A stretch of DNA of 64,000 nucleotides from a virus. The translations under genes were made by a program, and so were the position numbers. Within the stretch, counting starts at the first letter, position 1; every line of letters starts with the position of its first letter. The DNA is taken from positions 1 through 64,000 of IMG/VR virus record IMGVR_UViG_3300023179_000080; one strand, written 5' to 3'. The notes beneath the pieces were generated by a model, which was not told the origin of the DNA, made no database searches, and saw only the letters and a program-made list of their open reading frames with translations. Shown one piece after another: positions 1 to 64,000 of this stretch.

Positions 1-194
1 CACTACTAATGCATGCAGCGAGGCACTTCCCCACCTGCGGGGCACGGGATCTATGTACACGGGGACATGCCATCCCACGGGTGCTCGAGTGGGGCGGGGA
101 AATCGGGGCCATCCCAGAGGGGCGTGGGGCACTATGGGGAGGAGGGGCACTTAACCCACGTCGGGCTTCCAGAAATCGCATGCGATTCTTCGCA

Positions 195-437
195 TCACTC
201 GCGGTGCCCTCCCGCGACCCTCCGCGGTCCCCCGCCCTCCCCTCCCCGCAGGGTGTCTCCCCGGGAGCACCACCACCCTCCCTCCCCTCCGAGGCACCGT
301 ACCCTCCAGCGCTGGGGTGCGGGTCCCTCTTCAGGCCTGGGTCTCCCGACCACGAGCGTGAGGGCACCGGTGGGGTCGATCCACAGCTCTCCCCGGCGGG
401 GTAGCCACGGCAGCCTGCGGTCTCTCTCTCGTCTCAT
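195..437 (-). CDS. Small hypothetical protein, Gly/Arg-rich tail
   Basis: 80 aa, function not recognised. The middle (residues about 15-60: 'GELWIDPTGALTLVVG' then 'WRVRCLGG', 'GWWCSRGDTL') looks like a short beta-rich domain; the last 20 residues are low-complexity Gly/Arg. The ATG overlaps the stop of the upstream gene (ATGA), so the two are probably translationally coupled. It is the last visible gene of the leftmost minus-strand operon. Confidence 0.55.
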   Translation of the reverse strand: MRRERDRRLPWLPRRGELWIDPTGALTLVVGRPRPEEGPAPQRWRVRCLGGEGGWWCSRGDTLRGGEGGGPRRVAGGHRE

Positions 438-748
438 CTCCGCCCCCCGCTCCGCCCCATCTGTTTTCCTATCGATTTGCAGGTGTCACCCCCGCCCCGG
501 GAGTGCCGGGTGAGCTTCCAACTGGACCCTCGGCTGATCACCGATCGGCCCCGGGCACCGAGGTACTCCACGTCGACGTGGGCGCCGTCGGGGGAGAGGG
601 TCACTCCCAGCACGAGCACCGCGTCCGCCCGGCCTCCGAGCCTCGACGGCGCGAGGGTGGTGAGGTCGACCAGGTCCCCGGGGGAGAGGCTGTGTATCTC
701 CACCCACTCGGGTTCCCCCTCACGCGCGGGGGTTAGCGTATCGGGCAT
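434..748 (-). CDS. Hypothetical small beta-rich protein
   Basis: 104 aa, function unknown. Residues about 14-75 ('EWVEIHSLSPGDLVDLTTLA', 'VLVLGVTLSPDG', 'HVDVEYLG') suggest a small SH3/KOW-like fold; the Arg/Gly-rich tail is probably disordered. The start region ATGCCCGATACGCTAAC is copied twice more just upstream as direct repeats, so the start lies inside repeat copy 1. Its stop overlaps the next gene by 4 bp. Confidence 0.6.
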   Translation of the reverse strand: MPDTLTPAREGEPEWVEIHSLSPGDLVDLTTLAPSRLGGRADAVLVLGVTLSPDGAHVDVEYLGARGRSVISRGSSWKLTRHSRGGGDTCKSIGKQMGRSGGRR

Positions 749-844
749 GGGTACCTGTGTGCGCGCGTGCGGACGTTAGCGTATCGGGCAGGGGTACGCG
801 CACCCGCGAGGTCGACGCGCGCCCGGACGTTAGCGTATCGCGCG
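732..844. repeat. Three direct repeats around a gene start
   Basis: GTTAGCGTATCGGGCA occurs at 732-747 and 775-790, and with changes in the last bases at 829-844. Copies 2 and 3 also share the preceding GGAC. On the minus strand copy 1 contains the start codon of the gene at 434-748; the others lie in its upstream region. They could be iterated binding sites or a local duplication. Confidence 0.7.
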
Positions 845-850
845 CGGGAA

Positions 851-1399
851 TCATTTGCCCCGGCGCTTCACGGCCCGGGCGACCTTCTTCGCCGCCTTCT
901 CCGCCGCGATCACTTCCCTCCCCCGGTTCTTGCTCCCCTTCGGGCGTCCCCTCCCACGCTTCGGGGTCTCAGGGGTGTCAGAGGGAGAGGGGAGAGGGGC
1001 GACCGGGGTCTTCCGGGGGCGACCACGCTTCCGCTTCGAGGACGTGACCCCTGCCGCGGCGAACTTGTAGACCTGGCCGTGGAGCAGCCCAACCTTCCAG
1101 TTGTCGTAGGCGTTGTTGCCCGCCTGCTCGTCGAACAGCTTGATCTCCCCGCTGATCGGGTCGACCCGCTTGACCTTGTAGGTGCGGGTGTCGAGGTACG
1201 GCTTGCCCGGGAGGACGATCGCCCGGCGCTCGATGATGATGCGGTCTCCCTCCCCGAACAGGGGCAGCCCGCCGGAGATCGCGTCCGGGAGGCGGGACAG
1301 GTCGGGTCGGGCGGACTCGCGGGGGGAGAGCTCCCGGGTGAGGGCAGCCTGCAGGTCGTCGTCGGAGTCGGTGTGGTCGGAGTCGGGGAAGTTGTACAT
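851..1399 (-). CDS. AT-hook DNA-binding protein
   Basis: 182 aa. The N-terminal two thirds is a mixed domain ('GDRIIIERRAIVLPGKPYLDTRTYKVKR', residues about 52-80, described here in part) of unknown function. The C-terminal third has two AT-hook-like cores, 'KRGRPRK' (near 125) and 'KRGRGRPKG' (near 147), and a Lys/Ala/Arg-rich end. AT-hooks bind the minor groove of A/T tracts, so a DNA-compacting or regulatory role is inferred. AAGG lies about 8 nt before the ATG. First large gene downstream of the small membrane ORF at 1414. Confidence 0.75.
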   Translation of the reverse strand: MYNFPDSDHTDSDDDLQAALTRELSPRESARPDLSRLPDAISGGLPLFGEGDRIIIERRAIVLPGKPYLDTRTYKVKRVDPISGEIKLFDEQAGNNAYDNWKVGLLHGQVYKFAAAGVTSSKRKRGRPRKTPVAPLPSPSDTPETPKRGRGRPKGSKNRGREVIAAEKAAKKVARAVKRRGK

Positions 1400-1413
1400 G
1401 TGTCTACCTTGGG

Positions 1414-1506
1414 TCAGAGGGAGAAGAGGACGACCGTGATGATGTAGGTGAGGGCGAGCAGTGCGATGGCCGCGATGAGGTCGCCGAGGAAGCTTTCAGT
1501 GTCCAT
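1414..1506 (-). CDS. 30-aa single-span membrane protein
   Basis: Very short ORF, M-D-T-E-S-F-L-G-D-L followed by a hydrophobic stretch 'IAAIALLALTYIITVVLF' that would cross the membrane once. Support comes from its promoter: ACTTTGCAC and ACTCTA (read on the minus strand) are placed exactly 15 nt apart and 6 nt before the ATG, as in the larger genes of the array. Function unknown. Confidence 0.7.
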   Translation of the reverse strand: MDTESFLGDLIAAIALLALTYIITVVLFSL

Positions 1507-1512
1507 GGTTCT

Positions 1513-1542
1513 ACTCTACCCCGCCCCGGGGCAACTTTGCAC
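1513..1542 (-). promoter_or_regulatory. Array promoter, leaderless type
   Basis: GTGCAAAGT, 15 nt, TAGAGT, 6 nt, ATG at 1506 (minus strand). No Shine-Dalgarno fits between. Confidence 0.85.
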
Positions 1543-1545
1543 AGT

Positions 1546-1776
1546 TCAGCAAGGATTATTTCGGTACCACTCGATGAGGCGGAGGATCTCCCCCACCTCA
1601 CTGTCGTCGCAGTCCCGGTAGGACCGGCCCAGGCGGGCCTTCAGCCGCTCCCAGATGTGGGCATGGGGGTTGCGCTTCTTCAGGAACTTGCACGGGGGCA
1701 GCTTGCCCTGCAGGTGGTCCCCCGCCTCCTTCTGCGCGGCACGGACCCTCGCGATGTTCTCGGGTGAGAGTGCCAT
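1546..1776 (-). CDS. Hypothetical protein (76 aa)
   Basis: Begins M-A-L-S-P-E-N-I-A-R; the rest is charged and probably helical ('RLIEWYRNNP' at the end), with one Cys-containing segment 'KLPPCKFLKKRNPHAHIWER'. The ATG at 1776 is preferred over the GTG two codons upstream because GGGAGGGG lies 8 nt before it. It follows the RadA-like gene after 22 nt, so the two are probably co-transcribed. Confidence 0.7.
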   Translation of the reverse strand: MALSPENIARVRAAQKEAGDHLQGKLPPCKFLKKRNPHAHIWERLKARLGRSYRDCDDSEVGEILRLIEWYRNNPC

Positions 1777-1798
1777 GTTCACTTCCCCTCCCGCCCTC

Positions 1799-2560
1799 TC
1801 ACGACGCCCCGCCGAAGGAGCCCTTCTCGTACAGACCCTGGCGGTTGAGGCCGAGGACGTAGGAGCGCCCCGAGCAGCCGAAGCGGTTCTTGGTGACCTC
1901 GAAGATGCGCTCCCCGTAGGTCTCGCTCTTCTTCTCCTCGTCGATGTAGAGCTGACCGCGGACGTCGACCGCGTGGAGGATGGTCTGCTTGCCGGCGAAG
2001 TCGCCGCCCTTCGTCACCTGGCCGATGAAGCACACGATGCCGTAGTTGGACTTGGCCCAGTCGGTGAGCATCTCGGTCGCGCGGACCGGGGTCATCGAGT
2101 TGGTCGCACCGCCGTACTTGCCGTCGTCCAGGGTCTGGAGGGAGTCCTGGAGGATGAACACCTGCTTGCCGGGGTTCCCCTTGCGGAGCCAGTCGGCGTG
2201 GCTCAGGAGGTCGGTCACGACCGTGTCCTGGCCCACGTTGAAGCCGGCCTTGAGGCCGAGGCGCTCCGTCACCATCTTGACCTGGTAGAGGGACTCCTCA
2301 CCCGTGTTGTAGAGGCACACGTGGCCCGCCTTCGTGATGGCGTCCGCCAGCTGGAGGAGCATCGTGGTCTTGCCGGCGCCGGGGGTACCGGTGAGCATCA
2401 TCACGCTCGAGGGCACCATGCCCTCGCCGCCGATCGCGTCGTCGAACCAGGAGATGCCCACCTTCTTGCGGTCGCGCAGGGCGGCCGGCACCGTGAGTTC
2501 GTTGATGTTGGTGCCGCGCTTCAGACCCTTGATACCGACGTTGAGGTTCATCTTGCTCAT
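1799..2560 (-). CDS. RadA/RecA-like ATPase, core domain only
   Basis: 253 aa. Walker A is 'GTPGAGKTT' (about 64-72); 'QVFILQDSLQTL' is the likely Walker B strand; 'KNRFG' near residue 220 is the signature that separates RadA/Sms from RecA. RadA processes recombination intermediates. Bacterial RadA is about 450 aa, with an N-terminal zinc finger and a C-terminal Lon-like domain; both are absent here, so this is the ATPase core only. Start ATG 2560 chosen from GGAG 10 nt upstream. Promoter and dyad lie upstream, with a leader of about 40 nt. Confidence 0.85.
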   Translation of the reverse strand: MSKMNLNVGIKGLKRGTNINELTVPAALRDRKKVGISWFDDAIGGEGMVPSSVMMLTGTPGAGKTTMLLQLADAITKAGHVCLYNTGEESLYQVKMVTERLGLKAGFNVGQDTVVTDLLSHADWLRKGNPGKQVFILQDSLQTLDDGKYGGATNSMTPVRATEMLTDWAKSNYGIVCFIGQVTKGGDFAGKQTILHAVDVRGQLYIDEEKKSETYGERIFEVTKNRFGCSGRSYVLGLNRQGLYEKGSFGGAS

Positions 2561-2607
2561 TCCTTGTGTTCTCCGTGAGGGGCGGCTCCTTGCCACCTTG
2601 TAAGATC

Positions 2608-2637
2608 ATCATACCACGGCTCCGTGGCGCTTTGCAC
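2608..2637 (-). promoter_or_regulatory. Array promoter with leader (RadA-like gene)
   Basis: GTGCAAAGC, 15 nt, TATGAT on the minus strand. Unlike most of the array the start codon is about 47 nt downstream of the hexamer and is preceded by a Shine-Dalgarno. Confidence 0.8.
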
Positions 2638-2649
2638 AGCTTTTCGCTG

Positions 2650-2666
2650 TTGAAAGTTACTTTCAT
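2650..2666. promoter_or_regulatory. Dyad operator/activator box A
   Basis: TTGAAAGT-T-ACTTTCAT, one mismatch from perfect symmetry, 12 nt upstream of the promoter 9-mer of the RadA-like gene and centred near -57. Confidence 0.75.
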
Positions 2667-2669
2667 CTG

Positions 2670-2756
2670 CGGAGGGGGAGGGATTCGAACCCCCGGTGGG
2701 GTCTCCCCCACGGCTGCTTTCGAAACAGCTACCTTAGACCACTCGGACACCCCTCC
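2670..2756 (-). tRNA. tRNA-Ser (anticodon CGA)
   Basis: Class II cloverleaf: acceptor GGAGGGG/CCCCTCC, anticodon stem GCTGT/GCAGC around loop TTCGAAA, long variable arm, T-loop TTCGAAT. Discriminator G; CCA not encoded. Reads UCG. Confidence 0.93.
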
Positions 2757-2777
2757 AGAGTGTTGGGTTGCACGGGA

Positions 2778-3179
2778 TCAGTCGCCCGAGTCGCAGCGAG
2801 TGACGCACTCGTAGACGTAGTAGGAGAACTTGTGGAGCGGGTATGGGTTGCCGTTGTACGGGTTCACCGCCGGCCGACCGGTGGGCTTGCCAGTATCGGT
2901 GTCGATCTCAATGGCCTCGACCTCATCAGCGCCCGAGGGGTCCTGAACCTCGACGAGCGGGATCTTGCGGCCATCGGCGAGGACCTGGGCGGACGAGAAC
3001 TCCTGACCGACCCCGACCAGCCGCGCTGTACGGAGCGCCGTGATGGTCTCAGGGGTGAGGGGAGACGTTGACGTCACCTTGTAGGTCGACTCGTAGTAGC
3101 ACCGGCCCAGCTGGCGGCTGCCTGCGGGTTCGACGGTGAGGGTGGGACGGGGATTGCGCCAGATGATGTTGGTTGCCAT
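2778..3179 (-). CDS. Hypothetical protein (133 aa)
   Basis: Starts M-A-T-N-I-I-W-R; mixed alpha/beta composition with Tyr-rich segments ('RCYYESTYKV', 'HKFSYYVYECVTRC'). The C-terminal CVTRC could bind metal or form a disulfide. Function unknown. A longer in-frame start exists, but the ATG at 3179 lies exactly 6 nt after the TATACT of an array promoter and there is no ribosome-binding site, so the shorter form is chosen. Confidence 0.75.
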   Translation of the reverse strand: MATNIIWRNPRPTLTVEPAGSRQLGRCYYESTYKVTSTSPLTPETITALRTARLVGVGQEFSSAQVLADGRKIPLVEVQDPSGADEVEAIEIDTDTGKPTGRPAVNPYNGNPYPLHKFSYYVYECVTRCDSGD

Positions 3180-3185
3180 GGTTGT

Positions 3186-3215
3186 AGTATACTCCTTCGT
3201 GGTTGAACTTTGCAC
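3186..3215 (-). promoter_or_regulatory. Array promoter, leaderless type
   Basis: GTGCAAAGT, 15 nt, TATACT, 6 nt, ATG 3179 (minus strand). Confidence 0.9.
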
Positions 3216-3220
3216 TGCCT

Positions 3221-3412
3221 TCAGAACTCAGATCCTGCAACACGCCGCAACTCGTGTAGGATCTGAGATAGTTCACCCACGGTCTCTCGCACGTAGTCCT
3301 GCTGACCCTGTGATACGCCGGGGCCGAGCGTGTCTGTCAGCTGCTCGACACGAGCATGAATCAGAGAACGAATCACGGCGATACCGCGGTTTGAGATGTT
3401 GATGTTCTTCAT
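3221..3412 (-). CDS. Small helical protein (63 aa)
   Basis: M-K-N-I-N-I-S-N-R-G followed by a predicted helix pair ('VEQLTDTLG', 'VRETVGELSQILHELRRV'). Possibly a coiled-coil or dimerising regulator; no family recognised. Its promoter sets the start exactly. Confidence 0.7.
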   Translation of the reverse strand: MKNINISNRGIAVIRSLIHARVEQLTDTLGPGVSQGQQDYVRETVGELSQILHELRRVAGSEF

Positions 3413-3418
3413 GGTCTC

Positions 3419-3448
3419 AGTATACCACTTTCACTCGTGACTTTGCAC
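3419..3448 (-). promoter_or_regulatory. Array promoter, leaderless type
   Basis: GTGCAAAGT, 15 nt, TATACT, 6 nt, ATG 3412 (minus strand). Confidence 0.9.
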
Positions 3449-3464
3449 TGGGCGGCGAAATTCT

Positions 3465-3773
3465 TCAGGCCCAGGCTTCGTCGTAAGCAGCGAGGATCTT
3501 CACTGCGGCCGGGGTACCAGCCGGGAGGTAGTTGTACACCTCGTCTCGGCCCTCGCGCGCCTCGTAGTAGGCCAGGCCCTGCGCAGTGCGGGTGCCCGTG
3601 CCGTTGAGGGTGCGGAGGCCAGTGGTCACCCCGCGGACCTTGCCGACGGCCGTGATCGTGTACCAGGCAGCCGGGTCGTCCTTCAGGACGAAGACCCCAC
3701 CGACCGCCGGGTTGTCGACGCCCTCCGGGAGGGCCGTGTTGATGAGGGTGCCAGTCTTGGTGAGCGTCTTCAT
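3465..3773 (-). CDS. Hypothetical protein (102 aa)
   Basis: Begins M-K-T-L-T-K-T-G-T-L; beta-rich ('GGVFVLKDDPAAWYTITAVG') with a helical C-terminus. No family recognised. The messenger has a leader: AAGGAG sits 9 nt before the ATG, in a leader almost identical to those of the genes at 3833 and 4978. Confidence 0.75.
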   Translation of the reverse strand: MKTLTKTGTLINTALPEGVDNPAVGGVFVLKDDPAAWYTITAVGKVRGVTTGLRTLNGTGTRTAQGLAYYEAREGRDEVYNYLPAGTPAAVKILAAYDEAWA

Positions 3774-3832
3774 GATGTTGTCTCCTTGATCCTTACAGTT
3801 CTACTGTACCACTTCGTTGGTGAACTTTGCAC
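3774..3832 (-). promoter_or_regulatory. Array promoter with shared SD leader
   Basis: GTGCAAAGT (3832-3824), 15 nt, TACAGT (3808-3803), then a leader with GTAAGGATCAAGGAGACAA before ATG 3773. The leader is repeated at 4106-4140 and 4943-4977. Confidence 0.85.
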
Positions 3833-4105
3833 TCAGTGCTGAACTTTGGCGGCGAGCGCCTTCAGGCGTTCGACCACCTGCTCCGCCTCGGTGATGCGCT
3901 TGCCGAGCCGCTTCACGAAGGCCTTGTGGGCCCGGGCGGTGGTGCGAGCCACCGTGCCGTAGTCGTCCTTGAACTGGGGGAAGAGTCGCCCAGCGATCTT
4001 CAGGGCCGCTGCCTCGTCGGCAGCCTCCACGACTGCAACCTCGACGGTGGCCCAGCGGTGGTCGACCATCTTGAGCGAGTAGTAGGTGGGCGTTGCGTTC
4101 TTCAT
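3833..4105 (-). CDS. Hypothetical protein (90 aa)
   Basis: Starts M-K-N-A-T-P; N-terminal strands ('WATVEVAVVEAADEAAALKI'), then a basic helical C-terminus ending in a heptad-like segment ('AEQVVERLKALAAKVQH'). Shares the M-K-N-A-(T/S)-P start and the 35-nt leader with the gene at 4978, so both may come from one duplicated expression cassette. First minus-strand gene left of the divergent control region. Confidence 0.75.
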   Translation of the reverse strand: MKNATPTYYSLKMVDHRWATVEVAVVEAADEAAALKIAGRLFPQFKDDYGTVARTTARAHKAFVKRLGKRITEAEQVVERLKALAAKVQH

Positions 4106-4164
4106 GACCTTGTCTCCTTGATCCTTACAGTTCCACTGTACCACTTCGTTGGTGAACTTTGCAC
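4106..4164 (-). promoter_or_regulatory. Array promoter with shared SD leader
   Basis: GTGCAAAGT (4164-4156), 15 nt, TACAGT (4140-4135), then the conserved GTAAGGATCAAGGAGACAA leader before ATG 4105. Confidence 0.88.
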
Positions 4165-4175
4165 AGGTTTCACTG

Positions 4176-4192
4176 TTGAAAGTCACTTTCAA
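4176..4192. promoter_or_regulatory. Dyad operator/activator box B
   Basis: TTGAAAGT-C-ACTTTCAA, perfect 8-bp arms. 11 nt upstream of the 9-mer of the minus-strand promoter at 4106-4164; centred near -56. Confidence 0.85.
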
Positions 4193-4379
4193 TGACGCTC
4201 CCGCGCGGGGCTGCACACCCAGGCAGCCCCGGGGTTCCGGCCGCTGGCCTATCCCGTTGACTCGCAGGGACACTCCCAGCCCCTCCATGGTAGGTATACC
4301 TATAGGGCCATCATGTGGCGCTCTGAGGGCCATTCCTTCAAGGGAAGTTGAAAGAATTACATCGAGGGTGTAATCACTG
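4193..4379. other. Non-coding divergent control region
   Basis: 187 bp between dyads B and C, separating minus- from plus-strand genes. No credible ORF. It holds a 12-bp palindrome TAGGTATACCTA (4291-4302), G/C-rich inverted segments near 4200-4235 (CCCGCGCGGGG) and a short A-rich stretch near 4348-4360. It could be a control region or replication start; nothing seen decides between them. Confidence 0.5.
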
Positions 4380-4396
4380 TTGAAAGTCACTTTCAA
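4380..4396. promoter_or_regulatory. Dyad operator/activator box C
   Basis: TTGAAAGT-C-ACTTTCAA, identical to box B including the preceding TCACTG. 10 nt upstream of the 9-mer of the plus-strand promoter at 4407; centred near -55. Confidence 0.85.
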
Positions 4397-4406
4397 TCGT
4401 GTTCCT

Positions 4407-4436
4407 GTGCAAAGTCCACCTTGAAAAGGGTATAGT
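4407..4436 (+). promoter_or_regulatory. Array promoter, leaderless type
   Basis: GTGCAAAGT, 15 nt, TATAGT, 6 nt, ATG 4443. Confidence 0.92.
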
Positions 4437-4442
4437 AGAACC

Positions 4443-4628
4443 ATGGAAGCCACTCGCACCTCACGAACCTTCGTCCGCAACGGTGACCTCGGCGTCGACG
4501 TCCACATGACCCTCGAGGAAGCCAAACGCATCCGTGCGGCCCTGTCGGACCTGGACGGGGAAGACCTGGGCGCTTATGGTGGAATCCTCGAGGTCCTGCG
4601 GAAGGCCATTCCCCAACAATGGGGTTGA
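4443..4628 (+). CDS. Hypothetical protein (61 aa)
   Basis: First plus-strand gene of the array. Short N-terminal strands, then helices ('LEEAKRIRAALSDLDGEDLG', 'ILEVLRKAIPQQ'). No family recognised. The start is fixed by the promoter: the ATG is the predicted first transcribed base. Confidence 0.75.
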   Translation: MEATRTSRTFVRNGDLGVDVHMTLEEAKRIRAALSDLDGEDLGAYGGILEVLRKAIPQQWG

Positions 4629-4633
4629 GCCCA

Positions 4634-4663
4634 GTGCAAAGTTCAACAGCGAAAGGGTATACT
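4634..4663 (+). promoter_or_regulatory. Array promoter, leaderless type
   Basis: GTGCAAAGT, 15 nt, TATACT, 6 nt, ATG 4670. Confidence 0.92.
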
Positions 4664-4669
4664 GGAATC

Positions 4670-4912
4670 ATGGACAACATCAAGACTCTCGACGGCTCAC
4701 TCTTTTACTGGTCGGGTCAGGTCGGCACGGCCGACGCCTCGACCCTCGGGTTCGGCCCCGGCGTGTGGCCGCGGGTGATCGCGGTGCGCAGCCCCAAGAC
4801 GGGCAACACGGTCACCTTCGTCAACCAGGGTGTGCGCCTGCTCGAAGACAGCATGCTGTACGCCTCACAGAACCTCGCGACCCCGGTGGTCCTCGTCGTC
4901 GCGAACGACTGA
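4670..4912 (+). CDS. Hypothetical beta-rich protein (80 aa)
   Basis: Alternating hydrophobic pattern throughout ('SLFYWSGQVG', 'PRVIAVRSPKTGNTVTFVNQ', 'VVLVVAND'), so probably an all-beta domain. No known family. A longer in-frame ORF starts upstream but would run through the promoter; the ATG at 4670 has the standard 6-nt spacing. Confidence 0.75.
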   Translation: MDNIKTLDGSLFYWSGQVGTADASTLGFGPGVWPRVIAVRSPKTGNTVTFVNQGVRLLEDSMLYASQNLATPVVLVVAND

Positions 4913-4918
4913 GACTCT

Positions 4919-4977
4919 GTGCAAAGTCGCCGACGAACGTGGTACAGTGGAACTGTAAGGATCAAGGAGACAAAGTC
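4919..4977 (+). promoter_or_regulatory. Array promoter with shared SD leader
   Basis: GTGCAAAGT (4919-4927), 15 nt, TACAGT (4943-4948), leader GTAAGGATCAAGGAGACAA, ATG 4978. Third copy of the leader seen at 3774 and 4106. Confidence 0.88.
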
Positions 4978-5208
4978 ATGAAGAACGCCTCTCCCGCCAA
5001 GCTCCTCGAGCTCCTTCGCTCTGGGAACTACACCAACCAACAGTTCTGGTTCGTCCAGGACATCCTCAACCTCACCCCTTCTCGGGACTGGGACGACATG
5101 ATGGTCCGCCTCCAGGCGGCTTGGTGTGACGAGGAGGAACGCAGAATCGCCTCGGGAACCCACATCGGCCCGGGCGCTGACGTCCACAACGGTCGCTTTT
5201 GGGCCTGA
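4978..5208 (+). CDS. Hypothetical protein (76 aa)
   Basis: Helical protein starting M-K-N-A-S-P-A-K-L-L-E-L-L; aromatic/Asp-rich centre ('QQFWFVQDILNLTPSRDWDD'). Unknown function. AAGGAG lies 9 nt before the ATG within the shared leader. Confidence 0.75.
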   Translation: MKNASPAKLLELLRSGNYTNQQFWFVQDILNLTPSRDWDDMMVRLQAAWCDEEERRIASGTHIGPGADVHNGRFWA

Positions 5209-5213
5209 GCCCA

Positions 5214-5243
5214 GTGCAAAGTTACCCCCATTCGGGGCAAGGT
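5214..5243 (+). promoter_or_regulatory. Array promoter, divergent -10
   Basis: GTGCAAAGT, 15 nt (with inverted CCCC/GGGG), CAAGGT, 6 nt, GTG 5250. The hexamer is poor, but the geometry matches the array. Confidence 0.65.
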
Positions 5244-5249
5244 GTATTC

Positions 5250-5480
5250 GTGACCGAGAGAACATCCTACGAGAAGCTCGACCTCGCCTGGTCTGCACTG
5301 ATCAGCACCCACTCCGCGGGTATGTTCCGCAGCCTCGACGACCCCGAGCGCTATGCACGTCTCGCTGCGAGCATGTGGGCGGCCGAGGCGGACCTGTGCA
5401 TCGTCCATGGCTGGACCCTGCAAGAGTTTACAAACGAAATGCGTCGACGCCGTGCAAAGTCGACCACGAAAGAGGTATAG
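5250..5480 (+). CDS. Hypothetical helical protein (76 aa)
   Basis: GTG start chosen because it lies 6 nt after the -10 position of the promoter; protein begins M-T-E-R-T-S-Y-E-K-L. Mostly helical ('LDDPERYARLAASMWAAEAD'). Its last ten codons run through the promoter of the next gene, and its stop TAG is inside that promoter's TATAGT. No family recognised. Confidence 0.7.
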   Translation: MTERTSYEKLDLAWSALISTHSAGMFRSLDDPERYARLAASMWAAEADLCIVHGWTLQEFTNEMRRRRAKSTTKEV

Positions 5481-5481
5481 T
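5452..5481 (+). promoter_or_regulatory. Array promoter inside upstream gene
   Basis: GTGCAAAGT, 15 nt, TATAGT, 6 nt, ATG 5488. The whole element is coding sequence of the preceding gene. Confidence 0.9.
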
Positions 5482-5487
5482 GTAATC

Positions 5488-5946
5488 ATGAAGAGCAAAT
5501 CCGCCCGAATCACCCCCTCCGCGAAGCCCTGTGACGTGGAGTACCGCCTCAATCGGCTCAACGCAGTCATCGCGGAAGCGTCGAAGTTCCTCGCGTCGAT
5601 CGACAAGTCGGTCTACCCGGACTGGGAAGATGCGGCCAACGCGCTCAACGCGACGATGGACACAGTCGGCGCCTGGAAGGCCCCGAGCAAGAAGGCCTAC
5701 CGCAAGTCGGACCTCGAGAAGGTCGCGGCTGCAGCGGCTCGGGAGGCCGCCCGTGAAGAGGCACGGGTGAAGCGTGACACGGAACGTGTGGAACGTCTCA
5801 ACACCAAGGCTGCCAAGCTCGCCGCGAAGGCTGAGCCCAAGCCCACGATCGACATGGCTGCGGGTTCGGCGATCGAAAAGGCGATCGCTGCGGCGAAGGC
5901 CCGCAAGGCTGCCCGCATCACCGACCTCGAGGAGGCTGCCCAGTGA
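5488..5946 (+). CDS. Ala/Lys-rich helical protein
   Basis: 152 aa. N-terminal half helical; residues about 78-112 are a charged Ala/Glu/Arg coiled coil; the end carries 'SAIEKAIAAAKARKAARI'. Nearly the same module ('SAIERALAAAKARKA') opens the protein at 9662, so the motif is shared between two otherwise different proteins. A nucleic-acid or phage-protein binding role is possible but unproven. The next gene overlaps by 4 bp (GTGA). Confidence 0.8.
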   Translation: MKSKSARITPSAKPCDVEYRLNRLNAVIAEASKFLASIDKSVYPDWEDAANALNATMDTVGAWKAPSKKAYRKSDLEKVAAAAAREAAREEARVKRDTERVERLNTKAAKLAAKAEPKPTIDMAAGSAIEKAIAAAKARKAARITDLEEAAQ

Positions 5947-6182
5947 GCTTCGGATTCAAGCCCAACCCCAAGGCCCAGGTCGAACTCAAGTTCCGCGAGC
6001 TCTTCGGCCGCGAATTCAAGTGCTCGGTCACGGGTGCCCGTGACGGGCGGACCTACCGCACCGCCGTCGCGGTCGAGGGCGAGGTGATCGCCACTGCGTC
6101 GCACAGCGACTGGCGCAAGTCGTACAAGATGCTCGCTCTCGAGATCGAGAAGCTCTTCTCCGAGGGAGTTGCGCTGGTCTAG
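5943..6182 (+). CDS. Hypothetical protein (79 aa)
   Basis: GTG start overlapping the preceding stop (GTGA), indicating coupling. Begins M-S-F-G-F-K-P-N-P-K; pattern of beta strands ('FKCSVTGARDGRTYRTAVAV') and a final helix ('LALEIEKLF'), like a small alpha/beta domain. No family recognised. Confidence 0.75.
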   Translation: MSFGFKPNPKAQVELKFRELFGREFKCSVTGARDGRTYRTAVAVEGEVIATASHSDWRKSYKMLALEIEKLFSEGVALV

Positions 6183-6183
6183 A

Positions 6184-6213
6184 GTGCAAAGTCCCTCTCC
6201 CACATGGTACACT
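6184..6213 (+). promoter_or_regulatory. Array promoter with leader (MoxR gene)
   Basis: GTGCAAAGT, 15 nt, TACACT; the start codon is 32 nt further, preceded by AACGAGGAACAAGAAC, so this transcript has a leader. Confidence 0.82.
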
Positions 6214-6245
6214 GAACTCATCTTCCAAACGAGGAACAAGAACAC

Positions 6246-7352
6246 ATGACCACGATGTCCATCAAGACCTTCACCGCCGTCGCCAACAAGCTCCCCATCG
6301 AGACGTCGATTCTCCTCCGCGGACCGCACGGCATCGGCAAGTCCCAGGTGGTCCGCCAGCTTGCGGCCCAGTTCGGGCTCGAGGTGATCGACCGGCGCCT
6401 GTCGCAGATGTCGGAGGGTGACATGATTGGTCTGCCCTCGACCGACGGCGAGGTGACCCGCTTCAATCCGCCCGAGTGGTACAAGGCTGCGTGCCGCTCT
6501 CCCAGGTGCCTCTTCCTCGACGAGCTGAACCGTGCGACCCCCGAGGTCATGCAGGCAGCGTTCCAGGTCGTCCTCGACCGGGAGCTCAACGGCTGGAAGC
6601 TCCACCCGGCGACCCGTGTGTTCGCGGCGGTCAACGCCTCGGCGGCCTACACGGTCAACGAGATGGACCCGGCGCTGCTCGACCGCTTCTGGGTCGTCGA
6701 CCTCACCCCGACGGTGGCGGACTGGGTGACCTGGGCGAAGGACGGCCACGTGCACGACATGGTGGTCGACTTCATCGCCGGCAACGAGAAGTGGCTCGAC
6801 GCTCCCAAGGACTCCGAGCCCGGCAAGGTGACCCCGAGCCGCCGGTCGTGGGAGCGCCTGTCGGATGCACTCACCGTGGCAGGAATTGTGGAGGATCCCA
6901 AGCACGAGCTCTTCTACCCCATGTGCCTCGGATACGTGGGTACCGAGGCGACCATCGCCTTCCACTCGTTCGCCAAGACGATCGAGAACCAGGTGAGCGG
7001 TGAGGAGGTCCTCAAGGACTACGCCAAGTGCAAGAAGAAGGTCGCGAAGCTCGGCCAAGAGAAGCAGAACGTGCTCATCGAGAAGGTGTCGGAGTACGTG
7101 ACCAAGAGCCTGAAGACCCTCGACGAGAACCAGGGCAAGAACCTGGCTGCCTTCATGAAGGACCTCCCCGGTGAGCTCCGCGTGTCGGCGTGGTCGAAGC
7201 TCACCCAGGGCGCCGGCACGGACAACCTGGAGCTCGCCAAGAGCGTCCACAAGTACTGCGTCGAGACCGTCCTGGAGGTCTTCGGTGTGTCAGCGGATGC
7301 CGCCGTCAAGGCGATCTCGGCGACCGGAGGCAAGAAGGCTGCCAAGAAGTGA
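6246..7352 (+). CDS. MoxR-type AAA+ ATPase
   Basis: 368 aa. Walker A 'GPHGIGKS' (26-33), Walker B 'CLFLDELNRA' (about 88-97), sensor-1 region 'RVFAAVNAS', then 'LDRFWVVDL'. MoxR ATPases work as chaperones with VWA-domain partners. The likely partner here is the VWA/HExxH protein at 47652, about 40 kb away rather than adjacent. The C-terminal third is Lys-rich. Start ATG 6246 lies in a leader with GAGG; a second ATG follows three codons later. Confidence 0.9.
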   Translation: MTTMSIKTFTAVANKLPIETSILLRGPHGIGKSQVVRQLAAQFGLEVIDRRLSQMSEGDMIGLPSTDGEVTRFNPPEWYKAACRSPRCLFLDELNRATPEVMQAAFQVVLDRELNGWKLHPATRVFAAVNASAAYTVNEMDPALLDRFWVVDLTPTVADWVTWAKDGHVHDMVVDFIAGNEKWLDAPKDSEPGKVTPSRRSWERLSDALTVAGIVEDPKHELFYPMCLGYVGTEATIAFHSFAKTIENQVSGEEVLKDYAKCKKKVAKLGQEKQNVLIEKVSEYVTKSLKTLDENQGKNLAAFMKDLPGELRVSAWSKLTQGAGTDNLELAKSVHKYCVETVLEVFGVSADAAVKAISATGGKKAAKK

Positions 7353-7363
7353 AGGGGTGACCC

Positions 7364-7900
7364 GTGCAGGCATTCGACTCAACCTTGTGGATGGAACGTG
7401 CATGGGCGAGGTATACCCGGGCAGTCCGCCGCGGGGCAAAGAAGCCGAGCCTTGAACCCAGGTGGGCACGGGATGTCACTGCAATCGGAAACCTGGGCAA
7501 GCTGATCGAGTGGTGTGAGGGTCGAGGATTGCAGGTAAAGTTTGCCCGCCGGCCCAACGGCGGCTCATACGAGCATGATGAGAAGATCATCTACCTGTCG
7601 CACCGGGCAGGACCCGAGACCCAAGTGGCATACCTGCTCCACGAGTGTGGGCACCACCTCATCGGCATGAAGGAGCACCACGAGCGATTCGGCATGGGTT
7701 ACCCAAAGTCCGCGGATCCGAGCATTTCCAGGACGATGCTCCATCGGGTCGCAGTCCTCGAGGAGGAACTCGAGGCGTGGCACCGTGGGTGGCGGCTTGC
7801 GGAGCGACTGGGATTGTTCGTGTCCCGCAAGGTGTTTGATCGGATCCGCATGACCTGCATCAAGTCGTATGTGAGCTGGACACTGGGGAGGAGTAAGTAG
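7364..7900 (+). CDS. HExxH zinc-peptidase-like protein
   Basis: 178 aa. 'YLLHECGHHLIG' (about 88-99) is an HExxH zinc-binding motif; the downstream 'LEEELEAWHRGW' could supply the third ligand. This arrangement recalls small phage and ImmA-like metallopeptidases, but the substrate is unknown. GTG start 12 nt after the MoxR stop, preceded by AAGGGG. The next gene's start overlaps the stop by 1 nt. Confidence 0.75.
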   Translation: MQAFDSTLWMERAWARYTRAVRRGAKKPSLEPRWARDVTAIGNLGKLIEWCEGRGLQVKFARRPNGGSYEHDEKIIYLSHRAGPETQVAYLLHECGHHLIGMKEHHERFGMGYPKSADPSISRTMLHRVAVLEEELEAWHRGWRLAERLGLFVSRKVFDRIRMTCIKSYVSWTLGRSK

Positions 7901-8235
7901 TGAACGAGGGCAGAAAGATCATCGAAGACTCACTGTTCATGTCGATGGGTATCGCACCCATCCGCTGCGTCCCAGACGACATGAACAAGGTTCTGAACAA
8001 CCTGCCACCGGACGAGGTCCGGCGGATGAAGCGCAAGTTCAGGAAGTTGTGGCGCAAGTTCGCGAAGCACCCGCATGCGGCTGAGCCGAGGTCGGTCCAC
8101 TTGTGGGTGACCCAAGGTATGGGTCTGGGCGACCCAAGCCCGACGCGATCCGCAAAGGCAAAGCGGAAGGCCGAGGTCCTGCGCCGGGTCCGTAAGAAGT
8201 CGCTTGAGCTGACGGGTGGTAAACAAAGTTGGTAG
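7900..8235 (+). CDS. Hypothetical basic protein (111 aa)
   Basis: GTG start sharing a G with the preceding TAG. Strongly basic, especially 'RRMKRKFRKLWRKFAKHP' and the C-terminus ('AKAKRKAEVLRRVRKK'). May bind nucleic acid. Last gene of the three-gene MoxR unit; the promoter of the putative RNA at 8255 overlaps its end. Confidence 0.75.
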   Translation: MNEGRKIIEDSLFMSMGIAPIRCVPDDMNKVLNNLPPDEVRRMKRKFRKLWRKFAKHPHAAEPRSVHLWVTQGMGLGDPSPTRSAKAKRKAEVLRRVRKKSLELTGGKQSW

Positions 8236-8248
8236 ATGGGTGTACTAT
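8221..8248 (+). promoter_or_regulatory. Probable promoter of structured RNA
   Basis: CAAAGT (8224-8229), 13 nt, TACTAT (8243-8248); a slightly shortened version of the array promoter, overlapping the end of the preceding gene. No ORF follows. Confidence 0.5.
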
Positions 8249-8254
8249 GGTATC

Positions 8255-8432
8255 GTGTTCTAGTTATTAGTCTTGGTCCTCGCACTAGGGACCAACGTTA
8301 TGGGCAGATGCAGCACGGTGCGGTGACTTGCTCAGTATATATGGACAGGTGAACCATCCTGAGCATCAGGGATCAGTAACCGCCCAACGGGAGACAGGGA
8401 GATGAGAGACCCTGCTCCCGTTGAACTATTTT
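8255..8432 (+). ncRNA. Putative novel structured small RNA
   Basis: About 180 nt with no ORF, between a promoter-like element and a terminator-like hairpin. Three helices can be drawn: TTGGTCC 8273-8279 with GGACCAA 8289-8295; GCGGTGAC 8320-8327 with GTAACCGC 8376-8383 (one mismatch), enclosing TGCTCAG 8329-8335 with CTGAGCA 8359-8365 and ATGG 8341-8344 with CCAT 8354-8357; and the terminator stem 8385-8423. It does not match tRNA, tmRNA or a known riboswitch that I recognise. It could be a trans-acting phage RNA. Confidence 0.6.
8385..8432 (+). terminator. Intrinsic terminator-like hairpin
   Basis: CAACGGGAG (8385-8393) pairs with CTCCCGTTG (8415-8423), and CAGGG with CCCTG inside it, with one bulged A. 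Followed by AACTATTTTG, a weak T tract. Confidence 0.7.
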
Positions 8433-8441
8433 GCGGCCGGG

Positions 8442-8471
8442 GTGCAAAGTGACCCTCCCTCCTGGTAGAGT
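8442..8471 (+). promoter_or_regulatory. Array promoter, leaderless type
   Basis: GTGCAAAGT, 15 nt, TAGAGT, 6 nt, ATG 8478. Confidence 0.9.
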
Positions 8472-8477
8472 GTTCTC

Positions 8478-8774
8478 ATGGATAGCAATCCCTCCCCCAT
8501 CCTGGAAGAAGTGTTTGGCCCGTTCGCCGTCCCGAACTCGGACGAGGTGATCCCGGTCCGCGGCCTCGAGGTCCACCTCGGCAACGACTGGATTCCAATC
8601 ACGGCGGACGTGTGGCGGTCCTGGACCGGCCGGCGCCGGATCTGGGGGATCGAGCACCACGGGCCGGTGTACGCGGTGGGGACTCAAGACGAGAGCACCC
8701 CCTGGACCGGCGTACGGGAGTGCACATGTGCCACCTGCCAGGCCCACGTGGAGCCCACCCTAAAACCCAACTGA
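8478..8774 (+). CDS. Hypothetical protein (98 aa)
   Basis: Starts M-D-S-N-P-S-P-I-L-E; Trp-rich middle ('NDWIPITADVWRSWTGRRR') and 'ECTCATCQAH' near the C-terminus, which may bind zinc together with a nearby His. Function unknown. The promoter fixes the start. Confidence 0.75.
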   Translation: MDSNPSPILEEVFGPFAVPNSDEVIPVRGLEVHLGNDWIPITADVWRSWTGRRRIWGIEHHGPVYAVGTQDESTPWTGVRECTCATCQAHVEPTLKPN

Positions 8775-8778
8775 ACCT

Positions 8779-8808
8779 GTGTAAAGTTCCCACCCGATGT
8801 GGTAGGGT
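8779..8808 (+). promoter_or_regulatory. Array promoter, leaderless type
   Basis: GTGTAAAGT, 15 nt, TAGGGT, 6 nt, ATG 8815. Confidence 0.9.
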
Positions 8809-8814
8809 AGTATC

Positions 8815-9201
8815 ATGAGACGACGACGCAAGGTGGTCACCTGGAACACACCCGAGCCGCAGCGGGAGCTGCGACCTCACCCGTTCCAGGACGAGAACAT
8901 CGTCCCCCCGAGCTTCGACCTCGACGCCCTGGTGCCGGGATCCCTGTGGCTCCTCACGGCGGCGATGAACACGTTTAAGCTGCCTCCGGGCTATGTCACC
9001 CACTCCCACCCGTACTTCACACCGGGGTACTCGTGGGGCAATCCCCCGCCCTTCGCGAAGGGCACACTGGTGGTCTACATGGGCACCACCCGGGTGGAGG
9101 AGTCGAACAATGGTCGCATCCTCCGTGTCAACCGCCACCTGTTCCTCGTCGGCGGAGCGCCGCACATGTTGACGAACCTCAACTACGTCGAGGCGGTGTA
9201 A
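8815..9201 (+). CDS. Hypothetical protein (128 aa)
   Basis: Basic start (M-R-R-R-R-K), Pro-rich stretch, then 'GSLWLLTAAMNTF' and 'KGTLVVYMGTTRV', a pattern seen in the small beta-barrel proteins of this genome. Possibly SH3-like; function unknown. Its stop TAA lies inside the 9-mer GTGTAAAGT of the next promoter. Confidence 0.75.
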   Translation: MRRRRKVVTWNTPEPQRELRPHPFQDENIVPPSFDLDALVPGSLWLLTAAMNTFKLPPGYVTHSHPYFTPGYSWGNPPPFAKGTLVVYMGTTRVEESNNGRILRVNRHLFLVGGAPHMLTNLNYVEAV

Positions 9202-9225
9202 AGTGCCGCCCCGGCGTGGTACAGT
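9196..9225 (+). promoter_or_regulatory. Array promoter, 9-nt spacer to ATG
   Basis: GTGTAAAGT, 15 nt, TACAGT, 9 nt, ATG 9235. Overlaps the end of the previous gene. Confidence 0.82.
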
Positions 9226-9234
9226 GAGATCACG

Positions 9235-9357
9235 ATGAAACGCCGCTCTCCAACCGCCGTCGCGATGGCGAAGCGCCACCCACGTCCCCAGCGGATGCGC
9301 CACCGCGCCGCACGCCGGCCCAACGACCACCGCAACAAGCAGATCGAGGTAGACTGA
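9235..9357 (+). CDS. 40-aa Arg/His-rich protein
   Basis: Begins M-K-R-R-S-P-T-A-V-A and continues with many Arg and His residues; strongly basic. Supported by its own promoter and by overlap with the next gene (TGATG, one shared base). Likely nucleic-acid binding, inferred only from charge. Confidence 0.65.
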   Translation: MKRRSPTAVAMAKRHPRPQRMRHRAARRPNDHRNKQIEVD

Positions 9358-9578
9358 TGACAGTTATTGACGTATCCCCCATCAAGCTCGGCTCCTACTG
9401 GCAGTCGCGTACCCGCCGAGGAGAGCAGCGTGTGGTGGTCGAGGACGTGGTCGACGGCCCGGTCAACATCGTGTCGTACAGGGTCGTGGACTCCCACGGA
9501 GAGTGGCGTGCCCTCACGCCTCAAGAGGAGTTCGTACGACGGTTCGAGGAGATCCTCTCTGCAGCAGAGGGTGTGTAA
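9357..9578 (+). CDS. Hypothetical SH3-like protein (73 aa)
   Basis: 'IKLGSYWQSRTRRGEQRVVV' followed by 'VNIVSYRVVDSHGEWRALT' suggests a small beta barrel, then a short C-terminal helix. Coupled to the 40-aa ORF. The stop TAA is inside the next promoter's GTGTAAAGT. Confidence 0.72.
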   Translation: MTVIDVSPIKLGSYWQSRTRRGEQRVVVEDVVDGPVNIVSYRVVDSHGEWRALTPQEEFVRRFEEILSAAEGV

Positions 9579-9602
9579 AGTTCCCACCCTACGATGTAGG
9601 GT
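9573..9602 (+). promoter_or_regulatory. Array promoter with leader
   Basis: GTGTAAAGT, 15 nt, TAGGGT. The start codon is 59 nt downstream; the leader contains repeated GGAAACGGA before ATG 9662. Confidence 0.8.
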
Positions 9603-9661
9603 GAGAGTGTAAGTAAACGCCGCCTCCCGCGGCCCAATGGAAACGGAAACGGAGAATCAAC

Positions 9662-10360
9662 ATGGAAACGCAGAACGTGAGCAACAGTGACAACAAGGCG
9701 ATGAGCGCGATCGAGCGAGCCCTGGCGGCAGCGAAGGCCCGCAAGGCGATGAAGGCAGAGGCCGGCATCACCCACGAGGTGGAGACCGCACCGGAGCCCG
9801 TGAAGGCAAAGGCCCCGAAGCCCAAGGCAGAGAAGCCCGTCGACGAGACCAAGGCCGCCGCGAAGGCGGAGCAGGCCGCGGCCCGTGAGGCCAAGATCCA
9901 GCAGCTCAAGGCCGACCGTGCGGCCCGCAAGGAGGCAAAGGCTGCGGCGAGGGCGGAGAAGGTCGCCGCCAAGGCCGCGACGAAGGGTGTTCGAAAGCCG
10001 GCCCACATGAAGAAGGTGGAGAATGCCCGGGCACGTCTGGCTCCCCTCAACTCCGAGGCAGCGGTGGTCTTCGGCGACATCACGGCCAACTTCAGCGCCG
10101 CGATGATCGACACCCTCGCCCAGCACCTCCTCGTCCACAACCGCGCGGCGGCGACGATCGCGGCGACTGCGGCTCCCCGGCTCCCGGTGGGCGCGCAGGT
10201 CCGCATCACCGGCGGGGATGCTCGGTTCATCGGCATGGTGGGTGTCGTCACCCAGTCACAGGCCCTCCGAGCGATGGTCCAAGTCGACGGGGTGAAGAAG
10301 CCCCTCTACATCTACAACAGCCAGGCCACCGCGGTGGCTGACATGGCGGCTGCGGGTTGA
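9662..10360 (+). CDS. Ala/Lys-rich protein with KOW-like domain
   Basis: 232 aa. N-terminus has 'SAIERALAAAKARKAMKA', matching the C-terminal module of the protein at 5488. Residues about 30-120 are histone H1-like Ala/Lys/Pro sequence. The C-terminus ('LPVGAQVRITGGDARFIGMV', about 178-197, then 'VVTQ') looks like a KOW/SH3 domain. DNA or RNA binding is likely; the precise role is unknown. It precedes the tRNA cluster. Confidence 0.8.
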   Translation: METQNVSNSDNKAMSAIERALAAAKARKAMKAEAGITHEVETAPEPVKAKAPKPKAEKPVDETKAAAKAEQAAAREAKIQQLKADRAARKEAKAAARAEKVAAKAATKGVRKPAHMKKVENARARLAPLNSEAAVVFGDITANFSAAMIDTLAQHLLVHNRAAATIAATAAPRLPVGAQVRITGGDARFIGMVGVVTQSQALRAMVQVDGVKKPLYIYNSQATAVADMAAAG

Positions 10361-10370
10361 TCCCGCTCGA

Positions 10371-10444
10371 GCGGGGGTAGCTCGATTGGACAGAGCAGCG
10401 GACTCTTAATCCGTTGGTTACGGGTTCAACTCCCGTCCCCCGCA
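10371..10444 (+). tRNA. tRNA-Lys (anticodon CTT)
   Basis: Acceptor GCGGGGG/CCCCCGC, anticodon stem GCGGA/TCCGT with loop CTCTTAA, T-loop TTCAACT. Discriminator A; CCA not encoded. Confidence 0.93.
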
Positions 10445-10487
10445 CTGGACCGCCGGTGTTCCCGGACTGTCACCGGCCGGTCCCCTT

Positions 10488-10559
10488 GCCGCCTTAGCTC
10501 AGTGGTAGAGCAACGGTTTTGTAAACCGTAGGTCTCGAGTTCAAGTCTCGACGGCGGCT
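10488..10559 (+). tRNA. tRNA-Thr (anticodon TGT)
   Basis: Acceptor GCCGCC/GGCGGC with a seventh-pair mismatch, anticodon stem ACGGT/ACCGT with loop TTTGTAA, T-stem TCGAG/CTCGA. Confidence 0.92.
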
Positions 10560-10593
10560 CTGATGAAAGGAATTTGACACACACTAACAGTAT

Positions 10594-10671
10594 GCCCCTG
10601 TACCGGACTCGACTTCTAATCGAGATTACCGTAGCTGGATGACGCAGGTTCGAATCCTGCCAGGGGTGCCA
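10594..10671 (+). tRNA. Aberrant tRNA-Arg (TCT), no normal D-arm
   Basis: Acceptor GCCCCTG pairs with CAGGGGT (G-T at the first pair); discriminator G and CCA are encoded. Anticodon arm CTCGA-CTTCTAA-TCGAG gives TCT; T-arm GCAGG-TTCGAAT-CCTGC is normal. Only CCGGA separates position 9 from the anticodon stem, so there is no D-arm. A 19-nt stretch containing D-arm-like TAGCTGGATGA lies instead between the anticodon and T arms. Either a degenerate gene or an unusual tRNA. Confidence 0.6.
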
Positions 10672-10686
10672 CCCCCACCGGGGACC

Positions 10687-10758
10687 GCGGAGGTAGCTCA
10701 ATGGTAGAGCCCCAGTTTTCCAAACTGGATGTTGCGGGTTCGAGCCCCGTCCTCCGCT
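10687..10758 (+). tRNA. tRNA-Gly (anticodon TCC)
   Basis: Acceptor GCGGAGG/CCTCCGC, anticodon stem CCAGT/ACTGG with loop TTTCCAA, T-loop TTCGAGC. Discriminator T; CCA not encoded. Confidence 0.93.
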
Positions 10759-10764
10759 CACATC

Positions 10765-10840
10765 GGATCAATAGCTCAGTCGGTAGAGCAGCGGACTTTT
10801 AATCCGTTGGTCGTGGGTTCGAGCCCCACCTGATCCACCA
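10765..10840 (+). tRNA. tRNA-Lys (anticodon TTT)
   Basis: Acceptor GGATCA/TGATCC with a mismatched seventh pair, anticodon stem GCGGA/TCCGT with loop CTTTTAA, encoded CCA. Its anticodon arm closely matches the other tRNA-Lys at 10371. Confidence 0.93.
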
Positions 10841-10881
10841 CCCCGCCACGACCGGCGGGGGAGACAAAGAGAGAATACACA

Positions 10882-11175
10882 ATGAGCAAGCGATTCCGTA
10901 CCACAGACATGGACACCACCCCCAACCGCCCAGACACCACCCAGTTCTACACGATGTACGTGGTGCGTGACTCCCACAAGCGGCAGTTCCTCACCCGACG
11001 CGCGTACAGCGGCGCCGCGGCACGCGGTGGGTGGGACACCCTGCCGGGGGCACACCTGTTCCAGAGCATCTGGCAGGCGTCCTCGTGCGCCTCGTCGATC
11101 GCCCGTCGTAACCCCGGCGCTCGTCGGCCCGAGGTCCGCCCAGTCCTCGTGACCCGCCGCATCCCACGGGCCTGA
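10882..11175 (+). CDS. Hypothetical protein (97 aa)
   Basis: Between tRNA genes. Starts M-S-K-R-F-R-T-T-D-M; Arg-rich with strands 'FYTMYVVRDSHKRQFLTRRA' and a basic C-terminus. Unknown function. AAGAGAGA lies about 8 nt before the ATG; no array promoter, so it is probably expressed with the tRNA transcript. Confidence 0.65.
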   Translation: MSKRFRTTDMDTTPNRPDTTQFYTMYVVRDSHKRQFLTRRAYSGAAARGGWDTLPGAHLFQSIWQASSCASSIARRNPGARRPEVRPVLVTRRIPRA

Positions 11176-11283
11176 CCCCATCCGTCACCCCCGGGTCCGC
11201 ACCCCACCGGACCGGGCCATCCCCCTCGGCGGACCCGGGGGTGACACCTACTTATCACCGCGCGGACTGGTGCCGCGCACCCA

Positions 11284-11357
11284 CTCCCCGTAGCTCAGCT
11301 GGAGAGAGCGGCGGTTTCCTAAACCGCAGGCCGGATGTTCGAGACGTCCCGGGGAGA
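11284..11357 (+). tRNA. tRNA-Arg (anticodon CCT)
   Basis: Acceptor CTCCCCG/CGGGGAG, anticodon stem GCGGT/ACCGC with loop TTCCTAA, T-stem GGATG/CGTCC. Discriminator A. Confidence 0.9.
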
Positions 11358-11390
11358 CCCCACACGAGAGACCGCAACAAGGAGAGAGAC

Positions 11391-11612
11391 ATGAGTGACA
11401 TGACACCTGATCGCGCCGTGGGCGCAGCACTGGCCGCGACCGCCGCTGCCGCGAGGGCATGCGAGGAGGCCGCGCTCGTCCTCCGCGACGCTGGGCGGGA
11501 GCCGGATCCCAACTACTCCACCGCGGTGGGGCACCTCGAGCTCGCGGCCGTTGAACTAGCGGCGATGGGCCGGCGGGTCCTGGGGCACAGCGTGAGACCC
11601 CGGGTGCCCTGA
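11391..11612 (+). CDS. Hypothetical helical protein (73 aa)
   Basis: Ala-rich helices ('RAVGAALAATAAAARACEEA', 'VGHLELAAVELAAMGRRVLG'). Possibly a four-helix or dimeric bundle; function unknown. AAGGAGAG is 7 nt before the ATG. Directly follows the tRNA-Arg gene. Confidence 0.7.
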   Translation: MSDMTPDRAVGAALAATAAAARACEEAALVLRDAGREPDPNYSTAVGHLELAAVELAAMGRRVLGHSVRPRVP

Positions 11613-11615
11613 TGG

Positions 11616-11771
11616 GGCGGGGGCGCCCCCCATCGCAGGGCCGGCAGAGGGGCTGTATACGGGGTGGGGGGCGCCCCTTCAGAGGGCCATCGGAGGGCAC
11701 TGCCATGCCGGGGGGCGCCCCCCATCAGAGTGGCCATCTGAGCCCCTATATGGGGGGCGGGCGCCCCCCCT
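11616..11771. repeat. Four GC palindromes with about 46-bp period
   Basis: G-run/GGCGCC/C-run palindromes are centred near 11624, 11672, 11716 and 11762 (spacings 48, 44, 46). The segments between them are also related: AGAGGGCCATCGGAG at about 11681 and AGAGTGGCCATCTGAG at about 11727. No gene. Iteron-like; could be a replication or regulatory locus. Confidence 0.7.
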
Positions 11772-12002
11772 CTGCGGCATACTGTGTGGAGGTTCTCTGC
11801 GGCGGCGGGCGCTAAGCCCCTCCAAAAATTCCCGGGACACATTTCCCATCCGATTGACCCCTCCCGCCCGAAATTTCCCGGGAGGATTTCTGGATCCCCG
11901 GTACCCATGCCCTCCCCCGGAGGGTGGGGCGCCCACGTTTAAGTCCCGCCAGTCCCGCCTCCGTTGTACGGTCTGTCCCATGCAGTATACTGTCGACCAG
12001 TG
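11772..12002. other. Non-coding stretch with CCCGGGA repeats
   Basis: No convincing ORF. Contains AATTCCCGGGA near 11828 and AATTTCCCGGGA near 11872, inverted-repeat-like, and a TATACT hexamer at 11986-11991 that may start transcription of the next gene. Confidence 0.5.
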
Positions 12003-12350
12003 ATGCACATCGAGCCTCCGCACCCCGACCCGTGGGTCACCGCCCTGATCGAGCACCTCCGTTCCGCCCCGCGCAACCTGTGGGGTGTGGTGCCCCGGGT
12101 CACCTGCCGGGACGGCTTCTCCGTGTCGATCCAGGCCTCCCGCCACAGCTACTGTGATCCCCGCACCGACGAGGGCCCGTGGAGCGCGGTCGAGCTGGGC
12201 TACCCGAGCGTGATCGAGCCCCTCATCTGGAGGTGGGCCGAGTCCCCCGGCCGGTGGACCGACACCGTGTATCCATGGGTCCCGATCGAGGTGGCAGCCG
12301 CCGTCATCGAGTGCCACGGGGGAATTGCCGAGAAATCAACCGAAGGTTGA
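12003..12350 (+). CDS. Hypothetical protein (115 aa)
   Basis: Begins M-H-I-E-P-P-H-P-D-P-W-V. Contains 'GVVPRVTCRDGFSVSIQASR' and 'WSAVELGYPS', and Trp-rich segments near the C-terminus ('IWRWAESPGRW', 'VYPWVP'). This pattern occurs in small phage proteins of unknown function. TATACT is 11 nt before the ATG (8 nt before an adjacent GTG), so the leader is at most a few nt. Confidence 0.72.
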   Translation: MHIEPPHPDPWVTALIEHLRSAPRNLWGVVPRVTCRDGFSVSIQASRHSYCDPRTDEGPWSAVELGYPSVIEPLIWRWAESPGRWTDTVYPWVPIEVAAAVIECHGGIAEKSTEG

Positions 12351-12403
12351 CACCCCTCGATTTTCTCCCAATATTCTCGAGGGTCACATCATAGTTATCG
12401 ATC

Positions 12404-12575
12404 ATGCACCCCCGATACCGCCGCCTCCGCGAATCGATCGCCCAGCTGGGCGACATCGCCTGGGCCGACCGGCGGTCCGATCGACCGCCTCACCTACCTC
12501 GTCGACGGCCTGGGCCGTCCCAGGAGTGATGAGTCGCTCCTGCGGGCTGCCATTCGCAAGATGCTGGTGGGCTGA
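12404..12575 (+). pseudogene. Possible frameshifted small gene
   Basis: From ATG 12404, 8 nt after CATAGT, one frame gives M-H-P-R-Y-R-R-L-R-E-S-I-A-Q-L-G and stops at 12529. The +1 frame from about 12470 gives a better-looking end, 'PIDRLTYLVDGLGRPRSDES' then 'LLRAAIRKMLVG', stopping at 12575. A one-base shift between about 12470 and 12485 would join them into a protein of about 57 aa. It may be a sequencing error, a broken gene or programmed frameshifting. Confidence 0.35.
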
Positions 12576-12581
12576 TCTCCG

Positions 12582-12611
12582 GTGCAAACCCGGGAGGGTC
12601 GGGTGTAGAGT
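12582..12611 (+). promoter_or_regulatory. Array promoter, leaderless type
   Basis: GTGCAAACC, 15 nt, TAGAGT, 6 nt, ATG 12618. Confidence 0.87.
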
Positions 12612-12617
12612 GTATCC

Positions 12618-12905
12618 ATGCTGGACCCCTCGACGATCAGGGACAAGGAAGTTCACCGTGCGGCTCCCACCTATGCCGCCCTCACCGCCGCCCTCCGGGA
12701 GTTGCGGGACACGGGTCGATTCTACTACGAGTCGACGGGCGAGGGGCAAGTGTTGGAGGCGACTGCTCAACTCGCCCTCGACGAGCTGGAGGTTGCGATG
12801 GCGGAGATGCCCGCCCTCCGCCGGTTCCTCGGGGTGATGCTGATCGCACGGGAGTCGCGCCTCGCTGCCGACCGCCGCCGGGAGAAGAGCAAGAGCCGGC
12901 GATGA
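12618..12905 (+). CDS. Helical hypothetical protein (95 aa)
   Basis: Almost entirely helical: 'YAALTAALRELRDTGRFYYE', 'LALDELEVAMAEMPALRRFL', then an Arg/Lys-rich end. No family recognised. Overlaps the next ORF by ATGA. Confidence 0.75.
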   Translation: MLDPSTIRDKEVHRAAPTYAALTAALRELRDTGRFYYESTGEGQVLEATAQLALDELEVAMAEMPALRRFLGVMLIARESRLAADRRREKSKSRR

Positions 12906-13030
12906 GGGTAGGTGACGCCCTCGCCCGCCCTGCAGTCGCAATGATCACCCGGGTGGAGGCGGTCCTCACCGAGGGGGGACGGGCACCGCAGTTGATGATG
13001 TTTTCGATGCCACGGCTCGACCTGAGATAA
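12902..13030 (+). CDS. 42-aa hypothetical protein
   Basis: M-R-V-G-D-A-L-A-R-P-A-V-A-M-I-T-R-V; amphipathic. Coupled to the preceding gene by a 4-bp overlap, which is its main support. Function unknown. The 60 nt that follow are A/T-rich and hold no gene. Confidence 0.5.
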   Translation: MRVGDALARPAVAMITRVEAVLTEGGRAPQLMMFSMPRLDLR

Positions 13031-13091
13031 ATCTCTTTATTTGCGATGGATTGCCCAAATTCACAGTGGGCATTATATTTAATCCACCGAC

Positions 13092-14081
13092 ATGAGCCGT
13101 ATCCTACGAGAATATATCAAGGGCGTCCTTACAGAAGAAGTGGTCAGCATCCGCCGGGCCGACGGCAGCGAGGGGACGTACGATGTCACCTTCGATAAGG
13201 CGGGTGGAATCTCTCGCGGTAAGCTGTACAAGTTCTCGAAAGACCAACTGAGCGCGCTCGAGGACTCTCGGGTCAGGGAGTACACGGGCATCTCTGACGC
13301 ACAGATCCTGGCAAAGATCAGCTCAGTCAAGAAGGCGGGCGGCCCGGTGCTGGCGCCCCTCCCATCCTCCGGATGGCCCTCGGTCATCGTCGATGCGATG
13401 TTGAATTACTGGGGTGACGCGGTCGAGTGGGCCCCCGTCAACCGCACGGGAAAGGGTGAGGCTGCGATGCACCTTGCCTTCGCGTCGTCCGATGCACACG
13501 AGCCCGATTTCGTGTCAGCTGACGGGTCCGTGAAGATGTCGATAAAGCACTTTCAGAACGGCGGTGGCACTGCGAGATCGGGTGACTCCCCCGCGGTCAA
13601 GACCCTCACGATCAAACTGCTCACGACGTTTGACAAGCTCACCGGGTCGAAGCTCATGGGGATGAAGACCGCCTCGGGTGTCGTCGCACGAGAATACTTG
13701 CTCAATGAATTCATGGTGCAGAAGTCGCCGGCCGAGCGGGCCCGTGCGATCAAGAGGGTCGCCGCGGAGGTCAGACCCATCGTCGACGAGCTGATGACGG
13801 AAGTCGCATCAGAGCACGGGGCGATGGGGATCCTCGTCCTCTGCACGGGCAATGCAGAGTGGATGCCCGCCGAGCGCGGCGCGGAGTTGTTACACCTCGA
13901 CGCCGTCCGAAATGACCTCCGAGCGCAGTTCTGCTACAGACCCTGGTTGACTGAGAAGCGTAATACGTGGCAGAAAGTGCTGGATGAGATGAGCCAAATC
14001 ACGCCTGCTGCCCTCGGCGGGGCCGCCCCTCCTCCGCCGGCCAAACCCGCACCACCGGGCAAGAAAAGCACGCTTCGCTGA
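13092..14081 (+). CDS. Putative internal virion protein with N-terminal targeting helix
   Basis: 329 aa. Residues 1-16 ('SRILREYIKGVLTE') resemble the N-terminus of the HAD protein at 54465 and end in L-T-E, a site type cut by T4-like prohead proteases. The body has 'HEPDFVSADGSVKMSIKHF' (about 135-153), faintly like PD-(D/E)xK nuclease spacing but with Ser in the acidic position, so no enzyme is claimed. C-terminal Pro/Ala tail. Packaging in the capsid is inferred. Confidence 0.7.
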   Translation: MSRILREYIKGVLTEEVVSIRRADGSEGTYDVTFDKAGGISRGKLYKFSKDQLSALEDSRVREYTGISDAQILAKISSVKKAGGPVLAPLPSSGWPSVIVDAMLNYWGDAVEWAPVNRTGKGEAAMHLAFASSDAHEPDFVSADGSVKMSIKHFQNGGGTARSGDSPAVKTLTIKLLTTFDKLTGSKLMGMKTASGVVAREYLLNEFMVQKSPAERARAIKRVAAEVRPIVDELMTEVASEHGAMGILVLCTGNAEWMPAERGAELLHLDAVRNDLRAQFCYRPWLTEKRNTWQKVLDEMSQITPAALGGAAPPPPAKPAPPGKKSTLR

Positions 14082-14086
14082 GCTCT

Positions 14087-14116
14087 GTGCAAAGGTGACC
14101 ACCCTCGTAGTAGGGT
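14087..14116 (+). promoter_or_regulatory. Array promoter, leaderless type
   Basis: GTGCAAAGG, 15 nt, TAGGGT, 6 nt, ATG 14123. Confidence 0.87.
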
Positions 14117-14122
14117 GGACCC

Positions 14123-14377
14123 ATGATGGACAGCAGACGACCCCTGGGCTTCTACGATCGATACAGTGTCACCGCACCCTCCACCTTCCCCCGTGGCTGC
14201 CGGGTACGGGTCACGGGTGGGGCATTTGAAGGTGAGGAGGGCATCGTCCTCGACGATGACCCCACACCCCGCCTGCCGGGCAACCCGGCAGCGGTCATCT
14301 CTCTCCTCAGTGAGGCGTGGCTGGATGAGCCCCTCCGCTTCAACCACCGGGACCTCGCCTGGGCGCCCGCTCCCTGA
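14123..14377 (+). CDS. KOW/SH3-like small protein (84 aa)
   Basis: 'RGCRVRVTGGAFEGEEGIVL' is KOW-like: VxVxxGxFxGxxGxV. KOW domains bind RNA or ribosomal proteins, but the short phage version has no assigned role. ATG 14123 is followed directly by a second ATG; the first fits the promoter spacing. Confidence 0.75.
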   Translation: MMDSRRPLGFYDRYSVTAPSTFPRGCRVRVTGGAFEGEEGIVLDDDPTPRLPGNPAAVISLLSEAWLDEPLRFNHRDLAWAPAP

Positions 14378-14402
14378 TTTTCCAGGGACCCTTTAAACTT
14401 CT

Positions 14403-14431
14403 CAGGCCGGAGTCTCTCGACTTACCGGCCT
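14403..14431. terminator. Convergent terminator hairpin
   Basis: CAGGCCGG (14403-14410) pairs with CCGGCCTG (14424-14431), loop 13 nt, between convergent genes. No strong T tract on either side. Confidence 0.55.
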
Positions 14432-14441
14432 GATCCCTATT

Positions 14442-14894
14442 TCACAGGTGGCTGTCGTCCGGCAGGTTGGCCGACTCCGGATGGCTCTCATTCCAGGACG
14501 CGTCCCCGCCGTGCTTCTTTTGGTACGCGGCGAAGATCTCGGCCGCCGCGCCGGCGCCGATGCCCAGAGCGCCCAGGGCCGACACCGCCATCGGTAGTGT
14601 GGACATGTCCGCACCTGATGCTGCTACGATGCCGCCCAGCAGCAGGACCCCCGCCGCCATCACGTTGCCGCCTAGGCCCTCTCTCAGTCGACGACGGGTG
14701 CCTCGGAGACGTCGAGCTCGTGACTCTTTCACCTGGTCACCCAGCGCGTCCTTGAGAGCATCGAGCTGATCCTGCAGCTCTGGGTCGTCGGCAACGATTC
14801 TTTTGACCTCTGCGGGGCTCGGTCCCGACTCGTTGATGACCCTTGAGATTTCTTCCTTAATTACGCGACGAAGCTGTGATAGTCTGATCCTCAT
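14442..14894 (-). CDS. Membrane protein with targeting-type N-terminus
   Basis: 150 aa. Starts M-R-I-R-L-S-Q-L-R-R-V-I-K-E-E-I-S-R-V-I then N-E, an amphipathic helix ending in I-N-E, the same type as at 35469 and 54465. Middle is a charged helix; two hydrophobic spans follow ('GVLLLGGIVAASGA', 'LGALGIGAGAAAEIFAAY'). ATG 14894 has GAGGA 6 nt upstream. Possibly an internal head or injected membrane protein; inferred. Confidence 0.72.
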   Translation of the reverse strand: MRIRLSQLRRVIKEEISRVINESGPSPAEVKRIVADDPELQDQLDALKDALGDQVKESRARRLRGTRRRLREGLGGNVMAAGVLLLGGIVAASGADMSTLPMAVSALGALGIGAGAAAEIFAAYQKKHGGDASWNESHPESANLPDDSHL

Positions 14895-14939
14895 ATTGTT
14901 CCTCTTGATGAGCAGTGCTGCTGAGATATATTCCATCAC

Positions 14940-14969
14940 ATAAAAAGTTTCGTGGGATCGACGTATAGT
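14940..14969 (+). promoter_or_regulatory. Array promoter, degenerate 9-mer
   Basis: ATAAAAAGT in the 9-mer position, 15 nt, TATAGT, 6 nt, ATG 14976. The -10 and spacing are canonical. Confidence 0.78.
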
Positions 14970-14975
14970 TATTCC

Positions 14976-15413
14976 ATGCTGTGGGATCGAGTGGTTCGAT
15001 ATGTCACTGGAGCGCCCGTACCGGGCGAGCTCTTGTACATGCGAGACTTCGGTGCTAGTTGTCCGTTGTGGAAGACGGGAGAGGGACATGGCGTGATGGG
15101 TCGGGTCCCATCGGGTTCGCTGCTGGTCGCCTTGGGGGATGTGACAGATACCCACATCAGAGTCCTAGCACCCTCCGGAACCGTCGGGTGGATCCACCGC
15201 AACTATACCGTGGGCCACCCCCCACCCGGGCTAATCGCCTTTACCGTCAAGGCCCTCGCCCAGCCCGCCCGCAGGGTCATGATCCTCGCCGGAGCTTTCC
15301 TGTTCGGCGCTGAGATCTTGGGGGTCTCCTCCCCCCGTGACATTGCCACCCCGCCGAGCCACCCACCCCGGGCCCCTGAGGAGACACCCCCAGGTCGAGC
15401 AGGTGGGCAGTAG
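14976..15413 (+). CDS. SH3-like protein with membrane segment
   Basis: 145 aa. Residues about 41-80 hold 'VPSGSLLVALGD' and 'HIRVLAPSGTVGWIHRNY', the signature of an SH3-like paralogue family in this genome (also 17091, 21264, 30641, 32561). A hydrophobic span ('VMILAGAFLFGAEILGV') and a Pro-rich tail follow. The tail overlaps the minus-strand ORF at 15231-15578 by 183 nt. Confidence 0.72.
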   Translation: MLWDRVVRYVTGAPVPGELLYMRDFGASCPLWKTGEGHGVMGRVPSGSLLVALGDVTDTHIRVLAPSGTVGWIHRNYTVGHPPPGLIAFTVKALAQPARRVMILAGAFLFGAEILGVSSPRDIATPPSHPPRAPEETPPGRAGGQ

Positions 15414-15578
15414 ATCTTCCGTGTAGACGGTGCCGTCCTGTATTATACTGAACCTGAGGTGATAGGGTATCTTCTCTATCCGCAGGATGATGATTGGTGG
15501 TCCCTCTGCGGGGACGATTGCGTCCCCCACCCGCAGAGTGTCGACGGTGATCCACCGCATTTTCGTCGACGAACTCAT
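15231..15578 (-). CDS. Hypothetical protein, antisense overlap
   Basis: 115 aa if started at ATG 15578. The first 60 residues look genuine ('RWITVDTLRVGDAIVPAEGP', 'IIILRIEKI', 'TVYTEDLLPT'), again SH3-like. The last half is low-complexity and antisense to the plus-strand gene's tail. Either the true protein is conserved only in its N-terminus or one frame is spurious. Confidence 0.5.
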   Translation of the reverse strand: MSSSTKMRWITVDTLRVGDAIVPAEGPPIIILRIEKIPYHLRFSIIQDGTVYTEDLLPTCSTWGCLLRGPGWVARRGGNVTGGGDPQDLSAEQESSGEDHDPAGGLGEGLDGKGD

Positions 15579-15633
15579 GTGATATGTAGGAGATCGCAGG
15601 CGTTTTTTGTCGACCTGCATACGTATTTGTGTG

Positions 15634-15843
15634 ATGAATAACACCGCTCCCAGCCCATTCGAGGTAGTAGATCGTGAGCTGCTTGAGGCTGCCCGCAAAT
15701 ATACGGCCGCGGTCCGTGCCGGTGGCGGAGCCGACGCTCTGCCCCGCCTGATGCACGAGTTCCACGCCATCCTAACACGCCACGGTTGGACCCATGAAGA
15801 TTGGGCACGAAAGACTGCGAAGCCGGGTCCAACCGATAAGTGA
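15634..15843 (+). CDS. Hypothetical helical protein (69 aa)
   Basis: M-N-N-T-A-P-S-P-F-E; helices 'VDRELLEAARKYTAAVRAG' and 'LMHEFHAILTRHGWTHEDWA'. Unknown function. TACGTAT lies about 8 nt upstream; no clear ribosome-binding site. Its stop TGA lies within the next promoter's GTGAAAAGT. Confidence 0.65.
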   Translation: MNNTAPSPFEVVDRELLEAARKYTAAVRAGGGADALPRLMHEFHAILTRHGWTHEDWARKTAKPGPTDK

Positions 15844-15869
15844 AAAGTTAGGGACCGCGGTTGTATACT
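15840..15869 (+). promoter_or_regulatory. Array promoter, leaderless type
   Basis: GTGAAAAGT, 15 nt, TATACT, 6 nt, ATG 15876. Confidence 0.88.
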
Positions 15870-15875
15870 ATATCC

Positions 15876-16061
15876 ATGAGGGATGGTTACACCCAAGTCC
15901 ACAATCAAGACCTCGAGATCTTGAAGAAACTTCTCGACGAAAAGATCAGCAAGATTGAGACACTCCTGGGGGAGGCTAGTCGGGTCGGCGGGGCTCACGA
16001 TTACTATTCGATGCGCCACAGTGAGCTCGTCGAGATGCGCCGGCGGCTAGTGACGCAATGA
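15876..16061 (+). CDS. Coiled-coil protein (61 aa)
   Basis: Heptad pattern in 'DLEILKKLLDEKISKIETLL' and again in 'SELVEMRRRLVTQ'. Probably dimeric; role unknown. Overlaps the next gene by ATGA, beginning a run of coupled genes to 17781. Confidence 0.72.
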   Translation: MRDGYTQVHNQDLEILKKLLDEKISKIETLLGEASRVGGAHDYYSMRHSELVEMRRRLVTQ

Positions 16062-16378
16062 ACGTCTTCGAACACTCCTTTGGCTCGTCCCACTACCGCG
16101 TCACCATCGTTCCCAAGAGCCACGTCATCGTGGAGCGCTTCGACAACGGCGGCCTGGTCGGCATGCAGCGCTTCGTCCCGGGCGACCAGGCCGAGTACGA
16201 CTCCTACAACCTCTCCTACTACGGCCCCATCCTCTCCATCGGGGCCAAGACCATCACCGTCCAGACCACGGGCGGCGGCAAGAAGATGTTGAAGCCCGAC
16301 ACCTTCGCCTGGCGCAACTGGAACTTCTCCCCCTCCGAGGCGGCTGTCAAGAACTCGGAAACGATGCAGTACATCTGA
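16058..16378 (+). CDS. Hypothetical beta-rich protein (106 aa)
   Basis: Begins M-N-V-F-E-H-S-F-G-S. Strand-rich with 'HYRVTIVPKSHVIVERFDNG' and 'ITVQTTGGGKKMLKPDTFAW'. Unknown function. Overlaps neighbours on both sides (ATGA, TGATG). Confidence 0.75.
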   Translation: MNVFEHSFGSSHYRVTIVPKSHVIVERFDNGGLVGMQRFVPGDQAEYDSYNLSYYGPILSIGAKTITVQTTGGGKKMLKPDTFAWRNWNFSPSEAAVKNSETMQYI

Positions 16379-17094
16379 TGAAGACCTTCGACATCGACGC
16401 CCTGGTCCCGGACTACAAGGGGTCGTTCCACCTCCCAAAGCATCCCACGGCGGAGCAGAGGAAGATGCACGAGCTGTCCCGCCGGGTGCACACCACTTTC
16501 GGATACGGGTCTCCCCACTTGCGCCCAGGTGTCAAACCCGAGAAGGTGCTGGACTGGCGCCAGCTGGAGCAGAGAACCGAGGAGCTTCGCTTCAAGTGGA
16601 AGTCGGCCTCCAATGCCTACTGGTCTGCCTTGCGTGAGGCGTACGGGAAGAGAAAGAAGCGCGACACCCTCTACATCTTCATCAACTCGGACTGGCTCGT
16701 CTCGTACAAGGGCGGAGACTCCTACAGCTACGAGGACTCTCGAAGCCTCGTCGCGTGTAAGATTGCCGCCCCTCGAGACGGCGGTGAGTTCAGGGTCCTC
16801 AAGGCCGACGACGGAGGACGCCGCATCGGCCGGCTCCTGGCACGGGAGAGGTCATGCCGCGCGGCGTATCAAGTCTACGACCGAGTCCTGAAGCGTGCCC
16901 TGTCGGACAGGATTAGAGTGCATCTGGGAGAGATCCACGAAGAAGTGGGAGATCACCAGCCGTACTACGAACCGCAGGTCTTCCTCATCGAGAACGGGGG
17001 CAGGGTTCGAGTCGCCCAGTCCACGACAAGCGGTGGGATCTTTTGGATCGAAGGCGAAGTTCTGCTCACACCTGGGTCTATATCTATAGTGTGA
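16378..17094 (+). CDS. Hypothetical protein (238 aa)
   Basis: M-K-T-F-D-I-D-A-L-V-P-D-Y-K. N-terminal 110 residues basic and helical; middle 'TLYIFINSDWLVSYKGGDSY' is aromatic; the C-terminus is beta-rich ('VRVAQSTTSGGIFWIEGEVL'). No family recognised. Coupled by one-base overlap to the gene before and by GTGA to the one after. Confidence 0.75.
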   Translation: MKTFDIDALVPDYKGSFHLPKHPTAEQRKMHELSRRVHTTFGYGSPHLRPGVKPEKVLDWRQLEQRTEELRFKWKSASNAYWSALREAYGKRKKRDTLYIFINSDWLVSYKGGDSYSYEDSRSLVACKIAAPRDGGEFRVLKADDGGRRIGRLLARERSCRAAYQVYDRVLKRALSDRIRVHLGEIHEEVGDHQPYYEPQVFLIENGGRVRVAQSTTSGGIFWIEGEVLLTPGSISIV

Positions 17095-17435
17095 AGGTTC
17101 CGACTGGGTCTATGTGGAGGGTCGTCGCATCGAATATTGCACCCCATATGTCCCAGTCCTTCAACGGTATCTGGGTGACTCCTGAGCCCCGACCGCCCAT
17201 GACCTTCCACCCCGTCGGCGGTGAACACTACCTAGCTCCCGGGACGATCATCGTCGTGGGTGATACAGTGCGTAGAGGCCTGGAGGGCAATCTGAAGCAC
17301 CAAGAGTTCGTCCGGGTCTTCTTGCCCTGCGTGGGTTGGGTCAACAGGGTGTACTTCAATGATTCTCTACGACGACTCGAGCGGGTCGATGACGAAACAA
17401 CGATCGAGAATGGCACACAGGCAAATGAAAAGTAA
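17091..17435 (+). CDS. SH3-like paralogue (114 aa)
   Basis: GTG start overlapping the previous stop; begins V-K-V-P-T-G-S-M-W-R-V. Contains 'GTIIVVGDTVRRG' and 'FVRVFLPCVGWVNRVYF'. The protein at 30641 has the same layout ('VPSGSLWRV', 'GTVLLVGETVNR', 'FVHVLMPQMCYLNRSYF'), so the two are clear paralogues. Function unknown. Confidence 0.75.
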   Translation: MKVPTGSMWRVVASNIAPHMSQSFNGIWVTPEPRPPMTFHPVGGEHYLAPGTIIVVGDTVRRGLEGNLKHQEFVRVFLPCVGWVNRVYFNDSLRRLERVDDETTIENGTQANEK

Positions 17436-17781
17436 GGGTAACAAGGTCAAGAAGGGCGACGTCTACCTCATGTCGACCGGTTCCTCGGTCTTCTACATCC
17501 GCTCCCAACAGGAGCTGGATGCCCTGTACGAGGACGACCGCCGCCGGGGCGACACGCTTGACTCAGCGGGTGAACCCCGTATCCACAACCGCCAAGGTCG
17601 GATCCACTTCACAGAACCCACCACGGTCATGGTCGTCGGCCTGACCGGTGCACAGTGGGGCTCTTGGTACAACAAGCCCGTCGGACTGGTGCGAGCAGTT
17701 GTCACTTCCGGTCCCTCCCTGGGAAGGGAGGTCACGGTGACGAAGGCGGCATTGTTGGCTTCCGTGCAAAGTCACGGCTGA
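17425..17781 (+). CDS. Hypothetical SH3-like protein (118 aa)
   Basis: M-K-S-K-G-N-K-V-K-K-G-D-V-Y-L; segments 'SSVFYIRSQQELDALYEDD' and 'TTVMVVGLTGAQWG' fit the small beta-barrel family. Start 17425 overlaps the preceding gene; an earlier in-frame ATG at 17410 is possible. The last codons and stop lie inside the next promoter's spacer. Confidence 0.68.
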   Translation: MKSKGNKVKKGDVYLMSTGSSVFYIRSQQELDALYEDDRRRGDTLDSAGEPRIHNRQGRIHFTEPTTVMVVGLTGAQWGSWYNKPVGLVRAVVTSGPSLGREVTVTKAALLASVQSHG

Positions 17782-17793
17782 AAGTGGTATAGT
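17764..17793 (+). promoter_or_regulatory. Array promoter inside upstream gene
   Basis: GTGCAAAGT, 15 nt, TATAGT, 6 nt, ATG 17800. Confidence 0.92.
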
Positions 17794-17799
17794 AAAACC

Positions 17800-17961
17800 A
17801 TGAAGAACGAAGCCATCTACGAGATCGCATACTACACCCCCAAGGGCAAGCCCGGCCGGAAGCAGGTCCGTCAGTCACGGATGGTCCAGGAAGCTCGGAA
17901 GCTCCACGAGTCCGGGTACCACTGCATCCAGATCTCCGCCTACCCCCTGATCGAGGCCTGA
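17800..17961 (+). CDS. Small protein, tandem pair member 1 (53 aa)
   Basis: M-K-N-E-A-I-Y-E-I-A-Y-Y-T-P-K-G-K-P-G. Aligns by eye with the protein at 18025: Y-x-I-x-Y near the start, Gly near 15, Ser-Arg or Ser-Gln near 25, then 'LHESGYHCIQI' against 'LTDKGYTMVVI'. Beta-alpha-beta pattern. Probably a tandem duplication; function unknown. A GACCCCC/GGGGGTC hairpin follows the stop. Confidence 0.75.
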   Translation: MKNEAIYEIAYYTPKGKPGRKQVRQSRMVQEARKLHESGYHCIQISAYPLIEA

Positions 17962-17976
17962 CCCCCTTCGGGGGTC
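17960..17976 (+). terminator. Short GC hairpin after gene stop
   Basis: GACCCCC-TTC-GGGGGTC, overlapping the stop codon, followed by TCCCCC rather than a T tract. May stop transcription or protect the 3' end. Confidence 0.5.
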
Positions 17977-17988
17977 TCCCCCGAACCA

Positions 17989-18018
17989 GTGCAAAGTTCA
18001 ACCGCAAAGTGGTATAGT
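17989..18018 (+). promoter_or_regulatory. Array promoter, leaderless type
   Basis: GTGCAAAGT, 15 nt, TATAGT, 6 nt, ATG 18025. Confidence 0.92.
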
Positions 18019-18024
18019 TAATCC

Positions 18025-18192
18025 ATGGACATCATCAAGTATCGCATCACCTACCGCGACGCCATGGGCATGCCTGGGTTCAAGGATGTGCTTGCATCCC
18101 AAGTTTACAGGGCAGTGCAGAACCTCACCGACAAGGGTTACACCATGGTTGTAATCAATCCTGAGCCTCACATTGTGCAAAGTCATTCCTGA
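18025..18192 (+). CDS. Small protein, tandem pair member 2 (55 aa)
   Basis: M-D-I-I-K-Y-R-I-T-Y-R-D-A-M-G; likely paralogue of the 53-aa protein at 17800. The C-terminal residues 'IVQSHS' are encoded by the next promoter (GTGCAAAGT and spacer), and the stop TGA lies in that spacer. Confidence 0.72.
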   Translation: MDIIKYRITYRDAMGMPGFKDVLASQVYRAVQNLTDKGYTMVVINPEPHIVQSHS

Positions 18193-18204
18193 AAAGGGTA
18201 TAGT
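18175..18204 (+). promoter_or_regulatory. Array promoter inside upstream gene
   Basis: GTGCAAAGT, 15 nt, TATAGT, 6 nt, ATG 18211. Confidence 0.92.
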
Positions 18205-18210
18205 AGTCTC

Positions 18211-18633
18211 ATGAGCACACACTCCTACATCGGCATCCAGAATGACGAAGGCTCCATCCACGCGATCTACTGTCACTACGACGGCTACCTCGAAGGCGTC
18301 GGCGCGGACCTCCTCCAACACTGGTCGGACCCGGAGAAGCTGGGGCGGCTCATCGATCTGGGAGACCTCTCGGGCCTCGGTGACGACCTAGACACCACCC
18401 AGGCCTATGAGCGGGACTTCGGCGAGTCGAACGCCGGTTGCCGAGGCTTCTCCGACCTGGAGGAGCTTCGCTTCGAGGCCATGGGTGCGTACTCCTACGT
18501 CCTCACCCCGTCCGGTTGGATCTACTCCAACAACGGGGAGCGGTTCCGTCCCTTCCCGGCTGCCTTCGTGGCCAAGTATGCTCCCCAGCCTGAGCAGCTC
18601 TCCCTCCCGTTCCCCGCTGCCGAGCAGCACTGA
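18211..18633 (+). CDS. Conserved phage protein, 'SYIG...YCHxDGY' type
   Basis: 140 aa. 'STHSYIGIQNDEGSIHAIYC' followed by 'HYDGYLEGVGADLLQHW' is a pattern I recognise from a family of conserved phage and plasmid proteins of unknown function. A later 'EAMGAYSYVLTPSGWIYSNN' segment also belongs to the domain. The Pro-rich end is probably disordered. Cytosolic; no enzymatic assignment is possible. Confidence 0.8.
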   Translation: MSTHSYIGIQNDEGSIHAIYCHYDGYLEGVGADLLQHWSDPEKLGRLIDLGDLSGLGDDLDTTQAYERDFGESNAGCRGFSDLEELRFEAMGAYSYVLTPSGWIYSNNGERFRPFPAAFVAKYAPQPEQLSLPFPAAEQH

Positions 18634-18637
18634 GTCC

Positions 18638-18667
18638 GTGCAAAGTCACGATTGAAAGATGTATACT
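18638..18667 (+). promoter_or_regulatory. Array promoter, leaderless type
   Basis: GTGCAAAGT, 15 nt, TATACT, 6 nt, ATG 18674. Confidence 0.92.
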
Positions 18668-18673
18668 GAGAAC

Positions 18674-19048
18674 ATGATCAAGAACGCCATCACGATCAAG
18701 GACCTGTCCAACACCTACCTCCACGCCAAGTTCAACGAGGTGGTCACCCTCTTCCGGGAGCTCAGCATCGCCACCGGCCTCGGTGCCGACGTCCTCATCC
18801 TGGAGGAGTTCGGCACCACCTTGGTCCAGAACTCGTGGAACGATGACGGGGGCTTCTACGTCCGTTACCGCCTCCATCCCCTGTACTCCCACATGCCCAA
18901 GCTGGTGGACGCCTCTCGGCTGGCCCAGGTCCGCTTCGCGGGCATCTTCGGCAAGTCCCAGTTCAAGGTCGACTTCGAGAACCCCGAGGACCGCAACGGG
19001 AACATCACGGTGTCCGTGGCCACGTGCTCTCACTCCATCGGCGACTGA
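18674..19048 (+). CDS. Hypothetical alpha/beta protein (124 aa)
   Basis: M-I-K-N-A-I-T-I-K-D-L. Helix 'YLHAKFNEVVTLFRELSIAT', then strands 'GADVLILEEFGTTLVQ' and 'GGFYVRYRLHPLY'. No family recognised. The in-frame ATG five codons upstream lies within the promoter and is rejected. Confidence 0.75.
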   Translation: MIKNAITIKDLSNTYLHAKFNEVVTLFRELSIATGLGADVLILEEFGTTLVQNSWNDDGGFYVRYRLHPLYSHMPKLVDASRLAQVRFAGIFGKSQFKVDFENPEDRNGNITVSVATCSHSIGD

Positions 19049-19051
19049 GCG

Positions 19052-19081
19052 GTGCAAAGTTCAACGTGGAAAGTGTATACT
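19052..19081 (+). promoter_or_regulatory. Array promoter, leaderless type
   Basis: GTGCAAAGT, 15 nt, TATACT, 6 nt, ATG 19088. Last canonical copy before the 19.25-24 kb block. Confidence 0.92.
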
Positions 19082-19087
19082 GAATCC

Positions 19088-19246
19088 ATGGAACACGACG
19101 AGTTCAAAGACGACTGGCAGTACCTTCCATCACCTGAAGAACACACTCGGGAGTGCTGGGAGTGGTTCAGGGACATGATTGAAGATCGCCCGCATGCTGG
19201 ACGGACAGTGACTGACGCTGTACGATTCCTACAGCTCGCTGTATAG
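19088..19246 (+). CDS. Small acidic protein (52 aa)
   Basis: M-E-H-D-E-F-K-D-D-W-Q-Y-L-P; acidic and Trp-rich ('RECWEWFRDMIEDRP'). Acidic phage proteins of this size are sometimes DNA mimics or inhibitors, but nothing here proves that. Its stop is inside the TATAGT upstream of the pilin gene. Confidence 0.7.
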   Translation: MEHDEFKDDWQYLPSPEEHTRECWEWFRDMIEDRPHAGRTVTDAVRFLQLAV

Positions 19247-19254
19247 TTAATCGC

Positions 19255-19425
19255 ATGAAGACACACCTAAGCAAGTTATTCAGAGATTCTCGCGGTGCCA
19301 CGATGGTCGAGTACGGCCTCATGCTCGCCCTCATCCTCGTCCTTGGATACATCGGCTATACACAGCTCGGCGCAAAGGTCAGCAAGGCCGGCAGCGACGC
19401 AACCGGTGCATTCGGCAGCCACTGA
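19255..19425 (+). CDS. Flp/Fap-type pilin
   Basis: 56 aa. 'RDSRGATMVEYGLMLALILV' is the Flp/Fap pilin signature: a short basic leader, Gly before the hydrophobic helix with Glu at +5 and Tyr at +6. Flp pilins are cleaved by a prepilin peptidase and assembled by a Tad machine; none is visible here, so host machinery would be needed. The small Gly/Ala-rich end is normal. TATAGT lies 7 nt before the ATG. Unusual in a phage. Confidence 0.88.
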   Translation: MKTHLSKLFRDSRGATMVEYGLMLALILVLGYIGYTQLGAKVSKAGSDATGAFGSH

Positions 19426-19431
19426 CAGACC

Positions 19432-19743
19432 ATGAAGAAATTCTTCATAGCATCATTTCTCGTAGTAGCCTCTTGCGGAGACGATGTTCGGCCCAAGAGC
19501 ATCGATCCCATTGGGAGCAAGGATGCCTCTTTCGCTTACGTTGATTCCGGTCCGGTGGATCCTTGCGACCCACCTGTGGAAGGCTGTCCGTGCCTCGACG
19601 TGGGTGTTGGTGAACAGTTTTATTGCGGCGTTGTCTATCGAACCAGCGGCGATCATGTCGATTGTTCGAAGGGCTATCGAACCTGTCAAGATGACGGTGG
19701 GTGGGGTCCATGCCTGGGCGACACGGTCTGGGCAGGTGATTGA
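19432..19743 (+). CDS. Secreted Cys-rich lipoprotein
   Basis: 103 aa. Signal peptide with lipobox 'FLVVASC' (Cys15), so probably lipidated. The mature part is Asp/Pro/Cys-rich ('DSGPVDPCDPPVEGCPCLD', 'CSKGYRTCQDDGGWGPCLG'), a style common in predicted Myxococcota lipoproteins. It follows the pilin gene after 6 nt; the two may act at the cell surface, e.g. in superinfection exclusion. Function inferred only. Confidence 0.8.
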   Translation: MKKFFIASFLVVASCGDDVRPKSIDPIGSKDASFAYVDSGPVDPCDPPVEGCPCLDVGVGEQFYCGVVYRTSGDHVDCSKGYRTCQDDGGWGPCLGDTVWAGD

Positions 19744-19768
19744 CGTATTATCTATTGTTTACGCAAAA

Positions 19769-19811
19769 ACAAAAAGAAAGGATATCGGCCTTGTGCCGTA
19801 AGTTATTCAGC
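19769..19811 (+). mobile_element. Scar of an IS200/IS605-type element
   Basis: 43 nt made of the left-end 29 nt (ACAAAAAGAAAGGATATCGG...) fused to the right-end 26 nt (...GCCGTAAGTTATTCAGC) of the TnpB element at 26028-27205, sharing one copy of CGGCCTTGTGCC. That 12-mer occurs at both ends of the intact element. The simplest reading is a second copy that lost its whole interior by deletion between the 12-bp repeats. Confidence 0.75.
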
Positions 19812-19820
19812 ATCAAGAAT

Positions 19821-20060
19821 ATGCTGAGTGAAGGTATGCCCTCATACTCGGGATTGAGGACGATGCCTCAGGACGATCCTGAGCAGAGTTTCTTGCGTCA
19901 GACGCTTGCAGCAAATCAAGGACAAGAGGAAGTCGTCGTCCTCAAGGTGTCCCACCGGGTGGAAGACCCAGCTCTCAAGGCTGAGCTCCTCCGTCCCCGT
20001 AACATTGACGATTTTTTGAGTAACGCTGGGGGTGCAAAGCACCGCGGCGATGGAGTATAA
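19821..20060 (+). CDS. Hypothetical protein (79 aa)
   Basis: From ATG 19821: M-L-S-E-G-M-P-S-Y-S-G-L-R. Central strands 'QEEVVVLKVSHRVEDPALKA'. A longer form from TTG 19791 would start inside the IS scar, using the scar's AAAGGA as a Shine-Dalgarno, so the insertion may have supplied a new start. The stop TAA is inside the next promoter's TATAAC. Confidence 0.6.
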   Translation: MLSEGMPSYSGLRTMPQDDPEQSFLRQTLAANQGQEEVVVLKVSHRVEDPALKAELLRPRNIDDFLSNAGGAKHRGDGV

Positions 20061-20061
20061 C
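20032..20061 (+). promoter_or_regulatory. Array promoter inside upstream gene
   Basis: GTGCAAAGC, 15 nt, TATAAC, 6 nt, ATG 20068. Confidence 0.85.
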
Positions 20062-20067
20062 TGTTAC

Positions 20068-20250
20068 ATGATCATCTTTCAAGTCTCTCCCGAAGACGTC
20101 ACACGTAGTTCGACTCTCGACAAGAACGACATCGGCAAGTGGTGTTTCACCGCAAACGGTTGCGTCATGGGGTTCTTTGATACCCGTGACGAAGCCGAAG
20201 ACGCTCTGTCTCGCCGACGTGTCCATCACATGAATGCGGAGTACCGATGA
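20068..20250 (+). CDS. Hypothetical protein (60 aa)
   Basis: M-I-I-F-Q-V-S-P-E-D-V-T-R; beta-beta-alpha pattern ending in a basic helix ('RDEAEDALSRRRVHHM'). Unknown. Coupled to the next gene by ATGA. Confidence 0.72.
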   Translation: MIIFQVSPEDVTRSSTLDKNDIGKWCFTANGCVMGFFDTRDEAEDALSRRRVHHMNAEYR

Positions 20251-20501
20251 GAGGCGCCGTCTCAATTAAGAAGATCGACAAACACGGATGGTTGGGTAGG
20301 ACCCTGCATCCTGAACCTCGCCACGAAGGTAGGATGGCTCTAGTCGAGTCAATCGAAAAAGTTGATCTGGACGAGGACGACACTGTTGACTACTATCTGA
20401 TTCGAGCAACCACCCTTACGGGTGAACGTCTCGAGCTGATGGAACATGAGATTGAATGGTTGGGCCCAGATTCTGAGCAGCCCGGATATACAACTGTTTG
20501 A
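20247..20501 (+). CDS. SH3-like small protein (84 aa)
   Basis: M-R-G-A-V-S-I-K-K-I-D-K; strands 'GRMALVESIEKVDLDED', 'VDYYLIRATTLTGERLELME' and 'IEWLGPDS' suggest a beta barrel like its neighbours. Function unknown. Confidence 0.7.
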   Translation: MRGAVSIKKIDKHGWLGRTLHPEPRHEGRMALVESIEKVDLDEDDTVDYYLIRATTLTGERLELMEHEIEWLGPDSEQPGYTTV

Positions 20502-20504
20502 GTT

Positions 20505-20792
20505 GTGTTTATTTTTCATGTCACTCGAGTTGATCTTCCAGACTGGGATGAATACATCGATTTTGTAATGGTTGCACCGACGGCTGAAGTCGCCAAATAT
20601 ACACACCCATCAGCAAAAGACGCAAACATCTACAAGTGGTCTGATGAGACCCAGTCTTGGGTCTATGTTGACACAGGCAACTACGCTCCACACAATGGGT
20701 GGGTAGATCCCAGTAAAGTCGGCGTCAGACTCATAGGGATAGCTCACGACGTCACTACACGAATAATCACGACAAACTACAGATCAGGATAA
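20505..20792 (+). CDS. Hypothetical protein (95 aa)
   Basis: GTG start, M-F-I-F-H-V-T-R-V-D. 'YIDFVMVAPTAEVAKYTHPS' and 'YKWSDETQSWVYVDTGNY' show alternating strands and Trp residues. Unknown. Follows the previous stop after 3 nt. Confidence 0.65.
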   Translation: MFIFHVTRVDLPDWDEYIDFVMVAPTAEVAKYTHPSAKDANIYKWSDETQSWVYVDTGNYAPHNGWVDPSKVGVRLIGIAHDVTTRIITTNYRSG

Positions 20793-20794
20793 CA

Positions 20795-20986
20795 ATGGCA
20801 ATTAAGAAAGAAATTCTCGACCTCGATAGCCTCATCGCTCGTGTCAAATACACTGAAATGTCAGCCTCACTTCGTGCTGAGCTCCTTGAAGCACTGGACG
20901 CATTCCGCGCTGTGAGAGATAAACAAACACCCAATCACGCTGCTACGACCTCGCACGAAGCTAATGTTCGTTCTTCACGTAAATAG
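20795..20986 (+). CDS. Small helical protein (63 aa)
   Basis: M-A-I-K-K-E-I-L-D-L-D-S-L-I; helix 'SLRAELLEALDAFRAVRDKQ'. Possibly dimeric. Its 3' end overlaps the convergent gene at 20961 by 26 nt. Confidence 0.65.
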   Translation: MAIKKEILDLDSLIARVKYTEMSASLRAELLEALDAFRAVRDKQTPNHAATTSHEANVRSSRK

Positions 20987-21224
20987 CTGGGGGTTTCATT
21001 AGTGACCGCTGACTGAGATCGTCGCCCACCCAAGTGACCAATTCACCCAACACGTACGTGCCCAAGTCCCTATAGACTTCGTACACAACGTCACCCTTTA
21101 AGACACGAAATTTGCGCGATCCATCAAGCTGTTCTTCGACCGTAAGGACAAGAACGAGTTGATCTCCTTCCCAGATGAGATCGCCTTGGCGCACGACGGC
21201 CATGGAGAGCCAATTGTCCTCCAT
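20961..21224 (-). CDS. SH3-like small protein (87 aa)
   Basis: Only minus-strand gene in this block. M-E-D-N-W-L-S-M-A-V-V-R-Q-G-D-L; 'GDQLVLVLTVEEQLDGSRKF' and 'LGELVTWVGDDLSQRSLM' give a KOW/SH3-like pattern. GATACT ends 7 nt before the ATG, suggesting a leaderless message; an earlier TTG is possible. Confidence 0.65.
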   Translation of the reverse strand: MEDNWLSMAVVRQGDLIWEGDQLVLVLTVEEQLDGSRKFRVLKGDVVYEVYRDLGTYVLGELVTWVGDDLSQRSLMKPPAIYVKNEH

Positions 21225-21263
21225 GGCAATAAGTATCAAAATCGCTAACGAACTTGATTAAAA

Positions 21264-21476
21264 ATGAAGATGCGAAGTATTCAACCAGGTCAAACTGTCA
21301 CGCTCTCCGAACAAAACGAATCCGCCGGGCTAGCAGATGATATTCTGCCCAAGACCGGGTCCAACAAGTTTACTCCTCAGATGGTTGGGACTGTGTTGGA
21401 GACTCGCACGTTTGTTCGTGTTATTGTAGGCACGACAGTCGGGTGGATCGATGAGACAAAGATCAAGATGGCATAG
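21264..21476 (+). CDS. SH3-like paralogue (70 aa)
   Basis: 'IQPGQTVTLSEQNE', 'MVGTVLETRTFVRVIVGTTV', then 'GWIDETKIKM'. Shares the F-V-R-V...V-G-W-(I/T)-(D/H) ending with the proteins at 14976, 17091 and 32561. Function unknown; likely a protein-protein or wall-binding module. Confidence 0.75.
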   Translation: MKMRSIQPGQTVTLSEQNESAGLADDILPKTGSNKFTPQMVGTVLETRTFVRVIVGTTVGWIDETKIKMA

Positions 21477-21490
21477 CCGAGATTCGATTG

Positions 21491-21643
21491 ATGGCTACTA
21501 TCATCCACGCTTTGGTCATTCTATCACAGGCTGTTGCGGTCGTGGGTGCAGCGGTCGCGTGCGGCATCATCTTGATGTCGTTTGCTGAAACATTAGATCA
21601 CCGTGTACGGAGCAAACATGACGACACAAAACGACCCAAATAA
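21491..21643 (+). CDS. 50-aa single-span membrane protein
   Basis: M-A-T-I-I-H-A-L-V-I-L-S-Q-A-V followed by one hydrophobic span to about residue 32 and a basic tail ('RVRSKHDDTKRPK'). Overlaps the next gene by 26 nt. Unknown function; could be lysis- or exclusion-related. Confidence 0.6.
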   Translation: MATIIHALVILSQAVAVVGAAVACGIILMSFAETLDHRVRSKHDDTKRPK

Positions 21644-21860
21644 ACCCAAGGTATCAATATTCACTTACGTCGCGACTAAGCTATTTGCAGCAAGCTTGGT
21701 GCTAGCGATTAAATCTTTCATCGCAGAGTTTGCATGGAACTTGGGTGCTGGGGCACTTTTTAGCCTACCCAACATCAGTTTTAAAACTGCTTTTGCATTA
21801 GTGCTGCTGAGTGATGTACTATTCAAGGGAGTCACGAAGAGCATACCCGAGCTCGAATAA
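21618..21860 (+). CDS. Membrane protein, two spans (80 aa)
   Basis: M-T-T-Q-N-D-P-N-K-P-K; hydrophobic spans 'LFAASLVLAIKSFIAEFAW' and 'FKTAFALVLLSDVLF'. Begins inside the preceding ORF with GGAG 6 nt upstream. Unknown; holin-like size but no other evidence. Confidence 0.65.
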   Translation: MTTQNDPNKPKVSIFTYVATKLFAASLVLAIKSFIAEFAWNLGAGALFSLPNISFKTAFALVLLSDVLFKGVTKSIPELE

Positions 21861-21887
21861 TTAGTTTCTTGTCGCATAGTTTAAACT

Positions 21888-22112
21888 ATGCGGAGAACGA
21901 TCGACACTCCGTATTTTCGACGAGGGGATCTCGTTTCGTGGGAAGAATTCGATGTTGATAGCTTCAGCTCAGTCCCTAAGATAGGGATACTGCTGAGGTT
22001 CTACGAAGACTTCCAATACGAGACTCACGCTTTTGAAGTGTTGTTGACTACGGGTGACGTAGTGTACAAGGTGCTGCCCCTCGACGATCTTGAAGTTTTA
22101 TCTTCTGTGTAG
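21888..22112 (+). CDS. SH3-like small protein (74 aa)
   Basis: 'RRGDLVSWEEFDVDSFSSVP', 'IGILLRFYEDF', 'FEVLLTTGDVVYKVLPLDDL': a small beta barrel. CATAGT lies 7 nt before the ATG, suggesting leaderless expression, but without the GTGCAAAGT element. Confidence 0.7.
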   Translation: MRRTIDTPYFRRGDLVSWEEFDVDSFSSVPKIGILLRFYEDFQYETHAFEVLLTTGDVVYKVLPLDDLEVLSSV

Positions 22113-22141
22113 AATCACATGTTGTAGTATAATTTGTCGTT

Positions 22142-22501
22142 ATGGCTCTTACGCCGGGTGAGATACAGCTTCTGCAGAGAGAAGTTGAGCATCTTCGAGA
22201 AGAAAACTTGACTCTAAGGGGAATGTTGGCCCGCTCGACAGCGTCGTGCTATTACTGCAGGCTTCCAGCCGGAAAAACGTCTGAATGCTCCCGTGGGTTT
22301 CCAGGTTGTCTCAGGATGGAAGATGCCATTCACGATCCCGGGTTCCTTGCGGGTGAGACCATCACCGCCGATGACGACGTCTTTGATAGACCCACGGTGC
22401 CTGACCTTGTTGCCCTCGACGCAGGACCATTCAAGAAGATCCCAGACACTGGTGTCTCAAGGATCGATCTCCACAATATTGACCCTGATGAAGATGAATA
22501 A
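22142..22501 (+). CDS. Coiled-coil protein with Cys cluster (119 aa)
   Basis: Coiled coil 'EIQLLQREVEHLREENLTLR' (about 7-26), then 'CYYCRLPAGKTSECSRGFPG' with further Cys, possibly zinc-binding, and an acidic tail. The protein at 32107 has the same layout (coiled coil, then CxxC), so they may be paralogues. TATAAT lies 8 nt before the ATG. Confidence 0.72.
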   Translation: MALTPGEIQLLQREVEHLREENLTLRGMLARSTASCYYCRLPAGKTSECSRGFPGCLRMEDAIHDPGFLAGETITADDDVFDRPTVPDLVALDAGPFKKIPDTGVSRIDLHNIDPDEDE

Positions 22502-22502
22502 G

Positions 22503-22685
22503 ATGAAAGTATACGCAATCGACGAAGGTAAGAAGCCCAGCCGCATATTGGTCATGGTAGAATCAAGCGCGACCGAGAAGCCGCGGTGTGTAGCAGCAGT
22601 TCACACGAGTGAGGCTTATCTTGCGATTAAGAGGCTGATGGAAAGCGAAAATTCATCGATCGTACAGCATACAGTATATACATGA
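22503..22685 (+). CDS. Hypothetical protein (60 aa)
   Basis: M-K-V-Y-A-I-D-E-G-K-K-P-S; 'RILVMVESSATEKPRCVAAV' then a helix. Alpha/beta, unknown. Starts one base after the previous stop and overlaps the next gene by 4 bp. Confidence 0.65.
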   Translation: MKVYAIDEGKKPSRILVMVESSATEKPRCVAAVHTSEAYLAIKRLMESENSSIVQHTVYT

Positions 22686-22921
22686 AGCATCTACTCAGTG
22701 TCGTCGCAGCAGCTTTCTTCGCATCTCTCTCTGGATGCGCAGTCCGAGGACCGGTCGTTTACGACCCGTATTACACGCCGCAACCACGTTACTATGGCAG
22801 CTATTACTCACAACCAATCGTCGTTCCCGTGCCTTCGCAAGTGATCGCAGTCCCAGGTCATGTCTACGTTAGACCGGGCTGGGGTTACCGTGCACACGGC
22901 GGTCGCGGATGGCGTCATTGA
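22682..22921 (+). CDS. Tyr/Pro-rich lipoprotein (79 aa)
   Basis: Signal peptide with lipobox 'SLSGC' (Cys19), then a Tyr/Pro/Gly-rich chain ('YDPYYTPQPRYYGSYYSQP'). Probably lipidated and outer-membrane or periplasmic; similar short Tyr-rich lipoproteins are common in Gram-negative genomes. Role in the phage unknown. Confidence 0.78.
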   Translation: MKHLLSVVAAAFFASLSGCAVRGPVVYDPYYTPQPRYYGSYYSQPIVVPVPSQVIAVPGHVYVRPGWGYRAHGGRGWRH

Positions 22922-22931
22922 GTTGTAGATC

Positions 22932-23312
22932 TTGACTACGTTTGACTATGGTATTGGGATGCTACAGATCCCAGAACGTGGTTTCTACGTCTACAACGAA
23001 GTAAAGTACGAAGAGTCAGAGAAAGCTCGATTGGGTAAAGCCTGGCAACGGGCCACCGGGATGGAGCCGGCAAGGGAGCCCAATCTCGAAAACCTCGATG
23101 ACCTACAGGTAATCTTCTGCACGGGCACAGAAGAAGTACACCATCAGTGGTGGCCGCGATATTTTGGCAAGAACTGGAAGCCACTATTGTGGATCTGCGA
23201 GGAGCTGTCGGGTCGCCTACAGACCGAGTGGGATCGATACGAAACAAGCCCGATTCCGTATGAGATCCCACCGTATAAACCGCCACGCAAACGTGGTAGA
23301 AATAAACTATGA
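22932..23312 (+). CDS. Hypothetical protein (126 aa)
   Basis: TTG start at 22932 or ATG about ten codons later. Trp-rich ('VHHQWWPRYFGKNWKPLLWI'), with a Pro/Lys/Arg C-terminus. No family recognised. Overlaps the next gene by ATGA. Confidence 0.65.
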   Translation: MTTFDYGIGMLQIPERGFYVYNEVKYEESEKARLGKAWQRATGMEPAREPNLENLDDLQVIFCTGTEEVHHQWWPRYFGKNWKPLLWICEELSGRLQTEWDRYETSPIPYEIPPYKPPRKRGRNKL

Positions 23313-23548
23313 GTGAGAAGATCAACAAGGTCTGTATCGACAATCTGACGTCTTTTCTTGCGGACGGCGAGACTTTCACGAGTCTACACGGTTGCACAGT
23401 GCAGCTTTATTCGACACCCGCGCTACACGCGATCTGCTCAGGAGACAATGGGGTCATACCGGCAGAAACGTATGACCTGACAGATCCAAGCCATCTGCGA
23501 AAGTTGGCAGACTTAATCGAGAGCATCCCGAAAGACATGAGACAATGA
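23309..23548 (+). CDS. Hypothetical protein (79 aa)
   Basis: M-S-E-K-I-N-K-V-C-I-D-N-L; 'YDLTDPSHLRKLADLIESIP' is helical. Unknown. Coupled on both sides by 4-bp overlaps. Confidence 0.65.
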   Translation: MSEKINKVCIDNLTSFLADGETFTSLHGCTVQLYSTPALHAICSGDNGVIPAETYDLTDPSHLRKLADLIESIPKDMRQ

Positions 23549-23718
23549 AACTGAAGAAGAGAGTGAAGTTCTTCCTCGCGACCGCTGCGTTCTGCGCAGC
23601 GGTCGCTCCGATCGCGTACCTTTCAACCCATGACAAGGTATCATTCTATCTCTGGGTTGTGAGTTCAGGATCACTCCTCCTCCTTGCCGTGATTGCCCAC
23701 GCAGAGAATCAAAGATGA
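23545..23718 (+). CDS. 57-aa membrane protein, two spans
   Basis: Basic start M-K-L-K-K-R-V-K, spans 'FFLATAAFCAAVAPIAYL' and 'FYLWVVSSGSLLLLAVIAHA'. Coupled to both neighbours by 4-bp overlaps. Possible holin or exclusion protein, unproven. Confidence 0.65.
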   Translation: MKLKKRVKFFLATAAFCAAVAPIAYLSTHDKVSFYLWVVSSGSLLLLAVIAHAENQR

Positions 23719-23981
23719 TCTATCTTGTGCTTCTCGGTCTATTCGCAATCGTGCACATCATCTCACCTGCACAGGCAAAGATAGCGACTCATTTGTTGGC
23801 CCGAGGTTTTCTGTTCCCGGTTGTAACATTTGTGCTTGGTACGGTTGGGTGGGGAGTCGTCAACCTGTTTACGGATTTCTCACACCTTGATGCCATGAAT
23901 TGGCTCTACTGTTGTTCATTCTTCGGTCTCCCGGGAGCTGCCATCATCGCTTGGAGGCTACTTGACTCTGAAAATTCGTGA
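23715..23981 (+). CDS. Membrane protein (88 aa)
   Basis: Three hydrophobic stretches: 'YLVLLGLFAIVHIISP', 'FLFPVVTFVLGTVGWGVVNL' and 'WLYCCSFFGLPGAAIIAW'. Last gene of the 19.25-24 kb block, coupled to the preceding small membrane protein. Function unknown. Confidence 0.7.
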   Translation: MIYLVLLGLFAIVHIISPAQAKIATHLLARGFLFPVVTFVLGTVGWGVVNLFTDFSHLDAMNWLYCCSFFGLPGAAIIAWRLLDSENS

Positions 23982-23997
23982 GTGACAAATTGTCACT
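23981..23997. terminator. 17-bp palindrome at block boundary
   Basis: AGTGACAA-A-TTGTCACT, perfect arms, at the stop of the last membrane-protein gene. Could be a terminator without T tract or a second operator beside dyad D. Confidence 0.5.
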
Positions 23998-23999
23998 TG

Positions 24000-24016
24000 T
24001 TGAAATTGACTTTCAA
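24000..24016. promoter_or_regulatory. Dyad operator/activator box D
   Basis: TTGAAATTGACTTTCAA inside a longer inverted repeat CTTGTTGAAA/TTTCAACAAG. 12 nt upstream of the 9-mer at 24029; centred near -57, as in boxes A-C. Confidence 0.72.
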
Positions 24017-24028
24017 CAAGCAGACCCT

Positions 24029-24058
24029 GTGCAAAGTTTGCCCTGACTGAGGTACAGT
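24029..24058 (+). promoter_or_regulatory. Array promoter, leaderless type
   Basis: GTGCAAAGT, 15 nt, TACAGT, 5 nt, ATG 24064. Restarts the array after the 19.25-24 kb block. Confidence 0.88.
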
Positions 24059-24063
24059 GAATC

Positions 24064-24267
24064 ATGTCCTGGATCATCCAATACACGCAGCCCAACGGGC
24101 GCACGGTCACCCGCAACACCTTCGCCAACACGGCGGAGGAGCTCCAGCCCGCCGTGGCCGAGCTGCGCCGGCGGCACTGCTACATGATCGAGCTCATCGC
24201 CCGGGCACCTGGGGCAGGCATCCCGCGGAAGTGGCTCGACGACGACATCATGTGGCCACGGCGCTGA
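24064..24267 (+). CDS. Hypothetical protein (67 aa)
   Basis: M-S-W-I-I-Q-Y-T-Q-P-N-G-R-T; beta hairpin, then helix 'EELQPAVAELRRRHCYMIEL'. Unknown. GC-rich third codon positions like the 4-19 kb genes, unlike its upstream neighbours. Confidence 0.75.
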   Translation: MSWIIQYTQPNGRTVTRNTFANTAEELQPAVAELRRRHCYMIELIARAPGAGIPRKWLDDDIMWPRR

Positions 24268-24273
24268 AAAGTC

Positions 24274-24303
24274 GTGCAAAGTTCGAACCGAAAGAGGTAT
24301 ACT
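24274..24303 (+). promoter_or_regulatory. Array promoter, leaderless type
   Basis: GTGCAAAGT, 15 nt, TATACT, 6 nt, ATG 24310. Confidence 0.92.
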
Positions 24304-24309
24304 AGAACC

Positions 24310-24486
24310 ATGAACAACATCAAGATCGGCGACAAGGTGGTCCTCGGTGCGGTCAACGGCCTCGGTACCGGGATCTTCACGGTCCTAAAGGTGTACCACG
24401 GGGACCCGATCCACAAGCTCCTCGTGCAGGGATCCAACGGCCACGTGTGGTCGGCTCGGATCGAGGGCATCCGGGTCGTCGGGTGA
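24310..24486 (+). CDS. SH3/KOW-like small protein (58 aa)
   Basis: 'IKIGDKVVLGAVNGLGTGIF', then 'LVQGSNGHVWSARIEGIRVV': a minimal SH3-like barrel. Function unknown. Confidence 0.78.
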   Translation: MNNIKIGDKVVLGAVNGLGTGIFTVLKVYHGDPIHKLLVQGSNGHVWSARIEGIRVVG

Positions 24487-24516
24487 GTGCAAAGTCCCAC
24501 CTGAAAAGGGTATAGT
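24487..24516 (+). promoter_or_regulatory. Array promoter, leaderless type
   Basis: GTGCAAAGT begins directly after the preceding stop; 15 nt, TATAGT, 6 nt, ATG 24523. Confidence 0.92.
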
Positions 24517-24522
24517 TAGACC

Positions 24523-25257
24523 ATGGCAATCACCAAGACTTCCTACGACAGCAAGACGGGCACCACTGTGGAAGAGACCTATTTCGCAGGTCGAGTGATC
24601 GAGGTCCGCCACTTCACGGAGACCCGCAACTGGTCGTCCACCCTGGACTACTCGGACTACCGCTCCACGGAGTGCACCGAGGCCCTGGTCTGGCTGGGCA
24701 CCCACAACTTCCCTCCTTACAGGAACACGACCAAGTCCGACCTGCGGGTGAACACGGGCTGCCTCAGCTCGGACGCCCACGGGACTCGTCGCGACCTGGA
24801 GTTCTTCGAGCAGTTCGCCTGGGTGGACTGCACCAACCTCTTCTCGGACCGCAACGGCTTCGCCCTGTCGGCCGCCGTCGACGTGAGCCAGACGGATGGC
24901 TCGGAACCCCTCCTATGGGCCAACTACATCGCCTTCCAGGCGTACATGGCCGCGAAGGCCGAGGCCGCCGCCAAAGCCGCTGCAGAGGAGGCTCGCATCG
25001 CCCGTGAGGAGGCCGCTGCCCGAGCAGCTCGCAAGGCCAAGCTGGCCGCCAACCGTGCCGCCAAGGAAGTGCCCCTCCGCGCTGCGGCGGAAGCCCGCCT
25101 CCGTCAGGCTCCGGCCAAGGGCACCACGGTCACCGTGGATGGCTTCACCGGCCGGGTCTTCTGGGCCGGGGTCAACAAGTTCCGGGGCAACTTCAAGGCT
25201 TCCTACGGGGTCAAGGATGCCCGGGGCACCGTCCGGTGGGTGGAGATACCTGCTTGA
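24523..25257 (+). CDS. Three-part protein: domain, Ala/Arg coil, SH3 (244 aa)
   Basis: Residues 1-145: a domain of unknown type ('WSSTLDYSDYRSTECTEALV'). Residues about 146-195: Ala/Arg/Glu coiled coil. Residues about 197-244: 'KGTTVTVDGFTGRVFWAG' and 'GTVRWVEIPA', SH3/KOW-like. The coil plus barrel recalls the protein at 9662. Nucleic-acid binding is plausible. The next gene starts within the stop (TTGA). Confidence 0.78.
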   Translation: MAITKTSYDSKTGTTVEETYFAGRVIEVRHFTETRNWSSTLDYSDYRSTECTEALVWLGTHNFPPYRNTTKSDLRVNTGCLSSDAHGTRRDLEFFEQFAWVDCTNLFSDRNGFALSAAVDVSQTDGSEPLLWANYIAFQAYMAAKAEAAAKAAAEEARIAREEAAARAARKAKLAANRAAKEVPLRAAAEARLRQAPAKGTTVTVDGFTGRVFWAGVNKFRGNFKASYGVKDARGTVRWVEIPA

Positions 25258-25736
25258 ACCCGCAGTTCCTTGCAGCGATGGCTGAGACAGCGTCGGGCAT
25301 CGTCCTATCCGTGCGGAAGACGACAGACCGTGAGGCACGAAGAGGCCTCCTGAGCCTCCTGCTCACCCTATGCAGGGGGATGCAGGACGTCGCCCCGAGG
25401 AACGCCTCAACTCGTGCACAGGCAAGAGCTCACAAGCTCGGTCTGGGTGACCTGAGAGTGTACAACTTCTATGACGGTGCTCGGTTCCCGGGTGGACGTA
25501 AAGCATCGATGATGCACTGGGAGCATTGGAAGCCAGCAGTGGACCTCAGAAATGAGATCCTTGCACTGACAAGCCCGACTCCCTCTGCTGTGGAGGGTAT
25601 CCTCAAGAATGCCCGGATTTGTTGGATCCTCTTGGAGGAGGCTGCATTCCTCAGGAAGCTGGGTCATAACACAGGTAGAGCCGACCCCGCAGAGTCCTAC
25701 AAGGCGGCGGGGATAGAGCTGGCATATCCTTGGTAG
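25254..25736 (+). CDS. Hypothetical helical protein (160 aa)
   Basis: TTG start overlapping the preceding stop; alternatives are GTG 25239 or ATG 25278. Helices 'RRGLLSLLLTLCRGMQDVAP' and 'ICWILLEEAAFLRKLGHNTG'. No family recognised. Confidence 0.68.
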   Translation: MNPQFLAAMAETASGIVLSVRKTTDREARRGLLSLLLTLCRGMQDVAPRNASTRAQARAHKLGLGDLRVYNFYDGARFPGGRKASMMHWEHWKPAVDLRNEILALTSPTPSAVEGILKNARICWILLEEAAFLRKLGHNTGRADPAESYKAAGIELAYPW

Positions 25737-25737
25737 T

Positions 25738-25767
25738 GTGTAAAGTCTCATCGAAATACGGTATAGT
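25738..25767 (+). promoter_or_regulatory. Array promoter, leaderless type
   Basis: GTGTAAAGT, 15 nt, TATAGT, 6 nt, ATG 25774. Confidence 0.92.
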
Positions 25768-25773
25768 AGAACC

Positions 25774-26007
25774 ATGAACAAAGACGCTCTCAAAATTGCT
25801 CTGGCACTGGAAGCTTCTGCGCGGCTCGTCGAGTCGGGTCGCAAAGACGTGGAGGTCCATTTCACAGAAGCTGAAGTGTTGTGGAGCGCGGCAGAATCCT
25901 TGGGTCTCGAAAAGGTGGTCGACAGCTACCTCTTTGGCTGGCAGATGGAGTCACGTAAGGCTGATTGTACAAATGCCGGCGTCGTCCCTGCTTCAAACAT
26001 GAACTGA
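25774..26007 (+). CDS. Hypothetical protein (77 aa)
   Basis: M-N-K-D-A-L-K-I-A-L-A-L-E-A; helical start, then 'GRKDVEVHFTEAEVLWSAAE'. Unknown. After its stop, GTGCAAAGTTCGGCCGCTGAA resembles the first part of an array promoter cut off by the TnpB element. Confidence 0.72.
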   Translation: MNKDALKIALALEASARLVESGRKDVEVHFTEAEVLWSAAESLGLEKVVDSYLFGWQMESRKADCTNAGVVPASNMN

Positions 26008-26027
26008 CATGTGTGCAAAGTTCGGCC

Positions 26028-27205
26028 GCTGAATAACTTACGGCACAAGGCCGTAAGGTTCGAGGGTAGTCTTGCCTTCATCGACTTTACCCTTTAGGGA
26101 CTTCAGCTCGGATGATTGTGTCATCCTTCGGCCCTTCCTGCGAATCTCTTTCTTCACAGGATCGATCTTTGGGCGTAATGCGATGTTGAAAGCTGCATTT
26201 ACGTCCGCATGATCAATGTGTTCACAGTGCAAACAGTGAAACACTTTTCCATTTCTGCTCTCTTTATCAACTACTCCGCAACGAGAACATGAAGTTGATG
26301 TCCAAGCAGGATCAACAACATTCAACTCGACACCTTGCTCCTTAGCCTTGTAAGTGAGAAGCATTCTCACCTGATAGAATGGCCAAGAGTTCAAGGTGTG
26401 ATTTCCTTGTTTACGGTACTTCTTCGTACAATCTTTTCTAATCCCAGAAAGATCTTCTAGCTTAATTCCAACTCCACTTTTCTTTGCTTCTTTGACTATT
26501 TTAGTTGTGATCTTGTGAATCGCATCAGTCGTCTTCCTTCTCTCACGATCCTTGATCTTCTTCAGCTGTGACCACTGCTTCTTCTCTTGCAGGTTCTGCC
26601 TGATATTCTTATACTTCTTCTTCAAGAAAGGAATCTGTTTTCCAAACTTCTGAACCTTGCCTGTAAGCGGATTTGCCACAACAATGGAGTGAGAAGTTGA
26701 GTTAAGATCGATGCCGATGAAACTTTTAGGTTCATCGGCCTGTTGATCGGGGAAAGTCACGGAAACATAAGCCCATTTCTGATCAATCTCGACTTGATTG
26801 AGTTTTGTCCAACCAGAAGGAAACCAACAGCGAAATTCTGCGTTGAGGCTTGGAATTCTTATTTTTCTAGTTTCTAGATCAAACTTTAGATTTTGACCAG
26901 GAACAGTTAGCTTCACTCTCTTCGGGTTGATTGATTTGATCTTCTTGTTCAGTCCATATTTTCTAACGATCTGATTAGCAATCTCAGATTTTAGGCCAAT
27001 GTGTTTGACGACTTTTGTTGAGACAAGACCATTTTCAAGAGCAAACTGCGCAACTTTAACTGCCTTCTCAAAGAGAGAAGAATCAAAGTTCACACCATGC
27101 TTTACCTTGAACGTCTTGATCATCTCCATGATAAGTATCTTTACTTAAGAAAAATTTTAACAAAAATTCATGATATGGCACAAGGCCGATATCCTTTCTT
27201 TTTGT
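26028..27205 (-). mobile_element. IS200/IS605-type element, TnpB only
   Basis: About 1.18 kb. Ends are assigned by comparison with the scar at 19769-19811. Subterminal hairpins: left end GATAT(C)GGC-CTTGT-GCCATATC (27193-27172), right end CTTACGGC-CTTGT-GCCGTAAG (26057-26037), both with loop CTTGT. No TnpA (HUH transposase). TTTAC lies just outside the left end, a tetranucleotide-type target context. A/T-richer than its flanks, consistent with recent arrival. Confidence 0.88.
26038..27129 (-). CDS. tnpB: TnpB RNA-guided nuclease
   Basis: 363 aa. RuvC residues are intact: D141 in 'IGIDLNSTSH', E225 in 'IKLEDLSGI', D309 in 'DHADVNAAFN'. Zinc-finger cysteines are 'CSRC' (281-284) and 'CLHC' (299-302). 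TnpB proteins cut DNA guided by an omega RNA derived from the right end of the element. The stop codon lies within the right-end hairpin, so the RNA would overlap the 3' end of the gene and read into flanking phage DNA. A second ATG is two codons in. Confidence 0.93.
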   Translation of the reverse strand: MEMIKTFKVKHGVNFDSSLFEKAVKVAQFALENGLVSTKVVKHIGLKSEIANQIVRKYGLNKKIKSINPKRVKLTVPGQNLKFDLETRKIRIPSLNAEFRCWFPSGWTKLNQVEIDQKWAYVSVTFPDQQADEPKSFIGIDLNSTSHSIVVANPLTGKVQKFGKQIPFLKKKYKNIRQNLQEKKQWSQLKKIKDRERRKTTDAIHKITTKIVKEAKKSGVGIKLEDLSGIRKDCTKKYRKQGNHTLNSWPFYQVRMLLTYKAKEQGVELNVVDPAWTSTSCSRCGVVDKESRNGKVFHCLHCEHIDHADVNAAFNIALRPKIDPVKKEIRRKGRRMTQSSELKSLKGKVDEGKTTLEPYGLVP

Positions 27206-27248
27206 TGATGTGTAAAGCATAGTGTGGGACCTCAGGGTGGAAAATGTG

Positions 27249-27518
27249 ATGGGTGCCTATTTCAACCGCAGCGGCAAAATATTCCTCGGCCTGATGGGAG
27301 TTCAGCTCCTCAGTGCGATCTACGATGCATACAGACAATCAGCCGACGCAGCTGCGAATCCGACTCGCGACATGGATGATGAATCAAAAGTCCTGTACTA
27401 TACACTGCTGCAGTTCCGCCGCAATGATGATTGGTCAGGCTACAACAAGTTCTGCGATCAATGCACTCCCCCCGTTCCCATGGACGAGCGCCTTCGTATG
27501 TGGGAACGCCTTGCTTGA
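27249..27518 (+). CDS. Small membrane-anchored protein (89 aa)
   Basis: M-G-A-Y-F-N-R-S-G-K, then hydrophobic 'IFLGLMGVQLLSAIYDAY', then a charged cytosolic part ending 'MDERLRMWERLA'. GTG 27246 or 27222 are alternative starts. GTGTAAAGC at 27209 may be the 9-mer of its promoter, directly beside the element's left end. Confidence 0.62.
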   Translation: MGAYFNRSGKIFLGLMGVQLLSAIYDAYRQSADAAANPTRDMDDESKVLYYTLLQFRRNDDWSGYNKFCDQCTPPVPMDERLRMWERLA

Positions 27519-27557
27519 GTCGTTGACAGTGAAAGGGTACACTGAGAGTATGAGAGT

Positions 27558-27623
27558 ATGAGAGATCTGAGCTTCAGCGACTTCCTCCACAACATCTCGG
27601 TCCGAGAGGACGGTGGCCAATGA
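27558..27623 (+). CDS. 21-aa ORF after 3-codon mini-ORF
   Basis: M-R-D-L-S-F-S-D-F-L-H-N-I-S-V-R-E-D-G-G. TACACT (27538-27543) plus 6 nt places a leaderless start at ATG 27550, but that frame is only M-R-V-stop, whose stop overlaps ATG 27558. The ORF then overlaps the next gene by ATGA. Plausible as a coupled leader peptide. Confidence 0.4.
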   Translation: MRDLSFSDFLHNISVREDGGQ

Positions 27624-27841
27624 CCTGGGACTACCGCGTCCTGTCCCGGACCACTGCGTCGGGCGGGGAGACCTGGTTGGGCATCTACGAGGTCTACTAC
27701 GACGCAGACGGCAACCCCGTGAACTGCTCGGAGACCGAGGTGTCCCCCTACGGCGAGACTCTGGAGGAGCTCCTTGCCGACCTGAAGAGGTTCACTGCGG
27801 CAGTGGAGAAACCCGTGCTTCGGTGGGAGGACTTCACCTGA
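27620..27841 (+). CDS. Hypothetical protein (73 aa)
   Basis: M-T-W-D-Y-R-V-L-S-R-T; 'ETWLGIYEVYYDADGNPVNC' and 'ETLEELLADLKRFTAAVEKP'. The pattern (WxYRV...IxEVYYDxxG) is familiar from small conserved bacterial and phage proteins of unknown function. Confidence 0.75.
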   Translation: MTWDYRVLSRTTASGGETWLGIYEVYYDADGNPVNCSETEVSPYGETLEELLADLKRFTAAVEKPVLRWEDFT

Positions 27842-27871
27842 GCGCAGAGTCGATCATGAAAGAGGTACAGT
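27842..27871 (+). promoter_or_regulatory. Array promoter, degenerate 9-mer
   Basis: GCGCAGAGT, 15 nt, TACAGT, 6 nt, ATG 27878. Confidence 0.8.
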
Positions 27872-27877
27872 AAGGAC

Positions 27878-28078
27878 ATGGATAAGATCAACAAGTTCTT
27901 CGACTCAGACTTGCCTGGTGTCTTGCTCATCATGGGCGGGCCGCTCCTCGCAGTGATGTTTGTTGCCCCAGATGCTCGGACGGGTGTCACTGCAGTCGGG
28001 GTCGCGTGCACTATTCCCTTCATTGCTGCGATCGTCTTCCGCACTGTGCTGGCAATCGTTGGGAGCGAAGATCGCTGA
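27878..28078 (+). CDS. Small membrane protein (66 aa)
   Basis: M-D-K-I-N-K-F-F-D-S-D; two spans 'GVLLIMGGPLLAVMFV' and 'GVACTIPFIAAIVFRTVLAI'. Unknown role. Confidence 0.72.
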   Translation: MDKINKFFDSDLPGVLLIMGGPLLAVMFVAPDARTGVTAVGVACTIPFIAAIVFRTVLAIVGSEDR

Positions 28079-28082
28079 CCCA

Positions 28083-28112
28083 GTGCAAAGTCGCCCTCGA
28101 ACGTGGTATGGT
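28083..28112 (+). promoter_or_regulatory. Array promoter, leaderless type (rtcB)
   Basis: GTGCAAAGT, 15 nt, TATGGT, 6 nt, ATG 28119. Confidence 0.9.
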
Positions 28113-28118
28113 TAACTC

Positions 28119-29336
28119 ATGATAGCGATTGTGAAGGACGGGCGCCGGCCCATCAAGATGTGGGTCGAGGGTGTTCCTGTCGAAGAGCAGGCCGTACAGC
28201 AGCTCGAGCGGATTGCAGCTCTTCCCTTCGTCGGCCCGCACGTGGCAGTGATGCCCGACGTGCACCTGGGCAAAGGCGCGACGGTGGGCTCTGCGGTCCC
28301 GACGTCGGGTGCGGTGGTGCCCGCGGCGGTCGGAGTCGACATCGGCTGTGGGATGATCGCCGTGCGCACGTCGATGACGTCGCACGATCTGCCTGATGAC
28401 CTGTCGGGCCTGCGATCGGCGATCGAGGCCGCGGTTCCCCACGGTCGAACGGACGACGGAGGTCGCCACGATCGAGGCCGGTGGGGTGACGTGCCTGACA
28501 CGGTGGCTTCGGTTTGGACGGACCTCCAGCCCGGTTGGCAGCGGATCCTCGAGAAGCACCCGAAGGTCCACGGCCGGTCGGGAGTCACGGCGGAGCACTT
28601 GGGCACGCTGGGGACGGGCAACCACTTCATCGAGCTGTGCCTCGACGAGGCTGACCGCGTCTGGGTGATGCTGCACTCGGGCTCGCGAGGGGTGGGCAAC
28701 CGCATCGGCTCCTACTTCATCGAGCGTGCGAAGGAGGAGATGAAACGGTGGTACATCAACCTGCCCGACCAGGACCTTGCTTACCTGCCCGAGGGCTCGC
28801 AGCTCTTCGGAGACTACGTTGAGGCGGTGGGTTGGGCTCAGGAGTACGCATCTGCCAACCGCCAGCTCATGTTGGCGGCTGCCGTCCGCGCGATGAAGGG
28901 CCACCTCCGGCCCAAGTTCGACCTGACGGACGATGCGGTGAACTGCCACCACAACTACATCTCCAAGGAGCACCACTTCGGCGAGAACCTGTGGGTGACG
29001 CGGAAGGGTGCCGTGTCGGCACGCGCCGGCCAGATGGGCATCATCCCGGGTTCCATGGGAACGCGGTCGTACATCGTCCGGGGCAAGGGCAACGCGGACT
29101 CACTGTGCTCGTGCTCGCACGGTGCGGGTCGCCGGATGTCCCGAGCAGAGGCACAGCGGACGTTCACGCTGGCGGACCACCGTGCTGCCACGGAGGGTGT
29201 CGAGTGCCGCAAGGACCGCGAGGTGATCGACGAGACGCCCGCCGCGTACAAGGACATCGATCAGGTGATGGCAGCGCAGGCCGACCTCGTCGAGGTCGTG
29301 CACACGCTCAAACAAGTGCTCTGCGTGAAAGGCTGA
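28119..29336 (+). CDS. rtcB: RtcB-type RNA ligase
   Basis: 405 aa. 'AVMPDVHLGKGATVGSAVPT', 'GVDIGCGMIAVRT', 'LGTLGTGNHFIEL', 'MLHSGSRGVGNRIG', 'DAVNCHHNY' and 'CSHGAGRRMSR' are the metal-binding and guanylylation motifs of RtcB, the His in 'CSHGAGR' being the nucleotidyl acceptor. RtcB joins RNA ends carrying 2',3'-cyclic phosphate or 3'-phosphate to 5'-OH, using GTP and Mn. In a phage it may repair tRNAs cut by host defence nucleases. The cyclic-phosphate receiver at 40229 fits that theme. Confidence 0.96.
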   Translation: MIAIVKDGRRPIKMWVEGVPVEEQAVQQLERIAALPFVGPHVAVMPDVHLGKGATVGSAVPTSGAVVPAAVGVDIGCGMIAVRTSMTSHDLPDDLSGLRSAIEAAVPHGRTDDGGRHDRGRWGDVPDTVASVWTDLQPGWQRILEKHPKVHGRSGVTAEHLGTLGTGNHFIELCLDEADRVWVMLHSGSRGVGNRIGSYFIERAKEEMKRWYINLPDQDLAYLPEGSQLFGDYVEAVGWAQEYASANRQLMLAAAVRAMKGHLRPKFDLTDDAVNCHHNYISKEHHFGENLWVTRKGAVSARAGQMGIIPGSMGTRSYIVRGKGNADSLCSCSHGAGRRMSRAEAQRTFTLADHRAATEGVECRKDREVIDETPAAYKDIDQVMAAQADLVEVVHTLKQVLCVKG

Positions 29337-29346
29337 TGCAATCGAA

Positions 29347-29379
29347 TCGACCGTCCAATGAAAAGGACGGTCGAATTTT
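29347..29379 (+). terminator. Intrinsic terminator after rtcB
   Basis: TCGACCGTCC (29347-29356) pairs with GGACGGTCGA (29365-29374), followed by ATTTTG. Confidence 0.85.
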
Positions 29380-29412
29380 GCTGAATATTCTCATGCCATT
29401 CGTGTCCCACAA

Positions 29413-29442
29413 GTGCAATGTCAACCATCCCCGTGGTAAGGT
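29413..29442 (+). promoter_or_regulatory. Array promoter, leaderless type
   Basis: GTGCAATGT, 15 nt, TAAGGT, 6 nt, ATG 29449. Confidence 0.83.
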
Positions 29443-29448
29443 GTTCTC

Positions 29449-29787
29449 ATGATGCGTGAATGTATCGAATGCGGTTGTAAGTTCGACCCCAACTCCCCCG
29501 CCAAGCGTCGTGCCGGCGGCCTCATCACCACGTGTGCCGAGTGCTCCGACGAGCCCGCGGTCAAGTACCTCGGCCTCGCCAACGGCGACGGCAAGCAGGC
29601 GTCGGTCACGGTACTTGCCTTCTCGTCGACCGCCGATCGTGAGCGCTACTCTTCCTTCTACCGAAATAATGCCGGCTACCATCGTGGTCGCAGTTGTCAA
29701 CTGGGTGCTCACCTATCCACCGACCCAGGTGTACACTTTCGCACTATTTCTCAAGACTCTCCTCGCAATCACAAAGGCCGCCTTTAG
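29449..29787 (+). CDS. Zinc-ribbon phage protein (112 aa)
   Basis: 'ECIECGCKFDPNSPAKRRAG' with 'TTCAECSDEP' forms a C-x2-C...C-x2-C zinc ribbon (residues about 5-31). Then 'KYLGLANGDGKQASVTVLAF'. Probably nucleic-acid binding. The last 44 nt overlap the minus-strand homing endonuclease; a hydrophobic +1-frame ORF also overlaps (see findings). Confidence 0.75.
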   Translation: MMRECIECGCKFDPNSPAKRRAGGLITTCAECSDEPAVKYLGLANGDGKQASVTVLAFSSTADRERYSSFYRNNAGYHRGRSCQLGAHLSTDPGVHFRTISQDSPRNHKGRL

Positions 29788-30547
29788 TCTGATCAAGTTG
29801 TTTCAGCTTTCGTGAAGCCCACATTCGTTTTGAATTACAACTTTTACACAAGCCATTCACGCGCGGCGGCTTTCTGGTGACAATCTTAATTTTTGTTACA
29901 ATTTTATTGCAATCCTTGCAGTTGTAACTAAATTCTTCTGTATTGTTGTGGGATCTTCCAGCTTTATCGGCGCGCTCAATCAAAGAATTAGATATTTTCT
30001 TCTTGGTTTCTTCAGAAATTATCCTCTTTTTTCCTCTGTGACATGCAGCTAATCTTTCGATCCGTAAAGCCTTTTCTTCTTCCGAATATGCACCCCAGCG
30101 AGATCTTGTCTGTTCTGCCAGCTTTGCTTTTGCTTCTGGATTTGAAAACTGACGTTTTGCAGCTTCACTGATTTTCTTTTTCGTTTCTTCGGATAGCTTG
30201 ATTCCCAATCTTGCCTTGCTCATCTTTTCTCTTGTCTCTTTTGTGGGATTAATCCCACCCGCTCCTCCTTCGTTCATGTTGTAAAGAATGATTCCTTCAG
30301 AAAGCTTTTGCTTGATCAGCCTGTGCTCTTCGGCAAATGCTTCTGCTTCAGACTCATGTTCACTCACAACTTCAAAGGTGAAGTTTTCAACACCGTGTTT
30401 GTGAATTGCAGCATGAACAACTTGTCGAAAAGATTTCCTGTGCTGATCTGCAACAAAATGTCCTTTTTTTCTTGATTCAGGATCTTTCGTTTTTCCGACA
30501 TACTGTTTGCCGTTTACTAGGCATGTTATAACATAAACATAGTTCAT
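29744..30547 (-). CDS. GIY-YIG homing endonuclease with NUMOD3 motifs
   Basis: 267 aa. The N-terminal 'YVYVITCLVNGKQYVGKT' is the GIY-YIG core, followed by the catalytic Arg region and 'EEHRLIKQK'. Helical repeats 'NPTKETREKMSKARLGIKLS', 'EETKKKISEAAKRQF' and 'EETKKKISNSL' are NUMOD3-type DNA-binding units. A Cys4 finger lies near the C-terminus ('CKDC...CKSC'). A/T-rich against GC-rich flanks: a free-standing mobile endonuclease. Its last codons run antisense into the zinc-ribbon gene. Confidence 0.9.
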   Translation of the reverse strand: MNYVYVITCLVNGKQYVGKTKDPESRKKGHFVADQHRKSFRQVVHAAIHKHGVENFTFEVVSEHESEAEAFAEEHRLIKQKLSEGIILYNMNEGGAGGINPTKETREKMSKARLGIKLSEETKKKISEAAKRQFSNPEAKAKLAEQTRSRWGAYSEEEKALRIERLAACHRGKKRIISEETKKKISNSLIERADKAGRSHNNTEEFSYNCKDCNKIVTKIKIVTRKPPRVNGLCKSCNSKRMWASRKLKQLDQTKGGLCDCEESLEK

Positions 30548-30640
30548 GCATATAAGTATGTGTACGGCAACAAAACAGGATACCATAGGGGATAATATGC
30601 TGTTGTCAGTATATACCGCCACCAACCATAAGGGGCGCAT

Positions 30641-30955
30641 GTGAATCGAGTCCCTTCGGGTTCACTGTGGCGTGTCCGGAGCGCGTGGCTGCTCCACACA
30701 AAGGACACCGAGATGTTCACACGTGAGCTGATGGGCTTCACCCTGCCTGAGCCAGCGATCCTCAACAATCCCGAGAACAGATTCGTGCGGATATCTGTCG
30801 GCACGGTCCTCCTGGTGGGGGAGACCGTGAATCGCTCGACAGGTACGGACTTGCAGCGACATCAACAGTTTGTCCACGTCCTCATGCCGCAGATGTGTTA
30901 TCTCAACCGCTCGTACTTCAACACCGGCATGGACACGCTAGAGAGGATCTCATGA
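30641..30955 (+). CDS. SH3-like paralogue (104 aa)
   Basis: GTG start with AAGGGG 6 nt upstream. 'NRVPSGSLWRVRSAW', 'SVGTVLLVGETVNRS' and 'FVHVLMPQMCYLNRSYF' align with the protein at 17091. Function unknown; one of at least five paralogues. Overlaps the next gene by 4 bp. Confidence 0.75.
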   Translation: MNRVPSGSLWRVRSAWLLHTKDTEMFTRELMGFTLPEPAILNNPENRFVRISVGTVLLVGETVNRSTGTDLQRHQQFVHVLMPQMCYLNRSYFNTGMDTLERIS

Positions 30956-31218
30956 GAGGCAGTAAGATGGCTGAGAAAAATGTGAAACTTGTAGTGCCCC
31001 TGGTGAGGTCACGGCACGTTGACGAAGTGATCAGGGAAAGAATCGGTGATTTCATTTCCAGATGGGACCCAGACAGGACAATGAGCGCTGAGGCTTTCAT
31101 CAGCTATCTCGTGCACAGCACCGATGCATGGGAAGAACTCTCGCGGTGGCGCATGGAGGCAAGGACTGAGGGACTCAGGCGCTACGAGATGTCCAAAGAT
31201 TACACACCAAACTTCTAA
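30952..31218 (+). CDS. Hypothetical protein (88 aa)
   Basis: M-R-G-S-K-M-A-E-K-N-V-K-L; 'VVPLVRSRHVDEVIRERIGD' and a helical C-terminus ('AWEELSRWRMEARTEGLRRY'). Might be a small regulator; no family recognised. ATGA overlap with the SH3 gene. Confidence 0.68.
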   Translation: MRGSKMAEKNVKLVVPLVRSRHVDEVIRERIGDFISRWDPDRTMSAEAFISYLVHSTDAWEELSRWRMEARTEGLRRYEMSKDYTPNF

Positions 31219-31273
31219 TCTGTAACTAAAAGTTTAAACTGGCGTAACACGACATGCAATAATTACTTTCATC

Positions 31274-32077
31274 ATGAAGCGTTACGCCTGGTGCAGCGAC
31301 ATCCACATGGACATCTCGTGGCTTCCCTTCCTGAAGCGCCTGTATGCCATGAACCTCGAGCGCGCCGGGGCTGACGGGCTCTTCCTCACGGGGGACGTAT
31401 CTTCGGGACCGTTCATCGAGTCCGACCTTGCCTTCATCGCGAAGCACTTCAAGGGACCTGTCTACTTCGTGCTCGGCAATCACGACTACTATGGCCGCCA
31501 CATCGAGTCGGTCCACGACGATGTGCGCAGAGTGTGCAGGAAGCACTCGAACCTGCACTGGATGACAGATCAAGACATCGTGTCCCTCGAGGAGGACGTC
31601 GCGCTCATCGGTACCGAGGGCTGGTATGACGGCAGGCTCGGACTGCCCGACCACCTGCGCTGGACCCTGGATCGCGCCGTGGTGATTGACTTCTTTCACA
31701 TGTCCTCCATGGAAGAGCGCATTGAAGCCTGGCGCGCCATGGCAGACAGGTCTGCCGACATCATAGGTGAACGCCTCGAGCGAGCACTACAGACCCACAA
31801 GACAGTGTACATCCTCACTCACTTCCCACCGTGGGGTGAGGCCACGACTGCCTCGGGCACGAAGCAGGCAGACTTTTGGTTGCCCTACAACACGAACTTC
31901 ACACTGGGCCAACGGATTGAAGAGGTGATGCAGGGGCGTAAGAAGAAGCGCTGCATCGTGCTTGCTGGTCATACCCACTATCCATGCAGAGTCCGTGTCA
32001 GCAACTCTGTGGAGTGCATGGTTGCTCGAGCAAAGTACTTCGGAGAGATTCGACCCGAAGAGACACTTGTTGTATAA
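31274..32077 (+). CDS. Calcineurin-like metallophosphoesterase
   Basis: 267 aa. All five metallophosphatase motifs: 'SDIHMD' (about 8-13), 'GDVSSG', 'GNHDYY', 'THFPPWG' and 'GHTHYP'. The family hydrolyses phosphomono- or diesters with two metal ions; the substrate cannot be read from the sequence. In phages such enzymes can act on nucleotides or cyclic phosphates. GC-rich codon use differs from the next genes. Confidence 0.92.
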   Translation: MKRYAWCSDIHMDISWLPFLKRLYAMNLERAGADGLFLTGDVSSGPFIESDLAFIAKHFKGPVYFVLGNHDYYGRHIESVHDDVRRVCRKHSNLHWMTDQDIVSLEEDVALIGTEGWYDGRLGLPDHLRWTLDRAVVIDFFHMSSMEERIEAWRAMADRSADIIGERLERALQTHKTVYILTHFPPWGEATTASGTKQADFWLPYNTNFTLGQRIEEVMQGRKKKRCIVLAGHTHYPCRVRVSNSVECMVARAKYFGEIRPEETLVV

Positions 32078-32106
32078 CTTGCGGCTTGCATGTTATTTTT
32101 CTCTCT

Positions 32107-32436
32107 ATGAAGAAGAGCAAACTGCTAAAGATGATCCGCGGTCTTGAGAATCAGGTTCTATTTCTCAGATCAAGAATCGAATTTCTTGAGGAAGAAAATG
32201 ACAAGCCTTCTCCCGTGCTGGAAGCCACAATTAGACCTGTGACACCAGTGTCACAGCTTGAATGGCCTTCAGACAGAGTTCGTAGCCGCTGCGGATCTTG
32301 TGGAATTGAGAGAGCAGAGATGCTCGATAGATGCCAGAAGTCTGATTGTCCGTTTGTGCCGCAACAGTCCCGAGACTCAACGGGAACTCCACACTACGTC
32401 GATCTATTTGAGACTACATGTAATACTCAAATTTAG
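32107..32436 (+). CDS. Coiled-coil protein with Cys motif (109 aa)
   Basis: Coiled coil 'LENQVLFLRSRIEFLEEEND' (about 13-32), later 'CGSCGIERAEMLDRCQKSDC', likely zinc-binding. Same layout as the protein at 22142. ATG in CTCTCTATG without a Shine-Dalgarno. Confidence 0.7.
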   Translation: MKKSKLLKMIRGLENQVLFLRSRIEFLEEENDKPSPVLEATIRPVTPVSQLEWPSDRVRSRCGSCGIERAEMLDRCQKSDCPFVPQQSRDSTGTPHYVDLFETTCNTQI

Positions 32437-32560
32437 ATCCCGATGTTGTGGGTGTCGTTTGACAGAGGCCATGCTAGCATGATCGTAAGAACCGAAAATT
32501 CATTCGGTCAGCACACGATGATCTTATACACCGCGGTGCTGGTGTGAAATATTACCCGCA
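32437..32560. other. Short gap, possible 22-aa ORF
   Basis: 124 nt without a convincing gene. An ORF 32479-32547 (M-I-V-R-T-E-N-S-F-G...) is possible but has no supporting signal. CCGAAAATTCATTCGG forms a weak hairpin. Confidence 0.35.
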
Positions 32561-32836
32561 ATGCGACTTTTCCCACCAGTAGGAAGTCTAGTGTGTCTCA
32601 AAATAAATTTTGAGCCAACCCTGTACGATTGCTGGGATTCAAGCGCAAAAAATATTGGTTCTTTTTGCTATGCAGATCTCGGCGTAGTTCTCCAAACTGG
32701 TAGCTATATTGTCCCGTACGAAGAACTTGATGATCTCACTGAAGATCTTCCGAAGACCCGTGACGCAATTAAAGTCCTCACTTCACGAGGGATCGTGGGG
32801 TGGACACACGTCGAATACCTGAGAGTCATAACATGA
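32561..32836 (+). CDS. SH3-like paralogue (91 aa)
   Basis: 'FPPVGSLVCLKINFEPTLY', 'GVVLQTGSYIVPYEELDD', 'AIKVLTSRGIVGWTHVEYL'. The ending matches the family seen at 14976 and 21264. Overlaps the next gene by ATGA. Confidence 0.75.
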   Translation: MRLFPPVGSLVCLKINFEPTLYDCWDSSAKNIGSFCYADLGVVLQTGSYIVPYEELDDLTEDLPKTRDAIKVLTSRGIVGWTHVEYLRVIT

Positions 32837-33027
32837 ATATCAACGATTTTAACCCACTGCAAGTTGAACAAGAGGGTGATACCGGGAGATGGGTCCTGTA
32901 CATTGCTGATCCTCGACAACCTGATCTTTCATTCGTAGTTTTTCACCGTGGGACAAAAGAAGACTGTGAGATGCTCAAAGAGTTTGGGAATGAGCTCTTG
33001 CAAATTAATCTTGCGTTGTCTAGTTGA
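32833..33027 (+). CDS. Hypothetical protein (64 aa)
   Basis: M-N-I-N-D-F-N-P-L-Q-V; 'RWVLYIADPRQPDLSFVVFH' beta hairpin and a C-terminal helix. Unknown; coupled to the SH3-like gene. Confidence 0.68.
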   Translation: MNINDFNPLQVEQEGDTGRWVLYIADPRQPDLSFVVFHRGTKEDCEMLKEFGNELLQINLALSS

Positions 33028-33062
33028 AAAGTACCATCTGAATTGACTAGTATGCTAACACG

Positions 33063-34082
33063 ATGCTTGGATCAGGGTTGACTTCGGTCGTAGGGTTTGT
33101 GGGAATCATCGGCACTAGCCTATTCTCAGTTTGGGCTGTGTTGCGTTACATCTTGCTGGGGACGTATCGTCTTAGTGGTGATACATCAAAGCGGATGATC
33201 GATAAAATCATGAAAGATTCATCTTGGAAGTGGGTACTGTCGGGTGAACTTGTTGAACCGCCACGATACCCTGAGACCTTTGAATCGATCGTCATCATGG
33301 GCGGAGCTCCGTTCTTCTTTGCAAGAAGTGAACGTTTGCTCACAGCAGGGTGGAAAAGCAAGGAAGACGTTAGTTCGATCATCTTCCTGCGTTGGCAGAG
33401 AAAAAAAATTGAGACGATCTTGTCAAGCAAGATCGGATACGGAAACATCCCAATCTGCGCACTCACGCCAAGCGACCCTGATCGATTGGGTGAATTGACA
33501 CCTGATCCTGATGCACGAGTGTATCTAAACGAAGGGTCTTACGAGGACATCGAAGAAGACGTTCGAAAGCTTGTCAACGGTGAGATCAATAAGACAAGTT
33601 GCCTGTTGCATGGTGCTCCAGGTAACGGTAAGTCTCAATTTGTCAAGTACCTCGCCAAGAAATACACTCTGCCGATCTATGTGGTCTATCTGAACCCAGA
33701 CTATGACAATCTTTCGGTGGCACGCATGTTCTCTGAGATTCCGCGGAGGTGTATCGTTTTGATGGAGGACTTTGACACCCTATTCACCGGTCGTGACTGT
33801 TCTATGAAGAATGACCAGGTGCGATTTACCTTCGACGCTATCATCAACGCACTTGATGGTGTGCACAATGATTATCGGGGTGTCGTTTTTGTCATGACTG
33901 CAAACGACGTCAGCAAGATTGATGACTCTCTCAAGAAGAGACCTTCACGGTTCAAGTATGTTCGTGAATTCTCAAATCCTGACAGTAGTCTACGTATGAA
34001 GATCCTAAACGACGAGACTGCTGTCAAAGAGACTGAAGGAATGACTCTTGATTCTGTGTTTTCATACAGCTCGAATCTTTAG
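33063..34082 (+). CDS. BCS1-like membrane-anchored AAA+ ATPase
   Basis: 339 aa. N-terminal hydrophobic span ('VVGFVGIIGTSLFSVWAVL', about 8-27). AAA core: Walker A 'GAPGNGKS' (about 185-192), Walker B 'RCIVLMEDFD', sensor-1 'VFVMTAND', Arg-finger region 'KKRPSRFKY'. The layout is that of BCS1-type AAA proteins, which move or unfold substrates at membranes. TATGCT lies 6 nt before the ATG. Role in the phage unknown. Confidence 0.85.
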   Translation: MLGSGLTSVVGFVGIIGTSLFSVWAVLRYILLGTYRLSGDTSKRMIDKIMKDSSWKWVLSGELVEPPRYPETFESIVIMGGAPFFFARSERLLTAGWKSKEDVSSIIFLRWQRKKIETILSSKIGYGNIPICALTPSDPDRLGELTPDPDARVYLNEGSYEDIEEDVRKLVNGEINKTSCLLHGAPGNGKSQFVKYLAKKYTLPIYVVYLNPDYDNLSVARMFSEIPRRCIVLMEDFDTLFTGRDCSMKNDQVRFTFDAIINALDGVHNDYRGVVFVMTANDVSKIDDSLKKRPSRFKYVREFSNPDSSLRMKILNDETAVKETEGMTLDSVFSYSSNL

Positions 34083-34139
34083 AGTCCCGATGAAGATACC
34101 AATTGCGATCGACACAACGATCATATTTGCCAAAAGCAT
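34062..34139 (-). CDS. 25-aa single-span membrane peptide
   Basis: M-L-L-A-N-M-I-V-V-S-I-A-I-G-I-F, one hydrophobic span. Downstream of the gene at 34153 and antisense to the end of the AAA gene. Low support: only hydrophobicity and position. Confidence 0.35.
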   Translation of the reverse strand: MLLANMIVVSIAIGIFIGTLKIRAV

Positions 34140-34152
34140 GGAATAGAATCTA

Positions 34153-34542
34153 CTATATGTCCAGCGTCTTTGGATAGCCTTTTTCACCCGGGCGTTTTGG
34201 TCTCTTACCAGCACGTCGACGTGCCCAAATATTTGCCCACAACCCGCGCTTCTTCTTTTTGCCCTCTGAGACAGGCACTGTTGACTGCGTGAGGGTCTGG
34301 ATTCCTTGCGAGGCTTCATGGTCAGTCTGCGGTTCTAAATACCCAAAGACGTCGTTAAGATCTGTGTAGGCTCTCATGATTTTAGCCTGCACCCACGAAG
34401 GAAGCTCATCCTCACAGTTCAACATGTCCAACATCATTTCAGTGATGTCATTGAGACGATGTAGTTGGCTCATTGCCATTCCACCCTCATGGTCTTCTTC
34501 ACCCCAGCCCCAATCTTTCTTCTCGTTAATGCTTTTCTTCAT
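34153..34542 (-). CDS. Conserved myovirus-type protein (129 aa)
   Basis: 'SQLHRLNDITEMMLDMLN' and 'ELPSWVQAKIMRAYTDLNDV' recall a family of small proteins in T4-like and cyanophage genomes ('LPxWxxxKIxxAxDYL'). Lys/Arg-rich C-terminus. Function unknown. TATGGT lies 6 nt before the ATG, so it is probably leaderless. Divergent from the gene at 34564, with only 21 bp between starts. Confidence 0.7.
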   Translation of the reverse strand: MKKSINEKKDWGWGEEDHEGGMAMSQLHRLNDITEMMLDMLNCEDELPSWVQAKIMRAYTDLNDVFGYLEPQTDHEASQGIQTLTQSTVPVSEGKKKKRGLWANIWARRRAGKRPKRPGEKGYPKTLDI

Positions 34543-34563
34543 GGTAAAACCATAACTATTATA

Positions 34564-35013
34564 ATGGGACTAGAAAGTACTAGATCCGATTCAACAGGGT
34601 TGTTGCTCATCTCGAGCGTCGTCTTTGGTACATGTGCTACACTATTGAGAAAATTAGCCGCAGGCAAGATTCACCCATTCCAATTTGAGGCAATTACCGG
34701 TACGACCCATGCGATCATTGGGTGGGTTTGCTTGTACTATGCAGTATCCAACAACCTCGTGGGAGAACCACGGGGTCTGGGTATGTTGTGGGCAATGCTT
34801 CAAGCCATCTTTAGCTGTGCAATGGGAATATCATTCATGTACATGCTTCGTGCCGGCGCCGAGGTCGGATATTCATCAACCATTAGTTCCACTGCAATGA
34901 CTGCTCTTACGATACTCGGATCTCGTTTTATACTGGGGGAGGTCCTGACACCCAGGATGCTGTTAGGGGCAATCATAATGATTGTTGGTGTGGCCATCGC
35001 AACCTTCAAGTAA
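34564..35013 (+). CDS. Half-size EamA/DMT-type transporter-like protein
   Basis: 149 aa, four to five hydrophobic spans ('LLLISSVVFGTCATLLRKLA', 'AIIGWVCLYYAV', 'LWAMLQAIFSCAMGISFMY', 'MLLGAIIMIVGVAIATF'). 'GEVLTPRMLLGAIIMIVGV' is the typical end of an EamA repeat. Full DMT transporters have ten spans; this is one repeat and would need to dimerise. Unusual in a phage; substrate unknown. Confidence 0.75.
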   Translation: MGLESTRSDSTGLLLISSVVFGTCATLLRKLAAGKIHPFQFEAITGTTHAIIGWVCLYYAVSNNLVGEPRGLGMLWAMLQAIFSCAMGISFMYMLRAGAEVGYSSTISSTAMTALTILGSRFILGEVLTPRMLLGAIIMIVGVAIATFK

Positions 35014-35025
35014 TACTTAAAGTCC

Positions 35026-35472
35026 ATGAGTAATAAACCCTCCAAGTTACGAAGAATATTCAGCGAGGCACTGGATGAGGAAGCATGGCTGCCCGGGCGA
35101 TGGTATCCTGATGGAGACCCAGTCGACCCCGACGAGATCGAGCTGATGGGGACCGACGGACTCGGGAAACCTGTTGAAGAAGACGATGACCTCAACGAAG
35201 GTGTTCGTCTCACGGTCGATAATTTGCGTCGTACCACTTTCGACGTGGTCCAACGGAAATTCCCAGAGTTCGCTGCACAACTCACGGGGAAATACGGGCC
35301 CCGGAGTCTTGCCACAGCGTCATTCGCCCTTGCTAGCCAAGGCTTCCTCGGCGGTAATGTTCCGCTCGTAGCATTCGCAGAGCGTGACCTCCCGATCGCT
35401 TATTGGGACGGAGACATGATCCGATACAACACTAGTACTTCTCTTGCTTCTGCCGTGGAGGACGCTCCTTGA
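35026..35472 (+). CDS. Putative head protein with targeting N-terminus
   Basis: 148 aa. Begins M-S-N-K-P-S-K-L-R-R-I-F-S-E-A; the F-S-E-A end resembles the F-I-A-E-A cleavage site of T4 internal proteins. The rest is acidic then mixed ('NLRRTTFDVVQRKFPEFAAQ'). Overlaps the next gene, which also has such an N-terminus. Capsid location is inferred. Confidence 0.65.
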   Translation: MSNKPSKLRRIFSEALDEEAWLPGRWYPDGDPVDPDEIELMGTDGLGKPVEEDDDLNEGVRLTVDNLRRTTFDVVQRKFPEFAAQLTGKYGPRSLATASFALASQGFLGGNVPLVAFAERDLPIAYWDGDMIRYNTSTSLASAVEDAP

Positions 35473-35762
35473 GGATCACGATAGGAGAATTGAGGCAGAT
35501 AATACGCTCTGTCCTGCTAGAGGGCCCACCGGGTGCATCGGGCACAGATCCGACGAAAGCCGATGGATTTTATCCGTATGAGCTTGAGCGCGGCACAGAC
35601 ATATTTGGATTCAAGCCCAGTTCCCCAGGTGACAAGGGTGATAATCCCATGCGGCCCGAGGACCCCGAAGAATACATCGGCTTCAAGACCAAGGGTGTTA
35701 GACCCGACGACGCCGCTGCGGAAGCAGCCCCACCGCCCGTGGGCGGAGAACCTCCTGCATAA
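35469..35762 (+). CDS. Putative head protein, targeting helix plus disordered tail
   Basis: TTG start (TTGA overlap). 97 aa: 'RITIGELRQIIRSVLLEG' helix, then Pro/Gly/Asp-rich sequence to the end. Cleavage after L-L-E would release a small acidic peptide. Inferred internal virion protein. Confidence 0.65.
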   Translation: MRITIGELRQIIRSVLLEGPPGASGTDPTKADGFYPYELERGTDIFGFKPSSPGDKGDNPMRPEDPEEYIGFKTKGVRPDDAAAEAAPPPVGGEPPA

Positions 35763-35815
35763 GCGTCCATGTTCTAAGTGTGTACTCTTTCTTGACGCTT
35801 GTTTATGATTGTTCT

Positions 35816-36007
35816 ATGCTGAGCATTAGAGATTCAAAACATGTTGTCAAGAAGGTCGCATCGAAATCGTGGGAGATTGCCCGATCTCCCAGGGTGGTGT
35901 CGTTCCTAAAGCTTGGAGTTGCACTGATTGGGGTCGTGCACGCGGTCGAGGAACTGCTGGAGACCCCGAAGAGTGGGAAGATTCCGATCGGTTTTCGAAA
36001 AGAATGA
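35816..36007 (+). CDS. Small membrane-associated protein (63 aa)
   Basis: M-L-S-I-R-D-S-K-H-V-V-K-K-V; hydrophobic 'VVSFLKLGVALIGVVHAVEE'. TTGACG and TATGAT upstream; the hexamer is 6 nt before the ATG, again a leaderless layout. Unknown. Confidence 0.65.
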   Translation: MLSIRDSKHVVKKVASKSWEIARSPRVVSFLKLGVALIGVVHAVEELLETPKSGKIPIGFRKE

Positions 36008-36031
36008 TCCGCTGTGCTGCATATATAGATC

Positions 36032-37075
36032 ATGACCTCAATCTTGCGGGAAGCTCCGTCTAAGACTAAGAAACTGTATGACGATCTAGCAGAGATAAAA
36101 GCTGCATTCAGATACTCAGACACCAGCCTGTGGAAAGAAGCAGGAATTGCTTATCGAAACCTTGAAGAAAATCAAGGTGACTCTGGTATGAGTAACTTTG
36201 AGAGACTTCCGCAAAGTGTGCAGGATAGAATAATAAGCTCTGTGGGCGGAGGGCACACGTTTTACACGCTGGATCGAATTTGCTACGATGAAATAAAACC
36301 TGAACCAGAGATCTTGCGCTCATATACCGACGTGCACAACAGTAAGTTTCGAAAGCCTGGTGCTCTTGAAGCTCTGAAAAATTCATTTCTCAACATTGAT
36401 AAGACACTGCGCGCCTATATCAAGGGGATGGGTACAGCACAAGCAACTCTCGATAAAGAATTTGAAAAGAAGGCAGAGGAGCCACCAAATTCTATCCTGG
36501 GCTCTTTCGCATTCGCCGAGGAGAGAGAGGATGTTCCCTTTGAGAAGGACAATGCAGAGGAAAAGAAGCTCTATTCCGGCATTGAAAAACACATCTTTGA
36601 CAACATCCCCCTCAATGATGAGAGATCCAAGCTGATCAAGAAGATCCTCGACAAGGGACAATATAAAAAGTTGTTCAGGGAACCCAGGGGTCGAGCGGTC
36701 TACCGGGGGATGAAAGTCAGCGAAGCATGGCTAAAGAAGGCCTTGAAGTTGGGCAAGAAGGACACCCTCAAGCGGAAGGGAAGGGCTGAGGCGTCTTTTA
36801 CCTTCACACCGCGTCGTGGTGATGCATCATCATGGGCATCAGATCATTACGCTGCAGAAGAATTTGCATTCGAGGGGTCAGAAGATGGGTTCTACGGTGT
36901 GATTCTTCACGCCCTGAGCGAAGATAACGCGGGAAGACTCTTGGACTTCAAAAATCTCTACGACTTAGGCGATCTCGGTGAGTATCAGCACGAGAGTGAA
37001 GTGATTGGCTTCGGCAAGATCAAGGTCTACAAGATAGAGTGGTCATCTATGGACATAGGCGAGGATGATTATTGA
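36032..37075 (+). CDS. ADP-ribosyltransferase, Alt-like
   Basis: 347 aa. R-S-E type signature: R225 in 'AVYRGMKV', the 'ASFTFTPRRGDASSW' segment (about 254-268) in the STS position, and E321/E323 in 'QHESEVIGFGKIKVYKI' (the ExE). T4 Alt, an ADP-ribosyltransferase injected with DNA, modifies host RNA polymerase. The start 'MTSILREAP' ends in L-R-E-A and may be a capsid-targeting sequence. Target and injection are inferred. Confidence 0.82.
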   Translation: MTSILREAPSKTKKLYDDLAEIKAAFRYSDTSLWKEAGIAYRNLEENQGDSGMSNFERLPQSVQDRIISSVGGGHTFYTLDRICYDEIKPEPEILRSYTDVHNSKFRKPGALEALKNSFLNIDKTLRAYIKGMGTAQATLDKEFEKKAEEPPNSILGSFAFAEEREDVPFEKDNAEEKKLYSGIEKHIFDNIPLNDERSKLIKKILDKGQYKKLFREPRGRAVYRGMKVSEAWLKKALKLGKKDTLKRKGRAEASFTFTPRRGDASSWASDHYAAEEFAFEGSEDGFYGVILHALSEDNAGRLLDFKNLYDLGDLGEYQHESEVIGFGKIKVYKIEWSSMDIGEDDY

Positions 37076-37084
37076 TAGCAATTC

Positions 37085-37477
37085 CTACTCGATATTTCTT
37101 GAGGCCTTAGCAGCCTCGACAATTGTACCTCTCACGACTGCTGAGGCATTCTTGAATTTCTCCGCGTCTTCGCGGACATTGGGGTTGTAAGCCTGAAACG
37201 AGTCTCCATGGCCTATCCGTAGGTGACACTCGTTCACGTCCATACACAGGGTGATGAAATTGCTCGGGTCGAGCTCGAGCTCGGGGTGGAGATGAAAGGG
37301 TCTAACATGATGGACCTGGGCTCGCTTGTGTGACCCACAGGCAGCACAGTAAGGATTGTCGTCTAGGTGTTTCTCCCGTGCTTGCCTCCACTTGGGAGAC
37401 CGAGTTAGTTCCTTGTGTTTCTCTCGTGCCTCAGAGTAGGTCCTACGTGCCACATGTAAAAGTTTAGATAAGAACAT
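37085..37477 (-). CDS. HNH endonuclease
   Basis: 130 aa. 'CAACGSHKRAQVHHVRPFHL' then 'NFITLC' and 'CHLRIGHG' form a Cys-anchored HNH motif. May be a free-standing homing endonuclease or a packaging-associated nuclease. It lies between the ADP-ribosyltransferase and a tRNA gene, and is the only minus-strand gene nearby. Confidence 0.9.
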   Translation of the reverse strand: MFLSKLLHVARRTYSEAREKHKELTRSPKWRQAREKHLDDNPYCAACGSHKRAQVHHVRPFHLHPELELDPSNFITLCMDVNECHLRIGHGDSFQAYNPNVREDAEKFKNASAVVRGTIVEAAKASRNIE

Positions 37478-37541
37478 ACATGTAACTATTATTTGTATTC
37501 TAAGAATATTCTACAGTATATTGTAGAACAAGTGATGATAT

Positions 37542-37615
37542 TGCGCGGTAGCTCAGCTGGTAGTAGCAGAGAGCTGTTAACTCTCGGGTCGCAGGTTCGA
37601 GCCCTGCCCGCGCAG
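37542..37615 (+). tRNA. tRNA-Asn (anticodon GTT)
   Basis: Acceptor TGCGCGG/CCGCGCA, anticodon stem GAGAG/CTCTC with loop CTGTTAA, T-loop TTCGAGC. Discriminator G. A TTCTACA/TGTAGAA hairpin precedes it. Confidence 0.92.
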
Positions 37616-37628
37616 CTAGGAGTTTTGA

Positions 37629-37871
37629 ATGCCTAAGGTAAGAAATGTGCTTGATAAAGCAGAGACCCCTCTACCACAGCTTCAGCAAGCACTTGCTGAG
37701 CTTAAACCGGGTCAAGTGATCAACATCAACAACACAAAAGAAGAGATCATGAGGACAAGAGAGAATCTGACTCGCATGAGACATGAGATTCCGGGCGCTG
37801 ACGATCACATTGATTACATCGAAGCGCTTCTTCTTGCTGAGGCAAACGGCAAATTGCAGTTCAAGCCTTGA
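37629..37871 (+). CDS. Hypothetical helical protein (80 aa)
   Basis: M-P-K-V-R-N-V-L-D-K-A-E; helices 'LPQLQQALAELKPGQV' and 'EEIMRTRENLTRMRHE'. Lies between two tRNA genes. Unknown. Confidence 0.68.
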   Translation: MPKVRNVLDKAETPLPQLQQALAELKPGQVININNTKEEIMRTRENLTRMRHEIPGADDHIDYIEALLLAEANGKLQFKP

Positions 37872-37881
37872 ACTGATCATT

Positions 37882-37971
37882 GGAACGGTGTCCGAGTGGT
37901 CGAAGGAGCACGATTGGAAATCGTGTATGCGGTGACGAATCGCATCGAGGGTTCGAATCCCTCCTGTTCCG
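37882..37971 (+). tRNA. tRNA-Ser (anticodon GGA)
   Basis: Class II: acceptor GGAACGG/CTGTTCC, anticodon loop TTGGAAA between CGAT/ATCG, long variable arm, T-stem GAGGG/CCCTC. Discriminator G. Confidence 0.93.
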
Positions 37972-38074
37972 CCCTAGGCAGGGGCGCATTCCCTGTCAGC
38001 ATGCAAAACAATACTTATTGAAGGTGAAATCTCCCATGCGCGGGAGAAAGTAACCACCTCTTTATGAGCCAAAC

Positions 38075-38269
38075 ATGCCGACCTACGAGTACAAGTGTGA
38101 AACTTGCAGTGCTATTTGGGATGAGATACAGTCCATCAAGGACGATCCAATCGAAGTGTGCCCGAAGTGCAGATTTTCGAGCGCAAAACGCCTCATATCT
38201 GGGACATCATTCGTCCTAAAGGGCGGAGGTTGGGCGTCTGATCTCTATGGTAGCAAGACTTCAACCTGA
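38075..38269 (+). CDS. FmdB-type zinc-ribbon protein
   Basis: 64 aa. 'MPTYEYKCETCSAIWDEIQS' and 'CPKCRFSSAKRLIS' are the FmdB regulatory-protein signature (C-x2-C...C-x2-C). Family function is poorly defined; small zinc ribbons of this type occur in phages. Stop codon region overlaps the convergent gene at 38261. Confidence 0.88.
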   Translation: MPTYEYKCETCSAIWDEIQSIKDDPIEVCPKCRFSSAKRLISGTSFVLKGGGWASDLYGSKTST

Positions 38270-39055
38270 AATCTTGTTCCCTTTCTTTCGAGTAGACCTT
38301 GACGCTGGGTGTGATGGTTGACGAATAGCATGTAGCAGTTCTGCATCTTGAGAACCAAATACATTCTTGACTCCGCCCGTCTTTTGATCGAAGAGCACCA
38401 TGTATCCACCATGACTCATGGTGAGAGGTTTTGAGAGCTTTGCCATAAAGTCGAACTTTGACGTAAGGGGAGCCTGAGCATCAAACCAGTCTGGAAGTAC
38501 AAAGTTTGAGACAGATACCCTTGTTCCATTCTTCGTTGTGATCTCGTATGAGTCATTCTCGACTGGATCACACGCCTCGTAGGCAACCATTCTGCCATCG
38601 TACATGTCACACCAGAGGTTGACATTGGGATCGCAGTATGCCTCAATGATCTCATGTGAGAGGACACAGGCAATAGATAGTGAGCCGTGGAGAACTGACC
38701 CTCCGCCGCCGAGTACGGGCTTAGTGAACACGCGGCCCCAAATTTTTCCGTCGGGCGTCTCTGTGTGATAGCCTAGCGCACCGGCCTGGTCTGGGTTGTC
38801 CATAATGATGATTGGATATCCCACGGACTCGGGCTGGTTGACCACGATCTTCCAGGCACCGCGGAGCCACATTGGAGCCACATGGGACCCGAGCTGGGTC
38901 GTGCACGCCTCCACCATTAACTGTAGGTCGGGGTCCTTGATTTGGGTCGACTTGTTGATCACATTGATCGTTGGCGTAATGGAATCGACAGCAAGTGGTT
39001 TGCGTGTGACTACCTGTGTGACTGCATTGGCGATCGCCTTGAATATGTTTGCCAT
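38261..39055 (-). CDS. Putative zinc-peptidase-like virion protein
   Basis: 264 aa. 'ACVLSHEIIEAYCDPNVNLW' holds an H-E-x-x-E...D arrangement similar to conserved phage and bacterial proteins with 'SHExxE...DP' motifs that are predicted zinc proteins; then 'AYEACDPVENDSYEI' and 'VSNFVLPDWF'. The basic C-terminus may be disordered. Next to the endolysin, so possibly a wall- or tail-associated enzyme. Function inferred. Confidence 0.68.
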   Translation of the reverse strand: MANIFKAIANAVTQVVTRKPLAVDSITPTINVINKSTQIKDPDLQLMVEACTTQLGSHVAPMWLRGAWKIVVNQPESVGYPIIIMDNPDQAGALGYHTETPDGKIWGRVFTKPVLGGGGSVLHGSLSIACVLSHEIIEAYCDPNVNLWCDMYDGRMVAYEACDPVENDSYEITTKNGTRVSVSNFVLPDWFDAQAPLTSKFDFMAKLSKPLTMSHGGYMVLFDQKTGGVKNVFGSQDAELLHAIRQPSHPASRSTRKKGNKISG

Positions 39056-39076
39056 GGCCGTATATATCTCCTTGAT

Positions 39077-39781
39077 TCAAGTAGTTTGGTCACGAAGCGC
39101 TTGAAGTAGCGAGGGTGGAACACCCCGTGGCGGGTCGTTCACGGTAAGACCGAGTTGCGTAGCAAAGTCCTTGACGGCTTTTATCGACGCTGGTCCCCAG
39201 ACACCGTCGACAGCAATCGTGTATAGACCTAGTTGTTGTAATCTCTGCTGCGCCTCAGTCAACGTCGCAGAATCCCACGCGACGGGATAGTCGCTGATCA
39301 CAAAGTTTGATCCATCAACGGGAGTCGTAAACAGCTGTCCCTCTGCTTGCCGGCGGTTATATAGACCCGGGACAGTTACAACTGCCCCATTGACGCGTGC
39401 TTTACTCCATTCGAGTAATCGTGCTGGAACAGAATCGAAGTCAGAAGAGTTCACTGCGCGAGCGACTCCGCTGTTTGAGTAGACGCCCACGCCACAGTTG
39501 AAACCGAAGCTGCATAGTGCGTCGAATTGGTTCTGATTAAGTTCGACTGTAATGTGTGACTTGATTGCAGTCTCACATTTCCTCACATCGGCTGCCAAGA
39601 TGTCAAGTGCTTGGTCTTTGCTGATCTCGACACCTTGAGGGAAATTCTCGCCCTGTTGTATTAGATGCCCAACTCCGATGGTCCAGAGTCCCGCAACGTC
39701 TTTGTAGGGCTTCAAGATGCATCCTTCCCACTTTGCAATGAAATCCAAGCCTTCGCGAGAAATTGTGAGTTGATCGTTCAT
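39077..39781 (-). CDS. Endolysin: GH24 muramidase plus PG-binding domain
   Basis: 234 aa. N-terminal T4-lysozyme-like domain: catalytic E in 'KWEGCILKPYKDVAGLWTIG', with the Asp and Thr of the E-x8-D-x5-T triad, 'VGHLIQQG' after it and 'NQFDALCSFGFNCG' further on. C-terminal 'LTEAQQRLQQLGLYTIAVDG' and 'WGPASIKAVKDF' is a PG_binding_1 repeat. Cleaves peptidoglycan at lysis. No signal peptide seen. Confidence 0.95.
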   Translation of the reverse strand: MNDQLTISREGLDFIAKWEGCILKPYKDVAGLWTIGVGHLIQQGENFPQGVEISKDQALDILAADVRKCETAIKSHITVELNQNQFDALCSFGFNCGVGVYSNSGVARAVNSSDFDSVPARLLEWSKARVNGAVVTVPGLYNRRQAEGQLFTTPVDGSNFVISDYPVAWDSATLTEAQQRLQQLGLYTIAVDGVWGPASIKAVKDFATQLGLTVNDPPRGVPPSLLQALRDQTT

Positions 39782-39872
39782 GTTTGTAAATATCATCGAG
39801 TAATCCAACAAATAAAATTCTGTAATTGGATAGTGCAAAGGTCTCTAAACTTGTTTTACTCTTAAAGAGACA

Positions 39873-40232
39873 ATGGCTACCGATAAGAAGATGCTCAATA
39901 ACGCCGCGCTGATTGCTGCGGGCGATCGAGACAGAAGAGTAGATCAACGAACTTTCCTGCTCGGTGCGATTGGACTAAGAAACGATGACGTTCTTGTTTC
40001 TTCGCGAAATGTTCCGGGTCGAGATGTGGTTCCTGACCACCACGCCGAGGCACGCCTTTCCCGCAAATTGACACCGGGGTCAACGGTGTGGGTTGCAAGA
40101 GTTGCGAGACGGGATGGATCGTGGGCCATGGCTCGACCCTGCCCCGGGTGCGAGATAAGGCTTAGATCTTCGGGTGTGAAGAGAGTAGTGTACACGATTG
40201 GCCCTAACGAGTGGGGAGTCATGGACCTATGA
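39873..40232 (+). CDS. Cytidine/deoxycytidylate deaminase-like protein
   Basis: 119 aa. Zinc-dependent deaminase motifs H-A-E ('DHHAEARLSRK', about 55-65) and P-C-P-G-C ('ARPCPGCEIRLRSSGVKRVV'). The family deaminates cytosine in nucleotides or nucleic acid; the substrate is not determined. Overlaps the cyclic-phosphate receiver gene by 4 bp, suggesting a shared pathway. A GTGCAAAGG-like element and a leader lie upstream. Confidence 0.88.
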   Translation: MATDKKMLNNAALIAAGDRDRRVDQRTFLLGAIGLRNDDVLVSSRNVPGRDVVPDHHAEARLSRKLTPGSTVWVARVARRDGSWAMARPCPGCEIRLRSSGVKRVVYTIGPNEWGVMDL

Positions 40233-40609
40233 GGATCTTGATCCTTGATGACGATGCGGCGAGGCACACGACGTTTAGTTCCCTGTATAAGGGACACGAA
40301 ATTGCGCACGTCTATAGATTCAAAGAATTCGTGTCGTGTTTAGAGCACTCTCCGCAGTGGGATCTTGTTCATCTTGACCACGACCTCGGAGACTCGTCTG
40401 CAGCAGACACGTACATTGATGGATTTGGCTCACCTCAGTCATACAACGGTTTTCACGCAATGCTAAAATTGTGTGAGTTACCCATCGATTCCCGACCAAG
40501 ACAGGTAATCATTCATAGTGTAAATCCTGCTGGGGCTCAAGCGATGTTAAAATACTCACATAGCCTTGGGATCAACACAACGTGGAAGCCGTTCAGCGTT
40601 TCAAAATGA
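40229..40609 (+). CDS. Cyclic-phosphate processing receiver-domain protein
   Basis: 126 aa. 'RILILDDDAARHTTF', 'WDLVHLDHDLGDSS', 'NGFHAMLKLC' and 'VIIHSVNPAGAQAMLKYS' match the receiver-like domain (cREC) predicted to act with cyclic-phosphate RNA processing. Catalytic activity is not established. Coupled to a deaminase; RtcB is encoded elsewhere in the window. Confidence 0.82.
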   Translation: MRILILDDDAARHTTFSSLYKGHEIAHVYRFKEFVSCLEHSPQWDLVHLDHDLGDSSAADTYIDGFGSPQSYNGFHAMLKLCELPIDSRPRQVIIHSVNPAGAQAMLKYSHSLGINTTWKPFSVSK

Positions 40610-40827
40610 AAAAAGACAACGTTATCTCGATCGTCGATCGAGTAGAATCTTGGAAAGATGTTTACACCTCACCGGGAGGCGACGTATATGTGCGGGCTTC
40701 AAGCCATGGCCGTGTTACGATCATCCCCAGCAGCGGAAAGTGCGTAACTCTGCCTCTTGTCGAGAGCATCAACATGCTCTCAAAAATCGCTGATGGAATT
40801 TCAGGTGCTATGGATTTGATCAAGTAG
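40606..40827 (+). CDS. Hypothetical protein (73 aa)
   Basis: M-K-K-D-N-V-I-S-I-V-D-R-V; 'GDVYVRASSHGRVTIIPSSG' beta hairpins, C-terminal helix. ATGA overlap with the receiver gene. Unknown. Confidence 0.68.
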   Translation: MKKDNVISIVDRVESWKDVYTSPGGDVYVRASSHGRVTIIPSSGKCVTLPLVESINMLSKIADGISGAMDLIK

Positions 40828-40863
40828 TGCAATCTCGCTGTAAAGGGTAGTAAATAATAAATC

Positions 40864-40971
40864 ATGCTAAAGCTAAAAACGTCAATCATCATACTAGGGG
40901 TCGCAGCGCTTGCTGCAGTCGGATATTTCGTGTATAAGAACAAAGAGACTTACAACAACAACGACAGCTGA
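40864..40971 (+). CDS. 35-aa single-span membrane protein
   Basis: M-L-K-L-K-T, then 'SIIILGVAALAAVGYFVY', then 'KNKETYNNNDS'. Follows A/T-rich DNA with TAATAAATC before the ATG. Unknown. Confidence 0.55.
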   Translation: MLKLKTSIIILGVAALAAVGYFVYKNKETYNNNDS

Positions 40972-40988
40972 AAAAGAGAGAAAAGAAT

Positions 40989-41324
40989 ATGAAGAAGAAC
41001 AACAAGAAGAACTCCAATCGCTCTTACAACGTAACTTTCGATCTACCAGACATTGTCGACATGGAAACTCTCTCCTACGCGGGTGATGACGAGTTGAGTC
41101 GAAGGCTCGCACACCTCAACGGTGAAAAAGAGCAAGTCCAGAACGAAGGGTACGACGCCAAGCTCTGGGAAGTCGAGATCGCGTACGTGCAGAGAGAGTT
41201 GAAGATCAGGAACGCTCGTCGGGTTGCTCATGATGAATACCTCAAGGCGAATCCCGAGCCCAACTACTACGAGCTTACTTACGTTCCAAACTATGACGAC
41301 GGACCTGCTGATGCCTTCAACTGA
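40989..41324 (+). CDS. Hypothetical protein (111 aa)
   Basis: [13 protein letters not shown]. Central charged helix ('[20 protein letters not shown]', '[20 protein letters not shown]'). Unknown. Precedes the sigma factor gene. Confidence 0.7.
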
Positions 41325-41334
41325 AGAGGCCGTT

Positions 41335-42159
41335 ATGCGACCAACGAAGGTTAGCACAGTTTCTCAACAGTCACCCGCACAAGTCGACACGATCAGCACA
41401 TACTTGAAAGAGCTGAAAGTGTATCCACAGCTGAAACACCCTGAAGTTGTTAGCCTCTTTCAGGCCTATGAAGCAGGGGGAACTGAGGGTGATAAGGCAA
41501 GAAAGAAGCTGGTTGAGTCGAACCTCCGACTTGTGATCTCGATCGCAAAAAAGCAGAAGGGGCACAACATCCCTCTAGAAGATCTAATCCAGGAGGGCAA
41601 CCTGGGACTCCTCAAGGCTGTCGAGCGTTTCGACTGGAAGAAGGGGTTTAGGTTCTCCACTTACGCGACGTGGTGGATCAAGCAGGCCATCAGTCAACAC
41701 GTTCTGAAGCGGAAACGAATGATCCGTCTCCCAGCCCACGCTGCAGGAATCCAGCGTAAGCTGATGCAGGCTTCAAAGGAGTTCCGCGATACCAACGGTT
41801 CAGATCCGACTCAAGACGAGCTTCTGAAGCTTGTCGACGCGTCTGAAACTGTCGTCAAGGCAACGATCGCGTCCAGCAACAACGTTGTTTCTCTTAGCCA
41901 AACTGTCACTTCTGATCCAGATAGCGGTACTTTGGGTGACAGGCTTGAAGACATTGATCACCGGAATGATCCATTTTATAATGTTTCTTCTAAGGAATTG
42001 CTTGGTATTGTCAAGTACGTGCTATCCACTCTTACTGAGAAAGAAGCTGCAATTTTGAAGTTGAGATTCGGAATTTTTGATGAAGACATTGATCGATCAC
42101 AATACATGTTGACGGCTGAAGACACTGCTCAGCTTGAAGCGGGCACGTTGCATGATTGA
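41335..42159 (+). CDS. Sigma-70-type factor lacking region 4.2
   Basis: 274 aa. Region 1.2/2.1 '[20 protein letters not shown]', region 2.2-2.4 '[20 protein letters not shown]' and '[20 protein letters not shown]', region 3 '[20 protein letters not shown]', region 4.1 '[20 protein letters not shown]'. The -35-reading helix-turn-helix of region 4.2 is missing; the protein ends in an acidic tail. It should bind core polymerase and read -10 DNA. Start 41335 chosen from AAGAGG 5 nt upstream; ATG 41311 is possible. Confidence 0.92.
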
Positions 42160-42397
42160 AAGTATCACGTATTTTTTGCTGTTGATCATCCTGACTGGAT
42201 GCAACATTTCTGTTTATCTGATGTGCAGAAAAATGTTGCGCTTGCTCGAAGATGCGATGCTGCACACAGATAGCGCAAAGCACAGTATCGAAACTATGCT
42301 CGGGCATGATCCCACAAGCGGTCTCAACACTAGATTGAATGAATTGCAGAAAATGAAATTTTCTTACATGCGCACAAATTCGGGAGGACAACAATGA
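42152..42397 (+). CDS. Membrane/lipoprotein-like protein (81 aa)
   Basis: M-I-E-S-I-T-Y-F; '[18 protein letters not shown]' could be a membrane span or a lipobox-like signal, then a charged helix. Lies between the sigma gene and the HTH gene and overlaps both. Unknown. Confidence 0.62.
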
Positions 42398-42672
42398 ACC
42401 AGCAGAAATCAACAGCATACGCCACAGTCTCAGATGAGGGTGTCAACTATCGTGAGATTGCAAGCATGATGACTGAAATCGGCTTCAAGATGAACCACTC
42501 TTCTGCACGGAACTACGTGCTTCGAGTAATGAAGAAATTTGCAGAAGCGATCAACAAGGAGTGGAATCTTGAGATACATCCAACAAAACTTGATAAGATA
42601 GTTAAGACGCCACAATTCCAGTCTGCTATCTGTGACATCTTGCAGACCCTGGACGCACATGAGAAAAGATAG
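42394..42672 (+). CDS. Small HTH protein, sigma region 4-like
   Basis: 92 aa. 'VNYREIASMMTEIGFKMNHS' followed by 'SARNYVLRVMKKFAEAI' has the spacing of a sigma-70 region 4 helix-turn-helix (helix, EIA, turn, recognition helix with RN, then K-K-F). GGAGG 7 nt before the ATG. It could supply, in trans, the -35 contact missing from the sigma factor 235 nt upstream, as gp33 complements gp55 in T4. Inference. Confidence 0.72.
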   Translation: MNQQKSTAYATVSDEGVNYREIASMMTEIGFKMNHSSARNYVLRVMKKFAEAINKEWNLEIHPTKLDKIVKTPQFQSAICDILQTLDAHEKR

Positions 42673-42678
42673 GACAAA

Positions 42679-43065
42679 ATGAGACTACAAAAGAAAAGTT
42701 TGTCAAGGGTCACCCTCTCAGACCTGCTACGCCGAAAACGCTCAAATCTCCAGAGATTCCTGAAAGAGTCAGGGATCGTAACCTACGAGCTACTTGTTTC
42801 GAGGTGCGCTTCTATGGGTGTTGTTCCTCCCAGCGAGAAGGATTTTCTGGACGCAAGAGGCAATCCAATCATCCACGACGTCTCTTCTCCCACTGAGGGT
42901 ATTGTTGTGCTCGAACCACCCCCAGTGTCCACAGAAGAAAAAGTTGAGATGGTGTCGACGCAAGACGTGCATGGTTCAAGTGAACCACTAGAAGCAGAGC
43001 CAGCAACCGTTTCTTTCAACGGCAAGAAGAAGCAGAAGAAGAATTTGGCAGAAAATTCTCCATGA
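42679..43065 (+). CDS. Hypothetical basic-acidic protein (128 aa)
   Basis: Basic N-terminus ('RLQKKSLSRVTLSDLLRRKR', about 2-21), then 'ESGIVTYELLVSRCASMGVV', a possible winged-helix-like segment, and an acidic/Pro-rich tail ending in Lys-rich 'GKKKQKKN'. Function unknown. 6 nt after the HTH gene, so probably co-expressed. Confidence 0.7.
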   Translation: MRLQKKSLSRVTLSDLLRRKRSNLQRFLKESGIVTYELLVSRCASMGVVPPSEKDFLDARGNPIIHDVSSPTEGIVVLEPPPVSTEEKVEMVSTQDVHGSSEPLEAEPATVSFNGKKKQKKNLAENSP

Positions 43066-43195
43066 TTTATGTGTTCACAAGTACTACATTGGATCTCTAT
43101 TTAACCAAAAAGACCCGTTGTGGTATAGTTACACAACACTCTCAAGTTCGTTGAAAAATCATCAGCGATTTTGAGCATATTCAAGGAGAAAAGTG

Positions 43196-43750
43196 ATGAC
43201 GAATCTAGCTACAGTCCTGGCGGTGGTGCTCCACCAAGTGGAACCCACTATCGTAGAGGACCGGCTCAAGCTCGTTGCGGAGGACATGGACACTGTTGTT
43301 AAGACTGAATTTGAAAACGGCACCATGAAGAGTGGAATCTCCCACATAGACGCACTCTCGATGCTCGCAGCGGCAGTCACCATTGAATCGCACTTGAGCG
43401 AATCAGTTGAGAACTGCAAAGCAGTCGGTGACGGCGGACGTTCCGTCGGTCTCGGCCAAGTAATGAACGGCCCAAACTGGGAGGGTCACACTCGCAAGGA
43501 GATCTGCTCGAATCGCAGGCTTCAGCTTACCCTTGCTCTGCATGTGATCGATCGCTGTTGGGCGGGCACACCCCAGGCAGATGCTGCCTTGAGGTGCTAC
43601 ACATCGGGAGACTCGAAGAAGAATTCGTATGCTGCAAGAGCTGAGTTTGCTGTCTACAAGAAAGCGCGGGCAGCGCTTGACAATTCATCAGCAAAATCCC
43701 CAAAGATCATAGTTGAAAATTCTGGGATAAAGCTTGCAAATAATCCGTAA
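43196..43750 (+). CDS. Lytic transglycosylase-like protein
   Basis: 184 aa. 'AAVTIESHLSESVENC' (catalytic Glu, about residue 63), 'GGRSVGLGQVMNGPNWEG' and 'LTLALHVIDRC' fit an SLT-like fold, in which the Glu cleaves the glycan strand. No clear signal peptide. AAGGAG lies 8 nt before ATG 43196. TATAGT at 43124-43129 may start transcription, leaving a leader with an AAAATC/GATTTT hairpin. Probably virion-associated or lysis-related. Confidence 0.82.
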   Translation: MTNLATVLAVVLHQVEPTIVEDRLKLVAEDMDTVVKTEFENGTMKSGISHIDALSMLAAAVTIESHLSESVENCKAVGDGGRSVGLGQVMNGPNWEGHTRKEICSNRRLQLTLALHVIDRCWAGTPQADAALRCYTSGDSKKNSYAARAEFAVYKKARAALDNSSAKSPKIIVENSGIKLANNP

Positions 43751-43753
43751 TGT

Positions 43754-43782
43754 GTGAAAAGTGAAGACCGACGTGGTACAGT
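43754..43782 (+). promoter_or_regulatory. Array promoter, 14-nt spacer
   Basis: GTGAAAAGT, 14 nt, TACAGT, 6 nt, ATG 43789. One nt shorter than the rest. Confidence 0.83.
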
Positions 43783-43788
43783 ATAACC

Positions 43789-44007
43789 ATGAGGTACGCA
43801 ACGACCACGTCGGTCTTCCTAACGATAATGTTCCTTGTTGACGGTGTACGGGCAGGCGATGCTCAATGTGCTACCGTCAAGGACCATGACCTTCGCATGG
43901 CATGCTATGCCTTCTCCGAAGGTCGGATCTCGTGGTGCGAGTTCATCAAGGACCACGACGCTCGCGTGATGTGTCGGATTCGAGTCGACAGCAAGAAGGC
44001 TCACTGA
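43789..44007 (+). CDS. Small secreted Cys-repeat protein (72 aa)
   Basis: Signal peptide ('TTTSVFLTIMFLVDGVRAGD'), then two short repeats: 'CATVKDHDLRMAC' and 'CEFIKDHDARVMC'. Each could form a disulfide in the periplasm. Function unknown. Overlaps the next gene by one base. Confidence 0.72.
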   Translation: MRYATTTSVFLTIMFLVDGVRAGDAQCATVKDHDLRMACYAFSEGRISWCEFIKDHDARVMCRIRVDSKKAH

Positions 44008-44519
44008 TGTCTGCTGAGTACTCCTGTAACTCCGACGAAGTTGTCAATCGTTTCCCAGAGAAGTTGTTTGATTCGCTCATCGGCGGAACCTACGACTTCT
44101 ACGGTGTCGATGGCAACACTTTCTGCATCGGAGTCAACGGAGCGCGGATGGCACTCGAGGCGGTGGCAGACCCGAGTGACGGATACCGCTCGTATTTCGG
44201 ATGCTTCACCACAGGTGAGCTGGGTAAGATCTTCTTCACCCAGCCCGTTGCACGAGTACAGCTCATGGAGGGTGGGCTCTCTGAACGCACCTACTCGTGC
44301 GGATGCACGAATCGATATGATAAACGTCAAGCTAACTGCAATGAATGCCTTCGCATGGCAAAGGACAACTTCAACGGATGGGTGCTCCGAGACATCGACA
44401 CCGGCCACGAATGGCTCACCATAGGCACTGACCACGGTGATGACTACTACCCTTGTTTCACGTTCAGGTATACCCCTGACAAATCTCAAGTGATCAACCT
44501 CGATGAAGCGAGTGAATGA
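44007..44519 (+). CDS. Hypothetical Cys-containing protein (170 aa)
   Basis: M-S-A-E-Y-S-C-N-S-D-E. Central 'CGCTNRYDKRQANCNECLRM' looks like a zinc site. N-terminal part 'DFYGVDGNTFCIGVNGARMA' is strand-rich. No family recognised. Overlaps both neighbours. Confidence 0.7.
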   Translation: MSAEYSCNSDEVVNRFPEKLFDSLIGGTYDFYGVDGNTFCIGVNGARMALEAVADPSDGYRSYFGCFTTGELGKIFFTQPVARVQLMEGGLSERTYSCGCTNRYDKRQANCNECLRMAKDNFNGWVLRDIDTGHEWLTIGTDHGDDYYPCFTFRYTPDKSQVINLDEASE

Positions 44520-45298
44520 CTATGCAAACTGAACAGATGAGCACGACTACCACAACTACCACTGACACGATCGGCAACATCAGAGCGACCAAAGATCAGC
44601 TAAAGATCATCAGCCGCCTCGCACTCCAGAGAATCATGTCATCTGAGGCTCTGCAGTATCTACGTAAGCACTCTGCCGACGCTGTGTCATCTCAATTCCT
44701 CTCTGACGCCCCAGAAAAAGAAATCTCTCTGTACTTCTCGCTCGCGTCAGACAGGGAACGGACGAGTTACTACGGTAACTCCGTGTGTGAGATGAGCATG
44801 AAGTGGCTGCAGAGTCCCGATGAGATTGTCGACCTCGAGGGCAATGCGTGGAGCACTTACTGCCTCGTGATGAATGTCACCCTCGGTTCTTTTTACAATA
44901 TTCCCTACAAGTCATTCGAGGCTCGCGCGGAGGTCATTCAAGCGTGCACTGAGCTATTCGAAGAGATCAACAGTCTTGCTCCAGAGCCCGTTCGTGTGTT
45001 GACACTCAACAATGAAGAACGAATTGTGCGTGATGAGACACAGCGTGTGGCGAGGATCGGTCATACACTCGCCGACATGTTCGTTCGAGAGCACCGAGTT
45101 TTTCGTCGTGGACTTCGAATCGGCGGCCGCGGCAAACCCGTCCCGCGCGAGATCGTGAATGCAATCACAGGTATGAAGCCCGGGACTTATGAGTTCACAA
45201 CTGAAGAAGGTTCTCGGCGGCGACCCGTCCGCCGCCAATACACTCTCAAGGTCCCCGTGAATGATTCGTGGCTTGCAACTCTATCTCGCTCCCGCTGA
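44516..45298 (+). CDS. Hypothetical protein (260 aa)
   Basis: Thr-rich N-terminus, then helical middle ('ALQRIMSSEALQYLRKHSAD') and a basic C-terminus ('HRVFRRGLRIGGRGKP', 'RRRPVRRQYTLKV'). May bind nucleic acid. Function unknown. Precedes the ligase gene. Confidence 0.72.
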   Translation: MTMQTEQMSTTTTTTTDTIGNIRATKDQLKIISRLALQRIMSSEALQYLRKHSADAVSSQFLSDAPEKEISLYFSLASDRERTSYYGNSVCEMSMKWLQSPDEIVDLEGNAWSTYCLVMNVTLGSFYNIPYKSFEARAEVIQACTELFEEINSLAPEPVRVLTLNNEERIVRDETQRVARIGHTLADMFVREHRVFRRGLRIGGRGKPVPREIVNAITGMKPGTYEFTTEEGSRRRPVRRQYTLKVPVNDSWLATLSRSR

Positions 45299-45313
45299 GA
45301 TTCAACATCAGCA

Positions 45314-45343
45314 GTGCAAAGTAACCCATCATGGGTATAGGGT
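45314..45343 (+). promoter_or_regulatory. Array promoter, leaderless type (ligase)
   Basis: GTGCAAAGT, 15 nt, TAGGGT, 6 nt, ATG 45350. A nearby TATAGG is an alternative hexamer but breaks the spacing. Confidence 0.85.
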
Positions 45344-45349
45344 GACAAT

Positions 45350-46687
45350 ATGGAAAGCGTGATTGAGATCCTTGAGGCACTTGAATCTGACAACTCCCGT
45401 AACTTCAAGGAGGAGTTGCTCTCAGACAATCGAAGCAATGATCTACTGAAGAGAGTCTTCGTCGCCGCGGGAGATCCGTACATCAACTTCTACGTCTCCA
45501 AGTTCAAGATGCCGCCGGCGGGCGGCTCTGACGACGACGATAAAGTTGTGAGCGACTTTATCGACAACCTGTATACGCAATTGTCGACTCGGTCTGTGAC
45601 GGGCAATGCTGCAAAGGCATTGGTGAACGACTTGTTTGCCAAGATGACCAACAGTCAGCAGAAGTGGTGTCTCCGCATTCTTCTACGCAACCTGCGTGTG
45701 GGTGCATCGGAGTCACTGGTCGAGAAGACCTGGCCTGGTGCGATCGCCAAGTTCTCAGTCCAGCTAGCAGAATCACTCTCTGCTCGTCACGAGGCGGGCA
45801 AGGGCATCGTCTTGACTGACGACATCGAGTATCCCGTTCGAGTCGAACCCAAGCTTGACGGTCTCCGGTGCATCGCGATCAAGCACAACGGCGCGGTCAC
45901 GATGTTCACACGCAGCGGGTCGGCGATCGAGACTCTTCCCACGATCAAGGCAGCACTCGAGTCTGCTCCGTGGGACGATTTTGTTCTTGATTCGGAAGTT
46001 ATGGGCTCTGACTGGAATGAGTCAGCTTCCGTTGTGATGTCGCACAAAACTGCGAAGAATGACGGCAACATGAAGATGCACGTCTTTGATGCCATGGCCT
46101 TCGACGAGTGGCATGATCAGGAGTCGACCTCAGAATTGACGGAACGGGTCGAACTAGTGAAGGAGTTGGTGTCCACAGTGGACGACGAGCATGTTGTCGC
46201 CGTGGAAGGCAAGACCGTCATCAATCAGGCGGAACTCATGACCTTCTACTCGAAGACGATGGAGAAGGGCTACGAGGGGATCATGATCAAGGACGTCAAG
46301 TCTCCATACGTCTTCAAGCGATCTGACGCAGTGCTTAAGCTCAAGCCTGTGAACACCTACGAAGGCGTGATCGTGGGTAATTACGAGGCCACTCGTGGAT
46401 CGAAGCGTGAGGGGTTGTGGGGCGGTTTCCAGGTCCTGATGCCCAACGGCGTCGTGACCCGAGTGGGCGGAGGCTTCTCTGACAAGTTGAAGGCAGAGAT
46501 CGACATGGATCCAGAGGCGTGGATCGGCAAGATCGTGGAGATGGAAGGTCAGCCCGATCCCCTCACAGCCGACGGTCTCACTGCCGATGGCCGCGTCAGA
46601 TTTCCTGTGTTTGTTAGGGTTCGTGATTCCCGTGATGTTGACAGCAAGGTGATCGATGCCTACAAGAACTACTCGGCTAATAACTAA
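45350..46687 (+). CDS. ATP-dependent DNA ligase
   Basis: 445 aa. Motif I 'EPKLDGLRCIAI' with nucleophile K168; motif III 'WDDFVLDSEVMG'; motif IV 'KGYEGIMIKD'; motif V 'VLKLKPVNTYEGVIVG'. An N-terminal helical domain precedes the core, as in T4-type ligases, and an OB domain follows. Seals nicks in phage DNA replication and repair using ATP. Overlaps the next gene by 32 nt. Confidence 0.95.
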   Translation: MESVIEILEALESDNSRNFKEELLSDNRSNDLLKRVFVAAGDPYINFYVSKFKMPPAGGSDDDDKVVSDFIDNLYTQLSTRSVTGNAAKALVNDLFAKMTNSQQKWCLRILLRNLRVGASESLVEKTWPGAIAKFSVQLAESLSARHEAGKGIVLTDDIEYPVRVEPKLDGLRCIAIKHNGAVTMFTRSGSAIETLPTIKAALESAPWDDFVLDSEVMGSDWNESASVVMSHKTAKNDGNMKMHVFDAMAFDEWHDQESTSELTERVELVKELVSTVDDEHVVAVEGKTVINQAELMTFYSKTMEKGYEGIMIKDVKSPYVFKRSDAVLKLKPVNTYEGVIVGNYEATRGSKREGLWGGFQVLMPNGVVTRVGGGFSDKLKAEIDMDPEAWIGKIVEMEGQPDPLTADGLTADGRVRFPVFVRVRDSRDVDSKVIDAYKNYSANN

Positions 46688-47468
46688 CGCAGCAGTGCTC
46701 ACGTTCATCACTGTCACGGCCGCTACTGAGGCGGCCAGTGAAGTCGATTCATGCCTGTTGGGAATGCGACGGGTGCGAGGCAGTGCGCTTGATCAAAGCG
46801 AGTACATCGGATACCTACAGGACACGACCTGCACTTCGTGGATAAACACCGAATTCCCTGCCCGTTGTGCACATTTCAATCGTGATGCTTGGCTCAAGAT
46901 CACAGCCAAGCTCAATCGTAAATCGATGGACTTCTGTATGGACGTGTATGAGTGGCCCAATCGTCAGGGAGTCGACCCGCTTGTGTACGTCGATTACTAT
47001 GATGCTGTGAATGCATGCACAGCGCTCGGCAAACGTCTGTGCACTGAGGACGAGTGGACGTTTGCCTGCGAAGGTGAGGAGGGACGTCCCTATCCTTATG
47101 GATACGATCGCGACGCGGCTGCATGCAACATTGACCGTGGCTGGATCCAGCCCGATGTCACGAAGCTTGTGGGCAACGGATCGTCGACCAAGACTCAAGC
47201 AGAACTGCGACGTCTGTGGCAGGGTGAACCCAGCGGGGCTCGAGCAACTTGTGTGTCCCCATTTGGGATCCAAGACATGACGGGCAACGTCGACGAGATA
47301 ACTGAAAATTCGCGAGGAACAGGTTACAAGTCAATCCTGAAGGGTGGCTACTGGTCAGTCGTTCGCAACAGGTGTCGGCCGTCAACACGTGTGCACAACG
47401 AGTGGTTCCGCTACTACCAGCTCGGATTCAGGTGCTGTTCTGCCCCATTAGGACACCATTCTACTTAA
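46656..47468 (+). CDS. Secreted FGE/sulfatase-modifying-type protein
   Basis: 270 aa. Signal peptide ('LITNAAVLTFITVTAATEAA'). FGE fold markers: 'MDFCMDVYEWPNRQG', 'YYDAVNACTALGKRLCTEDE', 'WTFACEGEEG', 'FGIQDMTGNVDEITE', 'ILKGGYWS' and 'FRYYQLGFRCCSA'. Formylglycine-generating enzymes oxidise Cys in sulfatases; many family members are structural or binding domains instead. It lies downstream of the ligase but is exported. Unexpected in a phage and Myxococcota-like in style. Confidence 0.85.
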   Translation: MPTRTTRLITNAAVLTFITVTAATEAASEVDSCLLGMRRVRGSALDQSEYIGYLQDTTCTSWINTEFPARCAHFNRDAWLKITAKLNRKSMDFCMDVYEWPNRQGVDPLVYVDYYDAVNACTALGKRLCTEDEWTFACEGEEGRPYPYGYDRDAAACNIDRGWIQPDVTKLVGNGSSTKTQAELRRLWQGEPSGARATCVSPFGIQDMTGNVDEITENSRGTGYKSILKGGYWSVVRNRCRPSTRVHNEWFRYYQLGFRCCSAPLGHHST

Positions 47469-47541
47469 TCGGGTTATTCTGAGGCCATCTGAGGGTCTTC
47501 GGGGGCCAACAAGAATGGGGTCGACGGACTATAAGGTGCTG

Positions 47542-47584
47542 CTGTGCAGCATTTGTGCACAGCAAATTGTGATCGACAATTTGT
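47542..47584 (+). terminator. Paired hairpins after FGE-like gene
   Basis: CTGTGC/GCACAG (47542-47560) and CAAATTGT/ACAATTTG (47562-47582), then GATTGTATTTATTTT: probable transcription stop before the next promoter. Confidence 0.6.
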
Positions 47585-47615
47585 CGTAGACGATTGTATT
47601 TATTTTGACGACACC

Positions 47616-47645
47616 GTGCAAACTCACGGTCCTCCGTGGTAGGGT
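47616..47645 (+). promoter_or_regulatory. Array promoter, leaderless type
   Basis: GTGCAAACT, 15 nt, TAGGGT, 6 nt, ATG 47652. Rightmost copy found. Confidence 0.87.
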
Positions 47646-47651
47646 ATACTC

Positions 47652-48956
47652 ATGATGACACCTTGTGACACCGAGTTCAATCTCGACCGGCACCTCATCT
47701 CGTTCCTACAGGACAACCCGTTCTTTGCGGAACTGAGCCGCCACATCCACAAGTCGCCCACCAAGTCGATCCCGACGGCGGCAGTTGCGTTCAACGAGAA
47801 GACCGACGAGCTCACCCTCTGGTGGAATCCCGAGTTCTTCGGCAAGCTGTCCCAGTGGGAAGTCCGTGGCGTGCTCACCCACGAATTCTACCACCTCGTG
47901 TTCGGCCACCTGTACGGCCGCCGGCGCAATCCGCCCAAGCTGTGGAACGTGGCGACCGACCTGGCCATCAACTCGATCATCATGGGATCTGCCAAGAACG
48001 GCAGCCGCCTCGATGGCGATCGCCCGCTTCCCGAGTTCTGCCTCATGCCCGGCGTGATGCCGAAGCATCCGGAAGGCCGCGATTACACCGACGAGGAGAA
48101 GTCGGCGATGCCGCTCGCGGCGGTGATCGCGAAGCTCCCGACCATGCAGGCGTCGGAGTGGTACTTCGACAAGATCAAGCAGGAAATGCAGGACCAGCCC
48201 GACAACGGCATGGGCCAAGGCGAGGGCAGCCTCGACTCGATGGACGACCACAACGGTTGGGACGAAGTCCCGGACGAACTCCGCGAGTACGTGGAAGGCA
48301 AGGTCAAGTCGATCGTCGAAAAAGCGGCGAAGCACGCCGACTCGCAGGCGAACGGCTGGGGTAACATCCCGGCGGACATGGTCGACGCAATCCGCAAGTC
48401 GGTGTCGTCGGTCATCAACTGGCGCAATGTGCTACGCCAGTTCGTCGGTTCGCTGGTCCGCGGCGGCCGTAGCACCTCGATCAAACGCATCAACAAGCGT
48501 TACCCCTACATCCACCCGGGAGTGAAGCGTGGCTACGAGGCGAAGCTCCTCATTGCGATCGACCAGTCGGGCTCGGTGAGCAACGAGATGCTCGCAGAGT
48601 TCTTCGCGGAGCTCGGGTCCCTCACCAAGAAGGTGACGATCGACGTCCTTCCGTTCGACTGCGAGGCCCATGACAAGGACATCTACACGTGGCGCAAGGG
48701 TGCGAACATCCCGGGCAAGCGAGTCCGCGGCGGCGGCACGGACTTCAACGCTCCCACTCGACTCGCCAACGATCCCAAGAATCGAGGCCGGTGGGACGGA
48801 TTTTTGTGTCTCACGGATGGGGAAGCTTCTGCGCCTATTCCTAGCCGAATTAAGCGGGGGTGGGTCCTTGGCAAAGGTTGTAAACTGCTCTTCAAGACGG
48901 ACGAGATTCAGGTCCACATGACGGACCAGAAGGCCGCAGAGGGTGCCTGGCGCTGA
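47652..48956 (+). CDS. VWA-domain HExxH metallopeptidase-like protein
   Basis: 434 aa. HEFYH (77-81, in 'VLTHEFYHLVFGH') is a zinc-peptidase motif; 'LIAIDQSGSVSNEMLAEFF' (about 301-318) is a VWA MIDAS (D-x-S-x-S). This combination (DUF2201 type) typically pairs with a MoxR ATPase, here probably the one at 6246. Such pairs are thought to remodel metal- or protein-complexes; phage role unknown. Two ATGs at the start; the first fits the promoter. Confidence 0.88.
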   Translation: MMTPCDTEFNLDRHLISFLQDNPFFAELSRHIHKSPTKSIPTAAVAFNEKTDELTLWWNPEFFGKLSQWEVRGVLTHEFYHLVFGHLYGRRRNPPKLWNVATDLAINSIIMGSAKNGSRLDGDRPLPEFCLMPGVMPKHPEGRDYTDEEKSAMPLAAVIAKLPTMQASEWYFDKIKQEMQDQPDNGMGQGEGSLDSMDDHNGWDEVPDELREYVEGKVKSIVEKAAKHADSQANGWGNIPADMVDAIRKSVSSVINWRNVLRQFVGSLVRGGRSTSIKRINKRYPYIHPGVKRGYEAKLLIAIDQSGSVSNEMLAEFFAELGSLTKKVTIDVLPFDCEAHDKDIYTWRKGANIPGKRVRGGGTDFNAPTRLANDPKNRGRWDGFLCLTDGEASAPIPSRIKRGWVLGKGCKLLFKTDEIQVHMTDQKAAEGAWR

Positions 48957-48983
48957 TCGGCAGCGGAGTCAAATCGACCCTAG

Positions 48984-49013
48984 GATCGGGAGCAAAGCTC
49001 CCGATCTTCTTTT
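48984..49013. terminator. Strong intrinsic terminator
   Basis: GATCGGGAGC-AAA-GCTCCCGATC followed by TTCTTTT, between convergent genes. Confidence 0.93.
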
Positions 49014-50262
49014 AAAAGAGGTCCACCTGCGCCCAGAGGTCGTGGGTCGCATTCGTTGCTCCGCTTATCTCGCAGCGCAGGGAGATCTTGTCAAACTGCG
49101 CGAGGTCCACTGAAGAGTCATAGTACCGTGAGGCCAGGATGCCATCAGTGATTGTGCCTGTTATGGCAGTATCGACTCCATTCTTCATGACCACCACCTT
49201 GGTGGTGTTGCCCACACCGGGGCCCACCGAGGACGACACGAACAGGCCGAAGCAGACTGATTTCTGTTGGATCGCGTAGTAGTTGATGTTCGAGTCAGGG
49301 TACTGATAGAAGGTCCTGCCACCGATCGACTGTGACGCTTGGATGGTGCTTGCACCGGGCATGAGGTACACGGAAAAATTGGGAGTGAGGCCCGTGTTTG
49401 TCATTGATCCGATGGTTCCGTACCACAGAGTGGTGGGATAGACGTAGGTGGTGAAGTTCTTTCCCGCTGCCGTCTTGTTCACGAGGTCAGTCCCAGGACC
49501 AAGCTGGATCGAGCCTGAGCTTTGGCAGATATCTGCGGTCGTGCCGAATATGGTGGATGTCCTAAACTGGACCTGGCCAGACGAGTTGTCCACCTCTGCG
49601 CCGTAGAACGTGCCAGGTGATGTGGAAGAGCCTGACACGTACAAGTTGATGTCTCGAGTGGTGATCGCGCCTGGGCCCGACACGTAGATCCCACGCTTCG
49701 ACCCACTTCCCGCTGACAGAACGTTAATCGTTAGGCCTTTGAGAGAATTGAACGTGAAGCTGGCTGCTCCGAGGGAGCCTGACCCGCTGCAGTGTGCACC
49801 GTACACGTTCGAGGTGCCACCGGGGGTGTCGCCGGCAGCGGCATTGTTGACGTTGATCACTGAAGGCCTGACCTTCGAGGTGACCGATGTGGTGCCGGGG
49901 AAGGCGATGCCCGTGAGGTTGTGATGGTCATTTGATGTGAGGTTAAGCGTGATATCCTCCAGCCTGCAGTTCTCTCCCATCGTCCACAGTGTTGTGTTCC
50001 CGAGGACCCCCGTCATCTGAAGCGTCGTGGTCTGTGTGCTCATCCCTCGTAATGCGGTGCCGTCCTTCATGGTGATACCGCCGGCGAGATTATACGTTCC
50101 GGGTGACACCCAGATGGTGTCTCCTGACACTGAGGCTGACACAGCGGCTGCGACTGTCTTGAACGGTGCCTCACCCGGGCGGCCCGTCGAATCGTTACCG
50201 TAGATATCATCGACCTGTAGGACACGCCCAAACTTCGGGGGAGTCGTTATTAAGTAAGACAT
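49012..50262 (-). CDS. Tail fibre/spike with beta-helix domain
   Basis: 416 aa. 'GNDSTGRPGEAPFKTVAAAV' and 'GDTIWVSPGTYNLAGGI' form the usual opening of a right-handed parallel beta-helix (DUF1565/pectate-lyase-like). Ser/Gly/Thr-rich repeats follow, and the C-terminal 130 residues form a receptor-binding-type domain. Likely adsorption protein. Coupled closely to the collagen-like fibre gene. Confidence 0.82.
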   Translation of the reverse strand: MSYLITTPPKFGRVLQVDDIYGNDSTGRPGEAPFKTVAAAVSASVSGDTIWVSPGTYNLAGGITMKDGTALRGMSTQTTTLQMTGVLGNTTLWTMGENCRLEDITLNLTSNDHHNLTGIAFPGTTSVTSKVRPSVINVNNAAAGDTPGGTSNVYGAHCSGSGSLGAASFTFNSLKGLTINVLSAGSGSKRGIYVSGPGAITTRDINLYVSGSSTSPGTFYGAEVDNSSGQVQFRTSTIFGTTADICQSSGSIQLGPGTDLVNKTAAGKNFTTYVYPTTLWYGTIGSMTNTGLTPNFSVYLMPGASTIQASQSIGGRTFYQYPDSNINYYAIQQKSVCFGLFVSSSVGPGVGNTTKVVVMKNGVDTAITGTITDGILASRYYDSSVDLAQFDKISLRCEISGATNATHDLWAQVDLF

Positions 50263-50272
50263 TCTCTTCTCC

Positions 50273-52294
50273 TCATGTTATGTACCACCCACCACCCAAC
50301 TTGATGAAAGACATTGAGCCGTAGTTCGTGGAAATTTTGGTACCAAGCGCGTCGTCGATAGTGTCTCCGCCGCTGCCCGACACCTCTAGGACGTACGCAT
50401 TTGGAACTGAATCTCTCCTCTTCACCACGGTCTGGAATCCATCGGGTGCGCCTGATGGAAGATTGAGGACCGTCACGCTCGCCGCCGGCTCCACAAGGAC
50501 GAATCCTGTGAGCGGCGCCGTGAACGGCCCGGCGCCGGAGAAAGATCGGGTCGACCAGCTCATTGTCCCCGAGAATGATCCACTCAAGCCGGATAGAGAC
50601 ACGATGGATCCACTCGTGACGAGGTCTCCACCCAAGAGAGTGACAGCGGGTGTCGAAGATCCACGAGAATTCTTGGATCCGCTGACAAAGAAGAATACAT
50701 CAGAGCCCAAGGTGCTGCAAGACCGCATCTCGCTGTCAAATGAGATTGGTCCACTTACAAATAGTGTGCTGCTGACCTCTAGAGACGCTCCGTATAGCAC
50801 AGCCCCGTGCAACTCAGCAGTTCCGCTAACAACAAGATCTCCACCAAACATTGCAGATCCGCGATTGGATGTGCCAGCAGACCCTGCAGAGCCGCTCACG
50901 TAGAAGAACACATCGGAGCCCAGTGAACTAATTGGGTTCATCTCGCTGTCGAACGCAGTTGTCCCGCTGACCCTCAAGGTTCCGTAGATGTCAATCTCGT
51001 CACCGGTGATGTATGAGCTTCCGCTGATGACAACGTCACCTCCAAAGAGGGCCACACCTTGGGTGGAGGTGCCGGCAGATCCTGCAGAGCCGCTCACGTA
51101 GAAGAACACATCGGAGCCCTTGTCAGAGGGAGATGTGACAACTCCGTATTCGTCAAATCCACCGACAAATGCGACTGATCCTGAGGTATAGACCGATCCT
51201 GTCACGGAGCTATTGAAATAAGATGGACCACTTCCTCCACCACTGCCGGACGATGGAGATGGAACGGCAGCGCTGACGATCCAATTGTTTGTTGTTGAAT
51301 CCAACGTAACTGTGCACACAGAATATGGATCCGTGACAACGAAGGGACCCGCGGCACCATTGAAAGTTCTAGCACCATCAGTCAAAGTCAGTGAATTACC
51401 GACACTTAGACTACCAAGAACATCGGCAAACACCAGCGTTCTACCACCCACAACAGGAGGCGCAGCATTAGCCTCACGAAGATATGGAAGATCAGGCAAT
51501 GTAACTGTGCACCCACCGGATGCCACAGCAAGCTCTACCGAGTAATTTGCCACCGAGTGATCACACTGAAATGTGCTACCCGTGACCCTCTCCTGCTGGG
51601 CATACTGCAATCCACCAGCGATTTGAACCATCGTCTGGTTGCTGTTTCCGTAGCCGTTCGACCATGATGATCCATATCCTGTACGAATCGCCCTCCTGCC
51701 GACGGCCGCAACCTCAACACCATATTGGGCATCAATAAAATTTTGGTATGCCCTCCTGCCTTCCCAGTCGGTACCTAACCACATGTCACGGATGCCATTG
51801 CCTCCGTCTATGCGGTATCCTATGGCTGTGTAATGATCTAAAGGAGCATCTCGGTCGGGATTGACTGTCAATCGACCATATCCACCATCAGAACCCCTGA
51901 ATGTTATCGTTGGGCATCTGATGAAGGCCGCGCTGTTGTTTGAGAAAAAGTTATAAGCTCCATCTATGTCGATTACTTGACCACCGACAACACCTGATCC
52001 GGATGCGAGGAGGCTTCCCGTGATTTGGGTGATTCCACTGCCGCCGCCACCACCTCCGCCGCTGCCCTGAGGGCCTTGAGCTCCCTGTGAACCCTGTGAA
52101 CCCTGTGAACCCTGTGAACCCTGTGAACCCTGTGAACCCTGTGAACCCTGTGAACCCTGTGAACCCTGCGGCCCCTGGTCACCTTGGGGTCCCTGTGTAC
52201 CACCACCTCCCCCGCCGCCCGATTCATAGCGCGGGGGTGGGCGGAAGTATGAATAAGTTTTTCGAAACCGCTCTGCGTCTCTTTCATTTGCCAT
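50273..52294 (-). CDS. Collagen-like tail fibre protein
   Basis: 673 aa. Residues about 30-80 are Gly-X-Y collagen repeats (nine G-S-Q triplets in a row), then a Gly-rich linker. The middle is a fibre domain. The C-terminal half contains three long repeats built on '[19 protein letters not shown]' and 'GGDLVVSG'. Trimeric fibre expected. The triplets are encoded by an almost perfect 9-bp tandem repeat. Confidence 0.88.
52083..52163. repeat. Nine 9-bp tandem repeats (CCCTGTGAA)
   Basis: Nine consecutive CCCTGTGAA units encoding G-S-Q on the minus strand, within the collagen-like part of the fibre gene. Perfect repeats suggest recent slippage and variable fibre length. Confidence 0.95.
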
Positions 52295-52399
52295 GTGCTT
52301 TTCTCACTATACCAAGTAGGCTATACAAAATGACAGTTGCATTATAAATAAGTGCCACTGCCCAAAAGCGTTCAGTTTTTGGGCGGCAGGAGAATAACA

Positions 52400-52636
52400 A
52401 TGAAGCTAGTTACAATCGCAACACTAATCGCTACTTTCCTCGTCGCTTGCGACACTGCAAGGGTTGAAGTGCCCGAGGCAGGCCTCACGGTTCCATCGGC
52501 TTCTGCCTCGGCAGTTCCAGTCCCTGTCGTGTCTGCCTCTGCAGCCGTGGTGGTCGACTCAGGCCCAGTCGTGGTCGTTGATGCATCGGCTCCCGTCGTC
52601 GATGCTGCAGTTGCAGTCGATGCAAGCAAGAAGTGA
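52400..52636 (+). CDS. Ala/Val/Ser-rich lipoprotein (78 aa)
   Basis: Signal peptide with lipobox 'FLVAC' (Cys16); the mature part is Val/Ala/Ser repeats ('SASAVPVPVVSASAAVVVDS', 'VVVVDASAPVVDAAVAVDAS'). Low-complexity lipoproteins of this style are typical of Polyangia/Myxococcota proteomes. AGGAG 8 nt before the ATG. Function unknown; perhaps surface exclusion. Confidence 0.78.
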   Translation: MKLVTIATLIATFLVACDTARVEVPEAGLTVPSASASAVPVPVVSASAAVVVDSGPVVVVDASAPVVDAAVAVDASKK

Positions 52637-52757
52637 TCAGTGAACAAATGGTGTGGGTCTATGTAGTATAGACTTGCATCTGTGGCCCCATCGACCATCA
52701 GCTAAGTCATCACTTTTTCACAGTGAAAAACTGGGGGCAGCACCCAGTGGGGTCGCC

Positions 52758-53252
52758 ATGGAAGACAAAAAGATCATCAATAGCTTTACAGACGCTGCAG
52801 GATATGGATTTCTATCAAACTGGTATCCTGCATCGATTTGGGTCGATGGCAAACAGTACAAGACTGTCGAACACGCATATCAAGCCCACAAGACTCTTGA
52901 TGAATCTACTCGAGAATTGATCCGTAATGCGGGGACGCCCAACGATGCAAAGCGCCTTGGGCATTCTATCCAAGTCAGAGACGATTGGGATTCTGTAAAA
53001 CTCGACCTCATGAGGCAATTCATCAAGAAAAAGTTTGAGAGCCCATTCCTTGCGACGAAATTGATCGCAACAGGCGACGCAGAGTTGATCAACGAAAATA
53101 GATGGAATGATAGATTTCTGGGCGTATGCCGGGGAGCTGGGTTGAACTGGTTGGGGAGGGTTCTGATGGAGGTCCGGACTGAGCTTCTAAAAGAACAACT
53201 TGAAGATAAGAAAATTTTTGAGATTGATGACAGAAATCAATCTGCTGTGTAA
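52758..53252 (+). CDS. NADAR-domain protein (YbiA-like)
   Basis: 164 aa. 'GYGFLSNWYPASIWVDGKQY' and 'TVEHAYQAHKT', then 'KFESPFLATKLIATGDAELI' and 'NDRFLGVCRGAG' are NADAR family marks (N-glycosidase fold that acts on ADP-ribose or related N-glycosides). Members remove ADP-ribose from guanine or clear riboflavin intermediates. Could counter DarT-like defences or act with the phage ADP-ribosyltransferase. Confidence 0.88.
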   Translation: MEDKKIINSFTDAAGYGFLSNWYPASIWVDGKQYKTVEHAYQAHKTLDESTRELIRNAGTPNDAKRLGHSIQVRDDWDSVKLDLMRQFIKKKFESPFLATKLIATGDAELINENRWNDRFLGVCRGAGLNWLGRVLMEVRTELLKEQLEDKKIFEIDDRNQSAV

Positions 53253-53263
53253 GATTGCGTAGC

Positions 53264-53662
53264 ATGGCGCGTGTGAAGCAGGTCATCGTTGTGCGACGAG
53301 ACTTGAAAATGAGACGGGCAGAGTTGGCGTCTTTGATCGCAAAGACTGCGGTCAAGTTTTTTCTCGATTCAGATGAATCTGATGCGGGTAACAAGATCAC
53401 AATCAACATGTCACCAATTGAAGCACAATGGGTTTCTGAGCTCAACCCCTCGTTCATCGTGCTCGGTGTCACGTCATATGACAAGATGGAGAACGTCTTG
53501 TTTGCTGCTGAAACAGCTGGGCTACCCGTCTACCGAGTGACGTCATCCCGTTTCTACACAGATGATAAGAGCGGTGTAGAAGAACAGACACTCGCAGCTG
53601 CGATAGGACCAGACGAATCGTCAACGATTGACACAATTACTGGGCGACTCAGGTTGTTGTGA
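53264..53662 (+). CDS. PTH2-type peptidyl-tRNA hydrolase
   Basis: 132 aa. 'VKQVIVVRRDLKMRRAELAS', 'VLGVTSYDKMENVLFAAETA', 'GLPVYRVTSSRF' and 'TLAAAIGPDESSTIDTITG' match the archaeal/eukaryotic PTH2 family rather than bacterial Pth. Releases peptides from stalled peptidyl-tRNA. It lies next to two tRNA genes, suggesting translation support during infection. Confidence 0.88.
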   Translation: MARVKQVIVVRRDLKMRRAELASLIAKTAVKFFLDSDESDAGNKITINMSPIEAQWVSELNPSFIVLGVTSYDKMENVLFAAETAGLPVYRVTSSRFYTDDKSGVEEQTLAAAIGPDESSTIDTITGRLRLL

Positions 53663-53696
53663 AAAGTAGTCACACTACGGTGTATCTTCTATTCAT

Positions 53697-53775
53697 GCCC
53701 ACGTAGCCCAACCGGCAGCATGGCAAGGAATTTAAAATTCTTAAAGTGTGGGTTCGAATCCCACCGTGGGTACCA
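53697..53775 (+). tRNA. tRNA-Leu (anticodon TAA), class I shape
   Basis: Acceptor GCCCACG/CGTGGGT, anticodon stem AGGAA/TTCTT with loop TTTAAAA, T-stem GTGGG/CCCAC, encoded CCA. The variable region is only about 5 nt, unlike normal class II Leu tRNAs; similar short Leu-anticodon tRNAs are known in phages. Confidence 0.82.
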
Positions 53776-53814
53776 AATCTAACCATCTAGCGTTGAGTAT
53801 AGTATAGTATAAAA

Positions 53815-53889
53815 CCGCCACAATTGTCCGGTCGACGTGCGAAGCCTTATAAGCATTGCGGCCCGGTTCAACTCCGGGGTGGCGGACCA
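53815..53889 (+). tRNA. tRNA-Ile (anticodon TAT)
   Basis: Acceptor CCGCCAC/GTGGCGG, anticodon loop CTTATAA within GAAGC/GCATT (one mismatch), T-stem CCCGG/CCGGG, encoded CCA. UAU anticodons for Ile are rare in bacteria, which normally use modified CAU. Confidence 0.75.
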
Positions 53890-53945
53890 AATATTCAATC
53901 TCCTTATAATTGTATAGTAATACCTATTACTGTCATTGAGGAGCT

Positions 53946-54464
53946 TTGAGAAAAGTCAAGATAAGTCTAAAGCGTGGTGTGAGACAGTGGTCATTTACAA
54001 TCTATGACACTGTTGAGTCTGCCATATACCTGAAGACTGAACCCATCACTGACCTTGAGACCCCAGATTATCGTCGAACGATAACTCTTGAGAGGGGTGA
54101 GAGTCTCGAGGCAGAGTGGCTTGGGTCAGAGTGGATATACGACTATGACACTCGCATCATCGACGGGACAGAGAGCGGTGACCCGCGAGGATTTGTCAAG
54201 TACGAAAAAGTACGGATGGGAAAGATCACACCCGTCAAGGGCCTGCAGCGGGAGACGATTTATCTTGAGCTGTACAGCGGGTGGGTGTCTGGGGGTACCA
54301 TCCTGTGGAGTAAAGATGGCACTCAGGGTGACATCAGAATAACTCCGATAAAAGGTAGGTCCGTATCTAAGGTAGATTTTGCCAAAGTATTTGCTGACCA
54401 TCCACCTGAAGAGGACGAAGATCCGGCAGAACTATTCAAGGACGTGCCGGCAATTCTCAATTGA
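53946..54464 (+). CDS. Hypothetical protein (172 aa)
   Basis: TTG start with GAGGAG upstream. Strand-rich: 'RQWSFTIYDTVESAIYLKTE', 'RETIYLELYSGWVSGGTILW'. Acidic C-terminus. Possibly a structural accessory protein; no family recognised. Convergent, one base apart, with the HAD gene. Confidence 0.68.
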   Translation: MRKVKISLKRGVRQWSFTIYDTVESAIYLKTEPITDLETPDYRRTITLERGESLEAEWLGSEWIYDYDTRIIDGTESGDPRGFVKYEKVRMGKITPVKGLQRETIYLELYSGWVSGGTILWSKDGTQGDIRITPIKGRSVSKVDFAKVFADHPPEEDEDPAELFKDVPAILN

Positions 54465-55034
54465 TCAGACAGGGTCTTCGCTTTGATGATTCACTTGGCG
54501 TGCGATGATTTTAACGTCTGGGAAAATGCGCTGGAGTGCTGCGACGGCAGCAACATTCTTAGCAGAATCGTCAAAGAACTCGATGAGGCTTAGGTCACCC
54601 GCCGCGGCGCGGAGGGCGACGTAATCTGCCTTGCGTTGTGGGTTTGAATCCGCGAGTGCGATTACCTCGATGCGTGGTAGCCCAATCTCATCCATGAACT
54701 GGTGGACGGGATCCTCGACTGCTCGAGCCGTGAGGATCACGACTTCACTGCCCTTCGCCACGATGCTCTTGAGGATCTTTACGGTCCACTTGATCTCTTG
54801 AGGGTCGGCGAGTCGTGAGAAATCGCTGAAGTCGAACTTATCACCCGGTTTCTCTTCGTAGACCGCAAACTCGCCCGGTGTGAGGGAGAAAGCTTGCCCA
54901 CTCGAGTCTGTCACATAGATCATCGATCGGGTCTTGACTAGTGTATCATCAAAGTCGAATATCCGAAGTTTACGACCGGGATATCCCTCGACTATCACAC
55001 TCCTGATGTATTCTTTCAGTAACCGACGGTCCAT
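54465..55034 (-). CDS. HAD-superfamily phosphatase with targeting N-terminus
   Basis: 189 aa. N-terminus 'DRRLLKEYIRSVIVEG' is an amphipathic helix ending in I-V-E-G. HAD motif I 'IFDFDDTLVKTRS' (D-x-D-x-T), motif II region 'SEVVILTARA', C-terminal 'EFFDDSAKNVAAV'. This resembles phage HAD/polynucleotide-kinase phosphatases, but no kinase domain is present. Start 55034 keeps the helix at the terminus. Possibly packaged. Confidence 0.82.
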   Translation of the reverse strand: MDRRLLKEYIRSVIVEGYPGRKLRIFDFDDTLVKTRSMIYVTDSSGQAFSLTPGEFAVYEEKPGDKFDFSDFSRLADPQEIKWTVKILKSIVAKGSEVVILTARAVEDPVHQFMDEIGLPRIEVIALADSNPQRKADYVALRAAAGDLSLIEFFDDSAKNVAAVAALQRIFPDVKIIARQVNHQSEDPV

Positions 55035-55050
55035 GGTCTCTAAGTATGCG

Positions 55051-57387
55051 TTAGCGCTGGACCGCACGGCCGTCAAAGTACGGTAGAGATGACGTCACTT
55101 CGGTGCTGAGGTTTTGTGAATTTGTGCTATACGGATCTACCTTGACAGAGAATATCTTACCGATCCCCCTGCTGTCAGCTGTATATGACTGTTTCACGAA
55201 ATTCACTTCGACCGCTGGGTCTCCGACTACGGGGGTCTTTTTTGGTGAAACGGGCAATTTCTTCAGCATCGCGATGTTTGCCTTGAGACCCTTTTTCTCG
55301 TTGTGGGAAGTTGCATCGCCGTCCAGAGGGTCTGTCTTCACGCTGACGAATTTAGTGTATTGGCGCTGTTCTAACATGTCCCTGAACTGCCCGAATCTGT
55401 CTCGCCTGAATATGGTCTTCGAGTGTATCGGCAGCGCGCTGACCATGCCGTATTTCCATCCGCGGATGACGGGCGAAATGCCGAACTGGAAGCTTGAGTA
55501 GCGTGAGACACTGTTTTCGTCCTCAACACTGGTCACGTATTTGTCGCTTTCCCTGGGGTCGACAGCCGTTCCCCTGAACTTTGGGTATGCGTTGTATCCT
55601 ATCCTCCCGGGTGCTGAGAAAGAATCTGGATTTTTGATACAATCCCACGTCAATATTGATACTTGGCTGATCCAGGCTGCAAATCCACCTTGCGGCGCAC
55701 CATAAGTTGGATTCGAAGCGCTGAGCATTAAGCTTAGCGTGTAGTTACCCGGGTAATAAACATTGGAGCTTGTTACGGGAGATGAAACAAGTCCCTTTCG
55801 CATAACGGGTCTAGCGCCCGAAGGATCCTGACTGGGAAATTCATAGAGGTAGTTAGCCTGTGTCCTATCGACGATCACATCAATATCGGACAGTTTGGCA
55901 TAATTGCTATTGGCGTTTGTTATTCGAACAGTCAGATTTACATCATCGTGCAATTCGTCCTTTGCCACTCCGCGTTCATACGCAAAAGTCCAAGGCAGAC
56001 TGCTCTCTATTCTTATTCTTGCAGGATATAAATAGGGTTCTGCTGAATTTCTTAAAACCAAGACCGCAGAACGTGCATCATCGTAATGATATCCGGCAAA
56101 AGCTCCCGGGAATGCTTCAAAAGTTACTATCGATCTCCCTTCTTCGTCGACATTGTATCCCGTGGGTGCTGCCGTCCCGCTCACAAAAGTGCCGGGCTGG
56201 CTTCCGTTGAGAGATAGGGAGTAATCAACCGTCAGGCCGCTTGATGAGAAAGTAAAAGTTCCCGACAAGGAGGGGTCGGCGCCACTGTCATGTGCATCAT
56301 AGACCGTTACGCCGGGTATGAATGAAGCTGAGTAAGAGCTAGATCCGAGTCCGGGTAGGGGCACGATCTTAGAGTAATCGAGTCCAACATTGTTGAGGTC
56401 CCCGAAACCATACAGGAATTTGGCCATGTCGACGTCGGGCATCGTACCCGTCAACAACATGATCCCTCCGTCACCTGCTTTTGTCGACAGATCGATATCA
56501 CTTGGTATAAGGTACGAATACCCAGTGCCAGGTTGATACGCTGATCCCGTTGCTATCCACCCTGATGAAAGGTTCTTTAGGAGATTTTTCCCGCTCTTGT
56601 TAGAGTCTGCGGGTGTTAATCTACCGGGTAGTAGAGGATACAAGTTTGCTCTTGTTCCATTTTTTTTGCTAGTTAGAGTTTTAAATGGATAATCTCCGGA
56701 TACTCGCACAGTTCCGTTCGTTGTATACTTTGAGTTAGACGTGTATCCAAGAGCATCATCAAGATTAAGAAATCTTACTGTGGGTTGATACTTGCTGTCA
56801 TAGGGATATGACCAAGTCCAAGTATTGTCAACGAGTGGATCTTCCCCCGACTGCCTTGGGGTCTGTGCACCATTGAATATGACGTATTTTGTCTTGTCGG
56901 GAGACACTGTACTTCCTGACGGACTCAAGAAGTACTTCTCATTGCTGTCGTCGTCTAGTCTCCAGAAACTTGCCTTGTCAGCAAGAAGTATGTTGTCGAA
57001 AGACGGCGGGCAGCTGTCATAATAACGCTCGTCATCATCATAGCACTGTGATATCCTGAAGCTCATTGAGACTCTATCGCGCCACGGTGTTAAACGGAAT
57101 GACAATGATGGATTGTTGATGACGTCTTCAGATCCGTATGTCGAATCAAGTGCGGGTTGATTATTAGAGAAAATTATGCTGAAAGCTTTTCCACGCGAGC
57201 CAGTGATGAAGTAAGGGATTAGTCCGGGTGCCTCGATCCTGCTGAGCATCGTTCCAGTAACGTAGTCATCTTGCATTGTGCCATAGAAGGACGCTGCGTA
57301 ACTGATGTCAAACTGATCCAACACGGGCTCATTCCCAACTGCGTCCTTTATCGCATCTGTGAAAATAAGATCTCTATAGTGAATCAC
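55051..57387 (-). CDS. Large virion structural protein (778 aa)
   Basis: Rich in Ser, Tyr, Asp and Thr with aromatic beta patterns ('TWTWSYPYDSKYQPTVRFLN', 'FTFSSSGLTVDYSLSLNGSQ'), typical of tail, baseplate or adsorption proteins. No specific domain recognised. Its start overlaps the stop of the upstream gene by 4 bp; last gene of the minus-strand structural operon. Confidence 0.78.
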   Translation of the reverse strand: MIHYRDLIFTDAIKDAVGNEPVLDQFDISYAASFYGTMQDDYVTGTMLSRIEAPGLIPYFITGSRGKAFSIIFSNNQPALDSTYGSEDVINNPSLSFRLTPWRDRVSMSFRISQCYDDDERYYDSCPPSFDNILLADKASFWRLDDDSNEKYFLSPSGSTVSPDKTKYVIFNGAQTPRQSGEDPLVDNTWTWSYPYDSKYQPTVRFLNLDDALGYTSNSKYTTNGTVRVSGDYPFKTLTSKKNGTRANLYPLLPGRLTPADSNKSGKNLLKNLSSGWIATGSAYQPGTGYSYLIPSDIDLSTKAGDGGIMLLTGTMPDVDMAKFLYGFGDLNNVGLDYSKIVPLPGLGSSSYSASFIPGVTVYDAHDSGADPSLSGTFTFSSSGLTVDYSLSLNGSQPGTFVSGTAAPTGYNVDEEGRSIVTFEAFPGAFAGYHYDDARSAVLVLRNSAEPYLYPARIRIESSLPWTFAYERGVAKDELHDDVNLTVRITNANSNYAKLSDIDVIVDRTQANYLYEFPSQDPSGARPVMRKGLVSSPVTSSNVYYPGNYTLSLMLSASNPTYGAPQGGFAAWISQVSILTWDCIKNPDSFSAPGRIGYNAYPKFRGTAVDPRESDKYVTSVEDENSVSRYSSFQFGISPVIRGWKYGMVSALPIHSKTIFRRDRFGQFRDMLEQRQYTKFVSVKTDPLDGDATSHNEKKGLKANIAMLKKLPVSPKKTPVVGDPAVEVNFVKQSYTADSRGIGKIFSVKVDPYSTNSQNLSTEVTSSLPYFDGRAVQR

Positions 57388-59108
57388 GGAATGTACTCCT
57401 TGTTGGCTTGAACGTACGAGCCGTAGAACGTGATGTCAATTGACCCCGTGTTGAACTGCACGTCATGACCAGCGTTATTTGGGCTTTCATTGAAATATGA
57501 GTACTTACCCACAGTAGCTATTCCCACCCTTGCATTGGCTGTGCTGGTGATATCGGCATCAAATCCGCCTGATAAAGCGGGTCGAGTCTTTGCAGCTGCA
57601 AGCAACATTTTTTCGCCCGGATATACGAGGTATGGAGAATTCTTTTTGGCGCTGAAAACTGAGTACCCTTTGGTCAAGAATTGGATGTATCCCAGTGTGG
57701 GATTGTATCGTTCGTACCTGCCGGGTGTCGCCAAATTTTCAGCAGCAATAGTCTTACCCCTTGCAATGACATCAGAGATCAAAGCGGGATCTTGTATTGC
57801 ATATTTGTAGGGGTTAGGGGCACTTTGATAATCACCCTGTGGTACAACATACTCGCCTCCAAATATTGACCCTCCACTTGGAGCAAATCCCGTTTGTCCG
57901 CGACCGATTGTATCGATTGACACCAGAGTGTACCAGCTAGAATCTAGATACGGGCTAGTGAATATTGATCCTGATCCCGCAGCGTCAAGCGATGAATTTA
58001 CATTGGATGCTGTCACCCAAGTCACTCCGTTGATTACTCCGTACTCAAGACTAGCTACTAATCCATTAGAGACACTAGGGGTCGACTTGAACAGAATGCT
58101 TCCCGTATAGCTGTCGTTTTCATCGTGTTTGACGACTGCTGTTACGTTCCCTGACATCGATCCAACTATACCATTTACGCATAGAAACATATTTCCTCTC
58201 TGCGGCACGGAGAACCACTCGTAGGTCGGTTGTAGATCTTTTTCATGGGTTACTAAATCAAAGCTGATCAAATCGCGTATTGACCCTGTGCCGTATTTTT
58301 TCTGTGAGAAGATCGCAAAAGTGATACCGGGTCCGCCAACGTTGCTAAAAAACGGAGCGTGGACCGAGCTTGATAGTAGTGTCGCTCCCAAATACGTGAA
58401 CCCCTCCTTAGAAGAAGTAACAAGACACGCAGTCGTTTTGTCGCAGAACCATCCGGGCCCAAGACACATGGGCACTTGGTATACAATCTTTTCAATTAGA
58501 AATGGATTTTCGATCGGTATCGTGAATAACTGATCTTCAGTTGCATCATAGTCAGGATTCCTGCTAACTGACTTGGGCAAATCCTTGAATTGCAAACTTG
58601 ACTTACTCTCATTGAAGGCACTCTGTATTTGACCGACATAGACGTTTATTTCTCCCGATGATTGTGACCAATAATTGGTTGCACTATTGTCCGTCTTTCG
58701 GTGTAGATCTAGGCTCCCCGACGCGACGGGATTACCAAATGGATCAAATCCCACCCAATCTTCAAGTATTGCAGATCCTCGAGTCGACTCTGGCCACGGA
58801 AGAGCCACAGTTCCTTCTGCGTCAGTTCGAATTGCGACCTTGTCGAATGGACCGACAATGTCACTTAGTGCTTTTTGTGGAATAGACCAGGTCCCGTTAT
58901 TGACATCTAGGTAGTAGATGCTGCTAGAATTCGAAAGCATTCGAGTCACGCTAGTAACAGGTATAGACAGTTTTATCTGCACCTTGTTTCTAAGCGCACT
59001 AGTGAATCCATTAAGTTCACCGACTGTACTGATTGAGCCGGTAGCATAAAACGGGTCGGTACTACCTTGCTCGAATTGCTTATCTTCAACGAACGGGTTG
59101 ATGCTCAT
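57384..59108 (-). CDS. Large virion structural protein (574 aa)
   Basis: Similar composition to its neighbours. Contains 'VYQVPMCLGPGWFCDKTTAC' and 'SSVHAPFFSNVGGPGITFAI'. Probably tail or baseplate. 4-bp overlaps on both sides point to one operon with stoichiometric expression. Confidence 0.78.
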   Translation of the reverse strand: MSINPFVEDKQFEQGSTDPFYATGSISTVGELNGFTSALRNKVQIKLSIPVTSVTRMLSNSSSIYYLDVNNGTWSIPQKALSDIVGPFDKVAIRTDAEGTVALPWPESTRGSAILEDWVGFDPFGNPVASGSLDLHRKTDNSATNYWSQSSGEINVYVGQIQSAFNESKSSLQFKDLPKSVSRNPDYDATEDQLFTIPIENPFLIEKIVYQVPMCLGPGWFCDKTTACLVTSSKEGFTYLGATLLSSSVHAPFFSNVGGPGITFAIFSQKKYGTGSIRDLISFDLVTHEKDLQPTYEWFSVPQRGNMFLCVNGIVGSMSGNVTAVVKHDENDSYTGSILFKSTPSVSNGLVASLEYGVINGVTWVTASNVNSSLDAAGSGSIFTSPYLDSSWYTLVSIDTIGRGQTGFAPSGGSIFGGEYVVPQGDYQSAPNPYKYAIQDPALISDVIARGKTIAAENLATPGRYERYNPTLGYIQFLTKGYSVFSAKKNSPYLVYPGEKMLLAAAKTRPALSGGFDADITSTANARVGIATVGKYSYFNESPNNAGHDVQFNTGSIDITFYGSYVQANKEYIP

Positions 59109-60439
59109 AGGTTTGCCGTAATCTTACAATCTCTCTCGACATATTCATAGAGGCTGGGACTAATTGGTCTAACTACCTCAATTTCGCCTGCTATATAAGC
59201 TGCAGATCCCGTGATGTGTGTTACGGGTATCAAAGACGGATACTGGACAAGCTGAGGAACGTGCGGCTTTGACTCAAGATCGTCGAATTCAGTGAAAGTT
59301 GTTGAGCTAAATGCTGCTGCATCGCGGGCATTTAGGGTCTTTCGCGTAAAGAGTCTCTTACTTGATCGAATATTGCCAAAGGCAATTGAATCAGTGCCCA
59401 GTGTTGAATCATCATACGTGTATCCGCTTGTTGCCGCTTTTTGTCGATCCGTCACATACGTGTCTGATTTTTCATTACGCATGGCTTCCAAAGCTTTCTG
59501 CAATGGATCAATGCTCACACCAATGTAATACACTCGATAGGAGTTACGAACTCTATCTGCGTCTTCGAATGGGTCGAGATGGTTTTCTTCGAGTGACAAA
59601 TACCCGATTGAAGACTTGAGAGCAACTGACACACCTCCAGCAGAAAAATTTATCATCTCTACCGCGTCAAGAAAGTGCGTCTTTTCCTGCTTGCCGGGAT
59701 GAAAATAGTCTAACGAAAGTACTTGATCGCTGGCAGATCTAAAATTCGAATTTCCGGCGCTAAATTCTCCCTTAAATGATCTGGGTTCAAATGGGAAGTT
59801 GATCGACAGGTTGGTGATAACAGATCTGATCGGGAAAGGTTCAATTATACCATTGGTGATGTAATTCGCTGATTCGTTAGAATCATTCGTAACAACGGGA
59901 TATGTTACCTTTGTCGGGTCTCCGCCTGATCTAATGAACTTGACAGGATCGAACGTGTCAATTTCGAAGTACTTGTCAGGGTCAGTGAGGCTAGACTCTG
60001 TAGCGCCGAAGAACGTGTTATCAAACAAGTGACCAGGTGTTCCAGCAGATATCTTGTAAAATCCTGCTGTCCAGTGCTTTTCCTCCCTTATCTCTACGCC
60101 GTTTCTATAGATGTCGACGCTCGATGAAGCAAAGATATCGATTGAGGGATCTAAAATTGCACGTGAATTGCCACTTGGGTCGATCACATTTGTGATCGTG
60201 GGATAGCGCTTCGGGTTGCTCGGTGTAGCGGGCCTTGGTGCAGGAGTTCTAGAAAAAAATCCCACTGCAGAAGACCCAGTGGGTAATAGACTCTTGGCCT
60301 CAAAAGTGTCTAAGAACGTGTTCTTTTTCTTTATCGCTATCTGTTCAGGGGTGTTGAAAAAATTGCCTTCGAAGGTGATGGATATGTTTTGTGATATGTC
60401 ACTTTTGCCTGGCATGTCAATATTTCCTGAATGATCCAA
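59105..60439 (-). CDS. Virion structural protein (444 aa)
   Basis: Begins M-D-H-S-G-N-I-D-M-P-G. Contains 'IRSVITNLSINFPFEPRSFK' and 'VEMINFSAGGVSVALKSSIG'. Likely baseplate/tail; no domain recognised. Overlaps the 1173-aa gene by 23 nt. Confidence 0.75.
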   Translation of the reverse strand: MDHSGNIDMPGKSDISQNISITFEGNFFNTPEQIAIKKKNTFLDTFEAKSLLPTGSSAVGFFSRTPAPRPATPSNPKRYPTITNVIDPSGNSRAILDPSIDIFASSSVDIYRNGVEIREEKHWTAGFYKISAGTPGHLFDNTFFGATESSLTDPDKYFEIDTFDPVKFIRSGGDPTKVTYPVVTNDSNESANYITNGIIEPFPIRSVITNLSINFPFEPRSFKGEFSAGNSNFRSASDQVLSLDYFHPGKQEKTHFLDAVEMINFSAGGVSVALKSSIGYLSLEENHLDPFEDADRVRNSYRVYYIGVSIDPLQKALEAMRNEKSDTYVTDRQKAATSGYTYDDSTLGTDSIAFGNIRSSKRLFTRKTLNARDAAAFSSTTFTEFDDLESKPHVPQLVQYPSLIPVTHITGSAAYIAGEIEVVRPISPSLYEYVERDCKITANL

Positions 60440-63400
60440 CTATCTGTTGTAACAATAAGCTATCGTCAATCGTCTGCTTCATGCCCACATAGTTTCCGTC
60501 ATGGCGATAAATGTTCTTGTGCCTCTCAAGCATGTGTGACTCTACTACAAAGTTTGCTCCCTTGAACCGTGTCTTGCTTGGAATCAGCTGATCGATGAAG
60601 GTCGAGATAGTTCCATCGAACCACCGGTAAAACTCCATGAATTTCCTGAAATCCATCTTGTCAGAGAATCGGTTGAAATAAACATCTTGCAATATTTCAA
60701 GATCAGGATAGTCGGGTGAGAACATGAGTTCGGGACGCCCTAAAGCGTCATTCATGACATCGTACGAAGCGAACATGTTGACGATATCTTTGTCGAGCGA
60801 ATCAACAAGTGAAAATTCGATTGATAGTCGAAGGTCATCCTGAGGTTCTTCGCTAAGAAACATGAGCTCACTTGAGTATGAGGGAACTGGGACTGCCCAC
60901 GGATTCTCATCAAGGTTAGTCTTTTCGCTGAAGCTCCTGACTCTAATCTTGTCGTCCGTCGATACCTCGTCAAATTTAGTGGCAAGATGGCTATATGAGA
61001 ATATATCACCCACGACAACCTCGGTGCCCGAGGTGAATCCTGTACCACTGACTGCCATACGAGTCTGCGTGAAATCTAAAAACTCAATGTTTCCTAGAGA
61101 ATCTGCAATTCGTTGGGGTTGCTTGGTCAATGTGTCGAGTCTAAGCTTTTCAAAAGAACCCGAGACATTCTTGACGAAGTTGTAGTTTTTCTTGGGATCC
61201 GCAACTCCCCAAGAACTTGGGTTCCTGACGTGCTCTTTCCACTCCTGAATAGACATATCTTTCGACCAGAACTTGAGATGTGACACCCACCCTGCATAGT
61301 CTGTCACTCTTGCTATGTCATCTACATTGAGCGTGTCATTCAGGTGCTTGTATGCAATTGACACGGGGATGCTTTGTCCTCCACCTATTGCAATATAGCT
61401 TCCCGATGCATTGTATGAGGCCCCATAAGACTGAAAGACGTTTGTGGGAGTAGTTCCTGCAATCTCGTCAAAATACTGTTGTGTCGTGTACTCTTCAATG
61501 ATGCTTCCGTCGTCGGTCTTTGCAATTCGCAAATAATACGAAGATGAAACTTCGGATCCAAAAGAGTCATTGCGGGCTCTTCCGAGTGCGACATTCCATG
61601 TGTCACCATCAAATATCCCTGATCCGCTTAGAGGCACCGTCAGTGTTAGCAGAGGCGCGGAGGCGTCGATACCTGGTCTTAAAAAGGCCTGCACTTTTGC
61701 TGGGACCTGCGGGTATTTTGTTGCGGGAGTAGCAATCACATTCACAATCAAGGCCGGATCAAATCCCGCGGCGCTGCCTGTGTTGAATATCCTCAAAAGT
61801 GACTGTCTTCCGTGCTGATCAGCAATTGTGCTCAGCTTCTGCTGGGGTATCTTGTAGACGGCTTCTACGTTCCAAGACCCAGAAGTGAATAGTCCGTCAG
61901 AGGGTGACGTAGTCCCTACTCTAACGCTGGGAGCAACGCTGTACACAAACGTGCCGTTGGGATCGGGAAATCCAGGCTCAACCCTTGAAGATGACAGAGG
62001 TGTTGTAATGATTAATGCGTTGGGTTGCATGTCGATAAATGCAAAAGGTTCCCTGCGCGTTTCCCTTATTGTCGTGAGCTGTTTAGTAGTCGGCCCGCCA
62101 TATTCTCTGACACGCATGTTTACATCAGGATCAATTCCTATCGTCCTTAGGAAAGATTTGATGCTATGCTGTGTGCCCTTAGACTTCAATATATCTTTTA
62201 GATTCACCATTGTTCTTCTTAGCAAAAGAGACTGTATCTTCTTCAATGGTGACCCTATGTTATCAAATCCGTCGACGTAAGCTCCTTCAACGAATTGCTC
62301 TGTTGTAGTATGCGTAAAAAACTTAGGCAGATGCAATCCGTAGTCTTTTAGTATGTCTTCAAGAAAATTATCAGGGACTGTGTCATAGTTCTCGTAAGTC
62401 ACGGTCCTAAGATTCTTGTAAGAATCGATGTAAACTTTTATTTCATCAAAGAATTTTGCCCAAACATACAAGAATGTCAGAATAATCTGTACTGATCCCT
62501 TTACACCCTGGCCTGGTATTCCATCACCGCCGTAGGGTGCTCCACCGCTACCTTCAGGGCTTGAAAATCCATCTTGAGCTGCTCCTTCAAGTAGATAGTG
62601 TTGTGGTATTAGTTTGATGATGTTGTTGGGATTTGCTTTATCGTAATTTAAAGCAGACGTAAGCAATTGCAAGTTGAAGCTTTGTACGTCAGGATGTGAT
62701 GGGAATAAAACAACTTTGAAGTCTTCAGACTCATTAATCAGAATATTCTGGGGGTCAACTCCAGCATTCAGATGCAGTGCTTCGTTAAAATTGTTGATGT
62801 AGGCATGTAAAGAATTGCCTGAACTATCAAGGATTATTGCACTGGTCGTGGGTGAGGAAGAGAAAGTGCCTGATGGTTCGTTGAATCGATAGTAAAGCTT
62901 CAAGCTTGGCGTTGCGTATAATCCGCGCGTAGAATACAGCACTTGTGTTGCAATATCTCTTACGTCATGGAACAACCTAAGCTCATCGATTGATCCACTG
63001 TAGGTCTGAGCTGGGTTTATGAGTGTGGGGCCGTCATAAAATGAGCTTCCCGATCCGATCAAGAAGTCTGCGTTGTCGATGTCAAGTTTCTGGAAGTTGA
63101 TGAAGTTTTTGCTAGTTTGAGTTAGGCTTTCATTCACAAAAAACTGTAAACAATCTTCTCTAAAGTCTTTCTTGTTCAATGACATACACACATGGTTGTA
63201 CACACCTTTCGTAAGTGTACCCGATACAGAATTTCTGTATGCGCCGCTTGTAACAGTGAACACTCCTACGACTTTGTCATTTGAAATTGTGGGTTCAAGA
63301 TAGAATGTTAATCCCATTGAAGGGACAGTCGATTTTTGAAAAACCACTTGAGTGTCATTAGCATATTTTGCTGGTCGTACAAGAGCCTCTATAGTGAAAG

Positions 63401-63938
63401 AAGAACGAGGGTCTTGCGGATTGATTACGACTTCGCCTTGACTATTTTTTGCTATGCTGGGATACAATACACCGGATTTATCTTTTACACCAATCCACGT
63501 CCCGAGATGTGGGTTATAACCATTGCTGGGGTCTTCATTGACTTGTGTGCCGCTGAATTGCAGTGCTCCGCTCCAGCGCGGAAATCTATCATAAACGTAT
63601 CTTTCAAATCCTGTAAGTTTTTCTAAGAAATCTTCGACTTCTTTTTTAGATCCATCGAACGGGTACCCGTTGATTATGTTGTTGAATGCCTCATTTACTT
63701 TTACTTCTGCCGAAGAGAAAAAGCAATGATTTTCAAATTTGCTCCAATCTACATTTAGCTGCTGTGTGCTTTTAAGTGGTGCATCGACTGGATCATACTT
63801 AAACGAGCTAGTGCTATCGATGTTAGAATTGACCAACTCTGAGTCGTTGCCTTGCCTAGAAGAAAAGACGGGGCGACTATCGAATCTGACAGCTTTGTAA
63901 TAGCTTGGGACGTATATTGATCTTGGTCTTGTTGTCAT
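60417..63938 (-). CDS. Giant virion protein with LamG-like domains
   Basis: 1173 aa. Residues about 175-355 form a concanavalin/LamG-like domain ('SFTIEALVRPAKYANDTQVV', 'YNHVCMSLN', 'SGSIDELRLFHDVR'). A second, weaker one at about 680-940 ('GSWNVEAVYKI', 'WVSHLKFWSKDMSIQEW'). The C-terminus is aromatic and helical ('FRKFMEFYRWFDGTISTFID'). LamG domains bind carbohydrate; a receptor-binding or baseplate role is inferred. Confidence 0.85.
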   Translation of the reverse strand: MTTRPRSIYVPSYYKAVRFDSRPVFSSRQGNDSELVNSNIDSTSSFKYDPVDAPLKSTQQLNVDWSKFENHCFFSSAEVKVNEAFNNIINGYPFDGSKKEVEDFLEKLTGFERYVYDRFPRWSGALQFSGTQVNEDPSNGYNPHLGTWIGVKDKSGVLYPSIAKNSQGEVVINPQDPRSSFTIEALVRPAKYANDTQVVFQKSTVPSMGLTFYLEPTISNDKVVGVFTVTSGAYRNSVSGTLTKGVYNHVCMSLNKKDFREDCLQFFVNESLTQTSKNFINFQKLDIDNADFLIGSGSSFYDGPTLINPAQTYSGSIDELRLFHDVRDIATQVLYSTRGLYATPSLKLYYRFNEPSGTFSSSPTTSAIILDSSGNSLHAYINNFNEALHLNAGVDPQNILINESEDFKVVLFPSHPDVQSFNLQLLTSALNYDKANPNNIIKLIPQHYLLEGAAQDGFSSPEGSGGAPYGGDGIPGQGVKGSVQIILTFLYVWAKFFDEIKVYIDSYKNLRTVTYENYDTVPDNFLEDILKDYGLHLPKFFTHTTTEQFVEGAYVDGFDNIGSPLKKIQSLLLRRTMVNLKDILKSKGTQHSIKSFLRTIGIDPDVNMRVREYGGPTTKQLTTIRETRREPFAFIDMQPNALIITTPLSSSRVEPGFPDPNGTFVYSVAPSVRVGTTSPSDGLFTSGSWNVEAVYKIPQQKLSTIADQHGRQSLLRIFNTGSAAGFDPALIVNVIATPATKYPQVPAKVQAFLRPGIDASAPLLTLTVPLSGSGIFDGDTWNVALGRARNDSFGSEVSSSYYLRIAKTDDGSIIEEYTTQQYFDEIAGTTPTNVFQSYGASYNASGSYIAIGGGQSIPVSIAYKHLNDTLNVDDIARVTDYAGWVSHLKFWSKDMSIQEWKEHVRNPSSWGVADPKKNYNFVKNVSGSFEKLRLDTLTKQPQRIADSLGNIEFLDFTQTRMAVSGTGFTSGTEVVVGDIFSYSHLATKFDEVSTDDKIRVRSFSEKTNLDENPWAVPVPSYSSELMFLSEEPQDDLRLSIEFSLVDSLDKDIVNMFASYDVMNDALGRPELMFSPDYPDLEILQDVYFNRFSDKMDFRKFMEFYRWFDGTISTFIDQLIPSKTRFKGANFVVESHMLERHKNIYRHDGNYVGMKQTIDDSLLLQQIVGSFRKY

Positions 63939-63944
63939 GTTGAC

Positions 63945-64000
63945 TTAGACTACTCTGAAGTTGGGAGACGATGCGGGATATCTTGTTTTTATTCCATTCC
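63945..64000 (-). CDS. 3' end of another structural gene (partial)
   Basis: The minus-strand frame reads ...N-G-I-K-T-R-Y-P-A-S-S-P-N-F-R-V-V-stop. The start lies outside the window. It belongs to the same minus-strand operon, 6 nt upstream of the giant gene. Confidence 0.55.
   Translation of the reverse strand, partial: NGIKTRYPASSPNFRVV

Follow-up and report, generated by a model that had tools for sequence, protein, structure and literature searches.

The Locus

The window, i.e., the whole 64,000-nucleotide stretch of viral DNA under analysis, carries an array of repeated sites lying upstream of a conserved sigma cassette (Table 1). The pattern common to the sites is a box, 15 nt, a TANNNT hexamer, 6 nt and an ATG. 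The exact form, GTGNAAAGT-N15-TANNNT-N6-RTG, was matched 20 times in the window and never in 100 dinucleotide-preserving shuffles; one of the 20 matches, at 53659, precedes a tRNA-Leu gene and no start codon. Strict leaderless sites, defined by a spacer of 15, a gap of 6 and at most two box mismatches, number 24 and, together with three variants (ATG 14976 with three mismatches, ATG 24064 with a gap of 5 and ATG 43789 with a spacer of 14), make up 27 sites, while none appeared in the 100 shuffles. This agrees with the sequence-only reading, which had proposed about 27 such genes; all 21 start positions listed there are correct, 12618 having two box mismatches. Its ATG starts were confirmed, while GTG is rare.

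Nine further copies of the promoter were found in the window. Three of them (boxes at 3832−, 4164− and 4919+) precede leaders bearing a Shine-Dalgarno sequence, four (6184+, 9196+, 9573+ and 39833+) precede other short leaders, one stands before the tRNA-Leu gene, and the box at 2637− belongs to the same promoter with no assigned gene. The promoter is also found before tRNA-Lys in the relative G009. The description of the array as leaderless is supported as a prediction for the 27 sites and has to be dropped as a uniform rule, as these nine copies are leadered, precede a tRNA or have no gene. Intrinsic terminators between array genes showed no excess over shuffles (positions 1–20000).

Table 1. 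Promoter copies and cassette genes in the window (leaderless: predicted leaderless box promoter; SD: Shine-Dalgarno sequence).
Position	Strand	Feature	ATG	Product	Remarks
1504..1542	−	leaderless	1506	30 aa	
3177..3215	−	leaderless	3179	133 aa	
3410..3448	−	leaderless	3412	63 aa	
3797..3832	−	leadered copy	3773		TACAGT; leader GTAAGGATCAAGGAGACAA
4129..4164	−	leadered copy			SD
4407..4445	+	leaderless	4443	61 aa	leaderless orthologs in G011, G015, G001, G007
4634..4672	+	leaderless	4670	80 aa	
4919..4954	+	leadered copy	4978		SD
5452..5490	+	leaderless	5488	152 aa	
6184..6219	+	short-leader copy			+1 then ATC...ACATG
8442..8480	+	leaderless	8478	98 aa	
8779..8817	+	leaderless	8815	128 aa	
9196..9231	+	copy with 3-nt leader			ATG at +4
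9573..9608	+	leadered copy			+1 = G
12582..12620	+	leaderless	12618	95 aa	2 box mismatches
14087..14125	+	leaderless	14123	84 aa	1 mismatch
14940..14978	+	possible leaderless	14976		3 box mismatches
15840..15878	+	leaderless	15876	61 aa	
17764..17802	+	leaderless	17800	53 aa	leaderless orthologs in G007, G003, G009
17989..18027	+	leaderless	18025	55 aa	
18175..18213	+	leaderless	18211	140 aa	
18638..18676	+	leaderless	18674	124 aa	
19052..19090	+	leaderless	19088	52 aa	
24029..24066	+	5-nt-gap variant	24064	67 aa	
24274..24312	+	leaderless	24310	58 aa	
24487..24525	+	leaderless	24523	244 aa	7 leaderless orthologs
25738..25776	+	leaderless	25774	77 aa	
27842..27880	+	leaderless	27878	66 aa	2 mismatches
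28083..28121	+	leaderless	28119	RtcB RNA ligase, 405 aa	
29413..29451	+	leaderless	29449	112 aa	1 mismatch
39833..39868	+	weak short-leader copy			before deaminase-like ORF 39873
41293..42159	+	sigma-70-family protein			regions 2 and 3, no 4.2; start codon uncertain (frame open from 41203)
42394..42672	+	conserved cassette protein		92 aa	invariant NHSSARN; possible DNA-binding partner
42679..43065	+	conserved cassette protein		128 aa	C-terminal SSPxEG motif
43754..43791	+	14-nt-spacer variant	43789	72 aa	
45314..45352	+	leaderless	45350	ATP-dependent DNA ligase	
47616..47654	+	leaderless	47652	HNH endonuclease family	
53659..53694	+	copy before tRNA-Leu			tRNA from 53697; ATG 53695 not a start codon

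Geometry and Start-Site Signature

The fixed-gap search in related phages proposed by the sequence-only reading revealed a rigid geometry. Among 926 TANNNT-N6-ATG anchors in 12 related records, the box (at most one mismatch) was located at offset 15 in 234, at offset 14 in five and at offset 16 in none. When the ATG was moved by one base in these records, only six sites with a gap of 5 and nine with a gap of 7 were obtained. In all, 234 of 294 box sites are tied to start codons.

Open reading frame lengths and ortholog N-termini indicate that these start codons are genuine. Frames opened by the 234 ATGs at +1 have a median of 76.5 codons, compared with 18–19 for other ATGs in the 12 records, and 93.6% of them reach at least 40 codons versus 30% of the others, which excludes the possibility that the motif is equally common away from gene starts. 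Orthologous proteins, ~45–75% identical where the arrangement is retained, align from the same first residue and keep the same promoter; some have a Shine-Dalgarno leader instead. The base at −1 is a pyrimidine in 99% of the predicted start sites (C 90%, T 9%; before other ATGs, C 36% and T 23%), and of the 43 sister promoters lacking an ATG at +1, 41 have a purine at this position.

A promoter combined with a leaderless start is supported as the best reading of these sites. Since real ATG starts coincide with promoter marks at the predicted start sites, leaderless mRNA from the array promoters is very likely, and we expect with considerable confidence that RNA 5′ ends would fall at the start codons. 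The reported absence of Shine-Dalgarno sequences is correct in the sense that nothing 5′ of the ATG would enter the mRNA. Because the nine additional copies drive leadered genes or a tRNA, the box copies represent a single promoter class and not a translation signal.

The Truncated Sigma Cassette

The sigma-70-family protein of the cassette matches Pfam Sigma70_r2 (1e-22), the region of −10 recognition and core binding, and Sigma70_r3 (9e-6), while of Sigma70_r4 only the first 18 positions were found, below the cut-off. The protein stops ~30 residues past LKLRFG, just after the beginning of region 4, with the same end in relatives, and lacks region 4.2, which recognizes the −35 element. It matches the RpoD-like phrog_351 (6e-55) and not phrog_234, the family of T4 gp55; a different ORF matches phrog_234 and encodes a distinct gp55-like late sigma. 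The T4 late motif TATAAATA was not enriched and was depleted in AT-rich records; in its place a separate ATAnTTAT class was found before genes.

The cassette, comprising the truncated sigma and two small proteins, is whole in 78 of 79 loci. Neither small protein matches any known fold. The 92-aa protein was dismissed as a sigma region-4 homologue, as its AlphaFold model (pLDDT 85) gave no PDB match (best E 2.6) and no Pfam family, and so was the 128-aa protein as a gp33 homologue, its model being good only at about residues 10–60 and giving no PDB match. A separate Cys-rich region-4.2-like protein (Sigma70_r4, TRMRICQIEK) occurs in all six large cassette contigs examined; it was not found in the 74-kb record of the window, a fragment. 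Since many large records that have neither cassette nor box contain it too, it was rejected as the sole box reader and is a candidate only; for the same reason it may serve late transcription. Cultured relatives of the 92-aa, 128-aa and 4.2-like proteins were absent from 50,697 phage records.

Distribution

Phage contigs as long as 340 kb also carry the array, its geometry fixed and its box drifting (GTGCAAAGT, GTGCAAACC, GTGAAACCC); records of 298–340 kb show the same geometry with a drifted box, and permuted-core controls gave 0–1. Its layout is the mark of a wide clade of huge phages. Upstream sites on the same strand occur in every one of the 11 cassette contigs that have 20 kb or more of sequence upstream (2–27 each), and the five with less than 14 kb have one or none. 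The cassette-bearing G062 and G055 run counter to a link between array and cassette, with one site and none, respectively; they encode the most divergent sigmas. The sequence-only reading had covered neither this clade nor the leadered and tRNA copies nor the truncated sigma-factor cassette downstream.

In 84,980 cellular genomes the box pattern was not above chance (23 stretches, ~30 expected), and several of the 23 stretches are phage contigs in MAG bins. Two routes to the host were discarded: WhiB as an actinobacterial marker is absent in 17 records, and binning was inconsistent, the array contigs being assigned to Ca. Aquidulcis, Gammaproteobacteria and Proteobacteria.

Proposed Mechanism and Alternatives

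Taken together, the probable explanation is a phage-specific promoter class with leaderless starts, read by the truncated phage sigma and a separate box reader. Such a promoter would have its −35-type box (core GTGnAA; GTGCAAAGT in the window) at −36 to −28 and its TANNNT −10 element at −12 to −7, separated by a rigid spacer of 15 nt in which −14 is G. A discriminator of six bases, the last of them a pyrimidine, would follow, and the A of the start codon would be the first base transcribed. Each promoter would give one leaderless mRNA, mostly from small uncharacterised genes in a GC-rich non-structural block and also from those of DNA ligase, HNH endonuclease and RtcB; where no ATG begins at +1, the same promoter would instead produce an mRNA with a leader or the precursor of a tRNA. 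The reader would most likely be host core RNA polymerase with the truncated sigma, whose region 2 would contact the −10 element. As this sigma is devoid of region 4.2, the box would be read by a separate small subunit; who reads the box can be assigned only tentatively, at slightly below an even chance. The truncated sigma would be free for the array since a distinct gp55-like late sigma and the distinct ATAnTTAT class are present. On the other hand, the array lies ahead of the sigma gene, the place expected for early genes under a host sigma.

That position also suits a rather unlikely alternative, in which the array is immediate-early and read by the host housekeeping sigma, the truncated sigma of the phage works at another class or in another role, and the leaderless habit comes from a leaderless-rich host. 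Most array genes are small and GC-rich, as would be expected of host-takeover genes, leaderless genes of high-GC Actinobacteria have been reported with the same kind of TANNNT, carrying little information at its central positions (PMC3160421), and GTGnAA with an 18-nt spacer matches TTGACA at three of six positions. Nevertheless, three of six is also the best register of the box against a housekeeping −35 (near TTGACA, 16–18 nt), and this poor TTGACA is conserved far beyond the central positions of the −10 element, with hardly any variation in spacing. A sigma-70 consensus scan of positions 1–20000 recovered only two array promoters (8779 and 15840), at the minimum score, and the lack of enrichment in cellular genomes also speaks against a host sigma.

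An improbable alternative has a MotA-like activator, possibly the 92-aa protein, binding the box, which stands in for the −35 element, and leaves the −10 element to a sigma, either the host's or the truncated one of the phage. T4 middle promoters do have such a layout, with a 9-bp box near −32 instead of a −35 element next to a sigma −10 (PMC2988021), and the 92-aa protein, with its invariant NHSSARN, is inseparable from the truncated sigma; however, it matches neither MotA nor any DNA-binding family in fold or sequence, and the spacer is 15, not 12 ± 1. MotA and AsiA names were absent among ~30 large or cassette ORFs scanned against PHROGs, the record being a fragment. The tie of box sites to start codons would suit a translation or operator element with transcripts beginning farther upstream, a very remote prospect given that tRNA genes and leadered genes equipped with a Shine-Dalgarno sequence are also preceded by the motif, that its parts are spaced like −35/−10 elements with a YR signature at the start site, and that the conserved elements are not ribosome-binding sequences.

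To return to the truncated phage sigma with a separate box reader, this huge uncultured phage clade might use a divided initiation factor, a 4.2-less sigma plus a box subunit, for dozens of leaderless single-gene promoters, the box diverging while the 15/6 geometry stays fixed; we rate this as possible, a little short of evenly balanced. Studies of leaderless initiation usually deal with single genes, and here such initiation appears to be the rule for a whole viral gene block, in which a fixed promoter appears to weld the transcription start to the start codon. If confirmed, the arrangement would supply a leaderless promoter from nature that can be moved between systems, a way to test what leads a phage to avoid Shine-Dalgarno initiation while it takes over its host, and an example of a sigma factor that has handed −35 reading to a second polypeptide. 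The array is a sequence signature for recognizing the uncultured clade, and the predicted leaderless habit hints at its hosts.

Comparison with Known Systems

T4 has ~60 middle promoters, with a MotA box (TGCTTtA) 12 ± 1 bp from a sigma-70 −10 element, used through sigma appropriation by AsiA and MotA (PMC2988021). The array resembles them in being a set of dispersed phage promoters in which a phage box of 9–10 bp near −30 stands for the −35 element, the sigma −10 is kept and sigma region 4 would no longer make its usual contact. It differs in having GTGnAAAGT at 15 nt instead of the MotA box, the start codon at +1 and its own truncated sigma; moreover, a near-invariant box goes with a loose −10 here, and in T4 the box may change but the −10 has to be good. 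T4 late promoters are known to consist of a −10 element alone, unlike the array with its strong upstream box. The split sigma of T4, gp55/gp33 (PMC2988020), similarly pairs a region-4-less sigma with a second, small protein placed where region 4 would be, but the cassette sigma is RpoD-like (Pfam regions 2 and 3, phrog_351) and the gp55-like protein is encoded separately.

Bacterial leaderless genes have TANNNT ~10–12 bp upstream of the start (PMC3160421), and such genes are also described in mycobacteria (PMC4633059). The array shares with both TANNNT at −12, ATG at +1 and, as predicted, mRNA without Shine-Dalgarno sequence, TANNNT lying ~12 bp 5′ of the start codon at the 27 window sites and at 234 in the 12 records; the near-invariant 9-bp box, in contrast, is phage-specific. 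We know of no host leaderless genes with a strict 9-bp −35 box. Cluster K mycobacteriophages also repeat a short conserved sequence before 13–19 start codons (PMC3203893). That sequence, GGGATAGGAGCCC placed 3–9 bp before the start (PMC11373665), has a ribosome-binding-type core and no −35/−10 promoter starting at +1, and the window sites do not conform to it.

The promoter array in the window

The array of near-identical promoters proposed in the sequence-only reading was confirmed, together with every start position it listed. The exact pattern GTGNAAAGT-N15-TANNNT-N6-RTG (box, 15-nt spacer, -10, 6-nt gap, start codon) has 20 matches in the 64-kb window of the 74,283-base virus record and none in 100 dinucleotide-preserving shuffles. 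With a relaxed box, 27 window sites with ATG at the predicted transcription start were obtained, 24 of them with a 15-nt spacer, a 6-nt gap and no more than two mismatches in the box. In nine further copies of the box promoter, +1 does not fall on a start codon (Table), and in the relative G009 a tRNA-Lys is preceded by a box promoter. As read from the sequence, a promoter accounts for leaderless, leadered and tRNA copies alike, while a translation signal does not.

The sites cluster at 1.5-29 kb, among small genes mostly without known function, and beyond 49 kb the genes for tail and baseplate have no box sites. GC content is 0.58 near sites vs 0.49 elsewhere in the window record. For G015, a 278-kb record, the figures are 0.52 and 0.41, and in 9 of 9 records tested the surroundings of the sites are the richer in GC. 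A GC-rich block coincides with the array at window 1-30000 and in G005, G015, G009 and G001, the rest of these phage genomes being more AT-rich. Contigs often break at or beside the array (ends of G005, G034, G036, G038, G039 and G053); hypervariability or repeats at these places may conceal it in metagenome surveys. The RtcB and cREC_REC proteins place RNA-repair-related genes in one phage.

Table. Positions of promoter variants and genes in the window and its parent record
Feature	Position	Remark
Leaderless variant	ATG 14976	three box mismatches
Leaderless variant	ATG 24064	5-nt gap
Leaderless variant	ATG 43789	14-nt spacer
Leadered copies	boxes 3832-, 4164-, 4919+	leader GTAAGGATCAAGGAGACAA with Shine-Dalgarno sequence
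Leadered copies	boxes 6184+, 9196+, 9573+, 39833+	other short leaders
Box promoter copy	2637-	no assigned gene
Box promoter copy	53659+	upstream of tRNA-Leu
TnpB/Cas12f1-like transposon nuclease	26038-27129 (-)	inside array region; Pfam Cas12f1-like_TNB 9e-21; ATAnTTAT element upstream instead of box
RtcB RNA ligase	28119-29336 (28 kb)	array gene
Cyclic-phosphate processing receiver domain protein	40211-40609 (+)	cREC_REC, 1.7e-11
Sigma-70-family protein	41293-42159	region 2 (1e-22), region 3 (9e-6)
DNA ligase and HNH endonuclease	45-48 kb	array genes
gp55-like late sigma	record 70303-71115 (-); L012:10303-11115	phrog_234, 1.2e-5; outside window

Geometry and start codons in related phages

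The geometry was examined in twelve related records. Eleven relatives among them were found via the motif, whose presence there is not independent evidence, whereas their geometry is. Among 926 TANNNT-N6-ATG anchors, a box with at most one mismatch lies at offset 15 in 234, at offset 14 in five and at offset 16 in none, and shifting the ATG to a gap of 5 or 7 leaves 6 and 9 box matches. The 234 leaderless sites have 200 distinct spacers, and therefore most are not recent duplicates. Their box is almost invariant, partly an effect of the one-mismatch limit, and the -10 middle is loosely conserved, the T, A and T of the -10 being fixed by the choice of anchor; G stands at -14 in 90%. The -1 base is C in 90% and T in 9% of leaderless sites, vs 36% and 23% before other ATGs in these phages, and a purine occupies the predicted +1 in 41 of 43 box promoters without ATG at or beside +1. 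These biases are ordinary initiation preferences and put the predicted +1 on the A of ATG.

Frames opened by the +1 ATGs have a median of 76.5 codons, with at least 40 codons in 93.6%. In the control frames, those from TANNNT-N6-ATG without box and from all other ATGs, the median is 18 and 19 codons, respectively, and about 30% reach 40 codons. Protein alignments of window genes with their orthologs begin at residue 1, and the promoter is retained at ~45-75% identity, as in the DNA ligase (45350), the HNH endonuclease (47652) and the genes at 24523, 4443, 17800 and 29449. Judged by frames and orthologs, the start codons at leaderless sites are real. AGGAG- or GGAGG-type leaders replace the leaderless start of 18211 in G011 and G015, of 29449 in G009 and G005, and of 47652 in one G033 copy. 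The same gene being leaderless in some phages and having a Shine-Dalgarno-type leader in others, starts have therefore switched between two modes.

Sigma factors and the cassette

The sigma-70-family protein of the window, whose nearest PDB matches are primary sigmas, ends just past the start of region 4, and relatives show this truncation too. Proteins of 92 and 128 aa are encoded downstream, and the three genes form a cassette. A search with the 92-aa family, in which the segment KMNHSSARN is invariant (31 sequences aligned), gave 80 IMG/VR loci; all three genes are present in 78 of 79 examined, the exception running into a contig edge. Neither small protein had a match among 50,697 cultured-phage records. 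The parent record thus holds two phage sigmas, the truncated RpoD-like one and the gp55-like late sigma.

In large relatives there is also a gene for a small, Cys-rich protein clearly recognisable as a sigma region 4.2 (Sigma70_r4, 1e-8 to 1e-9; invariant TRMRICQIEK). Such proteins, comprising little beyond region 4.2 with altered recognition residues (TRMRICQIE; L100:19419-19697, L149:6831-7109, 200+ IMG/VR loci), occur widely among huge phages; cultured phage records have none.

A second promoter-like class, ATAnTTAT, lies upstream of many genes; in G015, 33 of 60 copies fall within 80 nt of a start vs 2.5 expected. Strong enrichment directly upstream of genes was seen in G015, G016, G005 and others, many copies lying within 10 nt of the ATG. 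This candidate class may be a late one and is possibly also leaderless.

Array-cassette linkage and box drift

Some cassette records at first appeared to have no array. Among further records picked via the 4.2-like protein instead of the box, the cassette carriers G049 (340 kb) and G051 (309 kb) have unchanged geometry and a different box: the G049 promoter is GTGAAACC[CT]-N15-TAGACT-N6-ATG, and the G051 box is mostly GTGCAAA[ACT][CT]. G016 holds both GTGCAAAGT and GTGCAAACC boxes. Permuted-core controls for the drifted boxes gave 0 or 1. From these boxes with the same geometry, the core is GTGnAA. In G007:C1:200-13546 (L280), a second, GTGAAAANCCCACC-type box class shares the spacing and the leaderless ATG and stands apart from the GTGCAAAGT array of this phage at 207-212 kb.

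Where 20 kb or more precedes the cassette, same-strand sites lie upstream of it in 11 of 11 contigs (2 to 27 each; low in G033 with two and G032 with three); the five cassette contigs with less than 14 kb upstream have none or one. Large 4.2-like-protein records without the cassette mostly have 0 or 1 site; in G053 there are five, close to the end of a contig. The two records whose sigmas diverge most, G062 and G055, contain one site and no site, respectively. The array-cassette association is strong but not perfect, and the contigs are fragments.

Proposed mechanism

Phage-specific promoters predicted to start transcription on the start codon are the best supported reading; the earlier prediction of leaderless mRNAs is supported and extended to a clade-wide system, for which a dedicated phage sigma is a plausible candidate. 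The array might instead consist of early promoters read by a host sigma, which we regard as rather unlikely, and a MotA-like activator reading the box appears more doubtful still. Host core RNAP would likely carry the truncated phage sigma, which would read the -10, while another small protein would read the box. This division of labour is favored because the box is a poor TTGACA, because its sequence varies less than the middle of the -10, because cellular genomes contain it no more often than chance predicts (23 stretches, several of them in phage contigs placed in MAG bins, vs ~30 expected from base counts) and because the cassette tracks the array. Against it, no fold match was found for the 92-aa and 128-aa proteins, and the 4.2-like protein has a wider distribution than the array.

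Comparison with known systems

The open-licence literature searched yielded no description of such a leaderless promoter array in a phage, and the start-associated sequences of Cluster K (PMC3203893) are a different element. In its manner of working the array system resembles T4 middle promoters, in which the -35 element gives way to a phage box (PMC2988021), and also the T4 pair gp55/gp33, which has been called a split sigma (PMC2988020); in the defining features tested it nevertheless departs from both. Its -10/start layout is that of bacterial leaderless genes, which are common in Actinobacteria (PMC3160421).

What the first reader, a model, noticed from the sequence alone, without database searches (positions are those of the whole stretch)
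8255..8432. Candidate novel structured RNA between two genes
No ORF in about 200 nt, a promoter-like TACTAT upstream, three drawable helices including a nested one (8320-8383) and a terminator-like hairpin (8385-8423). It sits next to the MoxR unit in an otherwise gene-packed region.
Basis: partly seen in the sequence, partly recalled or inferred. Interest (0 to 1): 0.75.

Follow-up and report, generated by a model that had tools for sequence, protein, structure and literature searches.

The report
Pseudoknotted phage RNA beside tRNA genes
The gap at 8236-8477 holds a real, previously uncatalogued small structured RNA that large phages carry in one or two copies, either behind one small basic protein gene or wedged among tRNA genes, and whose fold (not the one first drawn) is supported by matching base changes across relatives.

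Summary
Relatives from public viral and metagenomic contigs hold the same RNA at the same place, directly after a small basic protein gene (orf111) and before a strong hairpin. A model built from seven relatives, without the window, finds this site (E 0.0038) and a second copy in the window at 37999-38059 (E 0.0005), right behind a tRNA-Ser gene. The conserved fold is GGUGA-hairpin-AGUAACC, closed by GGU/ACC with a GA/AGUA internal loop. The hairpin loop pairs with an upstream strand (a pseudoknot). All five hairpin pairs change on both sides (covariation 0.60 against 0.15 shuffled, 0/500). Exchanging loops between relatives destroys the pseudoknot signal (0/20000). At least 18 records carry it, several twice; some copies lie 4-5 nt before tRNA-Lys(UUU). 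No Rfam family matches. Best explanation: a trans-acting small RNA whose 3' end is made by a terminator at one locus and by tRNA processing at the other; its target is unknown. The nearest known kind is the tRNA-island phage RNAs GOLLD and ROOL, which are unrelated and far larger.

The parts
7900..8235 (+). orf111, small basic helical protein gene (invariant RKFRK.WR), the upstream neighbour of every locus-1 copy of the RNA
   Evidence: AlphaFold pLDDT 90.3, all helices, no PDB match
8243..8248 (+). TACTAT, -10-like, off-consensus for this phage; promoter not shown
   Evidence: relatives such as L083 leave only about 10 nt between the orf111 stop and the first hairpin
8273..8295 (+). P0 hairpin TTGGTCC/GGACCAA (8273-8279 with 8289-8295); hairpins of different sequence at this place in several relatives
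   Evidence: sequence, folds; not tested by a formal covariation count
8307..8311 (+). K, GATGC, upstream strand of the pseudoknot (pairs with 8363-8367)
8348..8381 (+). Core: GGTGA (8348-8352), helix P 8356-8359/8370-8373, loop with K' GCATC 8363-8367, AGTAACC (8375-8381); outer helix 8348-8350/8379-8381
   Evidence: alignments A10 and A12; found by model R2 built without the window
8385..8423 (+). Terminator-like hairpin CAACGGGAG.CAGGG / CCCTG.CTCCCGTTG, followed by AACTATTTT
   Evidence: a hairpin follows the core in all 14 locus-1 copies examined
8446..8471 (+). Phage promoter of the next gene (AAAGT-N15-TAGAGT)
8478..8774 (+). orf98, next gene, with its own promoter
37881..37974 (+). tRNA-Ser(GGA), 49 nt upstream of the second copy's GGTGA
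37999..38059 (+). Second copy of the RNA core: GGTGA 38023-38027, P 38030-38035/38042-38047, AGTAACC 38049-38055; K either GCATG 37999-38003 or GCGCAT 37984-37989
   Evidence: (E 0.00054, held out)

Best explanation
The gap encodes a small noncoding RNA of a new family. Its core is a hairpin closed by GGU/ACC with a GA/AGUA internal loop (the sequence signature of a bulged-G or loop-E motif), and the apical loop pairs with an upstream strand, making a compact pseudoknot. Shown by comparison: the fold, its conservation, two copies in this genome, and its two settings (locus 1: after orf111 and before a terminator-like hairpin; locus 2: in tRNA clusters, in one subset between tRNA-Ser and tRNA-Lys). 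Inferred: the RNA works in trans. The same core is kept while its 3' boundary is supplied by an intrinsic terminator in one setting and by the 5' end of a tRNA, hence RNase P cleavage, in the other, so the released RNA is what matters. It is probably made with orf111 or with the tRNA transcript. Its likely partner is a protein (orf111 is the nearest candidate) or the translation/tRNA machinery during infection; which one is a guess.
For: Synteny after orf111 in L072, L074, L082-L085, L088, L090-L092, L095, L096, L102 and L019. Model R2 without the window finds both window copies, E 0.0038 and 0.00054 in 573 kb. Covariation: 90.4% of cells paired against 62.8% shuffled, score 0.597 against 0.147 (0/500), slid versions at most 0.318; 24-sequence version 0.668 against 0.168. 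The outer pair changes from G-C to U-A/U-G, and P pairs change between C-G, G-C, A-U and U-A. Pseudoknot: own-loop score 295 against a permuted mean of 214.9 (sd 16.5), 0/20000. tRNA setting: AACC ends 4-5 nt before tRNA-Lys(UUU) in L125-L127 and L019. Held-out copies L125 (E 1e-7) and L019 (7.9e-5) found by R3. No match at E<=0.001 in 100 genomes of the same phylum as one carrier.
Against: No expression data. A conserved aptamer-like fold followed by a terminator is also how riboswitches look. The promoter is weak. orf111 occurs without the RNA (L002, L007, L071, L076, L077, L081), and L003/L004/L008 carry the RNA with no orf111 hit, so orf111 is not an obligate partner. E-values are rough: R3 also gave a coding false positive at E 0.013.
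Confidence: 0.55

Rival explanations
1. A cis-acting riboswitch or attenuator: the pseudoknot senses a ligand or a protein and sets read-through of the hairpin behind it into downstream genes.
For: In locus 1 the core is followed within a few nt by a strong hairpin, with a U-rich tail in several relatives. The short K/K' helix could compete with other pairings.
Against: The next gene has its own phage promoter right after the hairpin in the window, and the gene behind it differs between relatives (orf98, orf128-like or others). In the tRNA setting there is no terminator but a tRNA. No antiterminator pairing was seen by eye.
Confidence: 0.2
2. A processing element of tRNA transcripts (leader or spacer that guides RNase P or another nuclease, or a self-cleaving RNA), with the orf111-linked copy a displaced relative.
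For: Constant 4-5 nt between AACC and tRNA-Lys in L125-L127 and L019; copies about 87 nt behind tRNA-Lys in L003, L004 and L008, and 49 nt behind tRNA-Ser in the window. The phage has the RNA ligase RtcB.
Against: At least 13 locus-1 copies have no tRNA directly next to them, yet keep the fold. Most phage tRNAs in the same clusters lack it.
Confidence: 0.15
3. A decoy or protector against host defences that act on tRNA-Lys, carried together with a replacement tRNA-Lys(UUU).
For: The neighbouring tRNA is Lys(UUU) in L003, L004, L008, L019, L125, L126, L127 and L129. That anticodon nucleases attack tRNA-Lys is general knowledge, not tested here.
Against: No resemblance of the core to a tRNA-Lys anticodon arm was noticed (not formally tested); no defence gene was examined; tRNA-Lys is common in phage clusters.
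Confidence: 0.06
4. Not a functional RNA: a chance hairpin in a non-coding gap.
For: Window energy is only moderately unusual.
Against: Homologues, covariation and synteny as above.
Confidence: 0.03

Closest known systems
GOLLD and ROOL RNAs (phage and prophage RNAs near tRNA islands; PMC12286853)
   Same: Encoded by phages near tRNA genes, structured with pseudoknots (stated for ROOL), function unknown.
   Different: GOLLD often exceeds 800 nt and both form RNA nanocages (PMC12286853). This RNA has a core of about 60 nt and a gene of about 170 nt, and no Rfam match.
T4 species 1 and 2 RNAs (rnaC, rnaD)
   Same: Small stable RNAs of 119-139 nt at the end of a phage tRNA cluster, directly beside a tRNA gene.
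   Different: Sequences show no GGUGA/AGUAACC core; R3 has no match in the T4 genome.
Ocean-VII RNA (RF03092)
   Same: Shares TGAG[C/T]ATCAGGGATCAG, 16 of 17 bases.
   Different: The Ocean-VII hairpin is missing here; 19.7 bits against a gathering score of 53.5. Those bases form the variable P/K' part and are not conserved in true relatives. Judged coincidence.
Pseudoknotted riboswitches with a following terminator (e.g. fluoride riboswitch, PMC11077080)
   Same: Aptamer-like pseudoknot followed by an intrinsic-terminator-like hairpin.
   Different: The gene behind has its own promoter; tRNA-embedded copies have no terminator; no Rfam riboswitch matches.

Membership tests
Ocean-VII (RF03092) | 17-nt conserved strand, then a 6-bp hairpin, then AGAC, score at or above 53.5 bits | tested here: not met
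   19.7 bits, hairpin absent
GOLLD / ROOL | Match to the Rfam covariance models, large size | tested here: not met
   No such match in the window or 14 relatives at gathering scores, nor at E<=5 on the locus; the RNA is far smaller
T4 species 1/2 RNAs | Sequence and structure similarity to rnaC or rnaD | tested here: not met
tRNA or tmRNA | Cloverleaf or tmRNA found by ARAGORN or Rfam | tested here: not met
Known riboswitch classes | Match to a curated aptamer model | tested here: not met
Riboswitch in general | Ligand-dependent control of a downstream gene in cis | not testable with these tools
   Needs ligand and reporter assays
Self-cleaving ribozyme | Site-specific self-cleavage | not testable with these tools
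   Needs in vitro assay; no known ribozyme model matches
Loop-E / bulged-G motif | GA(A)/AGUA internal loop between two helices | tested here: inconclusive
   GUGA and GUAAC are invariant in the 17-sequence alignment; the non-canonical pairs themselves cannot be tested by covariation
Intrinsic terminator (8385-8423) | G+C-rich stem followed by a U tract | tested here: inconclusive
   Stem very strong but the tail here is AACTATTTT; U-rich tails in L088 and L091

The most novel reading that the evidence does not exclude
A new class of pseudoknotted phage RNA with its own biochemical role in taking over translation or tRNA metabolism, for example a ribosome- or tRNA-enzyme-binding RNA or a new tRNA-linked ribozyme, kept in two copies per genome in a broad group of large phages.
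Probability: 0.3. Interest if true: 0.9.

Novelty: new variant of a known kind. Interest (0 to 1): 0.74.

Why it matters
Why large phages carry tRNA clusters, and what the unexplained RNAs among them do (T4 species 1/2, GOLLD, ROOL), is a long-open question. This family is small, has a fold fixed by covariation, comes in two settings within one genome, and often sits beside the same tRNA (Lys UUU). It can be made in vitro, probed, crystallised, pulled down with orf111 or ribosomes, and deleted, so the question becomes directly testable.

Tried and rejected
1) DNA-level searches for the window RNA in INPHARED, 16 relatives and about 1 Mb of loci found nothing; a model from the window sequence alone also found nothing. 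It took protein-guided relatives and position to find homologues. 2) Ocean-VII lead: pursued because of E 0.0014, then rejected. Of 13 IMG/VR hits to its 17-mer, 5 were true Ocean-VII and 8 were not. The GGTGA..AGTAACC hit in those Ocean-VII contigs (L021, L024, L027) is not supported by R2 or R3 and is left out. 3) L006 gap between two promoters: it seems to code a short protein and folds no better than chance. 4) L034 and L077 pattern hits and the R3 hit in LR756504 (coding) are chance. 5) T4 rnaC/rnaD: not similar. 6) P0 and P2 hairpins: present by eye, but register varies and no formal covariation was made; P2 in the window is doubtful. 7) orf111 structure: confident helical model, no PDB match, so it says nothing about RNA binding beyond its basic charge.

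Full report
WHAT IS IN THE SEQUENCE. The window is part of a 74,283-base virus record whose relatives are records of up to 340 kb. Between orf111 (7900-8235) and orf98 (8478-8774) there is no + strand ORF of 40 aa or more. The phage uses a promoter GTGCAAAGT-N15-TATAGT (20 exact sites of the pattern AAAGT-N15-TANNGT, 0.16 expected), and one such promoter (8446-8471) drives orf98. The hairpin 8385-8423 is among the strongest in 64 kb.

FINDING HOMOLOGUES. Searches with the RNA sequence failed. Looking instead at the same gene neighbourhood in relatives found with the MoxR-like, peptidase and orf111 proteins, I saw in L072, L074 and L019 a shared string GGTGA - hairpin - AGTAACC at the place where the window has its gap. 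A pattern scan then showed it in L003, L004, L005, L008 and L011, and a second time in the window at 38023, and later in L082-L085. A second wave, L088, L090-L093, L095 and L096, includes the variant TGTGA...AGTAAC(G/A/T), and L102 has GGTGA...TGTAACC.

INDEPENDENT TEST. Model R2, built from seven relatives and none of the window's sequence, finds the window at 8322-8385 (E 0.0038) and 37999-38059 (E 0.00054) in 573 kb, and also L082, L102 and L072. R3, built from 17 sequences, finds held-out copies L125 (1e-7) and L019 (7.9e-5). In whole records it matches 19 of 30 at E<=0.1, of which I count 18 as convincing, and about half of those hold second copies. It has no match at E<=0.001 in 100 genomes of one carrier's phylum. 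Its E-values are rough: a hit at E 0.013 in a 636-kb phage lies in coding sequence.

THE FOLD. In the 17-sequence alignment, 90.4% of cells pair (62.8% after shuffling), the covariation score is 0.597 (0.147 shuffled, 0/500), and sliding the partner drops it to 0.318 or less. All five pairs of helix P show changes on both sides; the outer first pair changes from G-C to U-A or U-G. With 24 sequences aligned by the model the score is 0.668 against 0.168 (this alignment leans towards the structure). The unpaired GA and AGUA between the two helices are conserved, the signature of a bulged-G (loop-E) motif by general knowledge of RNA motifs. The loop of P pairs with a segment upstream: w8348 GATGC/GCATC, L074 GGTCCA/TGGACC, L072 CGGTCG/CGACCG, L019 GAGGTT/AACCTC, L003-L008 TGTGG/CCACA, L090 GGCAG/CTGCC, L096 GCGGAG/CTCCGC, L126 GTTCCTT/AAGGAAC. 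It usually starts 36-45 nt before GGUGA, or 21-24 nt in the short tRNA-linked form. Dealing loops out among 20 representatives never reached the observed sum (295 against 214.9, sd 16.5; 0 of 20,000).

TWO SETTINGS. Locus 1: orf111 - RNA - strong hairpin - next promoter or gene (window, L072, L074, L082-L085, L088, L090-L092, L095, L096, L102). Locus 2: tRNA clusters. In L125-L127 the RNA lies between tRNA-Ser(UGA) and tRNA-Lys(UUU), with 5 nt from AACC to the tRNA-Lys start; L129 has the same arrangement. L019 has orf111 - RNA - 4 nt - tRNA-Lys(UUU), which links the two settings. L003, L004 and L008 have the core about 87 nt behind tRNA-Lys(UUU). The window's second copy lies 49 nt behind tRNA-Ser(GGA); a gene starting MPTYEYKCE follows, as a similar reading frame follows in relatives. 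orf111 itself is a small basic helical protein with invariant RKFRK.WR and no structural match.

HOW IT LIKELY WORKS. The same core is kept whether its 3' side is a terminator-like hairpin or a tRNA. The simplest reading is that the free RNA matters and that termination or RNase P makes its end; it would then act in trans. This step is inferred. A cis riboswitch fits the locus-1 anatomy but not the tRNA setting or the downstream promoter; a tRNA-processing element fits locus 2 but not locus 1. The target is not known; orf111, ribosomes and tRNA enzymes are the first candidates.

COMPARISON WITH THE KNOWN. No Rfam family reaches its threshold on the RNA in the window or in relatives (the only matches in those stretches are tRNAs and group I introns elsewhere), and relaxed searches show nothing related. 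The 17-base match to Ocean-VII lacks that family's hairpin and lies in bases that vary among true relatives. By kind it resembles GOLLD and ROOL, phage RNAs of unknown function near tRNA islands (PMC12286853), and T4 species 1/2 RNAs, but it is not homologous by any test made here. Full-text searches brought up no paper that describes it, but the library lacks most subscription journals and I read only one of the hits.

VERDICT. Real structured RNA: about 0.95. New family relative to Rfam 15: about 0.9. Trans-acting small RNA: about 0.55.

Noticed in passing
window, about 35 sites, e.g. 4411, 4923, 8446, 8783, 9200, 17768, 24491: A phage promoter GTGCAAAGT-N15-TATAGT whose -10 often ends about 6 nt before the ATG, so many mRNAs look leaderless; a sigma-70-like factor is encoded at 41224-42159.
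   Followed up: partly
25989-27206: TnpB-like gene on the minus strand (26038-27129, PF07282) with the strongest fold of the tiled scan at its 3' end (z -4.5), a possible guide-RNA region, and end hairpins sharing GGCACAAGGCC.
   Followed up: no
28119-29336: RtcB RNA ligase gene, 64% identical to that of Pseudomonas phage pf16.
   Followed up: no
47652-48956 and 6246-7352: DUF2201 metallopeptidase/VWA-like protein that may pair with the MoxR-like ATPase.
   Followed up: no
L125 371-557; L128 411-595: Group I introns upstream of the tRNA-Ser - RNA cluster in relatives.
   Followed up: no
11620-11769: Alternating GGGGGGCGCCCC-type inverted repeats at about 45-nt spacing.
   Followed up: no
31151, 60254, 27057 (178-nt windows): Other strongly folding windows on the + strand (z about -4), not examined.
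   Followed up: no
L021 8195-8243 (- strand): Marine contig with true Ocean-VII also holds AUGCUGGUGA...AGUAACCAGCAU, a similar internal-loop arrangement in another context; not supported by the models, possibly chance.
   Followed up: partly
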